Part shown: piece after piece, positions 1 to 64,000 of the stretch
Layout: each line of letters starts with the position of its first letter
Position numbering within the stretch: the first letter of the stretch is position 1
DNA from: an uncultured Bacteroidota bacterium
Lineage (GTDB): Bacteria; Bacteroidota; Bacteroidia; Bacteroidales; P3
DNA: 64,000 nt
Direction: 5' to 3'
Assembly: GCA_902776365.1 (NCBI GenBank)
Contig: CACYPU010000004.1
Coordinates: 62,001-126,000 of the forward strand
The notes under the pieces: generated by a model
What the model was told of the DNA's origin: nothing
Database searches by the model: none
Seen by the model: the letters and a program-made list of their open reading frames with translations, nothing else
Position numbers and translations under genes: made by a program

Positions 1-2
1 AG

Positions 3-521
3 AAGATGGGCGACAAGATGGCCGAAGAGCCCCATTGCTGCTGCAACTGCGAGAAAGGCGACGAAGTGCGCATCCTCAAGCCCTACCGTGGCGCCGAGCC
101 CTTCGAGCACCTGCGTCTGGCCACCGAGAAGGCGGCCCACCGTCCCAAGGTGTTCCTGCTGACCTACGGCAACCTCGCCATGCGCAAAGCCCGCGCCGGC
201 TTCGCCACCAACTTCTTCGGCGTGGCAGGCTACGAAATCATCGACAATCCCGGCTTCGCCACTCCCGAAGAGGGTGCCAAGGCTGCCCTTGAGAGCGGCG
301 CCGACGTCGTGGTGCTCTGCTCCTCCGACGACGAATACGCCGAACTCACCCAGCCCGTCTGCAACCTCCTCAAAGGCAAAGTCAAGAGCCTCGTCCTCGC
401 CGGCTTCCCCAAAGAGATGGTCGAGACCTACAAAGGCTACGGCATCGACGAATTCATCCACGTCAAGACTAACGCACTCGAGTGCCTCACTAACTTCCAG
501 AAGCAATTCGGTATCCTCTAA
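3..521 (+). CDS. mutA: Methylmalonyl-CoA mutase small subunit, C-terminal part (left end cut by window)
   Basis: The open frame continues to the window edge, so only the last ~172 codons are present. They form the B12-binding-like domain of the small, non-catalytic subunit of adenosylcobalamin-dependent methylmalonyl-CoA mutase, which interconverts succinyl-CoA and methylmalonyl-CoA on the propionate route. The domain shows the small-subunit pattern (LTYGNLAMRKARAGFATNFF, then VVLCSSDDEYAE) and lacks the DxHxxG cobalt-ligand motif of the large subunit, as expected for MutA. The large-subunit gene usually follows mutA in Bacteroidales, but here the next gene, 0 bp downstream, is an LptG-type permease. 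Any mutB must lie upstream or elsewhere. Family call is firm; completeness is unknown. Confidence 0.85.
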   Translation, partial: KMGDKMAEEPHCCCNCEKGDEVRILKPYRGAEPFEHLRLATEKAAHRPKVFLLTYGNLAMRKARAGFATNFFGVAGYEIIDNPGFATPEEGAKAALESGADVVVLCSSDDEYAELTQPVCNLLKGKVKSLVLAGFPKEMVETYKGYGIDEFIHVKTNALECLTNFQKQFGIL

Positions 522-1613
522 ATGTTCGAACTGAAACGACTTGATCGATACATTTTGGGCAAGTACCTCAAGACTTTCTTGCTGGCACTTGCCCTTATTA
601 TCATCATCGTCATCACCTTCGACATCTCCGAGAAACTCGACGACTTCCTCGAGCACCATGCCTCTCTCTGGCAAATCATCTCGGTCTACTACCTCAACTT
701 CATCCCCAGCTTCGTCATCCTCTACAGCCCCCTCTTCATCTTCATCGCCGTCATCTTCTTCACCTCCAAGCTCGCCGGCAACAGCGAGATTATCGCCATT
801 CTCAGCTCCGGCGTGCGCTACCGCCGCATGCTGCGGCCCTACCTCTTCGGTGCCCTCATCGTGGCCTTCGTCATCCTCATCCTCGGCAACTTCGTCATCC
901 CGCGCTCCAACCGCACCCTCATCGACTTCGAGGAGCACTATGTCAAGTCCAAGGCCACCAACTACTACTCCAACCTCCACTTCCAGGCCGAACAGGGCGT
1001 CCAGATCTATGCCGAGAGCTACGACGTCCTCAACCGCACCGCCATACGCTTCTGCCGCGAAAAGATGGCCCCCGACGGTCGCATCACCCGTCGCGAGACC
1101 GCCGGCACCATCGTCTTCGACACCGCCAAGAACCTCTGGCGCTGCAACAACTACACCCTCCGCACCATCGACAGCCTCCACCGCGAGACCCTCACCTTCG
1201 AGGTCAACAAGGAGGCCGACTTCCACATCTCACCCGAAGACCTCAACCTCCTCTCCACACGCGTCGAGACCATGACCTCGCCCGAACTCATCCGCTACAT
1301 CCAGCGCGAGGAGATGCGTGGCACCGGCACCGTCAAGACCGCCAGAATCGAGCTCTACCAACGTCTCATCAACCCCTTGGCCATCATCGTCATGACCTTC
1401 ATCGGCGTGGCCATCGCAGCCCGCAAGACCCGCGGCGGCATCGGCGTGCACCTGGCCATAGGCATCTCCATCGCCTTCGCCTTCATCGTCTTCATGAAAA
1501 TCACCACTGTCTTCGCCACCAACGGCGACCTCTCGCCCTTCATGGCCGTCCTGCTGCCTCAGATTATCTTCAGCATCGCCGCCGTCTGGCTGATTTATAA
1601 AGCACCAAAATAA
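522..1613 (+). CDS. LptF/LptG-family permease (YjgP/YjgQ)
   Basis: A 363-residue membrane protein of the YjgP/YjgQ family, the inner-membrane permease half of the Lpt machine that extracts lipopolysaccharide and drives it across the periplasm with LptB. It has an N-terminal segment starting MFELKRLDRYILGKYLKTFL, paired hydrophobic helices at ~15-35, 60-85 and 100-125, a periplasmic middle domain (~130-270) and three C-terminal helices (~275-360). That layout and length are normal for the family. The ATG directly abuts the mutA stop, so it is probably co-transcribed, and sufE follows one base after its stop. Whether it plays the LptF or LptG role cannot be told from sequence alone. Confidence 0.85.
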   Translation: MFELKRLDRYILGKYLKTFLLALALIIIIVITFDISEKLDDFLEHHASLWQIISVYYLNFIPSFVILYSPLFIFIAVIFFTSKLAGNSEIIAILSSGVRYRRMLRPYLFGALIVAFVILILGNFVIPRSNRTLIDFEEHYVKSKATNYYSNLHFQAEQGVQIYAESYDVLNRTAIRFCREKMAPDGRITRRETAGTIVFDTAKNLWRCNNYTLRTIDSLHRETLTFEVNKEADFHISPEDLNLLSTRVETMTSPELIRYIQREEMRGTGTVKTARIELYQRLINPLAIIVMTFIGVAIAARKTRGGIGVHLAIGISIAFAFIVFMKITTVFATNGDLSPFMAVLLPQIIFSIAAVWLIYKAPK

Positions 1614-1614
1614 T

Positions 1615-2040
1615 ATGTCAATAAAAGAAATAGAACAGCAAATCATCGACGAGTTCGCCAATTTCGACGAATGGCTCGACCGCTACGCCTACCTCATCGA
1701 CCTCGGCAAGGAATGCCCCGTCATCGACGAGAAAGACAAGACCGAGGAGAACCTCATCCGCGGATGCCAGAGCCGTGTGTGGCTCAGCTGCGAGCAGCGC
1801 GACGGACGCCTCTACTTCCGCGCCGACAGCGACGCCGTCATCACCCGCGGCATCATCTCCCTCCTCATCCGCGCCCTCGACGGACAGACGCCGCAGGACA
1901 TCCTCGATGCCGACCTCGCCTTCATCGACGCCATCGGCCTCAAGGAGCATCTCTCCCCCACCCGCTCCAACGGCCTCACCTCCATGGTCAAGCAGATGAA
2001 GATGTACGCACTGGCATACAAAATGAAAAATGAAAAATGA
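1615..2040 (+). CDS. sufE: SufE-family cysteine desulfurase activator
   Basis: A 141-residue SufE-like protein that accepts persulfide sulfur from SufS and passes it to the SufBCD scaffold. The conserved block CPVIDEKDKTEENLIRGCQS is visible at ~40-60, and the Cys in the RGCQSRVWL context is the sulfur-accepting residue. Its stop overlaps the next start (ATGA), and the next gene is also an Fe-S assembly factor, so the two look translationally coupled. The C-terminal residues KMKNEK are encoded by a tandem AAAAATG heptamer run at 2021-2050 that spans the gene junction. sufC and sufD are about 41 kb away on the other strand. Confidence 0.88.
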   Translation: MSIKEIEQQIIDEFANFDEWLDRYAYLIDLGKECPVIDEKDKTEENLIRGCQSRVWLSCEQRDGRLYFRADSDAVITRGIISLLIRALDGQTPQDILDADLAFIDAIGLKEHLSPTRSNGLTSMVKQMKMYALAYKMKNEK

Positions 2041-2372
2041 AAAATGAAAATGGGTTGATCCCCAATCAAGAAACAATAAAATCCGCCGTCGTCAACTGTC
2101 TGAAGAATGTCTACGACCCCGAGATCCCGGTGAACATCTACGACCTCGGCCTCATCTACAACGTCGACGTCGACCCCGACCTCAACGTCAAGATTCTCAT
2201 GACCATGACGGCCCCCGACTGCCCCGAAGCCGAGTACATGTATCAGGAGGTGCGCCAGATGGTCAGCTACATCTCCGGCGTCAAGAGCGTCGACGTCGAG
2301 CTCACCTTCGACCCGCCTTGGACCATGGACATGATCCCCGACGACATCAAAGTGGAACTAGGATTCATGTAG
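2037..2372 (+). CDS. SufT/MIP18-like Fe-S assembly protein (DUF59)
   Basis: A 111-residue DUF59 domain protein, of the type linked to Fe-S cluster maturation (SufT, MIP18). It carries the family signature VYDPEIPVNIYDLGLIYNV at ~22-40 and the later TMTAPDCPEAEYM block with the conserved Cys. The start overlaps the sufE stop by 4 bp, which supports a joint role in cluster assembly. The first codons (MKNENG) belong to a tandem heptamer run, so the exact start is uncertain. The conserved domain begins near GLIPNQETIKSAVVNCLKN. Confidence 0.85.
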   Translation: MKNENGLIPNQETIKSAVVNCLKNVYDPEIPVNIYDLGLIYNVDVDPDLNVKILMTMTAPDCPEAEYMYQEVRQMVSYISGVKSVDVELTFDPPWTMDMIPDDIKVELGFM

Positions 2373-2376
2373 AAAA

Positions 2377-3468
2377 ATGACATTATTGTCACTCATAAGG
2401 AAGAAGAAGGGAAATCCGTCAGGCTCGCTCGACCGGATGGCGTGGCGGCGTTTCCGTCGCAACCCCCTCTCCGTCGCCAGCCTCGTGGTTATCGTCCTCT
2501 TCGCCCTCGTGGCCATCCTCGGCTACCTCATCACCCCCGACCACACCCCCTACTGCAATCAGCAGTACCTCGAACTCGCAACCCAAAAACCCTTCTCCCA
2601 CGCGTCTTTCCTCATCACCGACGAAGACTCACTCAACACCAAACACTCAACACTAAACACTCTCCTTCACGGCGAGCCGTTGAACTACACTGCCACTCCC
2701 ATTAAAGAATATAGATACGCGCGCGATAGCATCTTTGCCGTCCCCTATAACGGCGAGCCTATCGTCGTCGCCGCCTCCCAGGCACGCATCGACGAGCGCA
2801 CCTTCATCCTCGGCACCGACGCCTACGGGCGCGACGTCCTCAGCATGATTATGATAGGCTCGCGCGTGAGCCTCTCCGTGGGCTTCATCGCCATCCTCAT
2901 CGCCCTGCTCCTCGGCATCACCCTCGGCGCCCTCGCCGCCTACTACGGCGGGTGGGTCGACAACCTCATCCTCTGGCTCATCAACGTCGTCTGGTCCATC
3001 CCCACCGTCCTGCTCGTCATCGCCATCACCTTCGTCCTCGGCAAAGGCTTCTGGCAGATATTCATCGCTGTGGGACTCACCATGTGGGTCGACATCGCAC
3101 GCGTGGTCCGCGGCGAAGTCCTAGGCATCAAGGAGAAAGAGTATGTCGAAGCCACCCGTGCCCTCGGCTTCTCCACCTTCCGCACCATCTTCCGCCACAT
3201 CCTGCCCAACATTGTCGGTGCCGTCGTCGTCATCGCCGCCTCCAATTTCGCCTCCGCCATCCTCATCGAGGCGGGCCTGAGCTTCCTCGGCATCGGCGTC
3301 CAGCCCCCCATGCCCTCCTGGGGCATGATGGTCAAGGAGAACTACGGCTACATACTCCTCGACAACGCCTACCTCGCCTTCCTCCCGGGACTGGCCATCA
3401 TGCTCGTCGTCCTCGCCTTCATGCTCCTCGCCAACGGCCTCCGCGACGCCCTCGACATCAAACGCTGA
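2377..3468 (+). CDS. Oligopeptide/dipeptide-type ABC transporter permease (DppC/OppC-like)
   Basis: A 363-residue inner-membrane permease. The N-terminal OppC-type segment (AWRRFRRNPLSVASLVVIVL) contains the first helix, followed by a long periplasmic loop (~50-150). Five further helices follow, and the EAA-type cytoplasmic loop EYVEATRALGFSTFRTIFRH sits near 250-270. No partner permease, ATPase or binding protein is adjacent, so the rest of the transporter must be elsewhere. The periplasmic loop contains SLNTKHSTLNTLLHG, encoded by tandem AACACTN heptamers (2628-2664), an in-frame low-complexity insertion that is probably not family-conserved. The substrate could be peptides or nickel and cannot be decided. 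Confidence 0.82.
   Translation: MTLLSLIRKKKGNPSGSLDRMAWRRFRRNPLSVASLVVIVLFALVAILGYLITPDHTPYCNQQYLELATQKPFSHASFLITDEDSLNTKHSTLNTLLHGEPLNYTATPIKEYRYARDSIFAVPYNGEPIVVAASQARIDERTFILGTDAYGRDVLSMIMIGSRVSLSVGFIAILIALLLGITLGALAAYYGGWVDNLILWLINVVWSIPTVLLVIAITFVLGKGFWQIFIAVGLTMWVDIARVVRGEVLGIKEKEYVEATRALGFSTFRTIFRHILPNIVGAVVVIAASNFASAILIEAGLSFLGIGVQPPMPSWGMMVKENYGYILLDNAYLAFLPGLAIMLVVLAFMLLANGLRDALDIKR
2628..2664. repeat. In-gene tandem heptamer array (AACACTN) within the ABC permease
   Basis: About five imperfect copies of a 7-bp word lie in frame in the periplasmic-loop coding region of the ABC permease. The run is AT-richer than the flanking codons. Confidence 0.75.
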
Positions 3469-3588
3469 GACCCCCTTGCGGAATGCCATGATTCCTGTTA
3501 AGAATTTTTAGCAATCAATAAATATCTAATAATCAACCGTTAACACTTTCACCCTAAACTTTTTTCTCCCTATATCAAAAATAGTTTG

Positions 3589-3597
3589 TATTTTTGC
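3589..3597 (+). promoter_or_regulatory. Promoter -7 box TATTTTTGC
   Basis: This matches the Bacteroidota -7 consensus TAnnTTTG and lies 56 bp before the lipoprotein start at 3653, in an AT-rich gap following the permease gene. Confidence 0.65.
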
Positions 3598-3652
3598 ACT
3601 TTGAAAAACCGAAAAGAATAATTAATTATTAACCTTAAAACATTAAAAAACA

Positions 3653-4207
3653 ATGAAGAACATTTTCAAAGTTATGGGCGTTGCCCTGCTCGCTTGCAGC
3701 ATGATTATGGTTTCCTGCAAGAAAGATGAAAACGAAAACGCTTCCGGCGTGAACGTGAAATTTGGCACCGCTCAGTGGAGCACCGAGAACATCTACTGGG
3801 AGCAGATGTACTACCAGAGTGGTGAACCGGCCCCCCTTTTCAGCTGGCAGGTTGAAAAAGGCAACACCGCTGCCGATCCTATGACTTGGGGTATGACCGG
3901 TGACGAGGCTAAGACCTATAGCGGCAACTATCAGAGCCAGGACTTGAGTAGTTACTATGTTTGGTTCTACGTCAACAACGATGACGACTACTTCCAGTAC
4001 AATGGCAATGAATACCCCATCAATCAGGGTTGCACTGCCACCACCACCATCAGTGCTCTCGACGTCACTGCTAACACTGTCAGCATGAACGTCGCCGCCA
4101 CCACCTTCGACGGTCCCGCCTACGTCGAAAGCCAAGGTACTAGCGTTGTCACCACCGACTTGACCATCGACGCCAACAACGTCAAATGGACTGTGATGAC
4201 CAAATAA
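3653..4207 (+). CDS. Hypothetical lipoprotein
   Basis: A 184-residue exported protein of unknown function. The N-terminus has a lipoprotein signal peptide ending in a lipobox-like MVSC at ~19-22, followed by charged KKDENEN, as usual for surface-sorted lipoproteins. The mature part is polar and rich in aromatics and Asn/Thr, suggesting a small beta-sandwich; no family was recognised. It has its own promoter (3589-3597) and is followed 41 bp later by another small lipoprotein gene, probably in one transcript. Confidence 0.7.
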   Translation: MKNIFKVMGVALLACSMIMVSCKKDENENASGVNVKFGTAQWSTENIYWEQMYYQSGEPAPLFSWQVEKGNTAADPMTWGMTGDEAKTYSGNYQSQDLSSYYVWFYVNNDDDYFQYNGNEYPINQGCTATTTISALDVTANTVSMNVAATTFDGPAYVESQGTSVVTTDLTIDANNVKWTVMTK

Positions 4208-4248
4208 GACAAAACGAAAAGTTTTTACAACCTTTTTAATCAAAGACA

Positions 4249-4632
4249 ATGAAAGCAAGATTTTTGTTTCTCGCAGTCGCCGCAATGGGTCTGACCGTCG
4301 CTTGCAACAACAGCAACACCGCTGCTGAAGACACCGTGGACAGCACTCCCGTCGAGGATACCACCATGGTTGCCGAGCTCGTCGACAGCGTGGCTATCGA
4401 CAGCATCGTCGCCGAGGAAACTCCCGCCCCCGCTGCAAAGAAAGCCACCGACAAAAAGAAAGTCGAGGATCCCAACGCCTTGAAGAACAACAACAGTGGT
4501 TCCATCAAGAACGAGGGTTCCAACGCCAACACCGGTAAGAGAGACCGTCAGTCCGACAATCTGCAGAACGCCCCTGCCCAGCAGGACAATGGCATAGTTG
4601 CCGGCAAACGCAAACGCCAGGGTCAGAACTAA
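4249..4632 (+). CDS. Small Ala/Asp-rich hypothetical lipoprotein
   Basis: A 127-residue protein with a lipoprotein signal peptide (lipobox TVAC near residue 19) followed by a low-complexity acidic region (AAEDTVDSTPVEDTTM) and a basic, Asn/Gln-rich tail (KRDRQSDNLQNAPAQQ, ending KRKRQGQN). The mature chain looks disordered, with no catalytic motif. The lipoprotein at 38156 has a similar acidic Thr/Glu-rich linker after its lipobox. A rho-independent terminator follows at 4660. Confidence 0.65.
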   Translation: MKARFLFLAVAAMGLTVACNNSNTAAEDTVDSTPVEDTTMVAELVDSVAIDSIVAEETPAPAAKKATDKKKVEDPNALKNNNSGSIKNEGSNANTGKRDRQSDNLQNAPAQQDNGIVAGKRKRQGQN

Positions 4633-4659
4633 TCATTCTGCGTTGAAACACCAACAAAA

Positions 4660-4688
4660 GGGAGGGTCATAGTACCCTCCCGATTTTT
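4660..4688 (+). terminator. Rho-independent terminator
   Basis: An 8-bp perfect stem (GGGAGGGT/ACCCTCCC) with a 6-nt loop is followed by GATTTTT. It ends the two-gene lipoprotein transcript. Confidence 0.85.
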
Positions 4689-4700
4689 ATACACTGAATC

Positions 4701-5132
4701 ATGAAACACACCCCCCTGCTGATAGCGGTATTATTGCTGGTCGCCTGCAACCCGGAGAAGAAAGCGATAGAAGAAGTTGCCTACAACTACTGCATAGCCA
4801 CCTCCTACTATAAAATTGACGAGGCCGAGAAATATGCCACCCAGGAGACCGTCGAAAAAACACTCCCTATGGCGCGGTTCTTCATAAGCCAGGTAGACTC
4901 CTCCTTTTTCGCCGCCGACTCGCCTGTCGACATCGATATCAAGGAAGTGAGCCAAACCTCCGACACGACAGCCTATGTCGTCTACCACAAAGAGACACCG
5001 CTGAAAAACTTCACCGACACCCTCCAAATGCGTCTCCGCAACGGCCACTGGCTTGTCCACTCCCCGCTCCGCACCCATACCAGCAATAGAGCGGAAGAAA
5101 ACACCAAGGAACCAGAACCCAAAAATCCCTGA
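4701..5132 (+). CDS. Hypothetical lipoprotein (possibly DUF4878/NTF2-like)
   Basis: A 143-residue protein with a lipobox (LLVACN) ending near residue 16. The mature chain begins with a helix (EKKAIEEVAYNYCIATSYYK), then has a DEAEKYATQETVE segment and strands ending in QMRLRNGHWLVH. This arrangement resembles the small NTF2-like lipoproteins annotated DUF4878, but the match is by impression only. The gene lies just after a terminator and before another, so it appears to be a single-gene unit, though no clear -7 box was seen. Confidence 0.6.
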   Translation: MKHTPLLIAVLLLVACNPEKKAIEEVAYNYCIATSYYKIDEAEKYATQETVEKTLPMARFFISQVDSSFFAADSPVDIDIKEVSQTSDTTAYVVYHKETPLKNFTDTLQMRLRNGHWLVHSPLRTHTSNRAEENTKEPEPKNP

Positions 5133-5156
5133 TTATATTCAGTAAGTGAGAAAAAG

Positions 5157-5192
5157 CACCCGTTTCAACTTTCAGAAACGGGTGTTTTTTTT
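5157..5192 (+). terminator. Rho-independent terminator
   Basis: A 10-bp perfect stem (CACCCGTTTC/GAAACGGGTG) is followed by a run of eight T. It closes the lipoprotein gene ending at 5132. Confidence 0.9.
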
Positions 5193-5534
5193 GTTTATTA
5201 CCCAAAATCTCCTTTTTTAACAGTTCTTATGAAAGTTTAGTTATGTTTTACAAAAGTAAAAGTTGATAAGAAGAGGACAAGAATTTGATAAGAAGAGGAT
5301 AAGAAGAGGATGTCTACTAAGTATTGATTGACAGCATTTTAGGTAATCTTGTTCTACTTTCGAGTTAAAACGCTTGTTTTCAGTGAGTTGCATTTCTTAA
5401 AATTTGTTAATTCGAAAAAAGGTGAAAAATGCGAAAGGTTGCGTTTGCAGGGGTCGATTAACATCTATTAACATTTGCAGCCGGCGGGGTGGGGAAAAGT
5501 TATCAACAATGACTGTTTTCTGCGGAAAAAAACG
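5193..5534. other. AT-rich non-coding leader upstream of dnaE, with short direct repeats
   Basis: About 340 bp without a supportable gene. It holds three copies of a 13-bp repeat (GATAAGAAGAGGA at 5265, 5287 and 5298, the last two overlapping), a single DnaA-box-like TTATCAACA at 5500-5508 and paired ATTAACAT words near 5458-5475. No RNA gene or terminator was seen beyond 5192. Confidence 0.55.
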
Positions 5535-5543
5535 TATTTTTGC
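5535..5543 (+). promoter_or_regulatory. Promoter -7 box TATTTTTGC for dnaE
   Basis: A TAnnTTTG-type box lies 22 bp upstream of the dnaE start, giving a short 5' leader. Confidence 0.65.
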
Positions 5544-5565
5544 AATTTGAAATATTTTACAGACG

Positions 5566-8500
5566 ATGCCACAGTTCACTCACCTACATGTACACTCACA
5601 TTATTCGATGCTCGACGGAATGTCGAAGATTCCGGATTTAATCAAGAAGGCCAAGAAGGACGGTATGTACTCGATGGCCTTGACGGATCATGGCAACATG
5701 TTCGGCATCAAGGACTTGCTCGACACTGTGGCGAAGGAGAACAAGAACCGTGCCGAAGGGGAGCCGGAGTTTAAGCCCATCGTGGGCACCGAGGCCTACT
5801 GCGCCCGTCGCACGCTCTATGACAAGGACAAGAACTTCAAGGATATCAATCCCGAAAACGGGAAAGAACGTGTGGTGGACCGCAGCGGCTACCACCTCAT
5901 CCTGCTGGCCAAGAACCTCAAAGGGTACCATTCGCTCTGCAAGCTGGCATCGATAGCCTACACCGACGGTTTCTACGACCGTCCGCGCATCGACCACGAC
6001 GTGCTGGAGAAGTACAAGGAGGGCCTCATCGTCTGCTCGGCGTGCCTGGGTGGCGAGATTCCGCAGCTCATCATGGCCGGCAAGCTGGAGGAGGCCGAGC
6101 AGCAGGTGCTGTGGTTCAAGGAGCGCTTCGGCGACGACTACTACATCGAGCTGATGCGCCACAAGACCGACAAGCCCAACGCCAACTACGACACCTACCA
6201 GTGGCAGATGAAGGTGGAGCCGGAGCTGATACGATTGGCCAGGAAGCACAACATCAAGCTGGTGGCCACCAACGACGCCCATTTCGTGCTCGAGGAGCAC
6301 GGCGATGCCCACGACCACCTCATCTGTCTGGCCACGCAGAAGGACTATGACGACCCCAACCGCCTGCACTACACCAAGCAGGAGTGGCTGAAGAGCCCGG
6401 AGGAGATGGCCGAGGTGTTCGCCGACCTGCCTGAGGCGCTGGAGAACACGATGGAGGTGGCGGCGAAAATCGAGACCTACAGCATCGACAGCGACCCGCT
6501 GATGCCGGTATTCCCCATCCCCGAGAGCTTCGGACGCGAGGAGGACTGGCGGCAGAAGTTCACGGAGGAGGACCTCTTCAACGAGTTCACGCGCAACGAG
6601 AAGGGCGAGGTGGTGATGAGCCAGGAGGAGGCCGAGAAGAAAATCAAGAAGCTCGGCGGCTACGACAAGCTCTACCGCATCAAGTTCGAGGCCGACTACC
6701 TCTCGCATCTCGTCTGGGAGGGCGCCCACAAGCGCTACGGCGAGGAGCTCAGCGACGAGGTGAAGGAGCGCATCACCTTCGAGCTGCACACCATCAAGAC
6801 GATGGGATTCCCTGGCTACTTCCTGATTGTGAGCGACTACATCCGTGCGGCGCGCGAGGAGCTGGGCGTGAGCGTGGGTCCCGGGCGAGGGAGTGCGGCA
6901 GGAAGCGTGGTGGCCTACTGCCTGTGGATTACGGACCTCGACCCCTTGCGCTACGACCTGCTGTTCGAGCGTTTCCTGAACCCCGACCGCATCTCGCTGC
7001 CCGATATCGACGTGGACTTCGACGATGCGGGACGCGGCAAGGTGCTCGACTGGGTGACGCACAAGTACGGCAAGGAACGCGTGGCGCATATCATCACCTA
7101 CGGCACTATGGCTACGAAGAGCTCGATTGCCGACGTGGGACGCGTGGAGAAGATACCCCTCAACACCGTCAACCAGCTGAAGAGCTATATCCCCGACCGC
7201 GGGTTCCCCGACAATGTGAAGGACGAGAAGGGCAAGGCTCCGAAAGTGAATCTACACAACTGCTACAAATATGTCCCCGAGCTGAAGAACATCATGCAGG
7301 ACGGCCCCGATGACCTGCGACGCATGCTGACCTACGCCGAGGAGCTGGAGGACACCAACCGCCAGATAGGCATCCACGCTTGCGGCGTCATCATAGGCTC
7401 GCAGGACATCACCAACGTGGCGCCGGTGTGCGTCATCAACGACAAGGAGAGCGGCGAGGATGTGCTGGTGACGCAGTACGACGGCCATGTGGTGGAGAAT
7501 GTGGGACTCATCAAGATGGACTTCCTGGGGCTGAAGAACCTGACCATCATCAAGAACTGTGTGAGGATGGTGAAGAAGCGCCTAGGTGTGGACATCGATG
7601 TCGACCACCTGCCGCTCGACGACGAGCTGACCTACAAGCTCTTCTGCGACGGCAACACCGTGGGTGTGTTCCAGTTTGAGTCGGCGGGCATGCAGAAGTA
7701 CCTGCGCGAGCTGCAGCCGCATGTCATCGACGACCTCATCGCCATGAACGCCCTCTACCGTCCGGGTCCCATGGACAACATCCCCGAGTTCATCGACCGC
7801 AAGCAGGGCCGCAAGCCCATCAGCTACGACCTGCCGGTGATGGAGAAATACCTCAAGGACACCTATGGCATCACCGTCTACCAGGAGCAGGTGATGTTGC
7901 TCTCGCGCTTGCTTGCCGGCTTCACCCGCGGCCAGAGCGACACGCTGCGCAAGGCTATGGGCAAGAAGCAGATAGACAAGATGAACGAGTTGGAGGTGCT
8001 CTTCTACGAGGGGGGCGAGAAGAACGGCCACCCCAAGGAGGTGCTGAGCAAGATATGGGAGGAGTGGAAGAAGTTCGCCAGCTATGCCTTCAACAAGAGT
8101 CACGCCGCCTGCTATTCGTGGGTGGCCTACCAGACGGCCTACCTGAAGGCGCACTACCCTGCCGAATATATGGCCGCCGTGATGACGAGTGCGCAGACCG
8201 ATATCAGCCGCGTGCGCGAGTTGATGGACGACTGCAAGAAGATAGGCGTGGAGGTGGCGGCGCCGAGTGTGAACGACTCGGAGATGGACTTCTCGGTCGA
8301 CAAGGATGGCAAGATACGTTTCGGCCTGCAGGCCATCAGCGGCATGGGCGAGGCGGCGTCGAGTGTCATCATCGCCGAGCGCGAAAAGAACGGCACCTTC
8401 CAGGATATCTTCGACTTCCTGAAGCGCGTGGACATGCACTCGGTGAACAAGAAGAACATGGAGGTGCTGGTGAAGGCCGGCGCCTTCGACGGCATAGGCA

Positions 8501-9366
8501 CCATGCACCGGGCTCAGTATTTCTACAAGGAGAACCAGTTGGAGACCACACCGACCTACCTCGACATGCTGGTGCGGTGGGCCATCCGCCGTCAGGACGG
8601 CGCAGCGAGCAACCAGATGAGCATCTTCAGCATGAGCGAGGAGCTGGCCGAAGAGGACCATCCGCCCATTCCCGAGTGTCCGGAGTGGAGCACCATCGAA
8701 CGCTGCCGTGCGGAGAAAGAGGTCATCTCCACCTACCTGAGCGGCCACCCGCTCGACGATTTCAAGTACGAGATGAAGATGTTCACCAATGTCGGGGTGT
8801 CACAGCTGGCGGCATTGGAGCAGTTGACGGGGCGCGAGGTACACTTCGGCGGTATGGTGTCGGGCGTGAAAGGCGGTGTGTCGGCAAAGGGCAACCCCTA
8901 CGGCTCGATGGTCATCGACGACTACTCGGGCAGCTACGAGCTGCGGCTCTTCGACGAGGAATACACCAGCTTCAAGAACTTCTTCATCGACAACACCTTC
9001 GTCTATATACGTGCGCTGGTGCGCAGCAACAGCTACAGGGACAAGAAGACGGGTGCGGAGAAGACCTTCACGCGGCTGAGAATCATCTCGATGTCGCTGC
9101 TGGGCAAGGTAATGGACAAATACACGTCGAAGCTGTCGTTCACGCTGCCGCTGGAGGCGGTGGACGAGGACTTCTGCAAACGGCTCACGCAGCTGGCGCG
9201 CAAACATCGTGGCGACGTGCCGTTGCAGGCCATCGTCGTCGACGCCCCGCGGAACCTGACGCTGACACTCAACACCCCCACCCTCAAGGTGGCGGTGCAC
9301 GACATCCTGTCCGACCTGGAGATGTTGCGCGGTGTCACCTCCGTGCAACCGATATTGAAAAGTTAA
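5566..9366 (+). CDS. dnaE: DNA polymerase III subunit alpha
   Basis: A 1266-residue replicative polymerase of the DnaE1 type. Order of parts: PHP domain at ~1-210 (HLHVHS at 6-11, ALTDHGNMFG near 40), palm with GPGRGSAAGSVVAY near 435-450 and the catalytic Asp pair in PDIDVDFDD near 480-490, a third palm region around MDFLGLKNL near 650, fingers and beta-binding region, and a C-terminal OB fold near 1085-1150. Length is normal for the phylum. The start follows a -7 box by 22 bp and gives the standard PHP N-terminus. Codons favour CTG and GTG, unlike the CTC/GTC-rich genes upstream. A TTAAA-word array directly follows the stop. Confidence 0.97.
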   Translation: MPQFTHLHVHSHYSMLDGMSKIPDLIKKAKKDGMYSMALTDHGNMFGIKDLLDTVAKENKNRAEGEPEFKPIVGTEAYCARRTLYDKDKNFKDINPENGKERVVDRSGYHLILLAKNLKGYHSLCKLASIAYTDGFYDRPRIDHDVLEKYKEGLIVCSACLGGEIPQLIMAGKLEEAEQQVLWFKERFGDDYYIELMRHKTDKPNANYDTYQWQMKVEPELIRLARKHNIKLVATNDAHFVLEEHGDAHDHLICLATQKDYDDPNRLHYTKQEWLKSPEEMAEVFADLPEALENTMEVAAKIETYSIDSDPLMPVFPIPESFGREEDWRQKFTEEDLFNEFTRNEKGEVVMSQEEAEKKIKKLGGYDKLYRIKFEADYLSHLVWEGAHKRYGEELSDEVKERITFELHTIKTMGFPGYFLIVSDYIRAAREELGVSVGPGRGSAAGSVVAYCLWITDLDPLRYDLLFERFLNPDRISLPDIDVDFDDAGRGKVLDWVTHKYGKERVAHIITYGTMATKSSIADVGRVEKIPLNTVNQLKSYIPDRGFPDNVKDEKGKAPKVNLHNCYKYVPELKNIMQDGPDDLRRMLTYAEELEDTNRQIGIHACGVIIGSQDITNVAPVCVINDKESGEDVLVTQYDGHVVENVGLIKMDFLGLKNLTIIKNCVRMVKKRLGVDIDVDHLPLDDELTYKLFCDGNTVGVFQFESAGMQKYLRELQPHVIDDLIAMNALYRPGPMDNIPEFIDRKQGRKPISYDLPVMEKYLKDTYGITVYQEQVMLLSRLLAGFTRGQSDTLRKAMGKKQIDKMNELEVLFYEGGEKNGHPKEVLSKIWEEWKKFASYAFNKSHAACYSWVAYQTAYLKAHYPAEYMAAVMTSAQTDISRVRELMDDCKKIGVEVAAPSVNDSEMDFSVDKDGKIRFGLQAISGMGEAASSVIIAEREKNGTFQDIFDFLKRVDMHSVNKKNMEVLVKAGAFDGIGTMHRAQYFYKENQLETTPTYLDMLVRWAIRRQDGAASNQMSIFSMSEELAEEDHPPIPECPEWSTIERCRAEKEVISTYLSGHPLDDFKYEMKMFTNVGVSQLAALEQLTGREVHFGGMVSGVKGGVSAKGNPYGSMVIDDYSGSYELRLFDEEYTSFKNFFIDNTFVYIRALVRSNSYRDKKTGAEKTFTRLRIISMSLLGKVMDKYTSKLSFTLPLEAVDEDFCKRLTQLARKHRGDVPLQAIVVDAPRNLTLTLNTPTLKVAVHDILSDLEMLRGVTSVQPILKS

Positions 9367-9440
9367 AAGGGGTCGCTTCGCTTAAAAGGTTAAAATGGTT
9401 TAAATGGTTTAAAGGGTTTAAAGGGTTTAAAAGGTCTAGG
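9361..9440. repeat. Intergenic word array (GGTTTAAAN, 9-bp) with TCGCTTCGCTTAAAAGG core
   Basis: The gap between dnaE and the GSCFA gene consists almost wholly of tandem GGTTTAAAT/GGTTTAAAG words (period 9), preceded by a core that recurs exactly at 18753-18774 between atpH and atpA (22 identical bases). Confidence 0.8.
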
Positions 9441-9449
9441 AACAGCTAT

Positions 9450-10388
9450 ATGCAAGAGATTGAGTTTTATACACGGGTGGGAGTGACGGCGATGCCGTTC
9501 GAAATCGACTTTGCCACAGGTATCGTCAGCCTGGGTTCCTGTTTCTCGGACGAGATGGGTGCGCGGCTGCGCGACGGCGGCTTTTTCATAGAGCAGAACC
9601 CCTTCGGGACGCTCTACAATCCCGCCTCCATCGCTTCGGCTTTGCACAGGCTGATGTATGACAAAGAGATAGGCCTTGAGGACCTCGTGGAGCATGAGGG
9701 GTTGTGGCATTCGTGGCACCACCATGGGAGCTTCTCCCGGCCCACGGCGGAGGAGTGCCTCGAGGCCTGCAACAGCCGTCTCCACCAAGCCCACCAGGCG
9801 CTGAAAGAAGCTCATCTGCTGATGATTACCTTCGGCTCGGCGTGGATCTATGCTCTCGCCGAAAGCGGCGAGACCGTAGCCAACTGCCACAAGGTGCCGC
9901 AGGAGAATTTTGTGCGGAGGATGCTGGCGGTGGAGGACATCGTGGCGCTGTGGCGGCCGCTGCTGGAGGAGCTGCATGCCTGCTTCCCGCTGCTGCACGT
10001 GATTTTCACCGTCTCCCCCATCCGCCATATCGGCGATGGGATGCATGGCAACCAATTGAGCAAGAGCACCCTCCTGCTGGCCATCGACGAGCTGACCGAC
10101 AAAGAGTTGCCGCCGCCGAAGCGCAAGAAGAAAGGCGTGAAGGTAGAGGAGTCCGACCATCCCGTCACCGTCTACTTCCCTTCCTACGAGATAGTGATGG
10201 ACGAATTGCGCGACTACCGCTTCTATGGTCCCGACATGGTGCATCCCTCGGACTTGGCCGTCGATGTCGTATGGGACCGCTTCCAGCGCATCACCATGAC
10301 CCCCGCCGTCCGCGACCAGGCCCACTTCAACGCGAAACAGAGGAAGCGGGAGTGCCATATCACAATAAATGAAAGAAAGAATCGTTAA
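9450..10388 (+). CDS. GSCFA-domain protein
   Basis: A 312-residue member of the GSCFA family, which is common in Bacteroidota and has an SGNH-hydrolase-like fold; its substrate is not established. The diagnostic motif appears as LGSCFSDEMG near residue 32, with the downstream NPFGTLYNP and SPIRH blocks typical of the family. Start chosen at 9450 (MQEIEFYTRVGVTAMPFE) because the frame upstream is only a shadow of dnaE. The stop overlaps the ddl start (TAATG). In this phylum GSCFA genes often sit next to cell-wall amino-acid genes such as alr, and here the neighbour is ddl, which hints at an envelope role. Confidence 0.85.
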   Translation: MQEIEFYTRVGVTAMPFEIDFATGIVSLGSCFSDEMGARLRDGGFFIEQNPFGTLYNPASIASALHRLMYDKEIGLEDLVEHEGLWHSWHHHGSFSRPTAEECLEACNSRLHQAHQALKEAHLLMITFGSAWIYALAESGETVANCHKVPQENFVRRMLAVEDIVALWRPLLEELHACFPLLHVIFTVSPIRHIGDGMHGNQLSKSTLLLAIDELTDKELPPPKRKKKGVKVEESDHPVTVYFPSYEIVMDELRDYRFYGPDMVHPSDLAVDVVWDRFQRITMTPAVRDQAHFNAKQRKRECHITINERKNR

Positions 10389-11404
10389 TGATAAAAAAAC
10401 CGAATTTCATGGAGAAGAAAAACATAGCACTTGTCATGGGTGGTTTCAGCGGTGAGCACGACATCAGCATCGCCAGCGGAAATCAGGTCTACGGTCAGCT
10501 CGACCATAATAAATATAATGTATATAAAATTGTGGTGGAGCGTGAAGGGTGGTATTGGCTTGACGGAGAAGAACACCGTCCTGTCGACCGCGGCCACTTC
10601 ACAGTCACAGATAACGGACAGACCGTTCAATTCGACTTGGCTTTCATTATCATTCATGGCAATCCCGGTGAAAACGGCGTCCTGCAGGGCTACTTCGATA
10701 TGTTGGGCATAAAGTACACCACCTGTGGTTTCTACACTTCGGCGCTGACCTTCCAGAAAGGCTATTGCAACCCTGTGGTGAAGAGTTTCGGTGTGGTGAA
10801 AGTGGCCGAGTCGGTGCTGCTGTACGAAGAGCCAGACAAACAGGGAATTGAGGGTCTGTTAGGCAGGCTGAAACTACCTGTTTTTGTTAAGCCGGCCGCC
10901 GGTGGCAGCAGCGTGGCGACCACAAAGGTAAAGACAGGCGACCAACTCCTTCCCGCTATCCGCGAGGCCTTCACCGAAGACCACGCCGTGCTGGTGGAGG
11001 AGTGCATTGTGGGCCGCGAGTTCGACTGCGGTGTGTTCCGCAAGGCCGACGGCGAGTTGCTGGTGTTTCCCATCACCGAGATTATTCCCAAAGGTGGTCA
11101 TGAGTTCTTCGACTATGAAGCCAAATACCAAGGATTTAGCAATGAGGTGACACCTGCCGAGGTTGATGAACGCATCTCAAAGAACATACAGAAAGTGTCC
11201 GGAATTCTCTACGACCGTTTAGGTTGCAAGGGTATAGTGAGGTTCGACTATATCCACGACATGGCCGCCGACGAACTTTACTTCCTCGAAGCCAACACCA
11301 TCCCCGGCCAGAGCGCTGAGAGCATCGTTCCCAAGCAGGCGAAAGCCATGGGCATCAGTCCCGCCGAGCTCTATGAGATGAGCATCCAGGCTGCGTTAAT
11401 TTAG
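10388..11404 (+). CDS. ddl: D-alanine--D-alanine ligase
   Basis: A ligase of the ATP-grasp family that makes D-Ala-D-Ala for peptidoglycan. Visible features are the N-terminal ALVMGGFSGEHDISIASG block, the ATP-grasp strand FVKPAAGGSSVATTKVK near 165-180, and the C-terminal metal/ATP site FLEANTIPGQSAES near 305-318. From 10388 the product is 338 residues; a second ATG at 10409 gives 331 and starts MEKKNIALVMGG, closer to the usual N-terminus. I keep 10388 because it overlaps the upstream stop, but 10409 is equally plausible. An inverted word array and a terminator follow the stop. Confidence 0.93.
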   Translation: MIKKPNFMEKKNIALVMGGFSGEHDISIASGNQVYGQLDHNKYNVYKIVVEREGWYWLDGEEHRPVDRGHFTVTDNGQTVQFDLAFIIIHGNPGENGVLQGYFDMLGIKYTTCGFYTSALTFQKGYCNPVVKSFGVVKVAESVLLYEEPDKQGIEGLLGRLKLPVFVKPAAGGSSVATTKVKTGDQLLPAIREAFTEDHAVLVEECIVGREFDCGVFRKADGELLVFPITEIIPKGGHEFFDYEAKYQGFSNEVTPAEVDERISKNIQKVSGILYDRLGCKGIVRFDYIHDMAADELYFLEANTIPGQSAESIVPKQAKAMGISPAELYEMSIQAALI

Positions 11405-11463
11405 TGGGTAGTTGGTAGTTGGTAGTGTGTAGCATTTGACCCCTGTGCTGCCCACTACCCACT
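11403..11463. repeat. Mirrored word-array element (GGTAGTT) with GTAGCATTTGACCCC core
   Basis: Tandem GGTAGTT heptamers, a core at 11429-11443, then a reverse-complement arm ending CTACCCACT. The outer 10 bp (11403-11412 and 11454-11463) pair perfectly. The core recurs with one change at 20456-20470. Confidence 0.8.
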
Positions 11464-11495
11464 AAAAAAGGAGTTCCGTTGGAACTCCTTTTTTG
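11464..11495. terminator. Bidirectional terminator between ddl and tRNA-Cys
   Basis: The stem AAGGAGTTCC/GGAACTCCTT with a 3-nt loop is flanked by A6 on the left and T6 on the right, so it can end transcripts from both ddl (+) and the tRNA (-). Confidence 0.85.
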
Positions 11496-11566
11496 AGGTC
11501 GCTTCCGGATTTGAACCGGAGTAGCAGGTTTTGCAGACCTGTGCCTAGCCCCTCGGCCAAACGACC
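11496..11566 (-). tRNA. tRNA-Cys (GCA)
   Basis: On the minus strand a full cloverleaf can be drawn: acceptor GGTCGTT paired with AGCGACC, discriminator T73 as expected for Cys, anticodon loop CTGCAAA giving GCA, and T-loop GGTTCAAATCC. The terminal CCA is not encoded. Confidence 0.95.
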
Positions 11567-11583
11567 TTTTCATTTTTCGAGGT

Positions 11584-11592
11584 GCAAAGATA
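11584..11592 (-). promoter_or_regulatory. Promoter -7 box for tRNA-Cys
   Basis: The minus-strand TATCTTTGC lies 17 bp upstream of the tRNA 5' end. A TTTTGCCA block further upstream is shared with the tRNA-Leu promoter near 59577. Confidence 0.75.
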
Positions 11593-11625
11593 CAACCTTT
11601 TTCCAAACTGGCAAAACTTTTTTTT

Positions 11626-11658
11626 GAATTAAGAATTAAGAATTAAGAATTAAGAATT
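11626..11658. repeat. Tandem AATTAAG heptamer array
   Basis: Four and a half near-perfect copies of a 7-bp word lie between the divergent tRNA-Cys and histidine-kinase promoters. A heptamer array occupies the same position relative to the tRNA-Leu promoter near 59597. Confidence 0.85.
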
Positions 11659-11687
11659 GGTTGTCAACGCTTTATTTACGTATTTTT

Positions 11688-11720
11688 TTTGTATGGATTA
11701 GTTTTTTTTCGTATCTTTGC
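11688..11720 (+). promoter_or_regulatory. Promoter (TTTG -33, TATCTTTGC -7) for the histidine kinase
   Basis: TTTG at 11688-11691, a 20-bp spacer, then TATCTTTGC at 11712-11720. The presumed GTG start begins only 3 bp after the box, so the transcript may be leaderless. Confidence 0.75.
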
Positions 11721-11723
11721 AGC

Positions 11724-13673
11724 GTGAAAAAGAAGGTAAGATTTATCCTATTCGTCGCAGTTTTACTGCTTTTTGGCTGTCAGGAGGAGGTGAAGATAGA
11801 CCCTCTGAAGCGGTCGAAGGTCGACGGTTTGAACAAAGAGGCCTTCCTCAACCGCTACAAGGAGCCAGACCTCTGCCTAGACTATGCTGGAAAAGCCTTG
11901 GACTATGTCCACGACTCGCTGCCCGAGTATGTCGACGGCGAGTTGCGGGCACTCAACAACATGGCCTTTGCCTACTATCAGGTAACTGATTACGAAGAGG
12001 CTACAAAGATATTGGAGCAGGTGGAGAAGAAGGTGAAAAGTGGGAAGGCGAAGGCGGAAAACAGCGATATCGAGTTGGTTATTGCGCGACTGCTCAAAGC
12101 CCGTCTGCTGCAGCGCAGCTGCCATATCGCCGATTCCTATGAATTGCTTTACGACATCGGGAAGTCCGACATTCTGGAGGACCGGAGCGGCACGCTGCTC
12201 TACAACTACGCCCAGACCGAATACTACATCACCCTGCTGACGCTCAATTTCCACTACCGCAACGGCAAGGAGGCCGACGTAAAGTCGATTATCGACGACA
12301 TTGAGCAGCGCCGCAAGGACCTCAAGGTGGACTATGCACAGGACCTGGCGCTCAACTATGCCATCGCCTACGGCCTCCAGTCGGCCGGCGAGAGCAAGCG
12401 TGCCCTTGAGTACTGCGACTACAACTTCGAGATTCTGGAGAATCCGCATATCGACGCTTTCTGCCTCTACCATTATGCCAACACGTTACAGATGACCGCC
12501 TCGGTGCAGAAAAGCATGCCCGGGTCGGTGCCTCCCGACAGCGTGCTGGCGCTCTATGACGAAGCGCGCCAGTGTTTCTTCGAGTATGGCGACCCCTACC
12601 AGATGCTCGGCGGCGTCACCTCCACAGCCCGCTATGCGCTGCTTATCGGCGACACCCTGATGGCACACGAGGTGCTCTCGGAGTGGCGCTCCATGCGTGG
12701 CACTTGGAAACCTTTCTCGGCGCCGAAGATGGAACTGGGCTATTTCGACGTCCTCATCCGCAGCTGTCTGGCAGAAACCGCCGACGAGAACCGTCAATGG
12801 TACGAGCACCGCTGCGAGCTGGAAGAATATGTGGCACAGAACGAGAAGGAAGATTTCGCCCTGCAGAACTCCCTCTCCATGGCCAACCGACGCAGCGATC
12901 TGCTGATAAAATTCTCCTACACCCTGGGAGGCATGCTGTTGGTGCTGCTGGTACTGGTTATACTGCTGGTCCGGGCGGCCCTGCGCCTACGCCGTGAGAA
13001 ACGCCAGCTGCAGGAAGCCAAACGCCGCGATGTGGAGCGCATCGCCAATGTGGAGACCTGCCTCAGCGTGATGCGCCACGATGTCAGCCCCTTCATCGGC
13101 TACCTGCGCAATCCCGACCTCCCCGCCGAATTACGCTCGGAAGTTCTCGAGCAACTTCTTCGCACCTTCGACAACATCAAAAACTGGACCTCGCTCTCCA
13201 TCCCCAGCGGCCTGGCATTCACGCCGTCGACGTTCCCGTTGAGAGAGGTGATGGACGAGGTGAAGCGCCAGGTCATCACACCCTCAGAGGGTGTGACCCT
13301 CGATTTCCAAGAGACCGAAGCCTCGATATGGGGCGACCGCCTCCTGGTGACAATACTACTGAGAAACCTGATTAACAACGCCCTGCAACACACCACGGAA
13401 GGCTCGGTCGTTGTGTCTGTCAACCAGTCGGACGACGGGATGGCCGAAATCGTCATCGCCGACACCGGCACCGGCATGAGCCAAGAACAGCTAGAGAACC
13501 TTTTCAGTGCAAGCAAACCCAACGGCGACCACGGCTTCGGCCTCATCCTGTGCCGCTACATCGTCAAGAAGCACGACGACAACACCCGACGCGGCTGCCA
13601 CATCTGGGCCGAAAGCACCCCCGGACAGGGCACCACCATGCATGTGATGCTGGCCTCCGATAAAAAAAATTAA
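11724..13673 (+). CDS. TPR-containing lipoprotein sensor histidine kinase
   Basis: A 649-residue two-component sensor. Starting at GTG 11724 it begins MKKKVRFILFVAVLLLFGCQ, a lipoprotein-type signal; longer in-frame starts lie upstream of the promoter and are discarded. Residues ~30-390 are helical repeats resembling TPRs and are presumably periplasmic. One membrane helix at ~393-418 (GGMLLVLLVLVILLV) is followed by a coiled coil, an H-box MRHDVSPF near 452, and an ATPase domain with N-box NLINNALQHT near 550, DTGTGMS and HGFGLILCRYIV. The response regulator gene follows 4 bp later, so they form a pair. The stimulus is unknown. A lipid anchor plus a membrane helix in one sensor is unusual but occurs in this phylum. 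Confidence 0.88.
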   Translation: MKKKVRFILFVAVLLLFGCQEEVKIDPLKRSKVDGLNKEAFLNRYKEPDLCLDYAGKALDYVHDSLPEYVDGELRALNNMAFAYYQVTDYEEATKILEQVEKKVKSGKAKAENSDIELVIARLLKARLLQRSCHIADSYELLYDIGKSDILEDRSGTLLYNYAQTEYYITLLTLNFHYRNGKEADVKSIIDDIEQRRKDLKVDYAQDLALNYAIAYGLQSAGESKRALEYCDYNFEILENPHIDAFCLYHYANTLQMTASVQKSMPGSVPPDSVLALYDEARQCFFEYGDPYQMLGGVTSTARYALLIGDTLMAHEVLSEWRSMRGTWKPFSAPKMELGYFDVLIRSCLAETADENRQWYEHRCELEEYVAQNEKEDFALQNSLSMANRRSDLLIKFSYTLGGMLLVLLVLVILLVRAALRLRREKRQLQEAKRRDVERIANVETCLSVMRHDVSPFIGYLRNPDLPAELRSEVLEQLLRTFDNIKNWTSLSIPSGLAFTPSTFPLREVMDEVKRQVITPSEGVTLDFQETEASIWGDRLLVTILLRNLINNALQHTTEGSVVVSVNQSDDGMAEIVIADTGTGMSQEQLENLFSASKPNGDHGFGLILCRYIVKKHDDNTRRGCHIWAESTPGQGTTMHVMLASDKKN

Positions 13674-13677
13674 CGCG

Positions 13678-14475
13678 ATGAACAATATCCGAGTAATGAT
13701 GGTTGACGACGAGCCTTTGATTCGCAAGGCTGTCAAGTACGAGATGAACGAACGAGGTGCCGAGGTCGAATGCCACACCGGCGACTTCACCACCGAGACG
13801 CGCCGCGTCGAGATGGTCGACACCTTCGCCTCCGGCCCCAGTCTGATGGCTGCTTTGGAATCGGTGGAAGCTCCCGACTATGTCCTGGTGGACATGGAGT
13901 TCCAAGGCGAGCCCACGGGCGGTCTACTCATCACACGTCGCCTGCATGAACGGTATCCGAATGTCAGAATCATCATCTTCTCCGGAAGATTCGACAACCC
14001 CCTCGCCTCGGAAGACAACAGGAGCCGTCGCATCAACGAGATAGGCTCCGTGGTGATGGAAGCCCTGCGCCTCGGTGCCAGCGCCTTCGTCAGCAAGAAC
14101 GCCGCCGGAGGCTTCTCCATCGAGAACATCCTTCGTGCCATCGCCTGCCTCGAGCGTGGCGAACAATTCTTTTTCAACTATCCTGTGATGCTGACCATGA
14201 AAGAGGCCGCCGAGCACTATTTCGCCCTTGTGGGCACCCAGGCGGGCATCGAGGTGAGCGACACCGAGCGGCAGCTCCTCCTTCTGGAGGCCGCCGGATG
14301 CACCGCCAGCGAAATATCCTCGCGCCTCGGCGAGAGCGACAAGGCCATCCAAGAGCGGCAGAAAGACCTCTCACGGCGGTTGGATATCGTCAACAAGAGC
14401 GCCGCCCGCGTCGCCAAAGCGCTCTCCCTCGGCCTCATCGCCCCCACCGCCATCAGTTTCCTACCACGGACATAA
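13678..14475 (+). CDS. Response regulator, receiver plus LuxR-like HTH
   Basis: A 265-residue regulator, the likely partner of the kinase that ends 4 bp upstream. The receiver domain (1-~150) has the acidic pair VDDEP at 9-13 and the phosphoacceptor Asp 72 in VLVDMEF, with a loop insertion (PLASEDNRSRRINEIGS) before the last strands. The C-terminal region (~185-255) contains VSDTERQLLLLEAAGCTASE and EISSRLGESDKAIQERQKDL, which fits a GerE/LuxR-type helix-turn-helix, though it is more divergent than classical members. It probably controls transcription; targets are unknown. Confidence 0.85.
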   Translation: MNNIRVMMVDDEPLIRKAVKYEMNERGAEVECHTGDFTTETRRVEMVDTFASGPSLMAALESVEAPDYVLVDMEFQGEPTGGLLITRRLHERYPNVRIIIFSGRFDNPLASEDNRSRRINEIGSVVMEALRLGASAFVSKNAAGGFSIENILRAIACLERGEQFFFNYPVMLTMKEAAEHYFALVGTQAGIEVSDTERQLLLLEAAGCTASEISSRLGESDKAIQERQKDLSRRLDIVNKSAARVAKALSLGLIAPTAISFLPRT

Positions 14476-14490
14476 AAAAAACGACATAAT

Positions 14491-16062
14491 ATGCGACATG
14501 AAGTTGATTTCCTAATAGTTGGCTCTGGCATCGCCGGACTTTCCTTTGCCCTCAAGGTGGCTCCCTACGGCAAGGTGTGCATCCTCACCAAGGGAGACGC
14601 CGCCGAAGGCAGCACCCGTTATGCCCAAGGAGGCATTGCTGCCGTGATGTACGACTCGGACTCGTTCGACAAGCATATCCATGACACCTTGGTCGCCGGC
14701 GACGGCATCTGCGACCGCGAGGTGGTGGAAATGACCATCCGCGAGGCCCCCGACCGCATCCGCGAGCTGGTGCAGTATGGCGTGAACTTCGACCGCGAAG
14801 GCAGCGGTGGGCGTTTCGACTTGCACCGCGAAGGCGGACACAGCGAATTCCGCATCCTGCACCACAAGGATAACACCGGAGAGGAGATTGAGCGTGGCCT
14901 GCTGGAAGCCGCCCGCAGCCATCCCAACATCGAAATCAAAGAGCGCCAATTCGCCATCGACATCATCACACAGCACCACCTGGGCCAGAGAGTCACGAAG
15001 CACACGCCCGACATCGAGTGCTATGGCGTCTATGCGTTGGATTGTGACACCAACCGCATCGATACTTATTTAGCGAAGGTGACTTTGCTGGCTACCGGAG
15101 GCATGGGCAACGTCTATTCCACCACCACCACCCCCGTCATCTCCACCGGCGACGGCGTGGCGATGGTGCACCGTGCCCGCGGCGTGCTTAGCGATTTGGA
15201 ATTCATGCAGTTCCACCCCACCTCGCTGTACAACCCCGCCGAGAAGCCCGCCTTCCTCATCACCGAGGCCATGCGTGGCGCCGGAGCCATACTGAAAGAT
15301 CGCGACGGCAAGGAATTCATGCAGAAGTACGACTCACGGTTGTCGTTGGCGCCACGCGACATTGTGGCTCGCGCCATCGACAACGAGATGAAACTCAGCG
15401 GAAAGGACTACCTCTACCTCGACGCCCGCGGCATCGGCCGCAAGCAACTCATCGAGGGATTCCCGACGATTTACGCCAAGTGTCTGAGTATCGGCATCGA
15501 CATCACCCGCGACATGATACCCATCCGTCCGGCGGCGCACTACCAATGTGGCGGCATCAAGGTGGACCGCAACGGCGAGTCTTCCATCCACCACCTCTAT
15601 GCTGCCGGCGAATGTGCCTGCACGGGCCTGCATGGTGGCAACCGCCTGGCCAGCAACTCGTTGCTGGAGGCCGTCGTCTATGCCCACAACGCCGCACAAT
15701 CGGCCATATCAACGTATCAACATATCAACTTATCAACCCACCGTCAGGTGCCCGACTGGAATGCCGAGGGGATGGTGCTCAACGAGGAAATGGTGCTTAT
15801 CACGCAGACCAAACGCGAGTTGCAGGAGATCATGTGGAACTATGTAGGCATCGTCCGCTCGGACCTGCGCCTGCAGCGCGCCTTCGACCGCCTGAACCTC
15901 ATCTTCCGCGAGACCGAAGACCTCTACAACCGCTCCGTCCTCACCGAACCCCTCAGCGAGCTCCGCAACCTCATCGCCTGCGCCTACCTCATCATCAAGA
16001 TGGCACGCGCCCGCCGCGAAAACGTAGGCCTGCACTACTCGCTCGACCTGCTGGAGAAATAG
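14491..16062 (+). CDS. nadB: L-aspartate oxidase
   Basis: A 523-residue flavoprotein that oxidises L-aspartate to iminoaspartate, the first step of de novo NAD synthesis. Motifs: FAD dinucleotide fold IVGSGIAGLSFAL at 9-21, STRYAQGGIAAV near 40-51, EFMQFHPTSLYNP near 235, and the FAD-binding AAGECACTGLHGGNRLASNS near 370-390. C-terminal helical domain ~415-520 is present. Right after the last FAD motif there is an in-frame insertion AISTYQHINLSTHRQ encoded by four ATCAACNT octamers. nadA and nadC are not adjacent. A two-component pair lies upstream. Confidence 0.95.
   Translation: MRHEVDFLIVGSGIAGLSFALKVAPYGKVCILTKGDAAEGSTRYAQGGIAAVMYDSDSFDKHIHDTLVAGDGICDREVVEMTIREAPDRIRELVQYGVNFDREGSGGRFDLHREGGHSEFRILHHKDNTGEEIERGLLEAARSHPNIEIKERQFAIDIITQHHLGQRVTKHTPDIECYGVYALDCDTNRIDTYLAKVTLLATGGMGNVYSTTTTPVISTGDGVAMVHRARGVLSDLEFMQFHPTSLYNPAEKPAFLITEAMRGAGAILKDRDGKEFMQKYDSRLSLAPRDIVARAIDNEMKLSGKDYLYLDARGIGRKQLIEGFPTIYAKCLSIGIDITRDMIPIRPAAHYQCGGIKVDRNGESSIHHLYAAGECACTGLHGGNRLASNSLLEAVVYAHNAAQSAISTYQHINLSTHRQVPDWNAEGMVLNEEMVLITQTKRELQEIMWNYVGIVRSDLRLQRAFDRLNLIFRETEDLYNRSVLTEPLSELRNLIACAYLIIKMARARRENVGLHYSLDLLEK
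15706..15739. repeat. In-gene tandem octamer array (ATCAACNT) in nadB
   Basis: Four consecutive 8-bp words lie in frame between the FAD-binding domain and the C-terminal helical domain of NadB. Confidence 0.8.
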
Positions 16063-16097
16063 ACCACATCTGTTTTTGTGAATAAAAATAAAATGAT

Positions 16098-17115
16098 ATG
16101 AAAAAAATTTTTTTTCATTTACCTGATACTGTCATCTGTAATGTATGCCAAAGCACAGGAAGTGGTTTATAAACCCTTGAATACATATTATTACACTCAT
16201 TGGACTGCGGATACTTGCCGGGACATGGCTTCTTTTGACCAGATGTATGATGTTATTATGCAACCTATAAGATATGCCCATTTTAAAAGGGCTATTGTCG
16301 ATGACAAGAGTATCACAGTCTATGGGGTTGCTTTTTGTGCGCTTGTGGACACGTGTATATGTTATTCTAACATGGTTATAAACACAAGATATTATACAAA
16401 TAACATCGAATATCCCATACCCGACAGTGCCTACCTGAAGGTACAGATGCGGCGGTATGACAACGGGGCAATGCCATTGGTGACGGAAACAATAGTGCAT
16501 CCGTTGTACTCGATGCCGAGAAATTATTTGAGAGTTCCTTTCTCTGGTATCCCAGATATGCCTATTTATGAGGCCTATTTCCCCGAGAGTGTAACAGTGA
16601 GTGATGATACCATCTATGTGGGCTATTTCATTCCGCATCCAGAAGGCCCGTTTTTCTACCTAAATTATACAATGAATTTTCATACATGGCCAATCTCCAG
16701 TGCTCAATTGTACCAAAGAGTAGAATCTTATTTGGATAAAGACTCTTCGATGGTGGGGGATTATATGATTCTGGATACGATTGGCGGGGAATGGAATAGC
16801 CAATTCCCGGATGATATGTGGTTTGACATGTACCTTTTTCCCATCATAGCGCCTCAACCACAAGGGGTGGAAGAGAACCACGAGGAGGTTAAAGTGTTAC
16901 TGTCTCCCAATCCGGCATCGCAAGTGACAGGCGTCTCTGCCTCTTCGGTTATCGAGCGGCTGGAGGTTTACAATACCGCTGGGGAGAAGGTGTATGAGTC
17001 TCAGCCCGGACATGTGCTGGAACTTTTGGATGTGTCGCAGTGGCCATCGGGTGTATACTTGTTGAGAATACACACCCCCCAAGGCGAGACAACAAAGAAA
17101 CTGGTGGTTCGTTGA
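16098..17115 (+). pseudogene. T9SS-sorted secreted protein; start out of frame at an A7T8 tract
   Basis: The open frame runs from 16141 (324 codons) but its first in-frame ATG lies inside what should be a signal peptide. Reading back in that frame gives KKFFFIYLILSSVMYAKAQ, a good signal sequence with no start. The only suitable ATG, at 16098, is one base out of register across seven A and eight T (16101-16115). Losing one base there would restore a complete protein of ~338 residues. The C-terminal ~75 residues (LLSPNPASQVTGVSA to GVYLLRIHTPQGETTKKLVV) are a type-A T9SS sorting domain. The middle is unrecognised. The gene is clearly more AT-rich than its neighbours. It may be a sequencing error, a phase-variable switch, or a recent mutation. 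Confidence 0.75.
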
Positions 17116-17184
17116 TACTCTTCTATTTTTGGGCATAATTCAAAAAAAAAATCAGATTTTAACATTTATATGTAAAAAATTGCT

Positions 17185-17193
17185 TATCTTTGC
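17185..17193 (+). promoter_or_regulatory. Promoter -7 box TATCTTTGC for the ATP synthase genes
   Basis: A consensus box 50 bp upstream of atpE, in an AT-rich gap. It implies that transcription of the ATP synthase cluster starts here, without atpB. Confidence 0.75.
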
Positions 17194-17237
17194 AGTCTCT
17201 TTTTAAATTAAAAAAACTGTTTAACAACATAAAATAA

Positions 17238-17492
<255 letters not shown>

Positions 17493-17512
17493 AACAACAG
17501 AAAACAACCCAT

Positions 17513-17533
17513 GGGCCGGCGATTGGCCGGCCC
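17513..17533 (+). terminator. GC-rich hairpin between atpE and atpF (possible attenuator)
   Basis: A perfect 8-bp stem (GGGCCGGC/GCCGGCCC) with a 5-nt loop and no T tract. It may stabilise the upstream mRNA or partially terminate, which would help make subunit c in excess. This role is inferred. Confidence 0.55.
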
Positions 17534-17539
17534 CTTTAA

Positions 17540-17640
17540 AAGTAAAGGTTAAAGGTTAAAGGTTAAGGGTTAAAGAAATTGTCGCCATGCACCGTTGCGC
17601 AAGCATCGTTAAACATTAACCGCTAACCGTTAAACATTAT
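17540..17640. repeat. Mirrored word array (GGTTAAA ... GTTAAAC/ATTAACC) between atpE and atpF
   Basis: Left arm: four GGTTAAA-like heptamers. Right arm (17607-17640): TTAAACATTAACCGCTAACC-type words of complementary sense. Core ~17576-17606. The whole gap apart from the GC hairpin is made of this element. Confidence 0.75.
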
Positions 17641-17646
17641 AAAAAA

Positions 17647-18147
17647 ATGAACAATCCTCTGATTAACCCGGGTCTCGGCACCTTTGTTTGGATGCTCGTT
17701 TCGTTCGGCATTCTGGCTCTTATCTTGATCAAGTGGGGATGGCCGATGATTCTGAAGAGCCTGAAGAACCGCGAGGAGGCTATCACCGCTTCCCTCAATG
17801 AGGCCGCCAAGGCCCGTGAGGAGATGAAGAGCTTGGTGGCCCACAACGAGGAGTTGCTGCGCGAGGCCAAGATTGAACGCGACGAGATGCTGCGCAATGC
17901 ACGTCTCACCAGCGAGCAGATTGTCGAGGAGGCCCGTACCCGCGCCGCCGCAGAAGCCGACCGCATCGTCGAAGCCGCCCGCGAGAACATCAACTACGAG
18001 AAACTCAAGGCCATGCACGAGCTGAAGAACCAAATCGCCAACCTCAGCATCGAGATTTCCGAGAAACTCCTCGGTGCCGAACTCAGCGACAAGGCGAAGG
18101 CCGATGCCCTCATCCAGCGCGAACTTGACCGTGTACACCTGAATTAA
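17647..18147 (+). CDS. atpF: ATP synthase F0 subunit b
   Basis: A 166-residue peripheral-stalk subunit. One N-terminal membrane helix (~8-30, LGTFVWMLVSFGILALILIK) is followed by a long charged helix (~35-150) with the expected heptad pattern, ending in the delta-binding region IEISEKLLGAELSDKAKADA. The length is normal. It sits between atpE and atpH as in other genomes. Confidence 0.95.
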   Translation: MNNPLINPGLGTFVWMLVSFGILALILIKWGWPMILKSLKNREEAITASLNEAAKAREEMKSLVAHNEELLREAKIERDEMLRNARLTSEQIVEEARTRAAAEADRIVEAARENINYEKLKAMHELKNQIANLSIEISEKLLGAELSDKAKADALIQRELDRVHLN

Positions 18148-18173
18148 TCTCCACGAACTGAGAGTTAAGAACT

Positions 18174-18731
18174 ATGAACGACTATCGCATCAATATCAGC
18201 TATGCCAAAGCGCTCCTGATGACCGCCGAAGAGAAGAAGGCGGCCGACAGGGTGGCTGAGGACATGCGGCTGGTGAATGTCGTCTGCCAGGAGAACCATG
18301 TGCTCACGGCCGTCTTCGCCAACCCTGTCATCCGCCCCGACCGCAAGGCGGGCATCGTGCGCGACCTGTTCGGTGAACACTGCGGCGAGGTCACCATGGC
18401 ATTCCTTCTCTTCGTGGTGAGGAAGAACCGTTCGGTGAACCTGCGCGGCATCAGCGACGCCTACCTGACCCTCTACCGCGAGAGCCGCGGCATCGTACTC
18501 ACCGAACTGGTGACGCACCAGCCCACTGACGAGAGTGCCGACAAAGCGGTTACCGAGTTGGTGGAGAAATACACCGGCAAGAAAGTGGAACTCCATGCCC
18601 GCACCGACGAAAGAATGCTGGGCGGCTTCAAGCTGGAGTTCAACCACAACATGTACGACGCGCGCCTCCGCACCAAGATTCTCAAGCTCCGCAAGGAGTT
18701 CTCGAAGAATGTCTATGAAAGTAAGTTATGA
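18174..18731 (+). CDS. atpH: ATP synthase F1 subunit delta
   Basis: A 185-residue subunit that joins the peripheral stalk to the F1 head. The N-terminal helical bundle begins YRINISYAKALLMTAEEKKA, and the conserved C-terminal block DERMLGGFKLEFNHNMYDARL near 150 is the usual family signature (GG...D.S). It lies 26 bp after atpF. The gap to atpA holds a mirrored word array. Confidence 0.93.
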   Translation: MNDYRINISYAKALLMTAEEKKAADRVAEDMRLVNVVCQENHVLTAVFANPVIRPDRKAGIVRDLFGEHCGEVTMAFLLFVVRKNRSVNLRGISDAYLTLYRESRGIVLTELVTHQPTDESADKAVTELVEKYTGKKVELHARTDERMLGGFKLEFNHNMYDARLRTKILKLRKEFSKNVYESKL

Positions 18732-18845
18732 AGTTAAAAAGGTTAAAAAGGTTCGCTTCGCTTAAAAGGTTAAAGAGGTGACGGACCCATTACAGAAAAA
18801 ACCCCTTAAACCTTTTAAACCTTTAAAACTTTTAAAACAAAAATT
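18726..18845. repeat. Mirrored word array (GGTTAAAA ... CCTTTTAAA) between atpH and atpA
   Basis: Left arm of GTTAAAAAG-type words, core TCGCTTCGCTTAAAAGG (identical to the one after dnaE), then a right arm of CCTTTTAAA words in reverse-complement sense. The arm ends 8 bp before the atpA start. Confidence 0.8.
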
Positions 18846-18853
18846 AAAACAGT

Positions 18854-20431
18854 ATGTCAGATATCAAACCTGCCGAAGTATCGGCAATATTGAAGAAACA
18901 GTTGTCGGATGTAAACCTCGACGTCGAACTCGAGGAGGTGGGCACCGTGCTCACTGTGGGCGACGGCATTGCACGCGTCTACGGCCTCAACAACGCCCAG
19001 AGCGGCGAGCTCGTCGAGTTCACCACCGGCGAGCAGGGCATCGTGCAGAACCTCGAGGAGGACAACGTGGGTGTCGTGATGCTGGGCGAAGTAAGCACCA
19101 TCAATGAAGGCGACACCGTGAAGCGCACCAAGCGCATCGCCTCGCTGCGTGTGGGCGAAGGTCTGCTGGGCCGCGTCATCAACACCATCGGCGAGCCTCT
19201 CGACGGCAAGGGCCCCATCGAGGGCGAACTCTTCGAGATGCCCATCGAGCGCAAGGCCCCCGGCGTCATCTATCGTCAGCCCGTGGAGCAGCCTCTGCAG
19301 ACCGGCATCAAGGCCATCGACTCAATGATTCCCATTGGCCGTGGCCAGCGTGAGCTCATCATCGGCGACCGCCAGACCGGTAAGACCGCCATCGCCATCG
19401 ACACTATCATCAACCAGAAGAACAACTACGACGCCGGCGACCCGGTCTACTGCATTTATGTGGCCTGCGGCCAGAAAGGCTCCACGGTGGCCAATCTCGT
19501 GAAGAACCTCGAGGAAAAGGGCGCTATGGAATACACCATCATCGTGGCCGCCACGGCCAGCGACCCCGCCGCCATGCAGTTCTACGCCCCCTTCGCGGGT
19601 GCCGCCATCGGCGAATATTTCCGCGACACGGGACGTAACGCCCTGGTCATCTACGACGACCTCTCGAAGCAGGCCGTGGCCTACCGCGAGGTCTCGTTGC
19701 TCCTCCGCCGCCCGCCGGGACGTGAGGCTTACCCTGGCGATGTGTTCTACCTCCACAGCCGTCTGTTGGAACGTGCCGCCCGCATCATCCAGAACGACCA
19801 GATCGCAGCCCAGATGAACGACCTGCCTGCCTCACTGAAAGACAAGGTGAAAGGTGGCGGTTCCCTCACCGCACTGCCCATCATCGAGACCCAAGCCGGC
19901 GACGTCTCCGCCTATATCCCCACCAACGTCATCTCGATTACCGATGGCCAGATCTTCCTCGAGACCAACCTCTTCAACAGCGGTGTGCGTCCCGCCATCA
20001 ACGTCGGTATCTCGGTCTCCCGTGTGGGTGGCAAGGCCCAGATCAAGTCCATGAAGAAGATTGCAGGTACCCTGAAAATCGACCAGGCCCAGTACCGCGA
20101 GTTGGAGGCCTTCTCGAAGTTCGGCTCCGACCTCGACGCCGCCACCAAGGCGGTGCTCGACAAAGGTGCCCGCAACGTCGAGGTGCTGAAACAACCGCAG
20201 TACAGCCCCATGCCCGTCGAAGAGCAGGTGGCCATCATCTTCTGCGGCACCAACGGCCTGCTGCAGAAAGTGCCCATCGACAAGGTGCGCGGCTTCGAGA
20301 AAGAGTTTATCTTCATGATGCGCAACGAGCACAGCGACATCCTCGCCAACCTCCGCGCCGGCAAACTGGTCGACAGCGACCTGGCCACCATGAAGAGCGT
20401 CGCCCTCGACCTGGCAGAACGATACAAATAG
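18854..20431 (+). CDS. atpA: ATP synthase F1 subunit alpha
   Basis: A 525-residue non-catalytic nucleotide-binding subunit of F1. Walker A is [13 protein letters not shown] near 170-182, the alpha signature [20 protein letters not shown] lies near 285-305, and the C-terminal helical domain runs from ~380. No truncation or missing key residue was seen. It is followed by an 83-bp gap filled by a mirrored word element, then atpG. Confidence 0.97.
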
Positions 20432-20504
20432 TGTGTAGTGGGTAGTGTATAGTGGGTAGCATCTGACCCCAATACTACACACTACCAACTACCAACTACC
20501 AACT
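20430..20504. repeat. Mirrored word-array element with GTAGCATCTGACCCC core between atpA and atpG
   Basis: Left arm of GTGGGTAGTGTATA words, core at 20456-20470, right arm of CTACCAA heptamers; GTGTGTAGT and ACTACACAC pair. This is the second copy of the element found after ddl at 11403, with the core differing at one base. Confidence 0.82.
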
Positions 20505-20514
20505 TGAAAATATT

Positions 20515-21396
20515 ATGGCTAACTTAAAAGAAGTCCGCACCCGTATCACCTCGGTGAGTTCGACGCAGCAGATTACCTCTGCCATGAAGATGGTCTCTGC
20601 CGCCAAGTTCCGCCGTGCGCAGAATGCCATCGTCGGCATGCGACCCTACGCGGCCCAGCTGAACGAGATAGTGGACGATATAGACACCGGTGGCGATGTG
20701 CTGACGCCCTTCCATGCCGTGCGTCCGCTGCGAACGGTGCTGCTGGTGGTCATCACCTCCAACAAAGGTCTCTGCGGCGCTTTCAACAGCAACGTCCTCA
20801 AGCAGGCTCAGTCGCGTATCGACCACTACCTGCAGACCCTTCCCGCCGACGGCACGCTCCGCGTAATGTCGATAGGCAAGAAGTCGTCCGAGATGCTGGC
20901 TCGCCGCAAGGACATCCAGCTCACCACACACGACGACCTACTCGACAACCCTGCGTTCGACAATGTCGCCACACTGGCCGACAGCATCATGCGCCAGTTC
21001 GAAGACAAGGAGCTCGACCATGTGGAAATCATCTACAACTGCTTCAAGAACTCGTTGACGCAGGTGCTCACCACCGAGCAGTTCCTCCCCGTGAAACCCG
21101 GAAAATCAGGAGATTCGGGGAAATCCGGCAACAACAACGACTATATCTATGAACCCTCGAAAGAGGACATCGTGCGCAGCATGGTACCGCTCACCCTGCG
21201 CTCCACTCTCTTCCGCATGGTACTCGACTCGCTGGCATCGGAGCATGGCGCCCGCATGACCGCCATGCAGAAAGCCACCGACAACGCCACCGAGTTGCTG
21301 AAGGACCTGCGACTGAGCTACAACAAAGCACGACAAGCTGCCATCACTAACGAGATTATCGAAATCGTCAGCGGTTCAGAAGCCCTGAAAGGCTAA
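20515..21396 (+). CDS. atpG: ATP synthase F1 subunit gamma
   Basis: A 293-residue central-stalk subunit. It begins MANLKEVRTRITSVSSTQQI with the long N-terminal helix, contains TSNKGLCGAFNSNV near 83-96, and ends with the paired C-terminal helix (ATDNATELLKDLRLSYNKAR and ITNEIIEIVSGSEAL). A short polar insertion PGKSGDSGKSGNNND near 200 looks like a species-specific loop. It is the last gene of the cluster; atpD and atpC are not here. Confidence 0.95.
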   Translation: MANLKEVRTRITSVSSTQQITSAMKMVSAAKFRRAQNAIVGMRPYAAQLNEIVDDIDTGGDVLTPFHAVRPLRTVLLVVITSNKGLCGAFNSNVLKQAQSRIDHYLQTLPADGTLRVMSIGKKSSEMLARRKDIQLTTHDDLLDNPAFDNVATLADSIMRQFEDKELDHVEIIYNCFKNSLTQVLTTEQFLPVKPGKSGDSGKSGNNNDYIYEPSKEDIVRSMVPLTLRSTLFRMVLDSLASEHGARMTAMQKATDNATELLKDLRLSYNKARQAAITNEIIEIVSGSEALKG

Positions 21397-21408
21397 TAAC
21401 AATAGGAA

Positions 21409-21440
21409 ATAGGCACCGGTGGAGATACATTGGTGCCTAT
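21409..21440 (+). terminator. Hairpin after atpG
   Basis: A 9-bp perfect stem (ATAGGCACC/GGTGCCTAT) with a 14-nt loop, followed by ACTATATATA rather than T-run. It is a plausible end of the atp transcript. Confidence 0.5.
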
Positions 21441-21458
21441 ACTATATATATTAATATT

Positions 21459-23711
21459 ATGAAAAGATATTTTTTATCCATATTGTTGCTGCTGTGCTTC
21501 CCTGCCGTGATGCAGGCCAAGCCTGTCGACAAGGCTGTCGCCGGCCAGGTGGCCAGCCAGGTGTTGAAAAAGCAGGTCGTCAACGCCACGCCCGCGGACT
21601 TCACCGAATGCTATCTCTTCATCGGTGCCGACGGCAAAGGATTTGCCCTGGTTTCGGCCGACGACTGTGTGCGCCCCCTGCTGGCCTATTCCATTGACGG
21701 CACATTCGATGCCGACCACATGCCCGCCCATGTGGCTGCTTGGATTGACGGCTACCAACGTGAGATAGCCTCCGTGGTGGATGCCGGCATCGCACCCTCT
21801 CCCGAGGTGCAGTCCCTGTGGGAGAACGTCTGTGCCCACAAGAGCAGCAATGCCGTGGAGCCCTTGCTCACCACCCGTTGGAATCAAAGTCCCTTCTACA
21901 ACAGCTTCTGTCCCTACGACACTACCTACTCCGCCCACGCTGTCACTGGCTGCATAGCCACGGCCATGGCGCAGATTATGCGGTACTGGGAGTGGCCGGT
22001 CGTAGGTTGGAACAGCCATGCCTACACCCACCCAACCTATGGGGAACTGTCGGCCAACTTTGGCAACACCCTCTACCGCTGGGACCTGATGCCCGACACC
22101 CTGAATGCCCTCTGCGACAGCACGGAAATCAATGCCGTGGCCACCCTGATGTACCATGCCGGTGTGGCTGTCGAGATGAACTACAGCCCCATTAGTAGCG
22201 GAGCCGCCGCCATCACCCATGGAGGTCTTGACTTCCCCTGTGCCGAGAATGCCTTGAAGACCTACTTCCGCTATAACCCCATGCTTTCCGGTATCAGCAA
22301 GGCCTCTTTCAGCGATGCCGTATGGGATTCCATGTTGCGCGCCGAGTTGGACTACACCCGTCCAGTACTCTATACCGGTAGTCATCCTTCCCTTGGCGGA
22401 CATGCTTTCGTGCTCGATGGCTACGACACCCTAGGCATGTTCCATGTCAACTGGGGCTGGGGAGGCGGTTACGACGCCTATTATACCATCGACTCGCTCT
22501 CGCCCGGTGCCGGCAGTATGGGTGGCACTCCCATCTACACGTTCAACACCCAGAACACCGGCCTCTTCTATGTGCATCCCATGGCGATTACTTCCGATAC
22601 GGTGGTCAATATCGACATCGCCGTCAACAACCCCGACTGGGGAACTGTCGAGGGCACCGGCACCTACCCTCTCTACGACACCGCCAACATCATCCCCCAT
22701 GCTGCCGAAGGCTATCGATACCTGCGCATGTGCAACGGCTGGAACAAAATGCCGTTATCCTTCTTGGCCGTCAACGACATGCAGGACTCCGTCTTCTTTG
22801 AACGCATCGAAGGCGACACCGTGGGCTACTGCAGCGACCTACCTGTCACTGCCTGGCGCGACGACTATGGTGCCACCACCGAATGGGGCATCCGCATCCC
22901 GACCATCATGCGCCGGTCCCGCCAGCTCACCGCCGTGCAGCTATATGCCTATATAGGAGGAAACTATACCATGAACATCTACCAGGGCGACTCCATCGAC
23001 GGTGCCACGCCGGTCTACACGGACCAATACTACATCACCGACGACGAAGCGGGTTGGAACACCCTACGTCTCGACAGCGTGCTCACCTTCTACCACTCAC
23101 AGACCATCTGGATTACCTTCAGCATCACTGCCGACGAAAGTAGATATCCTGCCAGCTTCTCTTCTTTCTGCGGCAACAGCGACGGTAGCTGGTACCACCT
23201 GCCCGATGGATGGCAGCCCTATGACCGACTGGGAGTGTATAACACCTGGATGATACGCGCCATCTTCGATCCCCGCGACCGCTTCCATGTGGCCGCCTCG
23301 CCCAACGACATCCACTTCGGCGATGTTACCGGCATGGGATACTATGCCCCCGGCGACACCATCACCCTCAACGCCATCCCTCACAACGGCTACCAATTTC
23401 AAAGTTGGGGCAACGGCAGCATCGAAAATCCCCTGCACTTTGTCCTCACCTGCGACACCACCTTCATAGCCTACTTCGTGTCCATCACCGGCATCGAGGA
23501 AATAGATAATTCAGAATTGAGAATTGATATTTCCGGCCTCGACCTCAAGGTGGAGAACCCCACCGGCCGCTCCCTCGACCTCTATGACATCCAAGGCCGC
23601 CGCCTCGCCACCTCCAATCTTTCAATTTTCAATTTTCAATTTTCAATTCCCGGTGTCTACCTCCTGAAAACGGAAGGTCTACCTGCACGTAAAATAGTAG
23701 TAATTAAATAA
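21459..23711 (+). CDS. C10 family cysteine protease with T9SS sorting domain (first of tandem pair)
   Basis: A 750-residue secreted protease related to streptopain and PrtT. After a signal peptide (~1-20) comes the Spi-type pro/inhibitor domain (~20-120, FIGADGKGFALVSADDCVRP). The catalytic domain has Cys165 in AVTGCIATAMAQIM and His315 in GGHAFVLDGYDTLG, with the NWGWGG strand after it. Beta-rich domains follow (~390-660), then a C-terminal type-A sorting module (SGLDLKVENPTGRSLDLYDI to PGVYLLKTEGLPARKIVVIK). The sorting module is bracketed by AT-rich word arrays. The next gene is a paralogue 29 bp downstream. Confidence 0.92.
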   Translation: MKRYFLSILLLLCFPAVMQAKPVDKAVAGQVASQVLKKQVVNATPADFTECYLFIGADGKGFALVSADDCVRPLLAYSIDGTFDADHMPAHVAAWIDGYQREIASVVDAGIAPSPEVQSLWENVCAHKSSNAVEPLLTTRWNQSPFYNSFCPYDTTYSAHAVTGCIATAMAQIMRYWEWPVVGWNSHAYTHPTYGELSANFGNTLYRWDLMPDTLNALCDSTEINAVATLMYHAGVAVEMNYSPISSGAAAITHGGLDFPCAENALKTYFRYNPMLSGISKASFSDAVWDSMLRAELDYTRPVLYTGSHPSLGGHAFVLDGYDTLGMFHVNWGWGGGYDAYYTIDSLSPGAGSMGGTPIYTFNTQNTGLFYVHPMAITSDTVVNIDIAVNNPDWGTVEGTGTYPLYDTANIIPHAAEGYRYLRMCNGWNKMPLSFLAVNDMQDSVFFERIEGDTVGYCSDLPVTAWRDDYGATTEWGIRIPTIMRRSRQLTAVQLYAYIGGNYTMNIYQGDSIDGATPVYTDQYYITDDEAGWNTLRLDSVLTFYHSQTIWITFSITADESRYPASFSSFCGNSDGSWYHLPDGWQPYDRLGVYNTWMIRAIFDPRDRFHVAASPNDIHFGDVTGMGYYAPGDTITLNAIPHNGYQFQSWGNGSIENPLHFVLTCDTTFIAYFVSITGIEEIDNSELRIDISGLDLKVENPTGRSLDLYDIQGRRLATSNLSIFNFQFSIPGVYLLKTEGLPARKIVVIK
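23501..23652. repeat. AT-rich word arrays flanking the T9SS sorting module of the first C10 gene
   Basis: Left array of AATTGAG/AATTCAG words (23505-23530) and right array of TTTTCAA heptamers (23620-23648). Both are in frame, encoding NSELRID and LSIFNFQFSI. The ~90 bp between them encodes the core of the sorting domain. Confidence 0.78.
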
Positions 23712-23740
23712 TTGCATTTTCTCCTTATATTATTATATAT

Positions 23741-26017
23741 ATGCATCTGAAAAAACTCATCCTGACGACTCTGCTCCTGCTTGTCGCTGGCGTGACCGGA
23801 GCCAAGCCTGTCGACCCCTCGGTGGCACGCCGTGTCGCCGAGAACTTGCTACACAAGTCCGTTATCAACGCCACACCTGCCGACTTCTTGCAATGCTACC
23901 TCTTCGCCGGTGCCGACGGCAAAGGCTTTGTCCTCGTCGCCTCCGACGACTGCGTCCGCCCCATCCTCGCCTACTCCCACGACGGCCAATTCTTCCCAAA
24001 TGACTCAAGCAATCAAGCAATCGAGCAATCAAACCTCCCCCAGCACATCGCCCACTGGATCAACGCCTACCAAATCAATATTGCCGCCCTCATCGAAGCC
24101 GGTGCCGTGGCCTCGCCCAAAGTTCAGGCCGAGTGGCAGAGCCTCCTCAACAATAAATACCACCGTGTGCGCGACAACGCTGTCGAGCCACTCCTCACCA
24201 CCCGCTGGAACCAAGGCTACCCCTACAACCTGCAGTGCCCCTATAGCACCGCCGACAGCGCCTACAGCGTCACCGGCTGCGTGGCCACCGCCACAGCACA
24301 GGTGATGAAATACTGGAATCATCCCGCCGTGGGACGTGGTTCGCACTCCTATAGTATCCCTGGTTTCGGCACCCTGTCGGCAGTCTTCGACACCACCCAC
24401 TACGACTGGACACACATGCCCGACAGCCCCGACGGGCTCTCCACCGACCAGGAACGCAACGCTGTGGCCCAGCTCATGTATCACATTGGCGTGGCCGTGG
24501 AGATGAGCTACAGTCCCCAAAGCAGCGGCGCTTTTGTGGCCTCCGACGGCAACACCTCGATGGCCTCGTCCGAGAACGCCCTGAAGAACTATTTCCGCTA
24601 CAACCAGGCCCTCTTCTCCGCCGCCAAGGCCGACCACAACGACAGCGAATGGGACGCCCTACTCACCTCCGAACTCGACGTCTCGCGCCCTATGGTCATC
24701 TCCGGTCACGACAACTCCGGTGGCCATGCCTTTGTCCTCGACGGCTACGACACCCTCGGCTTCTTCCATGTTAACTGGGGCTGGGGCGGTTACTGCGACG
24801 GCTACTACACCCTCGACTCCCTCAACCCCGACGGCAGCGGCATCGGCGGCAACGCCACCAACGGCTACAACAACGACAACAAGGTGCTCCTGCACGTCTA
24901 TCCCGCCTCCGAGAATCCTTCTGTCACCGTCAGCGTGGCCTCTGCCAACCCGCTGCAGGGCACCGCCTCCGGTGGCGGCACCTTCTCACCCTATGCCCAG
25001 AACACCTCCCTTTTGGCCACCGCAACCGAGGGTCACCGTTTCACCTCCTGGAAGAGTGGCTGCCATTACAACCCCTTCCGCTTCTCACCCAACACCGACA
25101 TCTCCGACACTGCACTCTTCGCCCCCCTCGGCGGCGACACCCTCAGCTACTGCTACGGGAACAACAAAGGTCTTTGGGGCAGCTTTGAACACTTCCCCCT
25201 CGAATGGGGTATCCGTCTGCCCGCCAGCACCATAGCGCCGCATCGTCAACTCGAGAAAGTACAGCTCTACTGTGTCTCCGAGGCTGACTACACCATCAAT
25301 ATCTACTCCGGCAACGGACTCGAGCGCCTGCTCTCCTCCACCAGCTATTCCTCTGGCTTTTGGGGATGGCATACCATCCACCTCACCAATCCCGTGCCTC
25401 TCTACGACACCCTGCCCATTTGGGTAGTCGTCTCCTGTGGCACCTACACCAACCCTGCCTCCTACTCCAGCTATTCCGGCAACCCCGACGGCTGCTGGTT
25501 CAAGCGCAACGGAACCACATGGGGACAGGTCACCGAAGGCGGAGAATACCTCTCTTGGATGCTCCGAGCCCTCCTCGGCCCGTTGCAGCCTGTCGATATC
25601 GACGTGCAGTCCAGCGACCCCGAGAAAGGCACCGTCAGCGGCTCCGGCTCCTACTTCCCCGGCGACACCGCCATCCTCCTCGCCACTCCTGCCCCGGGCT
25701 ACCGCTTCGCGGGATGGAGCACCGGCGACACCGACAACCCGCTCTACTTCCGCGTCACCTCCCCCAGCTCCATCATCGGCTCCTTCCTACCCGCCGCCGG
25801 CATCGAAGAAATTGAAAATTCAAAATTGAAAATTGAAATCTCCGGTCTCTACCTCCAGGTGGAGAACCACACCGGCCGCCCCTTTGACCTCTACGACATC
25901 ACCGGCCGCCACCTCGCCACCTCTCACCTATCATCTTTCACCTTTCACCTCCCCACTCCCGGCGTCTACCTCCTCCGCTCCGGCTCCACCGTCCAGAAAA
26001 TCGTAGCAATCAAGTAA
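23741..26017 (+). CDS. C10 family cysteine protease with T9SS sorting domain (second of tandem pair)
   Basis: A 758-residue paralogue of the preceding gene. It has a signal peptide, Spi-type prodomain (ENLLHKSVINATPADFLQCY), catalytic Cys180 in VTGCVATATAQVM, His329 in GGHAFVLDGYDTLG and the NWGWGG strand, then beta domains. A repeat-like VDIDVQSSDPEKGTVSGSGS block precedes the type-A sorting module (SGLYLQVENHTGRPFDLYDI to GVYLLRSGSTVQKIVAIK). The prodomain contains SSNQAIEQSNLPQ, encoded by CAAGCAAT octamers (24002-24035), and the sorting module is again flanked by word arrays. No terminator separates the pair, so they may be co-transcribed. Confidence 0.92.
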   Translation: MHLKKLILTTLLLLVAGVTGAKPVDPSVARRVAENLLHKSVINATPADFLQCYLFAGADGKGFVLVASDDCVRPILAYSHDGQFFPNDSSNQAIEQSNLPQHIAHWINAYQINIAALIEAGAVASPKVQAEWQSLLNNKYHRVRDNAVEPLLTTRWNQGYPYNLQCPYSTADSAYSVTGCVATATAQVMKYWNHPAVGRGSHSYSIPGFGTLSAVFDTTHYDWTHMPDSPDGLSTDQERNAVAQLMYHIGVAVEMSYSPQSSGAFVASDGNTSMASSENALKNYFRYNQALFSAAKADHNDSEWDALLTSELDVSRPMVISGHDNSGGHAFVLDGYDTLGFFHVNWGWGGYCDGYYTLDSLNPDGSGIGGNATNGYNNDNKVLLHVYPASENPSVTVSVASANPLQGTASGGGTFSPYAQNTSLLATATEGHRFTSWKSGCHYNPFRFSPNTDISDTALFAPLGGDTLSYCYGNNKGLWGSFEHFPLEWGIRLPASTIAPHRQLEKVQLYCVSEADYTINIYSGNGLERLLSSTSYSSGFWGWHTIHLTNPVPLYDTLPIWVVVSCGTYTNPASYSSYSGNPDGCWFKRNGTTWGQVTEGGEYLSWMLRALLGPLQPVDIDVQSSDPEKGTVSGSGSYFPGDTAILLATPAPGYRFAGWSTGDTDNPLYFRVTSPSSIIGSFLPAAGIEEIENSKLKIEISGLYLQVENHTGRPFDLYDITGRHLATSHLSSFTFHLPTPGVYLLRSGSTVQKIVAIK
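24002..24035. repeat. In-gene tandem octamer array (CAAGCAAT) in second C10 gene
   Basis: Three and a half imperfect octamers lie in frame in the prodomain. The first C10 paralogue lacks the corresponding residues, having DADHMPAHVAAW at this place. Confidence 0.8.
25808..25953. repeat. Word arrays flanking the T9SS sorting module of the second C10 gene
   Basis: Left array of AAAATTGAA-type words (25808-25838) and right array of TTTCACC heptamers (25922-25952), in frame. The left word resembles that of the first paralogue, whereas the right arm uses a different word (TTTCACC instead of TTTTCAA). Confidence 0.78.
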
Positions 26018-26027
26018 CGAAATCACA

Positions 26028-26041
26028 TTATAACGTTATAA
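26028..26041. promoter_or_regulatory. 14-bp perfect palindrome TTATAACGTTATAA upstream of the MFS gene
   Basis: A perfect inverted repeat 16 bp before the start codon, also readable as two tandem TTATAACG octamers. It could be an operator for a dimeric repressor or a minimal word array; no regulator gene is adjacent. Confidence 0.45.
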
Positions 26042-26057
26042 CGAAAAAATAACTGAA

Positions 26058-27347
26058 ATGGAAAAGAAACAATCCTATGCCATCCCCATCGTCGTGATGA
26101 TCCTGCTCTTCGGCATGATCTCCTTCGTCACCAATCTGGCCTCGCCCATGAGTGATATCCTCCAGCGCCAGTTTGGTACATCTAACTTTCTGAGCACTCT
26201 CGGCGTCTTTGCCAACTTCATCGCCTATGCCATCATGGGTATTCCTGCCGGCAAGATGTTGCAACAGCGGGGTTACAAGAAAACAGCCCTTATCGCCGTA
26301 GGCGTAGGCTTCACCGGCGTAGGTATCCAGTTGCTTTCGGGATTTGCCGAAAGTTTCGCGATTTATTTGCTCGGTGCCTTTATCGCAGGCTTCTCCATGT
26401 GCTTGCTCAACACCGTAGTCAATCCCATGCTCAATCGCCTCGGTGGCGGCGGAAACAAAGGAAACCAACTCATCCAATTTGGCGGCTCTTTCAACTCTCT
26501 TTGCGGCACTGCCGTTATCGTCCTCACAGGACTGCTTATCCCCTCCATCGTCGATGCCAAGATTAGCGATACGTTCCCTCTCATGTACACCGCTTTGGCA
26601 ATCTTTGCCCTCGCCTTTGTTGTCATCTTGCTGACAAAGATACCGGAAAATCAGGAAGACTCCAAGAAATCCGGAGACACTCTTCCCATCAAAAACCTCT
26701 TCCAGTTCCGACATTTTGTCCTGGGTGCTTTCGCCATTTTTATCTATGTCGGTGTTGAGGTGGGTACTCCACAAATGCTTCAGCAGTGGCTTCAGGACGA
26801 GAATCTTGACCTTTTGTCAACCACCAACAATGACGAAGCCATTGCCGGCTCCGTTGCCGGCTTCTACTGGCTGCTGATGCTCGTCGGCCGCTTCATAGGA
26901 GGTCTTCTGGGTGCCAAAGTATCGCCCCGCAAGATGCTCTCCGTTGCCGCCGCTGCAGCGGTGATACTTGTGCTTTTGGCCATTTTCATTCCTGTCACCT
27001 CCACGATTTCCTTCCCAGGCTTCGACCGAGGCGGCTTCGCCATAAACGTCATACCTCTCAGCGCCGCCCTCCTCGTCTGCGTGGGCCTTTGCACTTCTGT
27101 CATGTGGGGCGGTATCTTCAACCTCGCCGTTGAGGGTCTTGGCAAATACACTGAGCGCGCTTCCGGCCTCTTCATGGCCTTAGTCTGTGGCGGTGGCATC
27201 CTGCCCTTGCTGATGAACGGTGTGGTCGATATCTTTGGCATCTCGGGATACCAGCCCAGCTACTGGGTCGTTGTTGCCGGCTTCGCCTACATCCTCTTCT
27301 ACGCCCTTGTCGGATCCAAGAATGTCAACAAAGACATTCCTGTCTGA
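26058..27347 (+). CDS. MFS transporter, FucP/GluP-like sugar permease
   Basis: A 429-residue inner-membrane protein with about twelve hydrophobic helices. The first helix block (YAIPIVVMILLFGMISFVTN) followed by LASPMSDILQRQFG and later GIPAGKMLQQRGYKK resembles the fucose/glucose-galactose H+ symporter subfamily common in Bacteroidales. The central loop (~190-225, LTKIPENQEDSKKSGDTLP) separates the two six-helix halves. The sugar is not predictable. A palindrome lies just upstream and a large hairpin just downstream; neighbours are secreted proteins, not catabolic enzymes. Confidence 0.82.
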   Translation: MEKKQSYAIPIVVMILLFGMISFVTNLASPMSDILQRQFGTSNFLSTLGVFANFIAYAIMGIPAGKMLQQRGYKKTALIAVGVGFTGVGIQLLSGFAESFAIYLLGAFIAGFSMCLLNTVVNPMLNRLGGGGNKGNQLIQFGGSFNSLCGTAVIVLTGLLIPSIVDAKISDTFPLMYTALAIFALAFVVILLTKIPENQEDSKKSGDTLPIKNLFQFRHFVLGAFAIFIYVGVEVGTPQMLQQWLQDENLDLLSTTNNDEAIAGSVAGFYWLLMLVGRFIGGLLGAKVSPRKMLSVAAAAAVILVLLAIFIPVTSTISFPGFDRGGFAINVIPLSAALLVCVGLCTSVMWGGIFNLAVEGLGKYTERASGLFMALVCGGGILPLLMNGVVDIFGISGYQPSYWVVVAGFAYILFYALVGSKNVNKDIPV

Positions 27348-27380
27348 CCTTCAACACTGAAAAAACTATCTCTATCACGT

Positions 27381-27426
27381 CTCGGAGAGACGTCCCCACA
27401 TGAAACGTCAGGGGGCGTCTCTCCGT
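27381..27426 (+). terminator. Long GC-rich hairpin after the MFS gene
   Basis: CGGAGAGACGTCCCC pairs with GGGGCGTCTCTCCG (one bulged T) around a ~14-nt loop. It lacks a T tract, so termination is likely but not certain. Confidence 0.6.
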
Positions 27427-27454
27427 GTCATAATAGGTGGTTGTGAAAAAAAAT

Positions 27455-27486
27455 TTTGTCGTATCAAAAATAATTCATATCTTTGC
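27455..27486 (+). promoter_or_regulatory. Promoter (TTTG -33, TATCTTTGC -7)
   Basis: TTTG at 27455-27458 and TATCTTTGC at 27478-27486 with a 19-bp spacer, 70 bp upstream of the secreted-protein gene at 27556. Confidence 0.8.
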
Positions 27487-27555
27487 ACATTGGAATAAAT
27501 ATACTCCAACGAGATTATTTTTGCGTAAAATACAAATAATTAAATATTTAATAAC

Positions 27556-28995
27556 ATGAGAAAAACTAAACACTTGTTTCTTGCCTTGTTGGCGGTAAGC
27601 GGTCTTTCTACCGCCTGGGCATCCAACCTGCCAGGCAGCAAGCCCGACAGCACCGCGGCGAAAACCGCCTACGATGTGGTGTGGACCGGCGAGACCAATG
27701 TCGTCTACAACGGCCAGCCGCAGAACGGCCTCACCGCCTCCTATGTCGACCTCAACGGTGACCCGCAGCCGTTGACCAACTTCACCTTCACCAAATTCAA
27801 TGCCGACAACTCCATCGCCGAGGTCATCACCTCGCCCGACTTCCCCGTGAATGCCGGCTCCTGGAATGTGACGGTCACCCCGCCCGCTGGCATTATCCTT
27901 AGCGGCAACACCAACATGCTCAACATCGACAAGGCTACGGTGTCTGTCATCGGCGCCTTGGCCGAGGTCGCCAAGTTCGACGACGGCTCCATCGCCGGTG
28001 TCGTCACCAACCAGGGCACCCTCACCGGTGTCATCGGCAACGACCCCATCAGCCACCTCACCACCGCCGTCTTCACCCCCATCCCCGGCTCTACCAATTC
28101 CACCATCACCCTCTGGTATGCACAAACGGGTGACACCAACGCCTGGAAAAACTACCAATTCGATTCCACCTCGCGCTTCTACACCAATTCCGGCGTCGTC
28201 ATCCCCAACATCCTGCCCAACGCCAGCCTTGCCAACAACGGCTTCGACCTCTCCGCCTACGGCTACTGCACCGGCAACACCTACAATATCAACTACCACC
28301 TCCTCAGCGGCGTTCCCGACCAGTACAGCATCAACTTCGACGATGCCGCCATCCCCGATGTGGATTGGGCTTTCCTGTCCACCGCTGGCCAGAACGGCAC
28401 CATCAACGTCACCCTTCCCACTGCCACCGTGCCCACCGGCGACTACACCCTGAACGTCTACTTCCGCGACAGCCGCTACCCCGGCCTCGTCAGCAACCCC
28501 ATCCCCTTGACTCTCCACATCAACCTGCCCGAGACCTACACCATGCCTCTCTTCGACAACGTCATTGCCCTGGTCGACACCTGCCACTGCTTCACCGAAA
28601 TCCAGTGGTTCCACAATGGTGTTGAAATCCCCGGCGCCAACGGCTACTACTACCGCGAAGAAGGCGGCCTCACCGGCGACTACTTCGTCCGTGCCAAGAT
28701 GAACGACGTGCTCACCTACACCTGCCCGCAGGCCAACCTGACCGACCTCATCTCCGACGAGACCCCGGCTGCCACCGTCGTGGCCTACCCCAACCCCACC
28801 ACCGAGAGTGTCAACATCACCATCGAAGGCTCCTATGACAACATCCACACCCTCCGCGTCATCAGCACCCTGGGCGTCGAGATGGAATACCGCACCTTCG
28901 AAGGCAACAGCACCACCGTCGACATGCGCAGCTTCCAGCTGGGCAACTACATCGTCAACGTCGACGGAATGGTTGTCAGAGTGATTAAGAAATAA
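27556..28995 (+). CDS. Secreted T9SS cargo protein with N-terminal MBG-like domain
   Basis: A 479-residue protein with a signal peptide (~1-22, ending TAWAS). An N-terminal region reading YDVVWTGETNVVYNGQPQNG and VTPPAGIILSGNTNMLNIDK resembles the MBG/gliding-type Ig-like repeats that describe a 'torque' of N-Y-NG-P motifs. The middle (~120-380) is unrecognised beta-rich sequence. The C-terminus (VVAYPNPTTESVNITIEGSY to VNVDGMVVRVIKK) is a type-A sorting domain. The next gene, 21 bp downstream, encodes an outer-membrane OmpA protein, and both probably share the promoter at 27455. Confidence 0.8.
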   Translation: MRKTKHLFLALLAVSGLSTAWASNLPGSKPDSTAAKTAYDVVWTGETNVVYNGQPQNGLTASYVDLNGDPQPLTNFTFTKFNADNSIAEVITSPDFPVNAGSWNVTVTPPAGIILSGNTNMLNIDKATVSVIGALAEVAKFDDGSIAGVVTNQGTLTGVIGNDPISHLTTAVFTPIPGSTNSTITLWYAQTGDTNAWKNYQFDSTSRFYTNSGVVIPNILPNASLANNGFDLSAYGYCTGNTYNINYHLLSGVPDQYSINFDDAAIPDVDWAFLSTAGQNGTINVTLPTATVPTGDYTLNVYFRDSRYPGLVSNPIPLTLHINLPETYTMPLFDNVIALVDTCHCFTEIQWFHNGVEIPGANGYYYREEGGLTGDYFVRAKMNDVLTYTCPQANLTDLISDETPAATVVAYPNPTTESVNITIEGSYDNIHTLRVISTLGVEMEYRTFEGNSTTVDMRSFQLGNYIVNVDGMVVRVIKK

Positions 28996-29016
28996 GGTTT
29001 AAGAATTAAGATTTTT

Positions 29017-30576
29017 ATGAATATGAAAAGAATCATGATAGCCCTCGTCGCTGTGTCACTGGCCTTCACGGTCAATGCCCAGCAGAACGGGTACAGCAAT
29101 TATGCAGGCCTGACCTTGGGCGGAGGCCTGAACACCATGACCTTCAGCCCCACCAACGGCACCCAGAGCCTCGGGTTGGGCTTCGACGCAGGTCTGCACT
29201 ACACCCACTTCTTTGGCGAACATATCGGCCTCGGCCTCGGTGCCCACTACACCTACGCCAACGCCTATGCAAACTATGACGGCACTGTGGTCACTCCCGG
29301 CCTCACCCATCCCGCCAACCCCGGCGTGACCTACGACCTCCATGCCGGCTTCAACAACTGGAAAGAACGCGAGACCGTGGGCGTCCTCGGCATCCCCGTG
29401 GAAGTCTTCTACCGCTCCATGCTCAACGAGAAATGGACCTTCATCGGTGGCATCGGCATCCAGTTCGACCTGCCGCTGCACGGCCACTATAGCGGTGCCG
29501 ACGGCTCCTACCGGACCACCGGCGTCTTCCCCGCCCTGGGCAACTACGTGGTGAGCGATGTCCCCGAGCACGGCTTCAGCACCTACGACGACGCCTCCGA
29601 CGCCAAAATCGACAACCTGGGATTCAATGTCAGCGCCATCCTCGACCTCGGCTTCCGCTTGGCCTTGGGCGACAACTGGGGCCTCTACCTCGGCCTCTAT
29701 GGCGGCTACGGACTCAACAACATGATTTCCGAACAGAAAGACGTCTCCCTCATGGTGGTCGACAACAACAACACCGCCAATATTGACTATCACGGCACCT
29801 TCGGATCCAACGAAATCGACAACCTGCACATGCTCCGCGCGGGCCTGAAAGTGGGTATCGACCTGGGTTGGGACTGCCGCGACCGCGAAGCCGAGCGCCT
29901 GGCCCGCGAGAAAGCTATCCAGGACAGCATCGACGCCGTCCGTGAGGCCGAGCGCATAGCTGCCGAGAAGGCCGCCCGCGAAGCCCGCGAGAAAGCCGAA
30001 CGTGAAGCCGCCGCCAAGAAAGCCGCCGCCGACCGCGCCGCCGCCGAGAAGGCTGCCGCTCAGGCTGCCGCCGAACGTGAAGCCGCCGAGAAGGCCGCCG
30101 CTCAGGCTGCCGCCGACCGCGCCGCCGCCGAGCGTGAGGCCATGAAAGCCGCCGCCGAACGCGAAGCCGCCGAGAAGGCCGCCGCCGAACGCCGCGCCCT
30201 CGCCGAACGCACCAAGGCCGAAGCCGTCAAGCAGATTCAGGCCATCAACGCCACCGTCTACTTCGAGACCGCCGGCACCAAGGCCAAATTCGACGCCGTC
30301 ACCGATGGCGCCATCCACGCCATCTGCGAGGCCCTCAAAGCCGACGAGAACCTCACCGTCACCGTCTACGGCCACACCGACAACACCGGCTCCCACGCCA
30401 TCAACATGAAGTATGGCCAGAAGCGCGCCGACGCCCTCAAGGAATACATGGTCAAACTTGGCGCCCCCGCCAAGAGCATCAACACCGTGAGCAAGGGCCC
30501 CGACGAACCCATCGCCGACAACGAGACCGCCGAAGGCCGCGCCAAGAACCGTCGAGCCACCGTCGAGCTGAAATAG
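29017..30576 (+). CDS. OmpA-family outer-membrane protein with long Ala-rich linker
   Basis: A 519-residue protein. Signal peptide ~1-22; a predicted beta-barrel at ~23-285 with alternating aromatic strands and a GLGFDAGLHYTHFFGEHIG segment; a charged Ala/Glu/Arg coiled-coil linker at ~288-408 built from EREAAEKAAAQ-type repeats; and a C-terminal peptidoglycan-binding OmpA domain with VYGHTDNTGSHAINM and ERA-like GRAKNRRATVEL. ATG at 29017 or 29023 are both possible. The linker DNA is internally repetitive (29980-30220) and could vary in length between strains. It probably tethers the outer membrane to the cell wall; the barrel may interact with its co-transcribed secreted neighbour. Confidence 0.88.
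   Translation: MNMKRIMIALVAVSLAFTVNAQQNGYSNYAGLTLGGGLNTMTFSPTNGTQSLGLGFDAGLHYTHFFGEHIGLGLGAHYTYANAYANYDGTVVTPGLTHPANPGVTYDLHAGFNNWKERETVGVLGIPVEVFYRSMLNEKWTFIGGIGIQFDLPLHGHYSGADGSYRTTGVFPALGNYVVSDVPEHGFSTYDDASDAKIDNLGFNVSAILDLGFRLALGDNWGLYLGLYGGYGLNNMISEQKDVSLMVVDNNNTANIDYHGTFGSNEIDNLHMLRAGLKVGIDLGWDCRDREAERLAREKAIQDSIDAVREAERIAAEKAAREAREKAEREAAAKKAAADRAAAEKAAAQAAAEREAAEKAAAQAAADRAAAEREAMKAAAEREAAEKAAAERRALAERTKAEAVKQIQAINATVYFETAGTKAKFDAVTDGAIHAICEALKADENLTVTVYGHTDNTGSHAINMKYGQKRADALKEYMVKLGAPAKSINTVSKGPDEPIADNETAEGRAKNRRATVELK
29980..30220. repeat. Internally repeated Ala/Glu-rich linker DNA in the OmpA gene
   Basis: Degenerate in-frame repeats of ~33-45 bp built on GCCGCCGAGAAGGCCGCC words. 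This is a coding minisatellite rather than one of the AT-rich word arrays. Confidence 0.7.
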
Positions 30577-30601
30577 TTTTTCATAAAAAAATATTTAATG
30601 G

Positions 30602-30637
30602 TGGGGTGTCCCGATTTCCGGGGCACCCTTTTTTTAT
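30602..30637 (+). terminator. Rho-independent terminator after the OmpA gene
   Basis: GGGTGTCCC pairs with GGGGCACCC (one wobble) around a short loop and is followed by seven T. Confidence 0.85.
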
Positions 30638-30666
30638 CCCTGGCAAGTCGAGCTCAGGTTATATAT

Positions 30667-30755
30667 TTGTCCGTTCGTTGTACGATAGTTGTACGATACT
30701 TGTACGATGATTTATCGTACAAGTATCGTACAACTATCGTACAAATAACGTACAA
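30667..30755. repeat. Large hairpin of TTGTACGATA words (31-bp perfect stem)
   Basis: 30678-30708 and 30714-30744 are exact reverse complements (31 bp) around the 5-nt loop GATTT. Pairing continues outwards to 30667/30755 with three mismatches. Each arm is three 11-bp-spaced copies of TTGTACGAT. It lies between the OmpA terminator and the rpsA promoter. Confidence 0.92.
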
Positions 30756-30825
30756 GTGATTAAGGATGTGTCAACTGGTGGCATACTGGGACATGACGGG
30801 AGGGAAAACGCGGGTAAAACATTTT

Positions 30826-30859
30826 TTTGTACTATATCAAAAAGATTTCGTATCTTTGC
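30826..30859 (+). promoter_or_regulatory. Promoter (TTTG -33, TATCTTTGC -7) for rpsA
   Basis: TTTG at 30826-30829, 21-bp spacer, TATCTTTGC at 30851-30859. It leaves a ~125-nt untranslated leader before the rpsA start. Confidence 0.8.
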
Positions 30860-30962
30860 AAAGCATTTTGAGCGCGCCATATCCTGTCAATGGATTGTTG
30901 CTCAAGGTGTTGGATTGAAAAAGTTGAACCCGTGCAGGGCAGGATGCACACAAAAAAAGAGC

Positions 30963-30982
30963 TGCGGAGCTCACTCTCCGCA
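30963..30982 (+). promoter_or_regulatory. Hairpin in the rpsA leader next to the start codon
   Basis: TGCGGAG (30963-30969) pairs with CTCCGCA (30976-30982), ending 7 nt before the ATG. Its place suggests a translational control element, perhaps autoregulation by S1, which is known for other rpsA leaders; this is inference. Confidence 0.45.
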
Positions 30983-30989
30983 AAAAAGA

Positions 30990-32700
30990 ATGGATTATAA
31001 GAACGTACAACCGCTGGCAGATTTCGATTGGAATGCCTTCGACGAGAAAGCCGGTAAAATCAGCGACAACAGCGCCAATGTGAACAATGACGCCTACGAG
31101 AAGAGCTTCAACGCCTTCACGGAGCAGGATGTCATCGAGGGCACCATCGTCTCCATCAACGACCGCGAGGCCGTGGTGAACGTGGGAGCCAAGAGCGACG
31201 GCGTCATCCCCGCCAGCGAACTGCGCTACAACCCCGACCTGAAGGCCGGCGACAAGATTGAGGTCTATGTCGAGAGCCAGGAGGACAGCAACGGCCAGCT
31301 GATGCTCAGCCACAAGAAAGCCCGTATCCTCAAGAGCTGGGAGCGCGTCAACCAGGCTTACGACAACCAGGAGATCATCACCGGTTATGTCAAGAGCCGC
31401 ACCAAAGGCGGTCTCATCGTCACCGTCTTCGAGAACATCGAGGCCTTCCTTCCCGGCAGCCAGATCGATGTCAAACCCATCCGCGACTACGATGTCTATG
31501 TCGACAAGACCATGGAGTTCAAGGTCGTCAAAATCAACCACGAATACAAGAACGTCGTCGTCAGCCACAAGGCTCTCATCGAGGACGAGATCGAGGCTCA
31601 GAAGGCCGAGATTATCAGCCACCTCGAGAAGGGTCAGGTGCTGGAAGGCGTCGTGAAGAACATCACCAGCTACGGTGTCTTCGTCGACCTCGGCGGCGTG
31701 GATGGTCTCATCCACATCACCGACCTCAGCTGGGGCCGCATCAACCACCCCGAAGAGATTGTCCAGCTCGACCAGAAGATCAACGTGGTCATTCTCGACT
31801 TCGACGAGGCCAAGCGTCGCATCGCCCTCGGTCTCAAGCAGCTCACTCCTCACCCCTGGGATGCCCTCGATCCTAACCTCAAGGAAGGCGACCATGTGAA
31901 GGGTAAAGTACGTCAGCGAGATGAGTTGGAGCCAGCACCTGCGCAGCGCCCAGGACTTCCTGAAGGTGGGCGACGAGGTGGAGGCCGTCATCCTGACCCT
32001 CGACCGCGACAACCGCAAGATGAGCCTCGGCATCCGTCAGCTCATGCCCGACCCCTGGCTGGCCATCGCCGAGAAATACCCCGTGGGCAGCAAGCACACC
32101 GCTACGGTGCGCAACTTCACCAACTTCGGCATCTTTGTCGAGCTTGAGGAAGGTGTCGACGGTCTCATCCACATCAGCGACCTCAGCTGGAGCAAGAAAA
32201 TCAAACACCCCGCCGAGTTCACCAAGATTGGTGAGAAGATCGACGTGGTGGTCCTCGAAGTCGATGCCGACAACCGTCGCCTCAGCCTCGGCCACAAGCA
32301 GCTCGAGGAGAACCCCTGGGATGTCTACGAGAGCCTCTTCACCGTGGGCAGCGTCCACCAGGGCAAGATCGTCAACATGAACGACAAGGGTGCCACCGTC
32401 ATCCTCCCCTACGACGTCGAAGCTTTCGCTCCGATGCGTCACCTCGACAAAGAGGACAAGAGCAAGGCCAAGAACGGCGAGACCCTCGACTTCAAGGTCA
32501 TCGAGTTCTCGAAGGACAGCAAGAAGATTATCGTTTCGCACACCCGCACCTTCCAGGACGGCAAGGACGAGGTCCGCGCCGAAGGCGACGACAAGAAGAG
32601 CCGCGCCACCTCGAAGAGCGTGAAGCAGATCAACGAGAGCCTCGAGAAGACCACTCTCGGCGACCTCGATATCTTCCAGAAACTGAAAGAGGAGAACTAA
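30990..32700 (+). pseudogene. rpsA: 30S ribosomal protein S1, interrupted by an internal deletion/frameshift
   Basis: Two overlapping frames encode a six-domain S1. Frame one (from ATG 30990) carries S1 domains 1-3 and the first strand of domain 4 (EGDHVKGKV) to ~31910. Frame two resumes at ~31912 with VSEMSWSQHLRSAQDFLKVG, then domains 5 and 6, ending at 32700. The missing core of domain 4 is the part that should read like the GVFVDLGGVDGLIHI segment of domain 3: about 70-75 bp, not a multiple of three, are absent between codons at 31908 and 31912. The first frame would end at 32147 as a hybrid. S1 is normally essential, so an assembly or strain-mixture artefact is likely; a true lesion would need a second rpsA. 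Start chosen after the leader hairpin. Confidence 0.9.
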
Positions 32701-32721
32701 TAAATCCTCTTTCCGATAATG

Positions 32722-32752
32722 AAACGCCTCCTTATCTGGGGGCGTTTTTTTT
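32722..32752 (+). terminator. Rho-independent terminator after rpsA
   Basis: AAACGCCTCC pairs with GGGGGCGTTT (one wobble) around TTATCT and is followed by an eight-T run. Confidence 0.88.
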
Positions 32753-32828
32753 GTTAACTTTTTTTAACAATATTTTTTCATTTTCGATGCAGCGTTTGGG
32801 CGTTTTTTCCGTCTATAGGAGTGAAAAA

Positions 32829-32860
32829 TTTGTATGAAAGAATATTTTTTCATATCTTTG
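32829..32860 (+). promoter_or_regulatory. Promoter (TTTG -33, TATCTTTG -7)
   Basis: TTTG at 32829-32832, 20-bp spacer, TATCTTTG at 32853-32860, upstream of the type-B T9SS protein. It excludes the longest upstream start (32834). Confidence 0.75.
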
Positions 32861-32926
32861 TATTGGAGAAAATATGCGTCATTTTTAAATATGAAACTGA
32901 TTTATAAATATATAAAGAGCGTTCTT

Positions 32927-35872
32927 ATGGAGAAAAAAGTGTTTTCCAAGGCGTTAGCCATCGTGATGGCCGTCTTTTTCGGCGGTTTTGCAGCCCACGG
33001 GCAATCAGAATGGACCCAGCTGACAGCATGTCCGGGTTGGAACAATCCGTCCAGCTTCACCGCCGGCGGTGTAAACATCAACAAATATTCCGGCCAGGGT
33101 ATTAACATCACATCCAGCAACAAGCCTTGCCCAAACCCTCTCGATGCAACGGGCAATTCCACTGGTGTCTCTTCGATGGGTTCGACCTATACGGCAAATC
33201 AACTGGCAGGTGTGACTACCGGTAGCTGCAGCAACAGCATACCCAATAGTGCCAACCAGTTTGTCATCATGACAAATACAACCAGCCGTGATCCGAATAC
33301 AGGTAATAATTTGCCCTATGTGCCGACACAGTTCAATACCACCGACACTACCCCCGGAGCCATTAATACCAATCTGACCAGGAGCATCCGTATCGGCGAT
33401 GGTTGTCACAACGGAAGTGCCTCCGGAGGCAACAGCGGAGCGGCATTATATTACACGATGGAGGTGACTCCCGATAATGCCATGATGTATCTCTACTATG
33501 CCATTGTGGCTGAAGCCCCAGGTCATGGACAGAAAGGCAATCCCACCTTCATAATCCGAATAATGAAAAAGAATAGCGCAGGCGCTTGGCAACAGATTAG
33601 CGACACTTTGGCCTATTACATCAGTTCAACACCCTCCACCGACCACTCCGATGATTGTTCCAACATGGGCTATGTGACAATGGCGAGCCCTGGTCAAACA
33701 GGTTGGCATTCCCAAGGTTCGATATACTACAAAGACTGGGAGAAAGTCTGCTTGAACCTGACCAACTACCTTTATGACACACTCCAGATTCAAGCCCTTA
33801 TCTACGACTGCATTTATAATGCCCACTATGCCTACGGCTACATTGCCGGCGAGTGCCGCCCGATGGACGTGCGCCAGGCAGGTTGTCCCGCAGGTATGTC
33901 GACTGACGTAACGGTGCTGACGGCAGCTCAGGGCATGAGAAACTATGTGTGGTATGCTTCCGAATACGGTGTCATCGACCCCGCCGTCAACTTCGGCCCC
34001 GGCGAAGAGAACGGCTATGTGACTTGGCGTCCGCTCACGAGCGAGACGACCACCAACCCCAACGGCTATACTTACCATGTACAGGCTTCGGACTTCAGGG
34101 TGACGCGCCGACGCAACCCCAACGGCTCCTCCGTCAACATCGACTCCATTGGCAACATCCAGACCTTCCGCTGCAAGATTACCTCGGCCATTGACCCCAA
34201 CAAGCCTTTCGACTCGTACCTTTACGTGAAGGTGCAAAACACCAAGCCCACGATGGATGTGGACTCGCTGCTGCTGTGCAGCGGCACCGCCAAACTGTGG
34301 AACCGCAGCTATGTGCCCGGCGACCCCACACTGGTGGTCAACAACCTGACGCGTTGGCAGTTCTACGACAATCCCAGTTGCGGCGGCACCCCGCTGGCGA
34401 CGTTTGTAGGCGACTCGGCGGAGTATCCCTATAGTGGTTCCACCCTCCGGGGAGTGCGCGTGAGAACTTTCACCACCGACACCGCCTGCTATTCCGACGC
34501 TATCTACAGCCTCAAGCCGCGCTGGAACCCTGCCGCCGGCATGACCCTGACGAAGCGTGTGCTCTGCGACGCCGATTCGACCACCCTGACCGACACCACT
34601 GCCGGCCTCAACAATACGCGCTTCTGGCGCTTCCGTGCTGCCGATGCTGCCGACGACGACATGACGCTCAGCGAAGTGATTAGCGGCCGCGGAGTGACCA
34701 ACCGGGTCATCTCACGAGGCTTCACACACGCCGTGGAACCCATCGAGCTGGAGGTGCGCAACGGACTCTACTACCTCAATCCCAGTAATGCCAGCGACAC
34801 AATATTCTGCACGACCACGGTGCACGACACGGTGGCGGTGTTCCTGCACCCCGACTTGGATGTGCAGGGCGACTCGGTGGTCTGCGAGGGCAACCAGACC
34901 GATGTCACCGTCAGGGCCATCGGCGTGGACAGCTGCACCTATGAGTGGTCCACGCAGCTGGGCTCCATTGTCGGCGGTCTGCCGGCCGGCCAGCACCTCC
35001 AGGTGACGCCTTACTCCGACAAGGCCACCTATTATGTCAAAGTCACCAGTCCGCAGGGCTGCGTGGCCTGGGACAGCATCCACGCCTATGTGGTGCGTCC
35101 CAAGCTCACCATGGTGCCCACCGACGGCCGTGTGTGTCCCGGCGACCCCGCCGTGCTGACAGGTAGCGAGGCCGAATACTTCACCTGGACCGCCACGCCC
35201 GACGATGCCTCCCTGGTGGGTCAGGACAGCAGCACCACTATCTCCGTCACACCGGAGGTGACCACCACCTACACCATGGTGGGACATGGCAGCAACGGCT
35301 GTAGCGCCTCGCCGCTCACCGCCACGGTGACCATCGTGCCGCTGCCGGTGCCGCAGGTGGCGCTGAGTCCCGAGATGGTGGATGCCGAAAATCCGCAGGT
35401 CACCCTACGCGACGTGTCGACCTATGGCGTGAACTCGTCGTGGCTCTTCAACGACGGCACCACGGAGCAGGGACGCGAGGTGACGCACACCTTCGCCCAC
35501 AGCGAGGGTCTGGACTCGGTTCCCGTGACCCTGACCAGCTACAACGAGCTCAACTGCCCCACGGTGTATCCCTTCTCCATCCCCGTGAGCACCTTCACGA
35601 CATGGTTCCCCACGGTATTCACCCCCGGCTCGAACGACGGCAACAGCAAGTTCTCGCTCTTCACCATCAACGAGTATCAGTATTTCCACATCTATATCTA
35701 TAACCGCCGCGGCGAGATGGTCTTCGAGTCGAGCGACGTCCACTTCAGCTGGGACGGCACCTACAAGGGCGAGCCGTGCCCGCAGGGCGCCTACGTCTAC
35801 ACCTGCCGCTACCGCAAACCCGGCACCACCACCCTCAGCACCCTGACGGGTTCTATAACCCTGATACGCTGA
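32927..35872 (+). CDS. Large secreted protein with type-B T9SS (gliding-type) C-terminal domain
   Basis: A 981-residue protein. Start at 32927 gives a good signal peptide (KALAIVMAVFFGGFAAHGQ); 32891 is an alternative that adds 12 residues. The N-terminal half (~25-440) is a Thr/Asn-rich beta domain of unknown function. From ~620 there are Ig/PKD-like modules (DVQGDSVVCEGNQTDVTVRA, KLTMVPTDGRVCPGDPAVLT, then a PKD-like SSWLFNDGTTEQGREVTHTF). The C-terminus FPTVFTPGSNDGNSKF to QGAYVYTCRYRKPG is the CHU_C/type-B sorting domain. It is likely surface-exposed or released. Its stop overlaps the recQ start (TGATG). Confidence 0.85.
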   Translation: MEKKVFSKALAIVMAVFFGGFAAHGQSEWTQLTACPGWNNPSSFTAGGVNINKYSGQGINITSSNKPCPNPLDATGNSTGVSSMGSTYTANQLAGVTTGSCSNSIPNSANQFVIMTNTTSRDPNTGNNLPYVPTQFNTTDTTPGAINTNLTRSIRIGDGCHNGSASGGNSGAALYYTMEVTPDNAMMYLYYAIVAEAPGHGQKGNPTFIIRIMKKNSAGAWQQISDTLAYYISSTPSTDHSDDCSNMGYVTMASPGQTGWHSQGSIYYKDWEKVCLNLTNYLYDTLQIQALIYDCIYNAHYAYGYIAGECRPMDVRQAGCPAGMSTDVTVLTAAQGMRNYVWYASEYGVIDPAVNFGPGEENGYVTWRPLTSETTTNPNGYTYHVQASDFRVTRRRNPNGSSVNIDSIGNIQTFRCKITSAIDPNKPFDSYLYVKVQNTKPTMDVDSLLLCSGTAKLWNRSYVPGDPTLVVNNLTRWQFYDNPSCGGTPLATFVGDSAEYPYSGSTLRGVRVRTFTTDTACYSDAIYSLKPRWNPAAGMTLTKRVLCDADSTTLTDTTAGLNNTRFWRFRAADAADDDMTLSEVISGRGVTNRVISRGFTHAVEPIELEVRNGLYYLNPSNASDTIFCTTTVHDTVAVFLHPDLDVQGDSVVCEGNQTDVTVRAIGVDSCTYEWSTQLGSIVGGLPAGQHLQVTPYSDKATYYVKVTSPQGCVAWDSIHAYVVRPKLTMVPTDGRVCPGDPAVLTGSEAEYFTWTATPDDASLVGQDSSTTISVTPEVTTTYTMVGHGSNGCSASPLTATVTIVPLPVPQVALSPEMVDAENPQVTLRDVSTYGVNSSWLFNDGTTEQGREVTHTFAHSEGLDSVPVTLTSYNELNCPTVYPFSIPVSTFTTWFPTVFTPGSNDGNSKFSLFTINEYQYFHIYIYNRRGEMVFESSDVHFSWDGTYKGEPCPQGAYVYTCRYRKPGTTTLSTLTGSITLIR

Positions 35873-37764
35873 TGGACGATGCGCGCTATCGCCTGCTGAA
35901 AAAACACTGGGGCTACACTGCGTTCCGCCCCTTGCAGGAAGACATCATAGACTCCGTTTTGCAGGGCCACGATACGTTGGCCCTGCTTCCTACTGGTGGC
36001 GGCAAGTCGCTATGCTACCAGTTGCCCGCGCTGCTGCGCGAAGGGCTCTGCCTCGTGGTGTCGCCGCTGATAGCGCTGATGAAAGACCAGGTGCAGCAAC
36101 TCAACGACCGGCACCTGAAGGCCGCCTGCATCACTACCGGCATGCCGGCGGACGAGGTGACGGCGGTGCTCAACAACGCCCTCTGCGGAAGCCTCAAGTT
36201 CCTCTATGTTTCACCCGAGCGGCTGCGTCAGCGGCGCTTCCTCGAGCATTTCCGGAAGATGAAAGTGGGGATGATTGCCGTCGACGAAGCCCATTGTGTG
36301 TCGCAATGGGGCTACGACTTCCGGCCGCCCTACCTGCTCATTGCCGACATCCGTGCCTACCACCCCGCGGCACCACTGATAGCCCTCACTGCCACCGCCA
36401 CGCCCAGCGTGGCCGACGACATCTGCCAGCGGCTGATGATGAAGGACTGCCGCCGCTTCCAGTCGTCGTTTGTGCGCCCCAACCTAGCCTATATGGTCCT
36501 CCGCGACAGCGACAAGAACCGCCGCCTGCTGCGCATAGTGAGCAGCGTGGGCGGCACCGGCATCGTCTACACGCGCAACCGGCGCGGGACGCAGACCACG
36601 GCGCGTTTTCTTGAGGCCGCCGGCATCAAGGCCACGTTCTACCATGCCGGCCTCCCCGCCGCCGAGCGCGACAGGCGCCAGGCCGACTGGATGGAGGGGC
36701 GCTACAGCGTCATGGTGGCCACCAATGCCTTCGGCATGGGTATCGACAAAGCCGACGTGCGCTTCGTGGTGCACCAGGACCTACCGGACTCGCTGGAGGC
36801 CTACTTCCAGGAAGCCGGCCGTGCCGGCCGCGACGGCAAGAAGGCCTACGCCGTCATCCTCACCGACGAGGCCGACCTCCTGCGCCTGCAGCGCGACTTC
36901 GACAGCTCGTTTCCTCCGCTGCGCACCATCCGCAACGTCTACCGCGCCCTGTGCAATTACTACCGCATCCCTGTGGGGAGCGGCGCCGACACACAATACG
37001 ATTTTGACCTCGAAGGCATCTGCCGCACCTACGACTTCGACCTGCGCGTGTTCTACAGCGCCTGCCGGTTCCTCGAACGCGAGGGCCTCATCGACATCCC
37101 CGACCGCGAGGAGACCGCGTCAACGCTCTATATTCCCGTGGCACGCGACGAGCTCTACCGTTTCCAAGTGGACCACCAACGCCTGGGCGAACTGCTGCAG
37201 ACGGTGATGCGCATGTATCCGGGGGTGCTCGAGGGCGACGTGGCCATCAACGAACGCAAGGTGGCGATGCGCGGCCACTTCGAAAGCACTGAGGTGGAGA
37301 AGGACCTCTCAGAACTCGACGCCATGCACATAGTACGCTACCGCCCCCAACCGAAAGGGCCACAGATATACATCCTCTCGGAGCGTATCGACGAGAACCT
37401 CATCCAGCCTTCCGACGAGCACTACGGCTTCCTCAAGGAGGCGGCACGGCAACGGATGGAGGCCATGGTGAAGTACGTGATGTGTGACGATGTGTGCCGG
37501 AGCCGGCAGCTGGTGGCCTGGTTCGGCGAACAGACGGAAACGGACTGCGGCATTTGCGACGTATGCCTCCATTCTACAGGAGACACCCAATCAGTGAAAT
37601 CTACGGTCGAGACGATGCTGGCACGGAACGTCATGAGTCCTGCCGACCTTGTAGAGGCCTTGCTCGACAAAGGCATCAAGAATGCCAGCGATGTGCTGCG
37701 CGAGATGCTTGACGAAGGACTGTTGGCGCTTACTCCTAAGGGAGTGCTTCAGCTGACGCGCTGA
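35872..37764 (+). CDS. recQ: RecQ-family ATP-dependent DNA helicase
   Basis: A 630-residue superfamily-2 helicase. Start at 35872 overlaps the upstream stop by one base and gives the usual N-terminus. Motif 0 FRPLQEDII at 18-26, Walker A LPTGGGKS at 39-46, DEAH at 138-141 followed by the aromatic loop CVSQWGYDFRP, and motif VI QEAGRAGRDG near 315. The Cys cluster (CDDVCRS ... DCGICDVC) lies at ~540-565, unusually late, after a winged-helix-like region, and is followed by only ~65 residues, so a classical HRDC domain appears to be absent. This matches the shorter RecQ paralogue seen in Bacteroidales. Its 3' end overlaps the convergent DUF4296 gene by 29 bp. Confidence 0.92.
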   Translation: MDDARYRLLKKHWGYTAFRPLQEDIIDSVLQGHDTLALLPTGGGKSLCYQLPALLREGLCLVVSPLIALMKDQVQQLNDRHLKAACITTGMPADEVTAVLNNALCGSLKFLYVSPERLRQRRFLEHFRKMKVGMIAVDEAHCVSQWGYDFRPPYLLIADIRAYHPAAPLIALTATATPSVADDICQRLMMKDCRRFQSSFVRPNLAYMVLRDSDKNRRLLRIVSSVGGTGIVYTRNRRGTQTTARFLEAAGIKATFYHAGLPAAERDRRQADWMEGRYSVMVATNAFGMGIDKADVRFVVHQDLPDSLEAYFQEAGRAGRDGKKAYAVILTDEADLLRLQRDFDSSFPPLRTIRNVYRALCNYYRIPVGSGADTQYDFDLEGICRTYDFDLRVFYSACRFLEREGLIDIPDREETASTLYIPVARDELYRFQVDHQRLGELLQTVMRMYPGVLEGDVAINERKVAMRGHFESTEVEKDLSELDAMHIVRYRPQPKGPQIYILSERIDENLIQPSDEHYGFLKEAARQRMEAMVKYVMCDDVCRSRQLVAWFGEQTETDCGICDVCLHSTGDTQSVKSTVETMLARNVMSPADLVEALLDKGIKNASDVLREMLDEGLLALTPKGVLQLTR

Positions 37765-38092
37765 GTTTGTCGATGCGTGAGGCCACCTCATCTTGGATGG
37801 CCTTGTATTCCTCGGGATGCTGTGAATAGTAGTCGAAACTCTTCTCCACACGCTCTTTTGTGAGGTGATGCTTCTCCATGACAGCGTCACAGGCGCCGAG
37901 GGTTTCTGGCGAGGCCTCCTCGAAGCCATACTGACTTTCGACAGCATAGTAACCCTCGACGACGTAGAGGTCGGTGAGGAAGTCGGCCATGTCAGAGGCG
38001 TCGAGCACGTCGGCCGGGCGCTGGTCGTGCCGGCAGGAGGCGACGCCGAGCAGGAGCAGACCGAGGAGGAGCAGCAATGACAGTTTTTTCAT
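37736..38092 (-). CDS. DUF4296-family lipoprotein
   Basis: A 118-residue small lipoprotein. Start at 38092 (MKKLSLLLLLGLLLLGVASC) is chosen because the longer frame crosses a terminator. The lipobox is GVASC. The mature domain (MADFLTDLYVVEGYYAVES, VMEKHHLTKERVEKSFDYYS) matches the DUF4296 pattern of Bacteroidota. Function is unknown. The gene overlaps the recQ 3' end tail-to-tail. Confidence 0.78.
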   Translation of the reverse strand: MKKLSLLLLLGLLLLGVASCRHDQRPADVLDASDMADFLTDLYVVEGYYAVESQYGFEEASPETLGACDAVMEKHHLTKERVEKSFDYYSQHPEEYKAIQDEVASRIDKLSASAEALP

Positions 38093-38105
38093 TAGGAAGG
38101 GGAAT

Positions 38106-38143
38106 AAAAAAACAGGCCCGCCGGGCGGTGGACCTGTTTTTAG
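38106..38143. terminator. Terminator upstream of the DUF4296 gene
   Basis: A stem built on AACAGG...CCTGTT with an inner CCCGCCGGGCGG, flanked by A on the left and T on the right. It can end the lipoprotein transcript coming from 38587 on the minus strand. Confidence 0.7.
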
Positions 38144-38155
38144 GTTCAAACAGGT

Positions 38156-38587
38156 TTAGAGTTTGATGTTGGAGAGCTGTTTGGCAGCCTCGTCTGCGAG
38201 TTTCTCGGTGCCTTTTTCGATAGCCTTGTTGGCGGCTTTCTCGACGGCGCACTTCAGAGCCTTCTCATAGACGGCATCGGTGAAGTCCTTGTCGTTCTGA
38301 TAAGCGGCATAACCGGTGGAGATGACGCTCTTCAGGCACTCCTGGATTTTGCTCTTGTCACCGCTGGCGCAGTTGCAGATCTTCTCGGCAGCTTCGGCGA
38401 TAGCGGCCTCGCGGGCGCTGTTATCGACGGTAGCTTCCTGATCGGCGGGAGCGGGGGTCTCGGTCTCGACGACCTCGGCGTTGTTGAGGCTGTCGGTGCT
38501 GTCGGTGTTCTCAGTGTTGCCACCGCAGGCAACGGTCATGGCGGCCACGAAGAGGGCGCAACCGATGAAAGACATAACTTTCTTCAT
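38156..38587 (-). CDS. Hypothetical lipoprotein with acidic linker and helical domain
   Basis: A 143-residue protein: signal peptide with lipobox TVAC near residue 21, an acidic low-complexity linker (GNTENTDSTDSLNNAEVVETE), then a helical domain with three Cys (KICNCASGDKSKIQECLKS) and a C-terminal amphipathic helix. The CNC...C spacing might bind metal or form disulfides, but no family was recognised. Its promoter is at 38640-38648. Confidence 0.65.
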   Translation of the reverse strand: MKKVMSFIGCALFVAAMTVACGGNTENTDSTDSLNNAEVVETETPAPADQEATVDNSAREAAIAEAAEKICNCASGDKSKIQECLKSVISTGYAAYQNDKDFTDAVYEKALKCAVEKAANKAIEKGTEKLADEAAKQLSNIKL

Positions 38588-38639
38588 TGTTCTTGATTTT
38601 TAATTGGTTATACTTCTAATTCATTTTTTTAACATTTGC

Positions 38640-38648
38640 AAAAATACG
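38640..38648 (-). promoter_or_regulatory. Promoter -7 box TATTTTTGC
   Basis: Minus-strand consensus box 53 bp upstream of the lipoprotein start at 38587. Confidence 0.7.
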
Positions 38649-38729
38649 ACATTTATTTGTTACCTCAGCAATATTTATTCTTAAATATTATTAAAAGGAA
38701 ACAAGACCCCATCTGGAGCCTTGTCGTGG

Positions 38730-38804
38730 TGGGAGTAACAGGGTTCGAACCAGTGACCTCCTGCTTGTAAGGCAGGCGCTCTGAACCAGCTGAGCTATAC
38801 TCCC
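38730..38804 (-). tRNA. tRNA-Val (TAC)
   Basis: Minus-strand cloverleaf: acceptor GGGAGTA with TACTCCC, D-stem GCTC, anticodon loop CTTACAA giving TAC, T-arm GGTTCGAACC, discriminator A. CCA is not encoded. Confidence 0.95.
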
Positions 38805-38816
38805 TTTTTTGCGGGT

Positions 38817-38825
38817 GCAAAAATA
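38817..38825 (-). promoter_or_regulatory. Promoter -7 box for tRNA-Val
   Basis: Minus-strand TATTTTTGC located 12 bp upstream of the tRNA 5' end. Confidence 0.7.
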
Positions 38826-38853
38826 CATATATTTTACGACATGGCCAAAAATA

Positions 38854-40686
38854 TTATGCAAACGACTGCATATCAACAAGCTTCTTATAGAGCCCGCCGA
38901 GAGTCATAAGTTCCTCGTGAGTGCCCTGCTCAACGATTTGTCCCTTGTCGAGGACAACGATGAGGTCGGCGCCCTTGATGGTGGAGAGGCGGTGTGCGAT
39001 GACGATGGAGGTACGTCCCTGCATCAGTGCGTCGAGGCCTTGTTGGACGGCATGCTCCGACTCGGAATCGAGGGCCGAGGTAGCCTCGTCGAGAATGAGG
39101 ATGGGGGTATCGCGGAGCACGGCACGTGCGATACTCAGGCGCTGGCGCTGGCCACCGGATAGGTTTAGGCCGCGGTCGCCTATGGCGGTGTCGTAGCCCT
39201 GCGGCAGCTGGTCGATGAATTCGTCGGCATGGGCCACACGGGCAGCCTCACGTATCTGTTCGAGGCTGTAGTCGGTGGAACCGAAGGCAATGTTGTTGGC
39301 CACAGTGTCGTTGAAGAGGATGCAATTCTGCGACACAAGACCAAACTGGCGGCGGAGGGAGTTGATATTGAGGTCGCGGATGTCGTGGCCGTCGATGACG
39401 ATGTCACCTGAGGTGCAGTCGTAGAAACGCGGCAGGAGGTCAACGAGGGTGGTCTTGCCGGCTCCCGAGGGTCCTACCACCGCCACGGTCTTGCCTTTGG
39501 GGATGGTGAGGGTGATATTGCGGAGGACAAGAGGACCTTCCTGAGATTCCTGTTTTTCCCGGTAGCTGAAGCAGACGTCGTGGAAGGCGATGCTATCGGT
39601 GAAGCCGGGGAGGACGACGGCATCGGGCTTCTCGAGGATGACCTCGTCGGCGTCGAGGACCTCGAGGAAACGCTCGGCCGAGGCGTTGCTCTTGAGCAGG
39701 GTGTTGTAGGAGCGCACAATGGCCTGGATGGGCGGTATGATGCGGGCGAAAATGATAACGAAGAAGATGAATACCGAGGGCTGGATGGAGCCGTCGAAGA
39801 CCTGCCATCCGCCGACCACGAGGATGAACACCAACGCCAGGGTGCCGAGGACTTCGGAGAGCGGGCTCGACAACTCGCGGTGGCGTGCCACCTTAATCAT
39901 GGTGCGGGTGTAGTCTTGGTTGGCATCGGCGAAGCGTCGCTCGAGGTCGTCTTCACGGCCAAACGACTTGATGGCTTTGAGGCCTCCGAGGGTCTCCTCA
40001 AGGATGGCATTCAGGCCTCCCAACTCGTTCTGCCCACGGCGTGAGGAATGCTTCAACTTGCGTCCTATCAGCGCGATGAGCCATACCCCCACGGGGAGGA
40101 CCACCAGGAAGAGGACGAAGAGACGCCATGAGATGAATATCAGAAGGAATCCGAAGACAATCACGTTGATGGGTTCTTTGACAAGCGACTGCAGGACACC
40201 CACGCACCATTCGAGGTCGGCGATGTCGTTGGACATGCGGCTCATCAGGTCGCCACGGCGTTTGCTGCTGAAGAAAGAGACCGGAAGGATGGTGACCTTA
40301 TGGTAGATGTCGTTGCGGAGACGGCCGATGAGGCCCGTGCGGAGACCGCCGAGAAAGACCTGCGCTATGTAACGGAAGAGGTTGCTAAACAGAGAACAGG
40401 CCACATAGCCACCAGCGATGATGAGCAGGCAATGCCACATTCCGTGGAGCTCACGATAGCGGTAGAGATGCCACATGCCATAGTCGACCAGCTCCTGCTG
40501 CCCTAGACCAAAGGTGGGCTCTGTCTCGGGGGCACCGTTCATGCCGAAAAGCAGCTCAACGAAGGGGATGATCATCACATAGGAGCCCACACTGCAGAGA
40601 ATATGTAGCAGGTTGAAGAAGATATTGCCCGTGATTTGCACGGGGAAATATTTCAGGTAGGCGAGTATGCGGAGGATGGATTTCAT
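38854..40686 (-). CDS. ABC exporter, fused permease-ATPase (MsbA-like)
   Basis: A 610-residue half-transporter: six-helix membrane domain (~1-330) and C-terminal ATPase with Walker A VVGPSGAGKTTLVDLLPRFY near 405, signature LSGGQRQRLSIARAVL near 515 and Walker B ILILDEATSALDSESE. In Bacteroidota such proteins are usually annotated as lipid A/multidrug flippases, but the substrate cannot be told from sequence. The N-terminus (MKSILRILAYLKYFPVQITG) is standard. The upstream gene on the same strand ends only 5 bp away, suggesting a shared transcript. Confidence 0.88.
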   Translation of the reverse strand: MKSILRILAYLKYFPVQITGNIFFNLLHILCSVGSYVMIIPFVELLFGMNGAPETEPTFGLGQQELVDYGMWHLYRYRELHGMWHCLLIIAGGYVACSLFSNLFRYIAQVFLGGLRTGLIGRLRNDIYHKVTILPVSFFSSKRRGDLMSRMSNDIADLEWCVGVLQSLVKEPINVIVFGFLLIFISWRLFVLFLVVLPVGVWLIALIGRKLKHSSRRGQNELGGLNAILEETLGGLKAIKSFGREDDLERRFADANQDYTRTMIKVARHRELSSPLSEVLGTLALVFILVVGGWQVFDGSIQPSVFIFFVIIFARIIPPIQAIVRSYNTLLKSNASAERFLEVLDADEVILEKPDAVVLPGFTDSIAFHDVCFSYREKQESQEGPLVLRNITLTIPKGKTVAVVGPSGAGKTTLVDLLPRFYDCTSGDIVIDGHDIRDLNINSLRRQFGLVSQNCILFNDTVANNIAFGSTDYSLEQIREAARVAHADEFIDQLPQGYDTAIGDRGLNLSGGQRQRLSIARAVLRDTPILILDEATSALDSESEHAVQQGLDALMQGRTSIVIAHRLSTIKGADLIVVLDKGQIVEQGTHEELMTLGGLYKKLVDMQSFA

Positions 40687-40691
40687 CAGTG

Positions 40692-42464
40692 TTAGTGTTC
40701 AGTGTTTTTTAGGCGTATTTGCTTGGTTTCGATGGCCGTGCCGCCGCGATAGGTGAGGCGCTCTGTGCGCAATTTCTTCTCACGCGTCAGGTATTCATAG
40801 GCAGCCTTGGCTTCGTCGGTCTTGGGGCACTCGAGGGCCACATGCACCCGTGGATGCTCGATGAGCCAGGTTGCCAGAGCATCAAGAACACGCTGGTCGC
40901 CGAGGTCCATATTGGAGACTGTGTCCCTGACCTGTATGTAAATATGATGCAAGTCGCGCGCCTTGCCACAGCGGATGGTGGGCAGATAGCCCTCGACGGC
41001 GAAGGTGACGACATTGGTGTTCTTCTCGGAGAGCATCAGCAGTGTGTCGCGCGGACCGCCAGGCAAGCCTTTCTCTGTCTCCATCTTGATTTCGCATAGT
41101 CGCATAGGCTCGGGACGTGCGGCGGGATAGAGGTCGAAATAGAGGATATCCTTGCTGCGCGAGGAAGAGACTCGGCCGGGGAAGTAAGCATGGAGGCCGT
41201 CGGGAGTGACGCCGAAGGAGAGGTTGTCGTCTTCGGAGTTGATGGGGAGTCCCAGGTTGGTGGGATAGGCGTTGTCGCCATCGGCGAGGTCGATGAAATA
41301 GACATCGTAGCCGCCGAAGCCCTGCCAGCCGTCGGAGACGAAATAGAGCGTGTGGCCATCGGCATGCAGGAAGGGGAATTTCTCGTTGCCCGTAGTGTTG
41401 ACACGGGAGCCGAGGTTCTCGGGACGGCTCCAGTCGCCATTGGGCAGACGGTGGCAGCGCCAGAGGTCGGAGCCACCCTGACCACCCTGCCGATTGGAGG
41501 CAAAGAGGAGCCAGCGCCCGTCGGCCGACACCGAGGGCTGCGACTCCCACGTGCGATCGCCGTTGATGCCGTTGCCCAGTCTCTCCACTTTCCACTTCCC
41601 ACTTTCATTTTTCGCACAAAAGATGTCGCTATTGCTTCCCTCCATGCGGGCGAAATAAAGTTCTTTGCCGTCGGCGGTGATGCTCACAGCCCCCTCGGAA
41701 GCCCCTTGGTTGAAAGGTGCCGGCAGCTCGTGGCCGCCGTCGAAGGTGCTGTCCTTGCTGTTCCAGTCGCTATAGAAAAGCCTCCACGTGGTTTTCTCGG
41801 TAGTGGAGGTGTAGAAACTGGTGCGGTCGTGCTTGGCGGGCAGCTCGCGCAGGTAGTAGCAACGCTGTCCGTCGGGGGTAATATAGGGGAGGTCTTCGTT
41901 GCGCTTCGAACTCACGCCACGCAGGGGCTCAGGGTCGAAAGGCACACGGTGCAGCTCGGCGTCGGCGAGGAACTGTGACCAGTGGAGGTAGGCCGAGGCC
42001 TCCTCATAGACGGCCGTCCACTCCCTCCGGTCGCTGCCGTTGGCCAGCTGGAAGTAGCGGTCGAACTCCGCCGTGGCCTCCTCATAGCGCTCGTCGGTAT
42101 AGTGTATCATGCCCATGTAGTAGTGAGCCAAAGCGTTGGGGTAGTCGGGATCGAGTTCGATGCACTTGGTAAAATAGCGTCGTATGCCAGTAATATTAAA
42201 GCCGTTATGTACAGACAGCATGCCCAGCCAAAACTGGGGGTCGGCGGCTTTGGGGTTGCGCTGCGCGACGCGTCGCATCAACTTCGAGGCCTCGCCGTAA
42301 TACTGCTTGCCATAAAGTTCCAAAGCTTGGTCGTAGGTCTTCTGGTCGGCCGCCTTCACGCTGACAGTGCTCTGAGCCTGCAAAGTGAGGGGGAAAAGAA
42401 GTAGCAAGAGTGCCAGGAAGTGCCAGGAGTGGGAAGTGCAGGACAATAGCATCATTTTACGCAT
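40692..42464 (-). CDS. TPR and PD40 beta-propeller protein, PorE-like
   Basis: A 590-residue exported protein. After the signal peptide come TPRs (~45-150, EASKLMRRVAQRNPKAADPQ, NALAHYYMGMIHYTDERYEE) and a six-bladed-type propeller with PD40 motifs (SITADGKELYFARM, SVSADGRWLLFASNRQGGQG, HADGHTLYFVSDGWQGFGGYD, GVTPDGLHAYFPGR). The C-terminus (LATWLIEHPRVHVALECPKT) looks like an OmpA domain that has lost its GHTD motif. The arrangement recalls PorE of the type IX system. Start 42464 (MRKMMLLSC) is chosen; 42455 is possible, and the longer frame starts inside a word array. The signal peptide itself is encoded by repeat words. Confidence 0.78.
   Translation of the reverse strand: MRKMMLLSCTSHSWHFLALLLLLFPLTLQAQSTVSVKAADQKTYDQALELYGKQYYGEASKLMRRVAQRNPKAADPQFWLGMLSVHNGFNITGIRRYFTKCIELDPDYPNALAHYYMGMIHYTDERYEEATAEFDRYFQLANGSDRREWTAVYEEASAYLHWSQFLADAELHRVPFDPEPLRGVSSKRNEDLPYITPDGQRCYYLRELPAKHDRTSFYTSTTEKTTWRLFYSDWNSKDSTFDGGHELPAPFNQGASEGAVSITADGKELYFARMEGSNSDIFCAKNESGKWKVERLGNGINGDRTWESQPSVSADGRWLLFASNRQGGQGGSDLWRCHRLPNGDWSRPENLGSRVNTTGNEKFPFLHADGHTLYFVSDGWQGFGGYDVYFIDLADGDNAYPTNLGLPINSEDDNLSFGVTPDGLHAYFPGRVSSSRSKDILYFDLYPAARPEPMRLCEIKMETEKGLPGGPRDTLLMLSEKNTNVVTFAVEGYLPTIRCGKARDLHHIYIQVRDTVSNMDLGDQRVLDALATWLIEHPRVHVALECPKTDEAKAAYEYLTREKKLRTERLTYRGGTAIETKQIRLKNTEH
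41572..41607. repeat. In-gene word array (CCACTTTC/CCACTTCC) in the PD40 protein
   Basis: Three to four imperfect words in frame, encoding NESGKWKVERLG on the minus strand, between two propeller blades. Confidence 0.6.
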
Positions 42465-42507
42465 TTGTCTCGCACTCCTTGCACTCCTAGCACTCCCTTT
42501 GCACTCC
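42405..42507. repeat. Mirrored word array (GTGCCAGGA ... GCACTCCTT) at the 5' end of the PD40 gene
   Basis: Left arm at 42408-42443 (AGTGCCAGGA words), core ~42444-42468 and right arm at 42469-42507 (GCACTCCTT words, period 9). The left arm codes for the signal peptide and the right arm is the untranslated leader. Confidence 0.78.
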
Positions 42508-42514
42508 ATAATAA

Positions 42515-43438
42515 TTACAGTTTAGTTGGGTCAATCTCGAAATGTGCGTCGGGACCATTGCAGGGGTTCTTGCAGGCGATGGCGCAGTCGGCACAAGAGG
42601 TGAGCTCGCCGTGGAGGCGTTTTTTCACCATGTCGCCTACGGCGTCGCGCAGACTCTCGATGGAGATGCCACGAATCACCTCGTCGCAGAAGGCATAGCT
42701 GAGCATCGTCACAGCCGTGCGCTCGCTGATGCCACGAGTCTGCAGGTAGAACTTGGCCTGCTCGTCGAGCTGGCCGATGGTGCTGCCGTGCGAGCACTTC
42801 ACGTCGTCGTTGTAAATTTCCAGGAAGGGGCGCGTGTCCACATGAGCCTTGTCGGTGAGGAGAATGTTGCGGTTGGTCATATAAGCCTCGGTCTTCATGG
42901 CGCCATCCTGCACCAGCACATGGCCATTGAAACGAGCACGGGCGGCATCGTCGACGATTCCCTTGTAGAGCTCACGGCTGTCGCAGTGGGGCTTGGCATG
43001 CTCCACAAAGATGTAGTTGTCGCACTCCTGCTCGCGGTCCATCAGGTAGAGACCGTCGGCGTCGCACGAGCACCCTTCGCCCTGCATGCGCACCACCACG
43101 TTGTTGCGCACGTGTCCGCCGCCGAGGGTGACGGTACACATCCTGAGGCGTGCGTCGCGTTGCATCGCTATCTCCAGCTGCGTGAGCTTCCTGGCGGGCG
43201 TATTGGGGCCTTGCAGGCGGTAGAGGCAGAGGTCGGCGCCCTCGCCAATCTCGATGGCGAGATTCTCCACGTCGGACATCACGGTGTAGCCTTCATCTTC
43301 GCGCAACATGAACAATGGCGCATCCTCGGGCGAGCAAAGCACCAGCTTTCGCTCGCCGCCCACCTCCATAGTCACCTGCGGCTCAGCGCACTGCCACTCG
43401 TCGCTCCAGATATTCGGTAGTTGATCCTTGCGTATCAT
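42515..43438 (-). CDS. sufD: Fe-S assembly protein SufD, with a Cys-rich C-terminal tail
   Basis: A 307-residue SufD, the partner of SufB and SufC in the cluster scaffold. It contains the beta-helix core and the conserved closing region VKCSHGSTIGQLDEQAKFYL near 215-235 followed by RGISERTAVTMLSYAFCDEV. It is shorter than many SufD proteins (~400-450), lacking most of the N-terminal helical domain, which is common in this phylum. Oddly it ends with CADCAIACKNPC (Cys spacing 2-3-3) plus 14 residues, a possible metal-binding tail. It lies 27 bp after sufC on the minus strand. Confidence 0.88.
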   Translation of the reverse strand: MIRKDQLPNIWSDEWQCAEPQVTMEVGGERKLVLCSPEDAPLFMLREDEGYTVMSDVENLAIEIGEGADLCLYRLQGPNTPARKLTQLEIAMQRDARLRMCTVTLGGGHVRNNVVVRMQGEGCSCDADGLYLMDREQECDNYIFVEHAKPHCDSRELYKGIVDDAARARFNGHVLVQDGAMKTEAYMTNRNILLTDKAHVDTRPFLEIYNDDVKCSHGSTIGQLDEQAKFYLQTRGISERTAVTMLSYAFCDEVIRGISIESLRDAVGDMVKKRLHGELTSCADCAIACKNPCNGPDAHFEIDPTKL

Positions 43439-43465
43439 AATTCACACATTTACTCATTAACACAT

Positions 43466-44224
<759 letters not shown>

Positions 44225-44284
44225 ATCGTTTACAATTATCTGATTACTATATTAATAAAAAGTTATTTGACCGAAAGCCAAATA

Positions 44285-44316
44285 GCAAAATTACAAAATT
44301 AGCGTGGAATGGCAAA
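44285..44316 (-). promoter_or_regulatory. Promoter (TTTG -33, TAATTTTGC -7) for sufC
   Basis: Minus strand: -7 box at 44285-44293, TTTG at 44313-44316, 19-bp spacer. It lies back to back with the SAM hydrolase promoter. Confidence 0.72.
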
Positions 44317-44322
44317 ATAAAA

Positions 44323-44355
44323 TTTGCACGGGTCGAAAAATGTTTGTATTTTTGC
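44323..44355 (+). promoter_or_regulatory. Promoter (TTTG -33, TATTTTTGC -7) for the SAM hydrolase gene
   Basis: TTTG at 44323-44326, 20-bp spacer, -7 box at 44347-44355. The ATG at 44364 is 8 bp after the box, so the leader is at most a few bases. Confidence 0.78.
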
Positions 44356-44363
44356 AGTCGGAT

Positions 44364-45146
44364 ATGAAAACGCCAATAGTAACACTGACAACGGATTGGG
44401 GCACTCAGGGCTTCTTTGCCGGCATGGTAAAAGGGGCCTTGTATAGTTCCGTCGAGGGGATTCAGGTGGTGGACATCACCCACCATGTGGATCCGTTCAG
44501 TGTTATGTCGGCCACCTTCGTGGTGAAGCATGCCTGCCAAGAATTCCCTGCCGGGACGGTGCATATCGTCGATGTGGCCACCCAGCCGCCCCTGCTGGCG
44601 GTGAAGGCCCGCGGCCAGTATTTCCTCTGCTGCGACAACGGCGTGCCGGCCACAGCCTTCGGCGACGAGATAGAGGATGTCGCCGTCATCTCTGTGCCCG
44701 AGGGCATGCCCCTCGGCTTCGCCGCCCATACCCTCTTCGTCCCTGTGGCACAGCGGCTGCTGGCAGGCGCTGCCCTGAGCGACATCGGTCCGCGGCCCGA
44801 GAGCCTCATGCGGCGCAACATGGTGGGCTGGATGCCCTCGGGCGACGAGTACCACATCTATATCCATTACATCGACGGCTATGGCAACGCCTACCTCGGC
44901 ATGACCTACAACGAGTTTGAGAAACTGCGCCAGGGGCGTCCGTTTAGGATGACTGTGCGCGAACATCGCATCAGCGAGGTGTCGGATTCCTACTTCCAGC
45001 AGCAGGCCACCGCCGACCCGCGCCTCAGGCTGCGTCTCACGGTCTCCGCCACAGGCCTCCTCGAGCTGGCCGTCAAGGAGAGTTCCTTCGCCCAACTCAT
45101 CGGCCTCCGCACCAACGACGCGGTGATACTTAAATTTATAGACTGA
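44364..45146 (+). CDS. SAM hydrolase / SAM hydroxide adenosyltransferase (DUF62 family)
   Basis: A 260-residue member of the fluorinase/chlorinase-like family whose bacterial members mostly hydrolyse S-adenosylmethionine to adenosine and methionine. Diagnostic segments: TLTTDWGTQGFFAGMVKGAL near 6-25, DITHHVDPFSVMSATFVVKH near 40, the active-site CCDNGV near 95 and YIDGYGNAYLG near 172. Start at 44364 follows the promoter. No halide-specific residue claim is made. It lies divergently from sufC and convergently to a DUF3078 gene. Confidence 0.88.
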   Translation: MKTPIVTLTTDWGTQGFFAGMVKGALYSSVEGIQVVDITHHVDPFSVMSATFVVKHACQEFPAGTVHIVDVATQPPLLAVKARGQYFLCCDNGVPATAFGDEIEDVAVISVPEGMPLGFAAHTLFVPVAQRLLAGAALSDIGPRPESLMRRNMVGWMPSGDEYHIYIHYIDGYGNAYLGMTYNEFEKLRQGRPFRMTVREHRISEVSDSYFQQQATADPRLRLRLTVSATGLLELAVKESSFAQLIGLRTNDAVILKFID

Positions 45147-45289
45147 TTCTGGGGGAGTGCTAGGAAGTGCAAGGGTGTGCAGAGGAGTGCAAGACAAATG
45201 ATTTGTTAAATAAAGAAGTGCAAGACAAAAGCCTGTCGTTGCTATTGTCTTGCACTCCCTAGCACTCCTCTGCACTCCCCTTGAATTCC
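45147..45289. repeat. Mirrored word array (GGAGTGCAAGAC ... GTCTTGCACTCC) between convergent genes
   Basis: Left arm of GGAGTGC/GAAGTGC words (45153-45196 and 45219-45230), right arm of GCACTCC words (45247-45281). AGTGCAAGACAA (45220-45231) pairs with TTGTCTTGCACT. The word is the same as in the array at 42405-42507, 2.7 kb away. No T-tract terminator is seen here, so the hairpin may serve that purpose. Confidence 0.82.
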
Positions 45290-46378
45290 TTATTTAGGTG
45301 ACTTCCAGCTAAAGAACACCTGCAGGCCTGCCATCTGGTACACCTGGAGATGTCCCCAGTGGCCAAGACCGTTGAAGTCGGTGTCCCATTTGAGGTTCAC
45401 AGCGAAGTTGGCGGCGATATGTTCCGAGAAGCGATAGTCGAGCTTCAGCTCGAAGTCCATATCGGTCTCAAAGATGCGACGCTCCAGCCAGTTCTTGTTG
45501 GCCAAATCCTGCCAGGTTTCGCCATCGCTGAGTTTGTACTCGCAGTCCGTCGGTGTGGCCACAGTGCCGTCGGCCAGCCCTTGCACTTCGTCCCAGGCCA
45601 TAAGTTTAGACTTCTTATAGTCGTAGAAGAGCTCGAGGCGGGCGTAGAGGTCGAGGTTGGGAAGGATGTCCTTTTTTAGGTACTGTGCCTTGAGGTAGCT
45701 ACCGAGTCCGAAGTAAACGTGAGTATGTTTACGGTTGGGGTCGGTGGGGTCGAAGCCCTTTTCTTGTATGACACCATAGGTGTAGTTGCTGTCGATGAGG
45801 TCGTCGTTGAAGACGAAGGTTGTCTTGCCTGTCAAGAACGACAGCGACACCGACCAGTCGTTTTTCTTGTACTCGAAAGAGAGTGCCGTGGTTAGGTAGG
45901 CGGGGGCCATGAACGAGGAGACCAACTTGCCGTCGTTGTCGCCTGCCGTGGCGTACTCGTAACCGTTGGCGAACTGGGTCTTCAGGTTAGCCGTGAAACT
46001 GGCGCCCCAATCCTTATAGGCCTTCCAGCTGATGGCCGAGGTGAGGTCTATCTTGTCGAGACTCTTGCGGTGGCTCTCAAAGCGGCCGCCGTCGGCCGAG
46101 TTGTCGAGGTCCTGCCATGCATAGCCGAAGCCCAAGTCGACAACATTGTCCCACACATAGTTAGGATGAGTGTACTTGTAGTTGCCGAAGAACGTGATGT
46201 TCAGGTCAATCTGCGAGGTACCGGTCTTGGACCAGTTGTTGAACATAGACTCGCTGAGTTTCAGCGCCGGCGTCGAGATGGTCGACCAACTGCCCTGAGG
46301 GGTGTCCACAGTGTCCTGTGCCATGACGGGAACGGCAGCCATCAGGAATGCTGCACAAAGAGTGACGATGTGTTTCAT
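45290..46378 (-). CDS. DUF3078-family outer-membrane-type protein
   Basis: A 362-residue exported protein with a signal peptide ending VMAQ near 21. The mature sequence is beta-rich with the DUF3078 pattern (LKLSESMFNNWSKTGTSQID, FGNYKYTHPNYVWDNVVDLG, aromatic terminal strand GLQVFFSWK), typical of a predicted beta-barrel in Bacteroidota. Its ATG overlaps the recX stop by 4 bp (ATGA), so the two are coupled; the reason is not apparent. Confidence 0.82.
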   Translation of the reverse strand: MKHIVTLCAAFLMAAVPVMAQDTVDTPQGSWSTISTPALKLSESMFNNWSKTGTSQIDLNITFFGNYKYTHPNYVWDNVVDLGFGYAWQDLDNSADGGRFESHRKSLDKIDLTSAISWKAYKDWGASFTANLKTQFANGYEYATAGDNDGKLVSSFMAPAYLTTALSFEYKKNDWSVSLSFLTGKTTFVFNDDLIDSNYTYGVIQEKGFDPTDPNRKHTHVYFGLGSYLKAQYLKKDILPNLDLYARLELFYDYKKSKLMAWDEVQGLADGTVATPTDCEYKLSDGETWQDLANKNWLERRIFETDMDFELKLDYRFSEHIAANFAVNLKWDTDFNGLGHWGHLQVYQMAGLQVFFSWKSPK

Positions 46379-46863
46379 AATTCAGGAATATTGCTAAGTA
46401 CTTGATTTATTTCCGGAAGGGTGAAGCCCTTGTTGACAAGGGCTGCCGTAATCTTCTGACGGAGGACAAAGGGGTCGTCGCATTTCGGCGCCAGCTCCTG
46501 GCGCTTTTTCTCTGCCACCTCGGCCAGAACGGCCATGTAGGCCTCGTTGCCCACCGCCGCCATGCCGCGGTCCACGGCCTCGCGCGGCAAGTGCTTCAAC
46601 CTCAGTTGGTACAGCACCTTCTGTCGTCCCCAGTGCTGGGTCAGTATCTTGCTCTCGCAGAACGCCCGCGCATAGCGCTCGTTGTCCAGATAACCCTCGC
46701 CATGCAACACCTTCACGATGCTGTCCGAATCCGCGGGCGAGGCTCCCCAGGTGACCAACTTCTGACGCACGGCGTCCTCGCACTGCTCCGCAAGGGCACA
46801 GTAGTGACGCGCCCTGTCGAGCAGAGCACGCTGAGTGTCATTGCTGTTGCCTTTGTCCTTCAT
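46375..46863 (-). CDS. recX: RecX-family regulator
   Basis: A 162-residue all-helical protein of the RecX family, which modulates RecA filaments. Three-helix repeats are visible (ALLDRARHYCALAEQCEDAV, KVLHGEGYLDNERYARAFCE, HWGRQKVLYQLRLKHLPREA). Start at 46863 (MKDKGNSND) is chosen because longer frames read through the promoter at 46890. recA is not adjacent. It overlaps the DUF3078 gene downstream. Confidence 0.85.
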   Translation of the reverse strand: MKDKGNSNDTQRALLDRARHYCALAEQCEDAVRQKLVTWGASPADSDSIVKVLHGEGYLDNERYARAFCESKILTQHWGRQKVLYQLRLKHLPREAVDRGMAAVGNEAYMAVLAEVAEKKRQELAPKCDDPFVLRQKITAALVNKGFTLPEINQVLSNIPEL

Positions 46864-46889
46864 CTCTCTTTCTTGTCTCTTTTCAAGGT

Positions 46890-46898
46890 GCAAAAGTA
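46890..46898 (-). promoter_or_regulatory. Promoter -7 box TACTTTTGC for recX
   Basis: Minus-strand box 27 bp upstream of the recX start, with a TTTG at 46917-46920 as a possible -33 (spacer 18). Confidence 0.68.
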
Positions 46899-46926
46899 CA
46901 ACTTTTTTTTGAACCACAAAAAAAAT

Positions 46927-46958
46927 TTTGCAGTATCATTTTTTTTTCGTAATTTTGC
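46927..46958 (+). promoter_or_regulatory. Promoter (TTTG -33, TAATTTTGC -7) for the GT5 gene
   Basis: TTTG at 46927-46930, 19-bp spacer, -7 box at 46950-46958; divergent from the recX promoter and 27 bp before the start at 46986. Confidence 0.75.
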
Positions 46959-46985
46959 ATTTTGGATATTGTATACTCTTATTAT

Positions 46986-47813
46986 ATGGCAAAAGGGAGA
47001 ATTTTGTATGTAAATCAGGAGATTGCGCCGTTCTCAGCCGAGAGCGAAGAGGCTATTCTCGGTCGCTATCTGCCTGCCAGAACGCAAGAAATTGGACGCG
47101 AAATCAGGGTCTTCATGCCTAAATTCTGCGAGGTGAACGACCGCAAACATCAGCTCCATGAGGTCATCCGCCTTTCCGGCATGAACCTCATCGTCAACAA
47201 TTGCGACCACCAGCTCATCATCAAGGTAGGCTCCATCCCCTCGGCACGCATGCAGGTCTACTTCATCGACAACGAGGAATACCTCATCAAAGGCAAGAGC
47301 ATGCTCGACGGCCGCCACCGTCCCCTGCCCGACACCGACGAGCGCCTCCTCTTCTTCGGCCGCGGCACCCTCGAGGCTGTCCGCAAACTCGCCTGGCAGC
47401 CCCACCTCATCAACTTCTCCGGATGGTTCACCTCCATGATTCCCTTTTACCTGCGCCGTATCAACAAGGAAAACGCCTTCTTCAGTGGCACCAAGATGGT
47501 CATCACGCTCATGAACGACCGTTTCGAGGGACCCATCGGCGGCGAACTCGAGCGCAAGATGAAGACCGACGGTGCCACCGCCAAGGACCTCCGCCTCTAT
47601 GGCGAGACCAACTACCTCGGTCTCATGAAGTCCGCCATCACCTACTCCCAGGGCGTCATCATCGGTTCCCCCAAAGCACACCCTGAACTCGTGGCCTTCG
47701 CCAAGGAAAATAAACGCAATGTCCTCGACTATATTGAAGACCGCGACGAATTCTACAACCGCATCAACAAATTCTACGACTCCATCGTAGGCGTCAGCAA
47801 ATTTGAAAGTTAA
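46986..47813 (+). CDS. Truncated glycogen/starch synthase-like protein (GT5 N-terminal domain only)
   Basis: A 275-residue protein resembling only the N-terminal Rossmann half of GT5 starch synthases: ILYVNQEIAPFSAESEEAIL at 6-25, RYLPARTQEIGREIRVFMPK, and WQPHLINFSGWFTSMIPFYL. It lacks the C-terminal nucleotide-sugar-binding half, so it probably is not a full synthase. Bacteroidales commonly carry such a short protein next to a DUF4270 gene, as here. Start at 46986 lies 27 bp after the promoter. The role is unknown. Confidence 0.75.
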   Translation: MAKGRILYVNQEIAPFSAESEEAILGRYLPARTQEIGREIRVFMPKFCEVNDRKHQLHEVIRLSGMNLIVNNCDHQLIIKVGSIPSARMQVYFIDNEEYLIKGKSMLDGRHRPLPDTDERLLFFGRGTLEAVRKLAWQPHLINFSGWFTSMIPFYLRRINKENAFFSGTKMVITLMNDRFEGPIGGELERKMKTDGATAKDLRLYGETNYLGLMKSAITYSQGVIIGSPKAHPELVAFAKENKRNVLDYIEDRDEFYNRINKFYDSIVGVSKFES

Positions 47814-47943
47814 ATCTAACGTCCTAGCCGCTCCGCGGCAGAAACCTCGTAAATCTGGTAAATTAATGCTTACGCAAGCCTAAATTTACAAGATTTCGCG
47901 AACGAAGCGAGCAGGAGCAAAAACAGATATACAGAGACAGAAA
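47814..47943. other. Intergenic region with imperfect inverted AT-rich repeat
   Basis: CGTAAATCTGGTAAATTA (47850-47867) and the related complement TAAATTTACAAGATTTCG (47881-47898) flank TGCTTACGCAAGCC. GCGAACGAAGCGAG follows and resembles in reverse the CTCGCTTCG-type cores seen elsewhere. No promoter is evident, so the DUF4270 gene may be read from upstream. Confidence 0.6.
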
Positions 47944-49191
47944 ATGAGAAGATATAAACTGATTCTACTATTCACCGCCGCGGTCCTCGCCATGAGCGCC
48001 TGCACTGACGAAGAATCTGACCTCGGCATCGACCTCACCGACTCCACCACCCTCTACCACGGCATCGCCGACACCCTCTATGCCGACAACGCCTGGACCG
48101 AATTCGACGATTCCCTCACCACCAGCAACCTCTCCTTCGGCATCATCGGAAACTACCACGACGCCACCTTCGGCCACGTCAGCTCCATTCTCTACACCCA
48201 ACTCGCCCTACCCTCCAACGCCAACGACATAGCCTTCGACTCCATGGTCATCGACTCCGTCGTCCTCTCCTTCGCCAAGACGCAGCTCTTCCCCGACACT
48301 TCCGCCACCTACCACTTCCGCTTCGAAGTCAAGCAACTCTCCGAGCAGCTCCTCTCCGACACCACCTACTACGCCTTCGACCAGCTGCCCGTCGACGAGA
48401 ACACCACCTTCTTCAACGACATCGTCCCCGTCACCTACTACGACACCGTCGTCTCCTTCAAGCTCGACACCTCCATCAACCGTGTCATCCGCCGCTCCGC
48501 CACCGCCGAAGACTTCCTCGCCGAGACCAAAGGTCTCCGCATTCGCATCCTCAACTCCTCCGACGAGGGCATGGTGACCGTCGACCTCACCTCCGCCAAC
48601 ACCTGCCTCCGCGCCCACTACCACTACGTCTATGACGGCGACACCATCGGCGGCACTTACACCTTCCTCCTCGGCACCGGGACCTCGCATTTCAGCCACT
48701 TCGAACACGACTACAGCAGTACCATCTTCGCCTCCGGAAACCCCTTCCCCGGCACCTTCCGTCTCTACCTCGAGCCCCTCGCCGGCCACCGTGTCCGCCT
48801 CAGTTTCGACAACGCCGTGCAGGCCTTCCATGCCGCCCATCCCTGGGCTGTCATCCACCATGCCGAACTCCTCCTCCCCGTGGCACCTGAATCCGTCGGC
48901 ACCGAGCTGCCCGACCAGCTCCTAACCCTTGGCAAAGTAGGCGAAAGTTGGTACTATATCGACGACCTCATCAACATCTACGACCTCTCCGGCTACGACG
49001 GCACCTACCACAGCGACCGCGCCGCCTACTGCATCCGTCTGGCACAGCATCTGCAGGGGCTCCTCCGCCTCGGCAACGACCCCGGAATTCGCCTCCAAAT
49101 CAACGCCTCGCGCCATGCCGCCCAGCGCGTCATCCTCAACGGTCTCTCCTCCACCGACCGTCCCCGCATCGCCATAGTCTACTCCGAATAA
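47944..49191 (+). CDS. DUF4270-family lipoprotein
   Basis: A 415-residue lipoprotein with a lipobox MSAC near residue 18, then DEESDLGIDLTDSTTLYHGI, the usual DUF4270 opening. The rest is beta-rich with repeated DT-dipeptide strands and VVLSFAKTQLFP and LYLEPLAGHRVRLSFDNA segments. Function is unknown, but the family is usually found next to the short GT5 gene in Bacteroidales. Codons are strongly CTC/ACC/GTC-biased. Confidence 0.82.
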   Translation: MRRYKLILLFTAAVLAMSACTDEESDLGIDLTDSTTLYHGIADTLYADNAWTEFDDSLTTSNLSFGIIGNYHDATFGHVSSILYTQLALPSNANDIAFDSMVIDSVVLSFAKTQLFPDTSATYHFRFEVKQLSEQLLSDTTYYAFDQLPVDENTTFFNDIVPVTYYDTVVSFKLDTSINRVIRRSATAEDFLAETKGLRIRILNSSDEGMVTVDLTSANTCLRAHYHYVYDGDTIGGTYTFLLGTGTSHFSHFEHDYSSTIFASGNPFPGTFRLYLEPLAGHRVRLSFDNAVQAFHAAHPWAVIHHAELLLPVAPESVGTELPDQLLTLGKVGESWYYIDDLINIYDLSGYDGTYHSDRAAYCIRLAQHLQGLLRLGNDPGIRLQINASRHAAQRVILNGLSSTDRPRIAIVYSE

Positions 49192-49225
49192 AAAGCCCAC
49201 AAAAACCATAAGTCCCTTTCACCCC

Positions 49226-50365
49226 ATGAAAAAAATCCTCTCCCTCGCAATCCTAACCCTTCTGCTCGCCCCCTTGAGCGCACAGAAGCACTACGAGCGC
49301 AAGTACGAAAACTCTAACCAGCTCTCCGTCCAGGGCACCCTCGACAATGCCGGCCGCCGCCACGGCAGCTGGACTTGGTGGTACCCCAACGGAAAAATAT
49401 CCCAAGAAGGCACCTACACCAACGGTGCCAAAACCGGTACCTGGACCTTCTATTATGAGGACGGCAGCCGCATGGCCGAGGAATGCCACGCCAACGGCAC
49501 CTCGCGCTCCTGGCACCACAACGGCGACCTCAAGAGCGAGGTTAACGTCGAGAACGGACAGTACAACGGTCTCTACCGCTCATGGCATGAGAACGGACAG
49601 AAAGCCGAAGAGGTCACCTACGTCAACGGCAGCCGCGAAGGCGAGACTTTCCAGTGGTACGACAACGGCACCCTCAGCTTCTCCGGCCGCTACCGCGACA
49701 ACGAGCTCCAGGGCGAAGCCATCTGGTACTTCTCCAACGGCAAGGTTGACATGAAAGGCCGCCTCGTCGACGGCCAGCAGGACGGTCCCTGGACCTTCTA
49801 CTGGCGCAGCAACGGAACCCTCGGCGTCGACGGCACCTATGCCAAAGGCAAAGAGATTGGTACCTGGACCTACTACTACGAGACCGGCGAGCGCTGGCGC
49901 TCGGGCAACTACCGCAACGGCATGCGCGACGGCCTCTGGACCACCTACTACGAGTCCGGCGCAAAACTCCATGAAGGACACTATGCCGACGGCAAGGAAG
50001 AAGGTCGCTGGACGGCATGGTACGAGAACGGCAAGGTCGACTACTTCGGCGACTTCTCCCGCGGCCTCAAGAACGGCGAATGGAAAGGTCTATATGACGA
50101 CGGCTCCACCCGCTATGTCATGCACTACCGCGACGATGTGAAAGACGGCGAGGAAATACGCTACTACCCCAACGGTAAAATCGAGATACGTCAGAACTTC
50201 AAGAACGGACGCCTGGACGGAAAATACGAGCGCAACAACGAAGCTGGCGCCCCCGTGGAACGCGGCCAGTTCAAGGGCGGCGAGAAAGACGGCAAATGGA
50301 CCTGGTTCGATCACGGACGCGAAGTCTACACCGCCAAGTTCAAAGACGGCAAAGAGGTCAAATGA
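49226..50365 (+). CDS. MORN-variant (YwqK-type) repeat protein
   Basis: A 379-residue exported protein: signal peptide ~1-19 (LLLAPLSAQ) followed by about fourteen ~23-residue MORN-like repeats of the form GTWTFYYEDGSRMAEE, DGLWTTYYESGAKLHEGHYA and so on. Some annotations call such proteins antitoxin YwqK-like, but there is no toxin gene nearby, so I use only the repeat name. Such repeats form extended beta structures. The last codon overlaps the maf start (ATGA). Confidence 0.85.
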   Translation: MKKILSLAILTLLLAPLSAQKHYERKYENSNQLSVQGTLDNAGRRHGSWTWWYPNGKISQEGTYTNGAKTGTWTFYYEDGSRMAEECHANGTSRSWHHNGDLKSEVNVENGQYNGLYRSWHENGQKAEEVTYVNGSREGETFQWYDNGTLSFSGRYRDNELQGEAIWYFSNGKVDMKGRLVDGQQDGPWTFYWRSNGTLGVDGTYAKGKEIGTWTYYYETGERWRSGNYRNGMRDGLWTTYYESGAKLHEGHYADGKEEGRWTAWYENGKVDYFGDFSRGLKNGEWKGLYDDGSTRYVMHYRDDVKDGEEIRYYPNGKIEIRQNFKNGRLDGKYERNNEAGAPVERGQFKGGEKDGKWTWFDHGREVYTAKFKDGKEVK

Positions 50366-50955
50366 AACTCCTATTAGCGTCAAAATCGCCTAGGCGTCGG
50401 CAGCTGCTCTCCCAGCTGGGCTACCCTGTCGAGTTTGTCGACATCGACGTCAACGAGCACGTCCCCGACGGCACCCCCGCCGCTGACATCGCCGAACTCC
50501 TAGCCCGCCGCAAAGCCCTGGCCTACAATTCCGAATTCCGAATCCTTAATTCCGAACCACGAACAATCCTCGTCGCCGCCGACACTGTCGTCGTCCTCGA
50601 CGGACAGCCCCTCGGCAAACCCGCCTCACATCAGCAGGCCCTCGCCATGCTCCACGCCCTCTCCGGACGCCACCACTCCGTCTATACCGGCGTCTGCCTC
50701 CGCCCTTTGGACTCAAACAATCAAGCAAGCAATCTCCAATCCTTCACCGAAAAGACCGACGTCTACTTCCGCACCCTCACCGACGACGAAATCACCCACT
50801 ACGTCGACACCTACCAACCCTTCGACAAGGCCGGTGCATACGGCATCCAAGAATGGATAGGCATGGTAGGCATCTCGCGCATAGACGGATGCTACTACAA
50901 TGTCATGGGACTCCCCCTCGCTGCCCTTTGGCAGCACCTGCAGACCCTGGTATAG
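50362..50955 (+). CDS. maf: Maf-family nucleoside-triphosphate pyrophosphatase
   Basis: A 197-residue housecleaning pyrophosphatase (dTTP/UTP-type or related). The start at 50362 gives MKLLLASKSPRRRQLLSQLG, the classical N-terminus. The active-site AADTVVVLDGQPLGKP lies near 73-88, SGRHHSVYTGVCL near 100, and YQPFDKAGAYGIQEWIG near 151. Two in-frame word arrays add residues: YNSEFRILNSEPR before the active-site strand and DSNNQASNLQS after VCLRPL. Both are in loops, so activity is probably preserved. Confidence 0.92.
   Translation: MKLLLASKSPRRRQLLSQLGYPVEFVDIDVNEHVPDGTPAADIAELLARRKALAYNSEFRILNSEPRTILVAADTVVVLDGQPLGKPASHQQALAMLHALSGRHHSVYTGVCLRPLDSNNQASNLQSFTEKTDVYFRTLTDDEITHYVDTYQPFDKAGAYGIQEWIGMVGISRIDGCYYNVMGLPLAALWQHLQTLV
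50525..50566. repeat. In-gene tandem heptamer array (ATTCCGA) in maf
   Basis: About five imperfect heptamers in frame. A second, CAAGCAA-like array lies at 50709-50742 in the same gene. Confidence 0.78.
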
Positions 50956-51032
50956 CCTGTGACCGAGCGGCCTGTGGACTCACAGAAACACCAATTTTTT
51001 GAAAAAAGGTGCGCAGCTTTCATTTTTTTTCG

Positions 51033-51041
51033 TATCTTTGC
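51033..51041 (+). promoter_or_regulatory. Promoter -7 box TATCTTTGC
   Basis: A consensus box 32 bp upstream of the coiled-coil protein start at 51074. It excludes the longer frame starting at 50999. Confidence 0.75.
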
Positions 51042-51073
51042 AGTCTGAAAGAAAACTAAAAAACAATATCATT

Positions 51074-51799
51074 ATGATTAAAAAACTGTTACTTTTTTCG
51101 GCTGTGCTGGCGATGTTTGCTGGCGTGAAGGCCCAGGAAGTGGAATCCGTCAACGTGCAGGTGGGTCCCATCACAGCACCGGGTTATAAAGTGAAAATCG
51201 AGAAGGACGAGCGTCTGGTGAAGAACGCCATGGCCCAACGTCTCAAGGATGCCGAACTGAAAACCAAGAACAGCGAAGGTTTTGTGGCCTGCCTCGACCA
51301 ACTGTTTGCCGAGATTGCCACTGATCCCATCAACTTCTACACTAAGGTGGAGAAAGAGAGCAAAGGTGTCAGCGTGGTGACGGTGTGTGTCATCCCCACC
51401 GACTTGACGGCCAACCGCGAGGTGATGCATGCCAATATGAAGACTTTCCTCGAAGGATTTGTGAAGTATGTCACCCGCTTCGAAGCCCGCGGGCTCATGG
51501 AAGACGAGATGGAGAACCTGAAGAAGGCGCAGAAAAAGGTGGAGTCGGCCGAGTCGGCAGTGGCCAAGGTGGATAAAACCATCAAAGACTACGAGGAAGA
51601 CATCGCCGACAGCCAGAAGGATATAGAGAAATATCGCCAGAAGATTGCCGACTGCGAGAAAGAAATCAAGAAGTTGCAGGAGAACATAGAGAAGAGCAAG
51701 CAGAAAAAGGCCGAAGCCGAGAAAGAGCTGGAGAAGGCCCGCGAGAACATGGATGCTGTGCTGAAAGAAGTGGAGAAGTACCGCAGCCTCAGCGAATAA
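51074..51799 (+). CDS. Exported protein with C-terminal coiled coil
   Basis: A 241-residue protein with a signal peptide ending GVKAQ near 20. The N-terminal ~130 residues form an unrecognised mixed domain (NVQVGPITAPGYKVKIEKDE, LFAEIATDPINFYTKVEKES). From ~145 a highly charged coiled coil runs to the end (KKAQKKVESAESAVAKVDKT then KDIEKYRQKIADCEKEIKKL). It is probably periplasmic. It stands alone between a promoter and a bidirectional terminator. Confidence 0.75.
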   Translation: MIKKLLLFSAVLAMFAGVKAQEVESVNVQVGPITAPGYKVKIEKDERLVKNAMAQRLKDAELKTKNSEGFVACLDQLFAEIATDPINFYTKVEKESKGVSVVTVCVIPTDLTANREVMHANMKTFLEGFVKYVTRFEARGLMEDEMENLKKAQKKVESAESAVAKVDKTIKDYEEDIADSQKDIEKYRQKIADCEKEIKKLQENIEKSKQKKAEAEKELEKARENMDAVLKEVEKYRSLSE

Positions 51800-51849
51800 C
51801 GGTTGCTTCCAAACCCTCCCGAAGGGAAGGAAAGAAAGAGTATCAAAGA

Positions 51850-51884
51850 AAACCCCTACGAACCTGTTGGTCCGTAGGGGTTTC
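51850..51884. terminator. Bidirectional terminator
   Basis: AAACCCCTACG pairs with CGTAGGGGTTT around a 12-nt loop. It sits between the convergent coiled-coil gene and lipoprotein gene. Confidence 0.8.
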
Positions 51885-51900
51885 CTTTACTATGATTGAC

Positions 51901-52443
51901 TTAGCGCTGGTTGCCGTTGTCCCTTGGAGCCACAATGCGGAAGCTAAGGGGCTTGCCGTTGACAAGGGTACCGTTGACGGTGAGGGTGATGTTGTTGTCG
52001 TCGAGCGTGGCGACAGCAGTGCCAGTGGTGAAGGCCGAGCTTCCGGAGACATTGTCGCCATTGAGGAAGTACCAGAGATGGGGAGCATTCTGATACTGGA
52101 GGTCGAACATGTCATCCTGGCTCTGCACACTGGGGCCTTCAACGAGGATATGGAAGTGAAGCGAGTGGTCGGGGTCCTCCTGGGTGAGGTCGTAGGTGTA
52201 ATTGGAGGGGTTCTGGATATGGCAGCTGATCATGAACTGGATGCCATCGGTTTCGCTGTAGCATTCCAGCATGGCATTATTGTCATTGACATTGGCCATA
52301 CTTTCGCCCTGGTAGGTCTTGCCATTGTAAACCATCTGGTTGTCACCAGCGGCAGTAGCGGTGGTGGTGTCTTCGTCTTTGCTGCAAGCGGCAAAGAGCA
52401 TGGTGGCAGCAGCCACAAAAAGCATTAACTGTTTCATTTTCAT
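51901..52443 (-). CDS. Hypothetical lipoprotein
   Basis: A 180-residue lipoprotein; start 52443 (MKMKQLM) or 52437. The lipobox is FAAC near residue 20, followed by SKDEDTTTATAAGDN, then a beta-rich domain (MVYNGKTYQGESMANVNDNN, HSLHFHILVEGPSVQSQDDM). It resembles small surface lipoproteins but no family was recognised. Its promoter is at 52479, with the -33 box inside the 3' end of the ABC permease gene. Confidence 0.7.
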   Translation of the reverse strand: MKMKQLMLFVAAATMLFAACSKDEDTTTATAAGDNQMVYNGKTYQGESMANVNDNNAMLECYSETDGIQFMISCHIQNPSNYTYDLTQEDPDHSLHFHILVEGPSVQSQDDMFDLQYQNAPHLWYFLNGDNVSGSSAFTTGTAVATLDDNNITLTVNGTLVNGKPLSFRIVAPRDNGNQR

Positions 52444-52478
52444 TTCGTTTATTGTTTTAAAGGTTGTTATTCAATGGT

Positions 52479-52510
52479 GCAAAGATACGATTTATTTTAA
52501 TTATACCAAA
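52479..52510 (-). promoter_or_regulatory. Promoter (TTTG -33, TATCTTTGC -7) for the lipoprotein at 51901
   Basis: Minus strand: -7 at 52479-52487, TTTG at 52507-52510, 19-bp spacer. The -33 box overlaps the last codons of the ABC permease gene. Confidence 0.75.
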
Positions 52511-53772
52511 TGTCGTTTGTAGCTGCGGGCGGCGAGAAGGGCGGCGAGGGCGGCGAGGAGGAGCATGAGGAGGGCGGCGAGGGTAACGTCGGTGACGGCA
52601 ATGCCGAAGGGGAGTCGGAGGAGGACAGTGGCGGGGGCCGTGAAGGGGATATAGGTGAGTAGTATGGCCAGAGAGCCTTTAGTGGCATTGATTATCAGTG
52701 GGATGAGCAGCAACGTAACCAGCATTGGCGAGAGCACCACGAGGACCCACTGAAGGGCGTCGGCATCGCTGTCAAGTCGGGCGGCAAGGGCGGCGAGGAG
52801 GGCACCATAGAGCAGATAGCCGAGGAGGAAGAAAAGGAAGAAGATGGATGCTACCAAAGGCAAGTCGATGGCTGTGAGTCCCAGGACGGCCTCATCGACG
52901 AGTTGCACGGTGCTGTGGTACTGCGCCGTGGCTTCGACGCCCTTGGTGGCGACGCTGAGAGTCTCCTGCTGTTGGTGCGCCTGAGCGAAGAGGTCGGGAT
53001 TGGTGTGCTGGATAAGGCCTATGGCGGCAGCGGTGAGGAGCACCCAGAGAACAATCTGCGTGACGGCCGCCAAGGCGATGCCGACGATTTTGCCCACAAG
53101 GAGCTGCACGGCCTTCGCCGACGAGGCCACCACTTCGGCCACACGGTTACTCTTCTCCTCCTGCACGCTGCGCATCACCTGGATGCCGAAAACGAGGAGA
53201 GCCAACACCATGAGTACTGCCAGTACGGTGGCGGCGACGGTCTTCACGGTGGCGAAACTCTCGCGGCCACTGTCGGCATCAAAGGTATGGAGGCGGATGC
53301 CTGTGTTCTCCACAGAACGTCGCTGGGCGGGGTCGAGTTGCTCATAGACATCAGCGAGGATGAAACGGCGGAGCAAGAGCTGCAACTGGCTGCCAGCGGC
53401 GTTGACGACGGCCTGCGGCGGCGTGTTGTCGCGGTGGTAGAGGAAGGCGTCGCGCGGCACCTCGCCACTCTGGCGTGCGGGGATGAAGAGAATGGCGGCG
53501 ACACTATCGGCCTGCGCCATGCACTGACGGGCATGAACGAGGTCAGGCTGCGGTTGGAAGAAGACTTCATCGGTGGATTGCAGCGTGCCGAAAAGGCCTG
53601 TCTCGTCGACCACCAGCACGGTGACACGGTCGGAGGCATCCTTGGCGGCGATGACGGGGATGGCATAGAGGGCTGCCAGCAGCAGGGGCACCAGCAAAGT
53701 CAGCACCCAGAAGGCTGGGCGCCGCAGACGCATGCAGTATTCGCGAGAGAGTATAACGAGAGTCTTCTTCAT
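52501..53772 (-). CDS. ABC-2 type exporter permease (NatB-like)
   Basis: A 423-residue membrane protein with the NatB/YhaP layout: one N-terminal helix (~20-42), a large extracytoplasmic domain (~45-175, VTVLVVDETGLFGTLQSTDE), then six helices (~178-420). VQEEKSNRVAEVVASSAKAV near 200 is the typical cytoplasmic loop. It is coupled to the ATPase gene by an ATGA overlap. Predicted role is Na+, drug or peptide export; the substrate is unknown. Confidence 0.85.
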   Translation of the reverse strand: MKKTLVILSREYCMRLRRPAFWVLTLLVPLLLAALYAIPVIAAKDASDRVTVLVVDETGLFGTLQSTDEVFFQPQPDLVHARQCMAQADSVAAILFIPARQSGEVPRDAFLYHRDNTPPQAVVNAAGSQLQLLLRRFILADVYEQLDPAQRRSVENTGIRLHTFDADSGRESFATVKTVAATVLAVLMVLALLVFGIQVMRSVQEEKSNRVAEVVASSAKAVQLLVGKIVGIALAAVTQIVLWVLLTAAAIGLIQHTNPDLFAQAHQQQETLSVATKGVEATAQYHSTVQLVDEAVLGLTAIDLPLVASIFFLFFLLGYLLYGALLAALAARLDSDADALQWVLVVLSPMLVTLLLIPLIINATKGSLAILLTYIPFTAPATVLLRLPFGIAVTDVTLAALLMLLLAALAALLAARSYKRHLV

Positions 53773-54380
53773 AGTTCTACGGTTTTGGTGCAGAGGTCGT
53801 TGGCAGCGTCGAGGTTGTGGGTGGAGAGGAGGATGGCGGTGCCGGCGGCGCTGAGGCAGCGTATTTCGTCGCGCAGCATGGCGGCATTGTCGCGGTCGAA
53901 GCCCGAGAAAGGTTCGTCAAGGATGAGCAGGCGCGGGCTGTGGACCACAGAGGCGATGAACTGCACCTTCTGCTGCATGCCTTTGCTGAGACGGCTCACG
54001 GGGCGGCACCACCAGTCTTCGGCGCCGAGGCGTGCGAACCACTCGTGCGCCGCACTCTCGGCGTCGTTATGCGAAAGACCCTTGAGGCGCGCCAGATAGA
54101 CCACCTGCTCGCCGGCACGCATGTGGCGGTAGAGGCCGCGCTCCTCGGGGAGGTAGCCTATCCGTGCAAGGTCGTCCTGCACGAGAGGGTGGCCGTCGAA
54201 GAGGATGGTGCCGCTGTCGGGCATGAGGATGCGGGTCACGAGACGGAGAAGCGTCGTCTTGCCGGCGCCGTTGGCGCCAAGAATGCCCACCACCTCGCCG
54301 CTGTCGGCGGTGAAACTGACGCCATCGAGGACACGGTGGGAGCCGTAGGACTTTGCTATTTCTTGGACTTCGAGGAGCAT
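53769..54380 (-). CDS. ABC exporter ATPase (NatA-like)
   Basis: A 203-residue ATPase that pairs with the permease downstream. Walker A GILGANGAGKTTLLRL near 32-47, signature RLSKGMQQKVQFIA (LSKGM variant) near 130, Walker B LLILDEPFSGFD near 150, and STHNLDAANDL. Start at 54380 (MLLEVQEIAKSYG) is chosen; the longer frame is a shadow of the upstream gene. It is short for the NatA group (often ~290-310), lacking a C-terminal extension. It overlaps the upstream BatA-like gene by 25 bp. Confidence 0.85.
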   Translation of the reverse strand: MLLEVQEIAKSYGSHRVLDGVSFTADSGEVVGILGANGAGKTTLLRLVTRILMPDSGTILFDGHPLVQDDLARIGYLPEERGLYRHMRAGEQVVYLARLKGLSHNDAESAAHEWFARLGAEDWWCRPVSRLSKGMQQKVQFIASVVHSPRLLILDEPFSGFDRDNAAMLRDEIRCLSAAGTAILLSTHNLDAANDLCTKTVEL

Positions 54381-56422
54381 ATCAACAGGATTGTTTCTGC
54401 AAGGAGGGCGGCGAGGGCGAGGAAGATACACCAGTGCCAAAGGGGCGTGCCATTGCGGCGGGCGCGAATCTCGCGGTCGAGGGGTTTGGCGGCGTTGCGG
54501 ACAACGCTGACGTTGTCGAGCCCGTCGACGGCGTCGGCGACCTCGCTGGGAGTGAGGAAACGGAGCTGCGACTCGAGGCGGTCGTAGTTGAAAGCCAGGC
54601 ACTCAGAGAGGGCTTGATTGTTTGAATTTTCGACAGCCTGAGAGAGGCGGTAGTGGCCGGCGGTGGTGAGTTCGCCGTGGGTTATCAGGGCACTGCGGCT
54701 ACCGACACGGCGGATGTCGGGAAGGATTGATTGATTGTCCGATTGCGTGGCGGCTTGAGTGAGTTGGGGCGGAGGGGCGGAGGGGTCATAGGCATGCTGG
54801 AGGAAGATGGGGGCGGTGGAGCCAAGCGTATAGGAGGCGGGGGGCAGGGGACGGCTGTAAAGGGCCATATTGTAGAGCGTGGGAACGAAGAGGGCCTGGG
54901 CGACGAAGTCGGTCCACTGCGAGGTGAGCGGCGTGGAGAAGAGATAGACACGGCCGGCGCCATGGGGCACCGAGACGAGGAAGTGGCTGCCGTCGGCCAG
55001 CGTGATGACAGGCTGGCAAAGGCTCTGGGCGCTGTTCAGCAGGTAGCGTCCCTGCACGGTGGGCAACTCCATATCCTGCTTGTTGCTCTGGCTGAAGACC
55101 TGACGGTAGAGGCCGCTCTGGAAGTCGACCTTGGAAGCGCGGACAGTGCGAGCACTCCAGTCCTGAAGGCGCGGGGCATCGAGGAGGGAGAGGAGGTCAT
55201 CGAGCTGCTCGACACGGCTTTCGGCGGGAGGAACGACACAGAGGGTGCCACCTTCGGCAACCCACGTGGCAATGGCTTGGGCCTGACCAGAGGGGAGATC
55301 GGCAACTTCGTTCAAGAGGAGGAAGTTGAAGTTTGTTTGAGTGCTTGACTGCGTAAAGGTCTGAGAGAATTGATGGTGGACGGCACTGTCGGAGGCGAAA
55401 AGCTTCTCGAGGTTCTCGTTAGGCTTGCCTACCTGCAGCATCTCGATGCGCTGGCCGGCGAGAAGCGAGAAGTGGTAGTTGTCGTCAAAAGTAACGGGAT
55501 AGTCGGCAATCTCGACGGTACCGTTGAGCCATCCGGCGCTGTCAATGGTGAAGCGCAGGGAGGCTTTGGCAACGCCCTCGCGAGGGATGTCGAGGGTGGC
55601 CAGCGCTCGCTCGCGACCATTGACGAAAAGCTTGACGGGCAACTTCTCGATATCGTGGGATCCGTCGTTGTGGACGGTGGCCTCGACGGTGACGCTGCCA
55701 CCGACGAAATAGGCTGGAGCGTCGAGGACAAGGGTGTCGATATAAAGGTTGTCGGTAGCGGTGCCCTCCAACGGCACAAGGGTATAGTTTAATGATGAAT
55801 GATGAATGTTAAATGTTGAGAGGTCGGCGGCTGAGGTCTGGAAGTCGGAGAGGAGGTAGGCATGACGGTTGGCGGCACCGCTCTGGCCGAGGAAATCGGC
55901 CTGGCGCTGTGCCACCTCGCTGAGACGACGGCTGGCGGGATTGATCTGGAGGGCGTCGACGGCGTCGAGGAACTCGTCGCGGCTCAGCCAGCGGAACTCC
56001 TCGCCGGCGAGGGTATTGGAGAGCAGCTGGAAGCGGTCGCCGGGGCGGTAGGCGGCGGCAACCTCACGGGCTTTCTGCTTGGCGGTCTCCAGCTGGCTGC
56101 CGTCACTGCCGCTGTTCTCCATACTGAAGGAGTTGTCGACATAGACGCTCACGGCCGTGGTGCCCGACTGCAGCTGCTCGCTGCCGGGCAGCGTGGGCTG
56201 GGCGAAAGCCAGCACCAGAGCTGCAATGGCCAGGCAACGCATGAGCAACACCAGCCAGCGACGCAGCTCTTTCACCCTACGCTTCTCACTCTTCACTTCC
56301 ATCAACCGCTCCACATTGCTGAAGTAGACCTTGCGGTAGCGGCGGAAATTGAAGAAGTGTACCGCGATGGGGATGAGCAGCGCCAGCAGGCCCCAGAGGA
56401 ATATTGGATTAGCAAAAATCAT
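54356..56422 (-). CDS. BatA-domain (aerotolerance-type N-terminus) membrane protein
   Basis: A 688-residue protein that opens with the BatA/aerotolerance N-terminal domain (FANPIFLWGLLALLIPIAVH FFNFRR, then LRRWLVLLMRCLAIAALVLA FAQP). A VWA-like region with DNSFSM follows (~95-230), then a long periplasmic beta region and a C-terminal helix (CIFLALAALLAETILLI). It is common in Bacteroidetes but its function is unclear. Four short low-complexity inserts are repeat-encoded: STFNIHHSSLNYT, QTFTQSSTQTNFN, QAATQSDNQSILP and AVENSNNQALSE. It overlaps nth upstream (4 bp) and natA-like downstream. Confidence 0.82.
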   Translation of the reverse strand: MIFANPIFLWGLLALLIPIAVHFFNFRRYRKVYFSNVERLMEVKSEKRRVKELRRWLVLLMRCLAIAALVLAFAQPTLPGSEQLQSGTTAVSVYVDNSFSMENSGSDGSQLETAKQKAREVAAAYRPGDRFQLLSNTLAGEEFRWLSRDEFLDAVDALQINPASRRLSEVAQRQADFLGQSGAANRHAYLLSDFQTSAADLSTFNIHHSSLNYTLVPLEGTATDNLYIDTLVLDAPAYFVGGSVTVEATVHNDGSHDIEKLPVKLFVNGRERALATLDIPREGVAKASLRFTIDSAGWLNGTVEIADYPVTFDDNYHFSLLAGQRIEMLQVGKPNENLEKLFASDSAVHHQFSQTFTQSSTQTNFNFLLLNEVADLPSGQAQAIATWVAEGGTLCVVPPAESRVEQLDDLLSLLDAPRLQDWSARTVRASKVDFQSGLYRQVFSQSNKQDMELPTVQGRYLLNSAQSLCQPVITLADGSHFLVSVPHGAGRVYLFSTPLTSQWTDFVAQALFVPTLYNMALYSRPLPPASYTLGSTAPIFLQHAYDPSAPPPQLTQAATQSDNQSILPDIRRVGSRSALITHGELTTAGHYRLSQAVENSNNQALSECLAFNYDRLESQLRFLTPSEVADAVDGLDNVSVVRNAAKPLDREIRARRNGTPLWHWCIFLALAALLAETILLICSSKSKK
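55787..55820. repeat. In-gene tandem heptamer array (AATGATG/AATGTTG) in the BatA-like gene
   Basis: Four heptamers in frame on the minus strand. Weaker arrays of TTGATTG-type words lie at 54613-54640, 54726-54760 and 55326-55375 in the same gene. Confidence 0.75.
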
Positions 56423-57093
56423 GCACAGTCTCCTTCCTGTTTTTTCACTTTTTGCTTTTCACCTTTCACCTTAAAATCGCAGAGGTCGCTGATGCAGCAC
56501 TGCTCGCATTTGGGCTTGCGGGCCTGGCAGACATAGCGGCCGTGGAGTATGAGCCAATGGTGCGCCTTGGGGAGGAGTGCCTCGGGGATATGCTTGACGA
56601 GGGTGCGCTCCGTCTCCAGCGGCGTCTTCGAATTGTGGGTCAGACCTATGCGGTTCGACACGCGGAAGACGTGGGTGTCCACCGGCATGGCCGGCTGCTC
56701 GAAAGCCACGGCGGCGATGACGTTGGCGGTCTTGCGTCCAACGCCCGGCAGACGCTGCAAATCGTCGACACTGGCGGGCACCTCGCCGCCGAAGTCATTC
56801 ATCAGCATGCGGGCCATGTCGGCAAGGTGTTGGCTCTTGCTGTTGGGATAGGATACCGAACGTATGTAACCGAAGATATCGTCGGGCGTGGCTTGCGCCA
56901 TGGAGGCTGCATCGGGGTAAGCCTCGAAGAGCGCCGGCGTAACCATATTCACCCGCTTGTCGGTGCACTGCGCCGAAAGCACGACAGCCACCAGCAACTG
57001 GAATGTCGAGCCGAAGTGCAGCTCGGTCTCCGCCACAGGCATGGACTGCTCGAAGCGCTCGATGATTTGGTTATATCGTTCTTGTAGTTTCAT
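56419..57093 (-). CDS. nth: Endonuclease III
   Basis: A 224-residue bifunctional DNA glycosylase/AP lyase for oxidised pyrimidines. The helix-hairpin-helix LPGVGRKTANVIAAVAF carries the catalytic Lys, the catalytic Asp is in MPVDTHVFRVSNRIG, and the 4Fe-4S Cys set (CQARKPKCEQCCISDLC, spacing 6-2-5) is intact near 188-205. The C-terminal tail DFKVKGEKQKVKKQEGDCA is encoded by repeat words (56441-56475) and is probably a non-conserved addition. Its stop overlaps the BatA-like start. Confidence 0.95.
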   Translation of the reverse strand: MKLQERYNQIIERFEQSMPVAETELHFGSTFQLLVAVVLSAQCTDKRVNMVTPALFEAYPDAASMAQATPDDIFGYIRSVSYPNSKSQHLADMARMLMNDFGGEVPASVDDLQRLPGVGRKTANVIAAVAFEQPAMPVDTHVFRVSNRIGLTHNSKTPLETERTLVKHIPEALLPKAHHWLILHGRYVCQARKPKCEQCCISDLCDFKVKGEKQKVKKQEGDCA

Positions 57094-57111
57094 TTCCGGA
57101 AGCGGGGAGTA

Positions 57112-58221
57112 TTATTGTTTTTCGTTTTTCAGTTCTAAAGCGACCAGCACCGGGTAGTGGTCAGAGATTTCGGACTTGATGCGGTGGTAGCTGAGGGTGG
57201 TGAACTCGGGGCTGTGGAACACCATGTCGATGCGGAACTGAGGCATCCAGTCATGACCGAACGGCAGGAGGTTGCCGCTGCCACCGTTGAAAGTGGTACA
57301 GAATCCAGAACCCTCGTCACGGTAGGTGTCGTCGAGGTGGTCGGTAATCTGTCCATAGAGCCACGAACCAGGGATATCGTTCATGTCGCCGGCCAGCAGC
57401 ATGGGCAGGCTGCTGCCTGTCACCAGGGGATGCAGCAGTTCCTTCCACTCCTTCTCGTGACACAGCACCGTCTCCTTGGCCTTGCTCAGCGTGCGACGCG
57501 ACGTGGAGTCGAGCCTGCCGTGGCGCATCTCGTTGATGTCGTCGCGGTTCTCCTGGAGGAACTGGTAGCTGTCCATGTGGACGCAGCACAAGCGGAACTT
57601 GTGGTTGCCCTTCTGGAGCTCCACGAGGACCTTCTGATGGTCGATATTCTTCACATAGGTGATGGGCAGGCGCGAGAAAACCACCGTACCGGAAGGATTC
57701 TCGCTGCCACCGCGGGCACCATAACAGTGGTTGTAGCCTCGGGCTTTGAGGCTATCGGTGACATTGCAACCGGGCATCCCACAGAATTCCTGCATGCAGA
57801 GAATATCGGGGCATTGGTATTCGTCGAGCAGACGAAGGAATTCGTTGGCGGTCTCGGCATTGGGGTTCCCGTCAAAATCTTTGCCGCCGAAATTGTGGAG
57901 GTTATAGCTCATCAGCGTCACCATGCCAGGATGTTCGCTGGCAGGAGGCACTTCCGATGTGCCACCGATTTGGAAAAAAAAGCCCACATATGCAATGCGG
58001 AGGAGGATGGTCCCTGCAGAGATGAGGAACTCCCAGCGTCCCATGCAGAGCCACACGATGACCAGCACCAGGTTCAACACCAGCATCGGCAGGAAGCCGT
58101 AGGCCAACACCGACGGCAGAATGCTCGACGAGGGCGCGATGAGACCTGCGAGCGTCGTCGCCACCAGCCCCAATGCAGCAAGTATATTGAATACTAATAA
58201 TATAATGCGAAACAGCTTCAT
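57112..58221 (-). CDS. Endonuclease/exonuclease/phosphatase-family protein with membrane N-terminus
   Basis: A 369-residue protein with three hydrophobic helices at ~1-90 and an EEP-fold domain at ~100-365. Motifs: TLMSYNLHNFG near 105-115, ILCMQEFCG (the QE pair), LLAGDMNDIPGSW near 275, and SEISDHYPVLVALEL near 350. The fold hydrolyses phosphodiesters or sphingomyelin-like lipids in other proteins; here the substrate is unknown. Its last codons ELKNEKQ lie in a TTTTTCG/TTTTTCA run. It is 18 bp upstream of nth and probably co-transcribed with it. Confidence 0.82.
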   Translation of the reverse strand: MKLFRIILLVFNILAALGLVATTLAGLIAPSSSILPSVLAYGFLPMLVLNLVLVIVWLCMGRWEFLISAGTILLRIAYVGFFFQIGGTSEVPPASEHPGMVTLMSYNLHNFGGKDFDGNPNAETANEFLRLLDEYQCPDILCMQEFCGMPGCNVTDSLKARGYNHCYGARGGSENPSGTVVFSRLPITYVKNIDHQKVLVELQKGNHKFRLCCVHMDSYQFLQENRDDINEMRHGRLDSTSRRTLSKAKETVLCHEKEWKELLHPLVTGSSLPMLLAGDMNDIPGSWLYGQITDHLDDTYRDEGSGFCTTFNGGSGNLLPFGHDWMPQFRIDMVFHSPEFTTLSYHRIKSEISDHYPVLVALELKNEKQ

Positions 58222-58283
58222 CTTTCGAACTGCAAATTTACTAAAAAAAATCCATTTTCAATTTTCATTTTTCAATTTATATG

Positions 58284-58292
58284 TATTTTTGC
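58284..58292 (+). promoter_or_regulatory. Promoter -7 box TATTTTTGC for aroE
   Basis: A consensus box 8 bp before the aroE start, preceded by TTTTCAA heptamers (58247-58277). The leader is very short. Confidence 0.7.
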
Positions 58293-58300
58293 AAATTGTT

Positions 58301-59134
58301 ATGAAACGCTTTGCACTCATCGGACGTCACCTTCAGCACTCATACTCACAACGTTGGTTTGAGGAACTCTTCGCACGCCTGGGCTTGGAGGACCATAGCT
58401 ACGAGCTGAAAGAGATGCCGACCTTGGATGGTCTGCGCGAGTGGGTGCAGACAGAGCACATCAGCGGCTTCAACGTCACGGTGCCCTACAAACAGGAAAT
58501 CATACCTCATCTCGACGCAATGGACGAGACAGCCACCGCCATCGGCGCCGTCAACTGCGTCACCGTAGAGAGAGTGTCCAAGCTACAAAGTGACCAAGTA
58601 TCTGAGTCGCTCAGCCACTCAGCCATCAGACTTGTTGGCCACAACACCGACGCCCCTGCCTTCCGCGACACTCTCTCATCATTCATCACTCATCATTCGT
58701 CACTTATCACTCAATCCTACATCCTCGGCACCGGCGGAGCCGCACGGGCGGTAGCCTATGCGCTGGGGCAACTCGGCATCCCCTACACCTTCGTCTCCCG
58801 CCACCCTGAGAAGTGGGCTGTGGCCAGTAATCAGTGGTCAGTGATAGGCTACAACCAACTTTTCACCTCTCACCTTTCACCTTTCACCTTAATTGTCAAC
58901 GCCACACCCGTCGGCATGTACCCCGCCGTCGATAAAACACCTCTGGACCTCACTAATTTTCACTTTTCACTTTTCACTTTTCACTTTTATGATTTAATCT
59001 ACAACCCTTCCCCCACCCTGCTGATGCGCGAGGCTGCCGCCTGTGGGGCACAAGTAAAAGACGGCCTGGAGATGCTACACTGCCAGGCCGAACTCAGTTG
59101 GGAACTATTCCGCTCCACTACAAACTTTTCCTAA
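58301..59134 (+). CDS. aroE: Shikimate dehydrogenase with four repeat-encoded insertions
   Basis: A 277-residue enzyme reducing 3-dehydroshikimate to shikimate with NADPH. The catalytic Lys is in SGFNVTVPYKQEI near 50-60, GAVNCVTVER near 83, the substrate Asp in GHNTDAPAF near 112, and the nucleotide loop GTGGAARAVAYALG near 146. Start at 58301 follows the promoter. It is ~30 residues longer than usual. The extra residues are low-complexity (SSFITHHSSLITQS, AVASNQWSVIGYNQ, LFTSHLSPFTL, FHFSLFTFHFYD) and each is encoded by a tandem word array. All lie in loops between domains or strands, so activity may be kept. A terminator follows. Confidence 0.93.
   Translation: MKRFALIGRHLQHSYSQRWFEELFARLGLEDHSYELKEMPTLDGLREWVQTEHISGFNVTVPYKQEIIPHLDAMDETATAIGAVNCVTVERVSKLQSDQVSESLSHSAIRLVGHNTDAPAFRDTLSSFITHHSSLITQSYILGTGGAARAVAYALGQLGIPYTFVSRHPEKWAVASNQWSVIGYNQLFTSHLSPFTLIVNATPVGMYPAVDKTPLDLTNFHFSLFTFHFYDLIYNPSPTLLMREAAACGAQVKDGLEMLHCQAELSWELFRSTTNFS
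58670..58990. repeat. Four in-gene word arrays in aroE (TCATCAC, AGTGGTC-type, TTTCACC, TTTTCAC)
   Basis: Arrays at 58670-58717 (TCATCAC words, seven copies), 58822-58848, 58860-58890 (TTTCACC, four copies) and 58957-58990 (TTTTCAC, five copies). All are in frame; conserved enzyme motifs lie between them. Confidence 0.88.
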
Positions 59135-59180
59135 AATACAATCCGATTTTTACAGCTTTTCTTTGACAATACACAAAAAA

Positions 59181-59209
59181 AAGAAGACCTTTCAGTCTTC
59201 TTCTTTTTT
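59181..59209. terminator. Terminator between aroE and tRNA-Leu
   Basis: AAGAAGAC (59181-59188) pairs with GTCTTCTT (59195-59202), flanked by A and T runs, serving aroE and the oppositely read tRNA genes. Confidence 0.82.
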
Positions 59210-59211
59210 GG

Positions 59212-59293
<82 letters not shown>

Positions 59294-59376
59294 TGGTAGA
59301 GATTAGTTAATAGATAAGAGTTTATAGATAATAGTTTAACTATGAACTTTTAATTGTTATCTCTTAACTTCATCAG

Positions 59377-59459
59377 TGCCCAGGACAAGACTTGAACTTG
59401 CACCGCCTATGGCGACTACCCCCTCAAAGTAGCGTGTCTACCAATTCCACCACCTGGGC
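59377..59459 (-). tRNA. tRNA-Leu (GAG)
   Basis: An 83-nt class II tRNA on the minus strand: acceptor GCCCAGG, D-arm GGTGGAATTGGTAGAC, anticodon loop TTGAGGG giving GAG, variable arm TCGCCATAGGCGG, T-arm GTTCAAGTC, discriminator A. It is upstream of tRNA-Leu (CAG) and probably shares its transcript. Confidence 0.95.
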
Positions 59460-59551
59460 TGCTTTCATCGAGAGATTCTCTCTCGCTCAAGGAAAAGTTC
59501 ACTCGCTTACGCTCGTGCTCTTTTGCTCCCTTTTTTCTCTCGAAAGCGGGT

Positions 59552-59560
59552 GCAAAAGTA
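59552..59560 (-). promoter_or_regulatory. Promoter -7 box TACTTTTGC for the tRNA-Leu pair
   Basis: Minus-strand box 92 bp upstream of tRNA-Leu (GAG), preceded by GGTTG and a TTTTGCCA block shared with the tRNA-Cys promoter. Confidence 0.72.
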
Positions 59561-59595
59561 CAACCATTTTTTGAATTGGCAAAACTTTTTTTATT

Positions 59596-59716
59596 CGAAA
59601 ATGAAAAATTGAAAATTGAAAATTGATTGTCAGCGTATTATAATTGTAAAAATTATTTACGCTCGTGCATTTTCATGCTGCAAATTTCAATTTTCAATTT
59701 TCAATTTTCAATTTTT
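59596..59716. repeat. Mirrored heptamer array (GAAAATT ... AATTTTC)
   Basis: Left arm of GAAAATT heptamers (59597-59626) and right arm of AATTTTC heptamers (59685-59715) around an ~58-bp core with TTACGCTCGTGC. The right arm reaches the stop codon of the large minus-strand gene. Confidence 0.85.
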
Positions 59717-62700
59717 TAGTCCTCGTCCTCGAGGTGGGCTGCACGGTTGAAGGAATCGAGCCATGTGGCGACATAGTTGGCGACAGTGCCCACATGGTAG
59801 GTGAAGGTGCCGAGGCCGTCCTTGGATATCTTGCGCTGGTCGAGGGAGATGGACTTAATCTTGTCTTCCCAGACACCCACGCTGCTGTAGATGGTGAGGT
59901 CCTGCGAGGAGAAGTCGTAGTAGAAGAAGTACCAGTGGTCTTTGGCAGCCTCGACATAGAATTTCATCTTCTGAGCGTTCTTGTCCATGTATATCTGGGC
60001 CTTGACCTTGACGGTGACACCGAGGACCTTGTTGTCGACACCCACAAGGCCTGTCCTTCCTTCACAGAAGAGGCCTAGGGCGGCGTTGTACTGCCAACGG
60101 AGGTTGTCGAAGAGCATGGTGGAGCGCATGGCATCGGGGATACGTTCGAGCTCGCCGTCGGCGCTATAGGAAGCATAGGCCGCCGCACCCCGGTCGGCAC
60201 CCAAGAGGTACATGAGGGCGTGGCGCATCTCGGCATTGGAGGTCATCCCAATGGGCTCGAGGCGCAACTCATCCTTGAGGTTGGTAGCCAGAGCATCGAC
60301 CACCTCGGTGGCCAGCGGGAAAGTAAATCCGAAGACCGTGGCAATATAGTCCTCATCGCTTTCGTTGATGCCCAGGGAGGCATTGCCATGGGCGTAGATA
60401 GAGGCCTGGGTCTTGCGGCGAGCGAAGTTCATGGGGCCTTCGCCTTCCACCAGACAACCGTCGGTGTGGAGCGAGAGGTAGGAGTCAGTGATGTTGTCGG
60501 GGTCGGAGACTTTCTCCTCCGAAGCAATCATATACTCATTGCTCTCGGCAAACCAGGTGAGCACACCGTGGGCGGCCAGGAGCTCGTTGTCGGCCACCTT
60601 CTCCTTGGTGAGGAAGGCGGGACGCGGACGCAGGGTGCTCTTGTCCATGAGGATGGAGGCCGTGATGCGGTGGCCTTTCCAGTCGGTGGGTTCCTTGGGC
60701 ACGGTGACGTGGACATGCTCGGGGTCGGTATATCCGGCATAGGCCAGCAGGGCCACTTGCTCCTGCGGGATGCAGGGCTGGATAAGACGCACACCGCCTT
60801 CGAAGTAGGGCCAGCGCTGGTTGCCCTCGACGCGTATCTTGCCGGCGAAGCCAAAAGCAGGGCTAAGGGTGAAGGAGGCCTTGTCGTCAATGCTACCCTT
60901 GGCCATGCTGATGCCGTTGGACACGGATATCTCGTCGAGCATCAGGCGCTGCGGCTTGTCGGGATGACCTGTGAAGTCGTAGTAGCCTTTGCCGGTGTAG
61001 TTGTCGGAGCCCTTGACAAGGAGGTCGGCGTCGACCACCAGATGGTAGGCGCTGTCGCGGTCGAAGACGAGCTGAGCGTGGTTGAGCACCCGCATCTCGC
61101 CGTCCTTGCAGACATGCACGCTGTCGTGGGCGGGGGCAATGGCGGCATCGGCCACATGGATGAGGTAGACCCCTTGGCTGGAGAGTTCGCCGAGGTCGTA
61201 CTTATAGGTACCGAGCAACGAGTGGTAGGTCAGCTCCTTGCGCTTGGGGTCGGTGCTGGTGAAGCGTGCGCCCGGCAGGTCGCCACGCTTGTTGAGACGC
61301 TGGCGGATGTCCATACCGTCGAGGCCCTCGGAGGTGCCACGCGTGGAGTTGGAGAGGTCGAGTTGCTTGCGGTCCATATCCCAGGCGAAGTGGTCGGCCA
61401 CAGCCTGGTAGCGTGCCAGCTGAAGGTCGGCGGTGACGGGTGCGGCAGCCAGGAGGTCAGCACGACGGGTGTCGTAGTTGACGTTCGACTGCACACCTTG
61501 GGCGCTGAAGGCCACGGTGTTGAACTTCTTGCTGCGCAAGGTGAAGTTGCTCACACGGGCGTTCATCTCGCGCGCGGCGAGGGTGAAGTGCTGCGACTCG
61601 AAGGTGCCCTCACGCACTTCGGCGGTGCCGGCGGCGGAAGCGCCCTTGGGCATCAGCGCCACGCGGCCGCGCAGCGTGGACTCGCCACGGTACATCTTGA
61701 AGGGGCGTCCGTCAGCCAGCGTGACCACGGCCATGGAGTCCTGATAGGGAAGCCAGTGCAGGTCGGCCTTGCCGTTGGCAATCTGCGGGAAGCCCTGCTC
61801 CTCGCGCACGCTGAAGGTGTCGGTGACGGCCAGCGTGGAGTCGAGGAGGAAGAGGAAGTCCTTGGCCTTGGTGGTGGAGGTCAGGTAGGCAAGCGTACCG
61901 TTGCCGCGGAGGCCCGTATGGTCGAGCTTCACCTTCTTGGTGTACTGTCCCTTGCCGCCATAGGCAGGGAAGCCGTCGGCGGGAGTCTCTATGCGGAAGC
62001 CCAGGTAGTAGTCTTTCTGCACCCGCAGCGGTTCCTGGATGTCGGGGAAGATGCCACCGGAAGTGAGCACACCGTTGAACTGGAGGCTATCGGTGACGAA
62101 GTCGGTCATGCTGGCGATGGTGAAAGGCTGCAGGGTGTAGTAGAAGCGGTCGCGGACATAGCGGCCCTCCTGAATATCGTTGCCGTCATAGAAGACGCTG
62201 CTGTTCTCGAGGCTCTGAAAGACGGGATACTCCTTGTTCTTGGTGAGGCCGCTGTGATTGTCAGGCTTGTCGACGGCAAGGGTGCCGACGAGGTTGGAGA
62301 GCGGCGTGCGCACCAGCTGCTCGTACTTGTTGTCCTTGAAGTCGGGCACATAGAACTCCAGACGCTCGATAACAGGCATGTTGAAGCTGTAGTTCTCGTA
62401 GCTGAAGTCGCAGTTCTTGACGGTGAGCATGAACTTGCCCACATCGACGCGGCCGTTGAAATGCAAGGCGCGGTTACGGCCCACGACGACCTGACTGCCA
62501 GTGAGCGAGTCGGGGTAGACGACGACCGACTGGCTGTCGGAGACCACAAACGGGTTGACACCGCGAATCAGCAGGTTGTTGTCGGCAAAGGTAAAGCGGG
62601 CATTGGCACCCTGAGTCGACGACTCGAGCGTGAGGGCGTCGTAGTCGAAGCCTTTGCTGCGCGTGAAGGCCTTCTGGTAGTCCACCAGCTTGTCCTTCAC

Positions 62701-63999
62701 CTTCACCTCCCCGCTAATCTCGTTGTAGGACACCAGGCCGTGTTTCGACAGCGTATGTATCATCAGCAGCGTCTGGCTCATGTCGAGCCCCACATGGTCC
62801 GAAAAGCTCTGCACCGAGAACTCCGACCCTCTCGAGCTCATAAAATCATAGACCCTCTCCACCGGACTCACGTCCACAATGCCCTTTATGGCACGGTATT
62901 TGTTGGCAGTGTAGTAACTCGATGACTCGAAGGTGCAGCTGCTTACGGCTCCCGAGGCACCGAGGTTGGAGAAGATGAGGTCGCCGTTGGACATGCGCCA
63001 CACGATGCTCTCGCTGTAGATGTCGAGCTCATGGTAGGTGTCGATATAGGGACTGTAGAAATTGCGCTGGGGGTCATTGATGAGCACCACCTGCCCCTCA
63101 CTAGGCACATAGCGCACATTGATGCCGGTATTGCTGATGGAGTCATCTTCGCCGACATAGATGCTGACAGCGGCATTCTCGGCCGTCAGCTTCTCGGGGG
63201 TGATGGTGAACTTTATCGAGGTGACGGCCAGCTGGGCCTGTCCGTCGTGGTTGAAGATGAGTTTGGCGGGATGCTTGGAGGAGGCGGTGATAAACTTTGA
63301 GCCGTTCATCATGAAGCTGCCGCTGTAGTCGACGCCGGGCATGATGTCCTTCATCACGAAGTCGCGCTGCGTGGAGCGGAAGCGGGGATAGCTGTATTTC
63401 TGCGGCTCGCTGGGCACACTCAGCACCTCCTCGATGCGGCCGGGGATGGGAGAGGAGAAATACTGTGTGTGTACAAACGAGACGGAGTCGGCCTTGAACT
63501 TGGGGAATTTGGTCTCTGCCGTATAGCGGCTCAAGTTGGCATAGCACACGTCGGCCACCAGGCCCGTGCGCGTCCAGTCCACGCGGCCTCCCTCGCCCTG
63601 CCAGTCGTTCTCCTTGTAGTTGTAGACACCCGTGGTGCCGTGGATGACGCCCTGGTCCTTGGCCGAAGCGTAGTGCAGGTCGGCAGGGGTCTCGAACCAC
63701 ACCAGCGGCACTCCCTCCTTCACTCCCAGACGGAAGGGCGTACCCTTGTCGAAGCGCCATTCACAGCTGTTCGAGTGGTAGAGCACACGGTCGGCGAAGA
63801 GTCCCTCGCAGAAGTCGATGTATTCCATCACGGCCTTCGCTTTGGCGTTGCGCTTGGCGAAGGTCTCGAGCGACGAGACGAAGCCGTCCAAGTTCGGTAC
63901 ATTGGCGTAGGCGTCATTCAAGTCCTTGCCTCCGGCAGGCGTGGTGGCAATGGAGGTCAGCACCCGCGTGAGGGTGCACATCTCGGGATTGGCCTTCAT
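59716..63999 (-). CDS. Very large hypothetical protein, 5' part beyond the window
   Basis: At least 1427 residues on the minus strand; the frame is still open at the right edge, so the true start and any signal peptide are outside. I do not recognise the family. The sequence is predicted beta-rich throughout, with repeating strand-like units (SNFTLRSKKFNTVAFSAQGV, KGYYDFTGHPDKPQRLMLDE), a winged-helix-like segment (SFSDHVGLDMSQTLLMIHTL SKHGLVSYN), and an acidic end HLEDED. This is reminiscent of large AsmA/TamB-like or translocation-associated periplasmic proteins, but that is an impression only. No T9SS sorting domain or transmembrane segment was seen. The long plus-strand frame opposite it (60220-62925) is a shadow. 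Confidence 0.8.
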   Translation of the reverse strand: MKANPEMCTLTRVLTSIATTPAGGKDLNDAYANVPNLDGFVSSLETFAKRNAKAKAVMEYIDFCEGLFADRVLYHSNSCEWRFDKGTPFRLGVKEGVPLVWFETPADLHYASAKDQGVIHGTTGVYNYKENDWQGEGGRVDWTRTGLVADVCYANLSRYTAETKFPKFKADSVSFVHTQYFSSPIPGRIEEVLSVPSEPQKYSYPRFRSTQRDFVMKDIMPGVDYSGSFMMNGSKFITASSKHPAKLIFNHDGQAQLAVTSIKFTITPEKLTAENAAVSIYVGEDDSISNTGINVRYVPSEGQVVLINDPQRNFYSPYIDTYHELDIYSESIVWRMSNGDLIFSNLGASGAVSSCTFESSSYYTANKYRAIKGIVDVSPVERVYDFMSSRGSEFSVQSFSDHVGLDMSQTLLMIHTLSKHGLVSYNEISGEVKVKDKLVDYQKAFTRSKGFDYDALTLESSTQGANARFTFADNNLLIRGVNPFVVSDSQSVVVYPDSLTGSQVVVGRNRALHFNGRVDVGKFMLTVKNCDFSYENYSFNMPVIERLEFYVPDFKDNKYEQLVRTPLSNLVGTLAVDKPDNHSGLTKNKEYPVFQSLENSSVFYDGNDIQEGRYVRDRFYYTLQPFTIASMTDFVTDSLQFNGVLTSGGIFPDIQEPLRVQKDYYLGFRIETPADGFPAYGGKGQYTKKVKLDHTGLRGNGTLAYLTSTTKAKDFLFLLDSTLAVTDTFSVREEQGFPQIANGKADLHWLPYQDSMAVVTLADGRPFKMYRGESTLRGRVALMPKGASAAGTAEVREGTFESQHFTLAAREMNARVSNFTLRSKKFNTVAFSAQGVQSNVNYDTRRADLLAAAPVTADLQLARYQAVADHFAWDMDRKQLDLSNSTRGTSEGLDGMDIRQRLNKRGDLPGARFTSTDPKRKELTYHSLLGTYKYDLGELSSQGVYLIHVADAAIAPAHDSVHVCKDGEMRVLNHAQLVFDRDSAYHLVVDADLLVKGSDNYTGKGYYDFTGHPDKPQRLMLDEISVSNGISMAKGSIDDKASFTLSPAFGFAGKIRVEGNQRWPYFEGGVRLIQPCIPQEQVALLAYAGYTDPEHVHVTVPKEPTDWKGHRITASILMDKSTLRPRPAFLTKEKVADNELLAAHGVLTWFAESNEYMIASEEKVSDPDNITDSYLSLHTDGCLVEGEGPMNFARRKTQASIYAHGNASLGINESDEDYIATVFGFTFPLATEVVDALATNLKDELRLEPIGMTSNAEMRHALMYLLGADRGAAAYASYSADGELERIPDAMRSTMLFDNLRWQYNAALGLFCEGRTGLVGVDNKVLGVTVKVKAQIYMDKNAQKMKFYVEAAKDHWYFFYYDFSSQDLTIYSSVGVWEDKIKSISLDQRKISKDGLGTFTYHVGTVANYVATWLDSFNRAAHLEDED

Positions 64000-64000
64000 C

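Follow-up and report, generated by a model that had tools for sequence, protein, structure and literature searches.

The mirrored word arrays dispersed through the window (the whole stretch of 64,000 nucleotides analysed here, from an uncultured Bacteroidota bacterium of the gut) are on balance probably copies of non-autonomous, MITE- or REP-like families of small palindromic, non-coding DNA repeats (typically about 80–130 bp), in which tandem arrays of 7–11-nt words form the arms. Within one element, the two arms resemble each other no more than arms of the same word family do in general. Individual elements range from about 40 to 190 bp and are of two classes: class B, with words of 7–10 bp, short shared cores and locations mostly between co-oriented genes, and class A, with 11-bp words and locations farther out. 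Support for their mobility comes from a word that is nearly private to the species, from cores that recur under different words, and from the contrast between occupied and array-free junctions. Mirrored elements are also present in some relatives, with words that depend on the species.

Tandem arrays were sampled in 464 kb, comprising the window and 20 stretches of 20 kb each, or about 21% of the 2.23-Mb genome. Our detector identified 146 arrays with word periods of 6–12 nt, compared to none in a dinucleotide shuffle of the same 464 kb (shuffles are approximate throughout) and none in 100 kb of E. coli. Period 7 accounts for 76 of the 146, so that these repeats, as 7-nt units at many intergenic places, qualify as heptamer STRRs; cyanobacterial STRRs are likewise tandem heptamers. 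The same words return at many genomic loci, and cores are common to different sites. Taking as mirrored any array with a reverse-complement match scoring at least 26 no more than 150 bp away, 39 of the 146 have a partner, compared to 3 matches for reversed arrays, 3 for complemented arrays, 10 for same-strand arrays and 0.95 at random places; arrays of equal period borrowed from other sites give 7.6, a control inflated by the recurrence of words between sites. The arrays are thus far more mirrored than the controls, and the condition under which an earlier note on this DNA would have dismissed them, mirroring no stronger than random tandem slippage gives, does not hold. Independent slippage with accidental pairing is very improbable, given the 39 partners where controls of equal composition yield 3 and 3, and one word at 17 loci together with shared cores also speaks against it. 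Its attraction is that single-arm arrays are common, in genes too, and that in most genomes heptanucleotides are reported to be the most frequent class (PMC4679880, citing earlier work). By our own gene calls, which define gene boundaries throughout, 163 of 391 arrays of period 7–10 lie inside genes, and because these are mostly single-arm, plain slippage fits them equally well. In the relatives G014 and G016, with 29 and 11 arrays respectively, the same test finds none that is mirrored.

All eight mirrored sites proposed for the window (11403, 17540, 18726, 20430, 30667, 42405, 45147 and 59596) are present at, or a few bases off, those positions, and when folded as single-stranded DNA all do better than 200 dinucleotide shuffles per site, with z from −2.0 to −12.5; the weakest is 18726, which is equalled by 7 of 200 shuffles. 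A stricter automatic test passes five (17540, 18726, 30667, 42405 and 59596), such that 11403, 20430 and 45147 are mirrored by eye and folding only, and adds a sixth, a plus-strand pair at 23501..23648 within the gene 21510–23711, with a GAATTGA arm and a TTTTCAA arm about 94 bp apart.

Four class B elements lie in the left part of the window, three of them among genes to which we give putative atp names from AtpA plus gene order. The first (11402..11464, z −4.1) has a TAGTTGG/TAGTGGG arm (11402–11432), the core CATTTGACCCCTGTG (11433–11447), similar to that at 20460–20474, and a reverse-complement arm (11448–11464). The second (17543..17639, z −4.1) has a GGTTAAA arm (17543–17573), a core containing TTGCGCAAGCATCG (17574–17608) and a second arm (17609–17639), and lies between genes ending at 17492 and starting at 17647, which from gene order we take to be atpE and atpF; this junction has other paired words in G031 and G002 and none in G009 and G015. 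The third (18731..18838, z −2.0), with arms AAAAAGGTT and AAACCTTTT and TTCGCTTCGCTT inside, is immediately 3′ of a stop codon ahead of atpA, at a junction that is short and without an array in G031, G002 and G012. The fourth (20429..20504, z −2.6) is composed of a TAGTGGG arm (20429–20459), the core CATCTGACCCCAATA and a CTACCAA arm (20475–20504), and lies between atpA (stop codon 20429–20431) and atpG, where relatives are empty or have other words.

Further to the right, the class A element at 30667..30755 (z −12.5) has arms of 11-bp words (30667–30708 and 30714–30755) around GATTT; it is one of 17 loci of the GTACGATA family and belongs to a class separate from the other window sites. Two class B elements are of the GGAGTG family: one (42408..42507, z −5.3) has a core containing GACAAATG on the minus strand, and its place is taken by TTTTCAA hairpins in G002 and G009; the other (45153..45279, z −7.9) is just 3′ of a plus-strand gene with its stop at 45146. 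The last, also class B (59597..59715, z −7.1), has a GAAAATT arm (59597–59626) and a TTTTCAA arm (59681–59715), directly past the stop of the minus-strand gene 59716–63999. The location between genes described earlier fails at 42405, which overlaps the start of a gene on the minus strand, and the AT-richness is not general (e.g. GGAGTGC and TAGTGGG). The single-arm arrays noted at 2021, 9361 and 11626 are present but fold no better than shuffles: AAAATGA (2020..2050, z +0.7), at a gene junction where G002 has the same word, and G031 and G012 have long hairpins made of a different one; GGTTTAAA (9382..9435, z −0.8); and GAATTAA (11626..11658, z +1.1).

Several features are shared across sites with different words. 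The motif GCTG.CGC is on the inner side of 23 arrays and the outer side of one, among 369, and TGCGnnAGC occurs in 13 of 50 class B cores against 0.76 expected, the motif having been enumerated on the same element set. Single-arm intergenic arrays (n = 156) have GCGnnAGC inside 18 times and outside twice; within genes (n = 130) the counts are 14 and 9, a bias that is not significant. The GGAGTG family has a separate core, GACAAATG/GACAATAG. Donation of a start codon by GACAAATG is not general in this family (3 of 11, compared to 272 of 1295 for any ACAAATG, counting open frames of at least 60 codons). Elements with the same word, at different loci, align for most of their length, with 70–96% identity over 52–129 bp among the matches listed from this genome, G031 and G002; part of this likeness from end to end is due to the word itself, as some aligned copies share word arrays only. 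Another family is represented by genome G179, where 72 kb of stretches picked around TTTTCAA matches contain 34 arrays. These have a separate core, GAAGTGCGGAGTCACT, and are not mirrored by the same test (3 reverse-complement, 9 reversed and 17 same-strand matches).

The polarity of the arms also follows the class, the 5′ arm being purine-rich in 35 and pyrimidine-rich in 3 class B elements, and in 0 and 20, respectively, of class A. We rejected a purine-rich 5′ arm as a sign of orientation with transcription: such a palindrome looks the same from either strand, and the polarity belongs to the element. Among 28 neighbouring pairs of arrays with unrelated words, 14 are purine-then-pyrimidine, 4 the reverse and 10 of like polarity, which is only suggestive, since the words of at least 2 of the 14 (L008:249 and L166:17638) are in fact related, at a likeness below threshold.

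The positions of class B elements, 36 of 53 between co-oriented genes and starting a median of 4 nt from the stop codon, would also suit RNA hairpins between operon genes, kept by selection for mRNA stability or translation coupling, with words free to vary if the arms pair. Consistent with this, in 15 of 23 atpA–atpG gaps of at least 50 nt the pairing is stronger than in at least 199 of 200 shuffles, and the words differ. However, 54 of 77 such gaps are shorter than 50 nt, 10 class B elements are intragenic, and neighbouring arrays of unrelated words, unable to pair, show the same layout in some cases. Mismatches on the mRNA strand in 36 class B elements (19 G·U and 29 A·C) show no excess of G·U and so lend no support to the role in RNA stability raised in the earlier note, although this is a weak test; we regard such hairpins as a fairly unlikely explanation. 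As to transcription ends, also raised in that note, a separate terminator-like hairpin is nearby in 11 of 25 elements of class A but in only 4 of 43 of class B, compared to 22 of 150 random long intergenic places.

Another proposal was that the arrays are the footprint of hairpin-templated copying, one arm being written from the other by template switching while slippage makes the tandem words, as arms that are mutually reverse-complementary, with words differing between sites, might suggest. This is not supported: the arms of one element match each other no better than they match other arms with the same word. In the GTACGATA family, own partners resemble each other less than shuffled ones do (0.810 versus 0.833; permutation lower tail 0.0013), and in class B (38 of the 53 elements) the own partner is at percentile 0.47 of same-word arms elsewhere (p 0.45). 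Shared vocabulary and shared cores, moreover, require spread between loci, and we consider copying on site quite improbable.

One class A word is nearly private to the species. GTACGATANNTGTACGATA has 31 matches at 17 loci in this genome and one match in 58 other genomes of the genus; it is absent from 300 kb examined of G031, which is outside that set. Unit variants of the GTACGATA family are specific to their rank in the array, with word identity of 0.80 at the same rank and 0.74 between different ranks in the 17 copies. For class A only, four 11-bp units facing four could be candidate protein-binding sites, which would be phased with the DNA turn, with a target word that depends on the species. 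The 4+4 order and 11-bp spacing of the 17 copies, the avoidance of perfect pairing by partner arms, and the different 11-bp words in G002, G009, G012, G014 and G016 (among the matches listed) are consistent with this, but we know of no binding protein for class A word arrays and think the idea unlikely. Equally tentative is a broader picture of a modular DNA-spreading system, in which a constant short core is combined with interchangeable inward-facing arrays in a species-own vocabulary, the 11-bp words being helically phased candidate binding sites; if an enzyme or partner protein bound them, word and protein would change together between species.

In the favoured reading, that of dispersed palindromic families, a candidate machinery would copy whole elements to new sites, and most insertions in genes would be purged by selection, such that class B elements collect just past stop codons and class A elements farther out. 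Each arm would then separately gain, lose or replace words through slippage or recombination, and the pairing of arms would thus be inherited, like that of terminal inverted repeats, rather than made on site.

Comparison with relatives, the nearest of which has about 81% identity in aligned DNA, bears on the recurrence of the plan. Orthologous sites often have other words that still pair, which with the far less mirrored controls argues against coincidence, although other sites are empty or unpaired. Orthologous junctions tend toward reuse, usually with another word: in 302 junction pairs, which share genomes and hence are not independent, an array is present in both species in 24, in one only in 42 and 36, and in neither in 200 (odds ratio 3.2, nominal p 0.0004), and in 16 of the 24 no arrays are alike. 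For mirrored elements alone (5, 27, 17 and 253 of the 302) reuse is not significant (p 0.07). Array-free and occupied junctions compared by eye at about 76–81% identity show no evident target duplication.

Two families were compared as candidate movers. The TTTTCAA pattern has 0 to 65 matches per genome of the genus, and over 59 genomes this load correlates with neither Y1_Tnp (RAYT) counts (rho 0.19) nor reverse transcriptase (RVT_1) counts (rho −0.10). A Y1_Tnp match is absent from 4 of 13 TTTTCAA-rich genomes, and by eye no such array is present in the 3.2 kb examined around the sole match of this genome; the suggested link to a RAYT flanked by repeats is thus not supported. The elements do resemble MITEs, as non-coding copies dispersed at different loci with inverted repeats as arms. 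They depart from REPs in exceeding 20–40 bp and in that no common GTAG or CGTC end tag was seen, with CGTC inside the core in only 9 of 17 inner-side copies listed.

Tandem heptamers have been noted here and there among bacteria, but no explanation has been given for how a single word spreads to many places, and these elements provide a handle on the origin and spread of bacterial 7-letter repeats. Here many tandem heptamers are arms of dispersed palindromes, with different words at the same junction among related species, and because genomes of the genus differ strongly in TTTTCAA load, comparing them offers a way to look for the responsible gene. There is also a caution, in that hairpins between operon genes and odd leader or loop insertions in this group may be the debris of repeats rather than designed signals.

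A literature search, with most subscription journals outside its coverage, found no prior description of mirrored word arrays beyond the following relatives. A structured RNA has a stem based on either of two 7-nt motifs (TDNGATT or NNTGAGT), of similar structure and very different sequence, which have repeatedly and independently replaced each other; that is one locus, whereas here there are many loci, words and cores in dispersed copies. TAACTGA tandem heptamers of Beggiatoaceae, some Cyanobacteria and some Bacteroidetes similarly occupy many intergenic places, often adjoining gene starts, but favour a single word in one direction, the genome concerned having 169 direct sets and a single indirect repeat, in contrast to the many mirrored words here (PMC4679880). 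REP palindromes of the GTAG and CGTC families are likewise short and dispersed, and hosts of CGTC REPs, which are without a known transposase, include Bacteroidetes; they are 20–40 bp long, tagged at one end and without tandem-word arms (PMC3733652). The BrickBuilt MITE of Porphyromonas gingivalis, with 19 copies in one strain, is also intergenic, non-coding and from the Bacteroidales, and combines tandem repeats with small inverted ends; its single 23-nt array lies between those ends, whereas the inverted arms of the elements described here are themselves arrays (PMC4596501).

The mirrored architecture that the earlier note described in the window, consisting of a tandem array of a short word, a core, and an array of the reverse-complement word, is present at all eight sites cited (11403, 17540, 18726, 20430, 30667, 42405, 45147 and 59596), where folding as single-stranded DNA beats dinucleotide shuffles (z −2.0 to −12.5); the single-arm sites at 2021, 9361 and 11626 fold no better than shuffles (z +0.7, −0.8 and +1.1). 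The window (G000:C4:62001-126000) belongs to a genome of 2.23 Mb, 464 kb of which contains 146 arrays of period 6–12, with period 7 accounting for 76, against none in shuffled sequence. A reverse-complement partner lies within 150 bp of 39 of the 146, compared with 3 reversed, 3 complemented and 10 same-strand partners, and 0.95 at random places; arrays borrowed from other sites find 7.6, a control in which words are common to different sites.

By AtpA comparison the relatives are uncultured Bacteroidales, several from rumen, rectum or faeces, with RUG153 the closest (98%); the related genome G031 (which includes L052, RUG153) is the nearest of those fetched, with about 81% identity to the window across 49 kb of aligned DNA. 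Array densities per 100 kb are 31.5 in the window's genome, 38.0 in G031, 57.0 in G002 and 48.3 in G014, and are lower in G009 (15.3), G012 (18.9) and G016 (5.5). Four genomes of other families (40–100 kb each) give 3.0, 1.7, 0 and 0, and 100 kb of E. coli K-12 contains none. Mirroring is clear in the window's genome, in G002 (reverse-complement partners for 40 of 170 arrays, versus 8 reversed and 6 complemented) and in G012 (6 of 16, versus 0 and 0), and weaker in G031 (18 of 114, versus 6 and 4); G009 has 2 of 15, and the same test finds none in G014 (0/29) or G016 (0/11).

Mirrored elements number 78 in 1.5 Mb from seven related genomes, occurring in five of the seven, with 27 in the window's genome, and two classes are apparent. 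First, class B elements (periods 7–10, n = 53) are co-oriented intergenic (36), within genes (10), convergent (4) or divergent (3); they start a median of 4 nt from the upstream stop codon where one is defined (n = 40, 26 of them between −10 and +15 nt), and purine-rich 5′ arms outnumber pyrimidine-rich ones by 35 to 3. Secondly, class A elements (period 11, n = 25) start a median of 37 nt past the stop, with a pyrimidine-rich 5′ arm in all 20 scored. Terminator-like hairpins lie near 11/25 class A elements, 4/43 class B elements, 22/150 random long intergenic places, and 3 of 12 additional GTACGATA loci. Both strands of an element read alike, so arm polarity is a property of the element and gives no evidence of a tie to transcription.

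The mirrored arrays are probably non-autonomous dispersed elements, spreading as whole units, in which each arm would change its word independently of the other. In the window's genome the class A pattern GTACGATANNTGTACGATA is matched 31 times, at 17 loci; the 58 other genus genomes searched give a single match, in one genome, and 300 kb of G031, which lies outside the 58, gives none. In these 17 copies 11-bp units with rank-specific variants flank a 9-bp centre on both sides, the centre being ATGATTTAT or its complement in 14. Among the matches listed, same-word elements in the window's genome, G031 and G002 align at 70–96% identity over 52–129 bp, and many alignments end near the element edge despite 40 nt of flank in the query. 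TTTTCAATTTTCAATTTTCA is present in 32/59 genus genomes, with 0 to 65 matches per genome, and in 11/198 genomes sampled across the order, the window's own included.

Cores are also shared between words. GCTG.CGC lies beside arrays of different words, on the inner side in 23 and the outer side in 1 (n = 369 arrays), and TGCGnnAGC occurs in 13/50 class B cores (expected 0.76), having been discovered on the same elements in which it was counted. Single-arm intergenic arrays have GCGnnAGC on the inner side in 18 and the outer in 2 (n = 156), so some single arms resemble half elements; those within genes show no significant bias (14 versus 9, n = 130). The GGAGTG family has a separate core, whose two sides read GACAAATG and GACAATAG.

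The earlier note proposed a check for a REP-associated transposase and raised hairpin copying as a possible origin of the arrays, and neither finds support. Across 59 genus genomes, the transposase profile Y1_Tnp (in 40) and the reverse transcriptase profile RVT_1 (in 25) do not track TTTTCAA counts (rho 0.19 and −0.10), and of 13 genomes with at least 8 TTTTCAA matches, 4 have no Y1_Tnp and 9 no RVT_1. The sole Y1_Tnp match in the window's genome (L001:1408-2127, a frame of 239 aa covering profile positions 40–121) may be without its start. If an arm were copied from its partner, the two would be expected to match each other more closely than they match arms of different elements; in the GTACGATA family own arms are less alike (0.810 versus 0.833), and in class B the own partner stands at mean percentile 0.47 among same-genome, same-word arms (p 0.45, 38/53 elements testable). 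Neighbouring reverse-complement arrays (≤130 bp) run purine-then-pyrimidine in 18 cases and oppositely in 1; for unrelated words the counts are 14 and 4, with 10 of like polarity, and at least 2 of the 14 are actually related words. This polarity is suggestive of a plan of two inward-facing arrays around a core, with pairing arising when a word is common to both.

At the window's sites relatives have no array, the identical word or a different word. At 42405 G002 and G009 have paired TTTTCAA arrays against the window's GGAGTG words, and G031 and G012 no array. The 17540 site carries GGTTAAA in the window; in its place G031 has a hairpin built of 8-bp words, G002 a AAAAGTTG hairpin, and G009 and G015 nothing. 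The atpA-atpG gap could be measured in the window and in 76 of 80 relatives. It is below 50 nt in 54/77; of the 23 longer gaps, 15 show stronger pairing than 199 or more of their 200 shuffles, and the words in them are many and unrelated, some being plain hairpins without arrays. Among 302 orthologous junction pairs, taken from 10 genome pairs, both species carry arrays at 24, only one does at 42 and 36, and neither does at 200 (odds ratio 3.2 with a nominal p of 0.0004, the pairs not being independent). At 16 of those 24 the arrays of one species bear no resemblance to any of the other; restricted to mirrored elements, the table (5, 27, 17, 253) does not reach significance (p 0.07). Separately, G031 and G002 are near-identical for a few hundred bases, including a mirrored array, upstream of a gene start (L176:10350-10800, L181:12250-12650); the gene that follows is atpD-like by eye, its neighbours are more divergent, and the stretch looks like a recent interspecies exchange.

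Some class B copies may have an RNA role, also proposed earlier, but mismatch type (19 G.U versus 29 A.C) lends it no support. The core ATG at 42405 opens a 590-codon frame sharing its end with a called gene, an arrangement that is not general. By eye, the 3′ arm and core of several class B elements, at L182:1454-1570, L134:14465-14567 and L020:223-338, appear to encode a signal-peptide-like leader of the following gene. Arrays also occur within genes: 58301-59134, which by eye we take to be shikimate dehydrogenase-like, has three different word arrays within its reading frame (CTCATCA 58675, TTTCACC 58861, TTTTCAC 58957), and TTTTCAA/AAATTGA arrays lie at 23615-23648 and 25809-25838 in similar ends of two adjacent genes (78.5% over 205 bp, among the matches listed), ends that by eye are similar to secretion-type C-terminal domains. 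A short tandem CATATCAA at 15705-15737, in gene 14491-16062, has a different replacement in each of seven relatives, several being other short repeats.

The nearest precedent for stems built from repeated heptamers is the P6b stem of the Nostoc trnL intron, in which two motifs substitute for each other (PMC4476775). TAACTGA repeats are described as almost all direct (PMC4679880), BrickBuilt as a MITE containing a 23-nt array (PMC4596501), and REPs as short palindromes with a tag (PMC3733652). As far as these descriptions go, none shows, over many loci, arms composed of word arrays whose vocabulary is bound to the species, and we thus class the elements with the small dispersed palindromic repeats.
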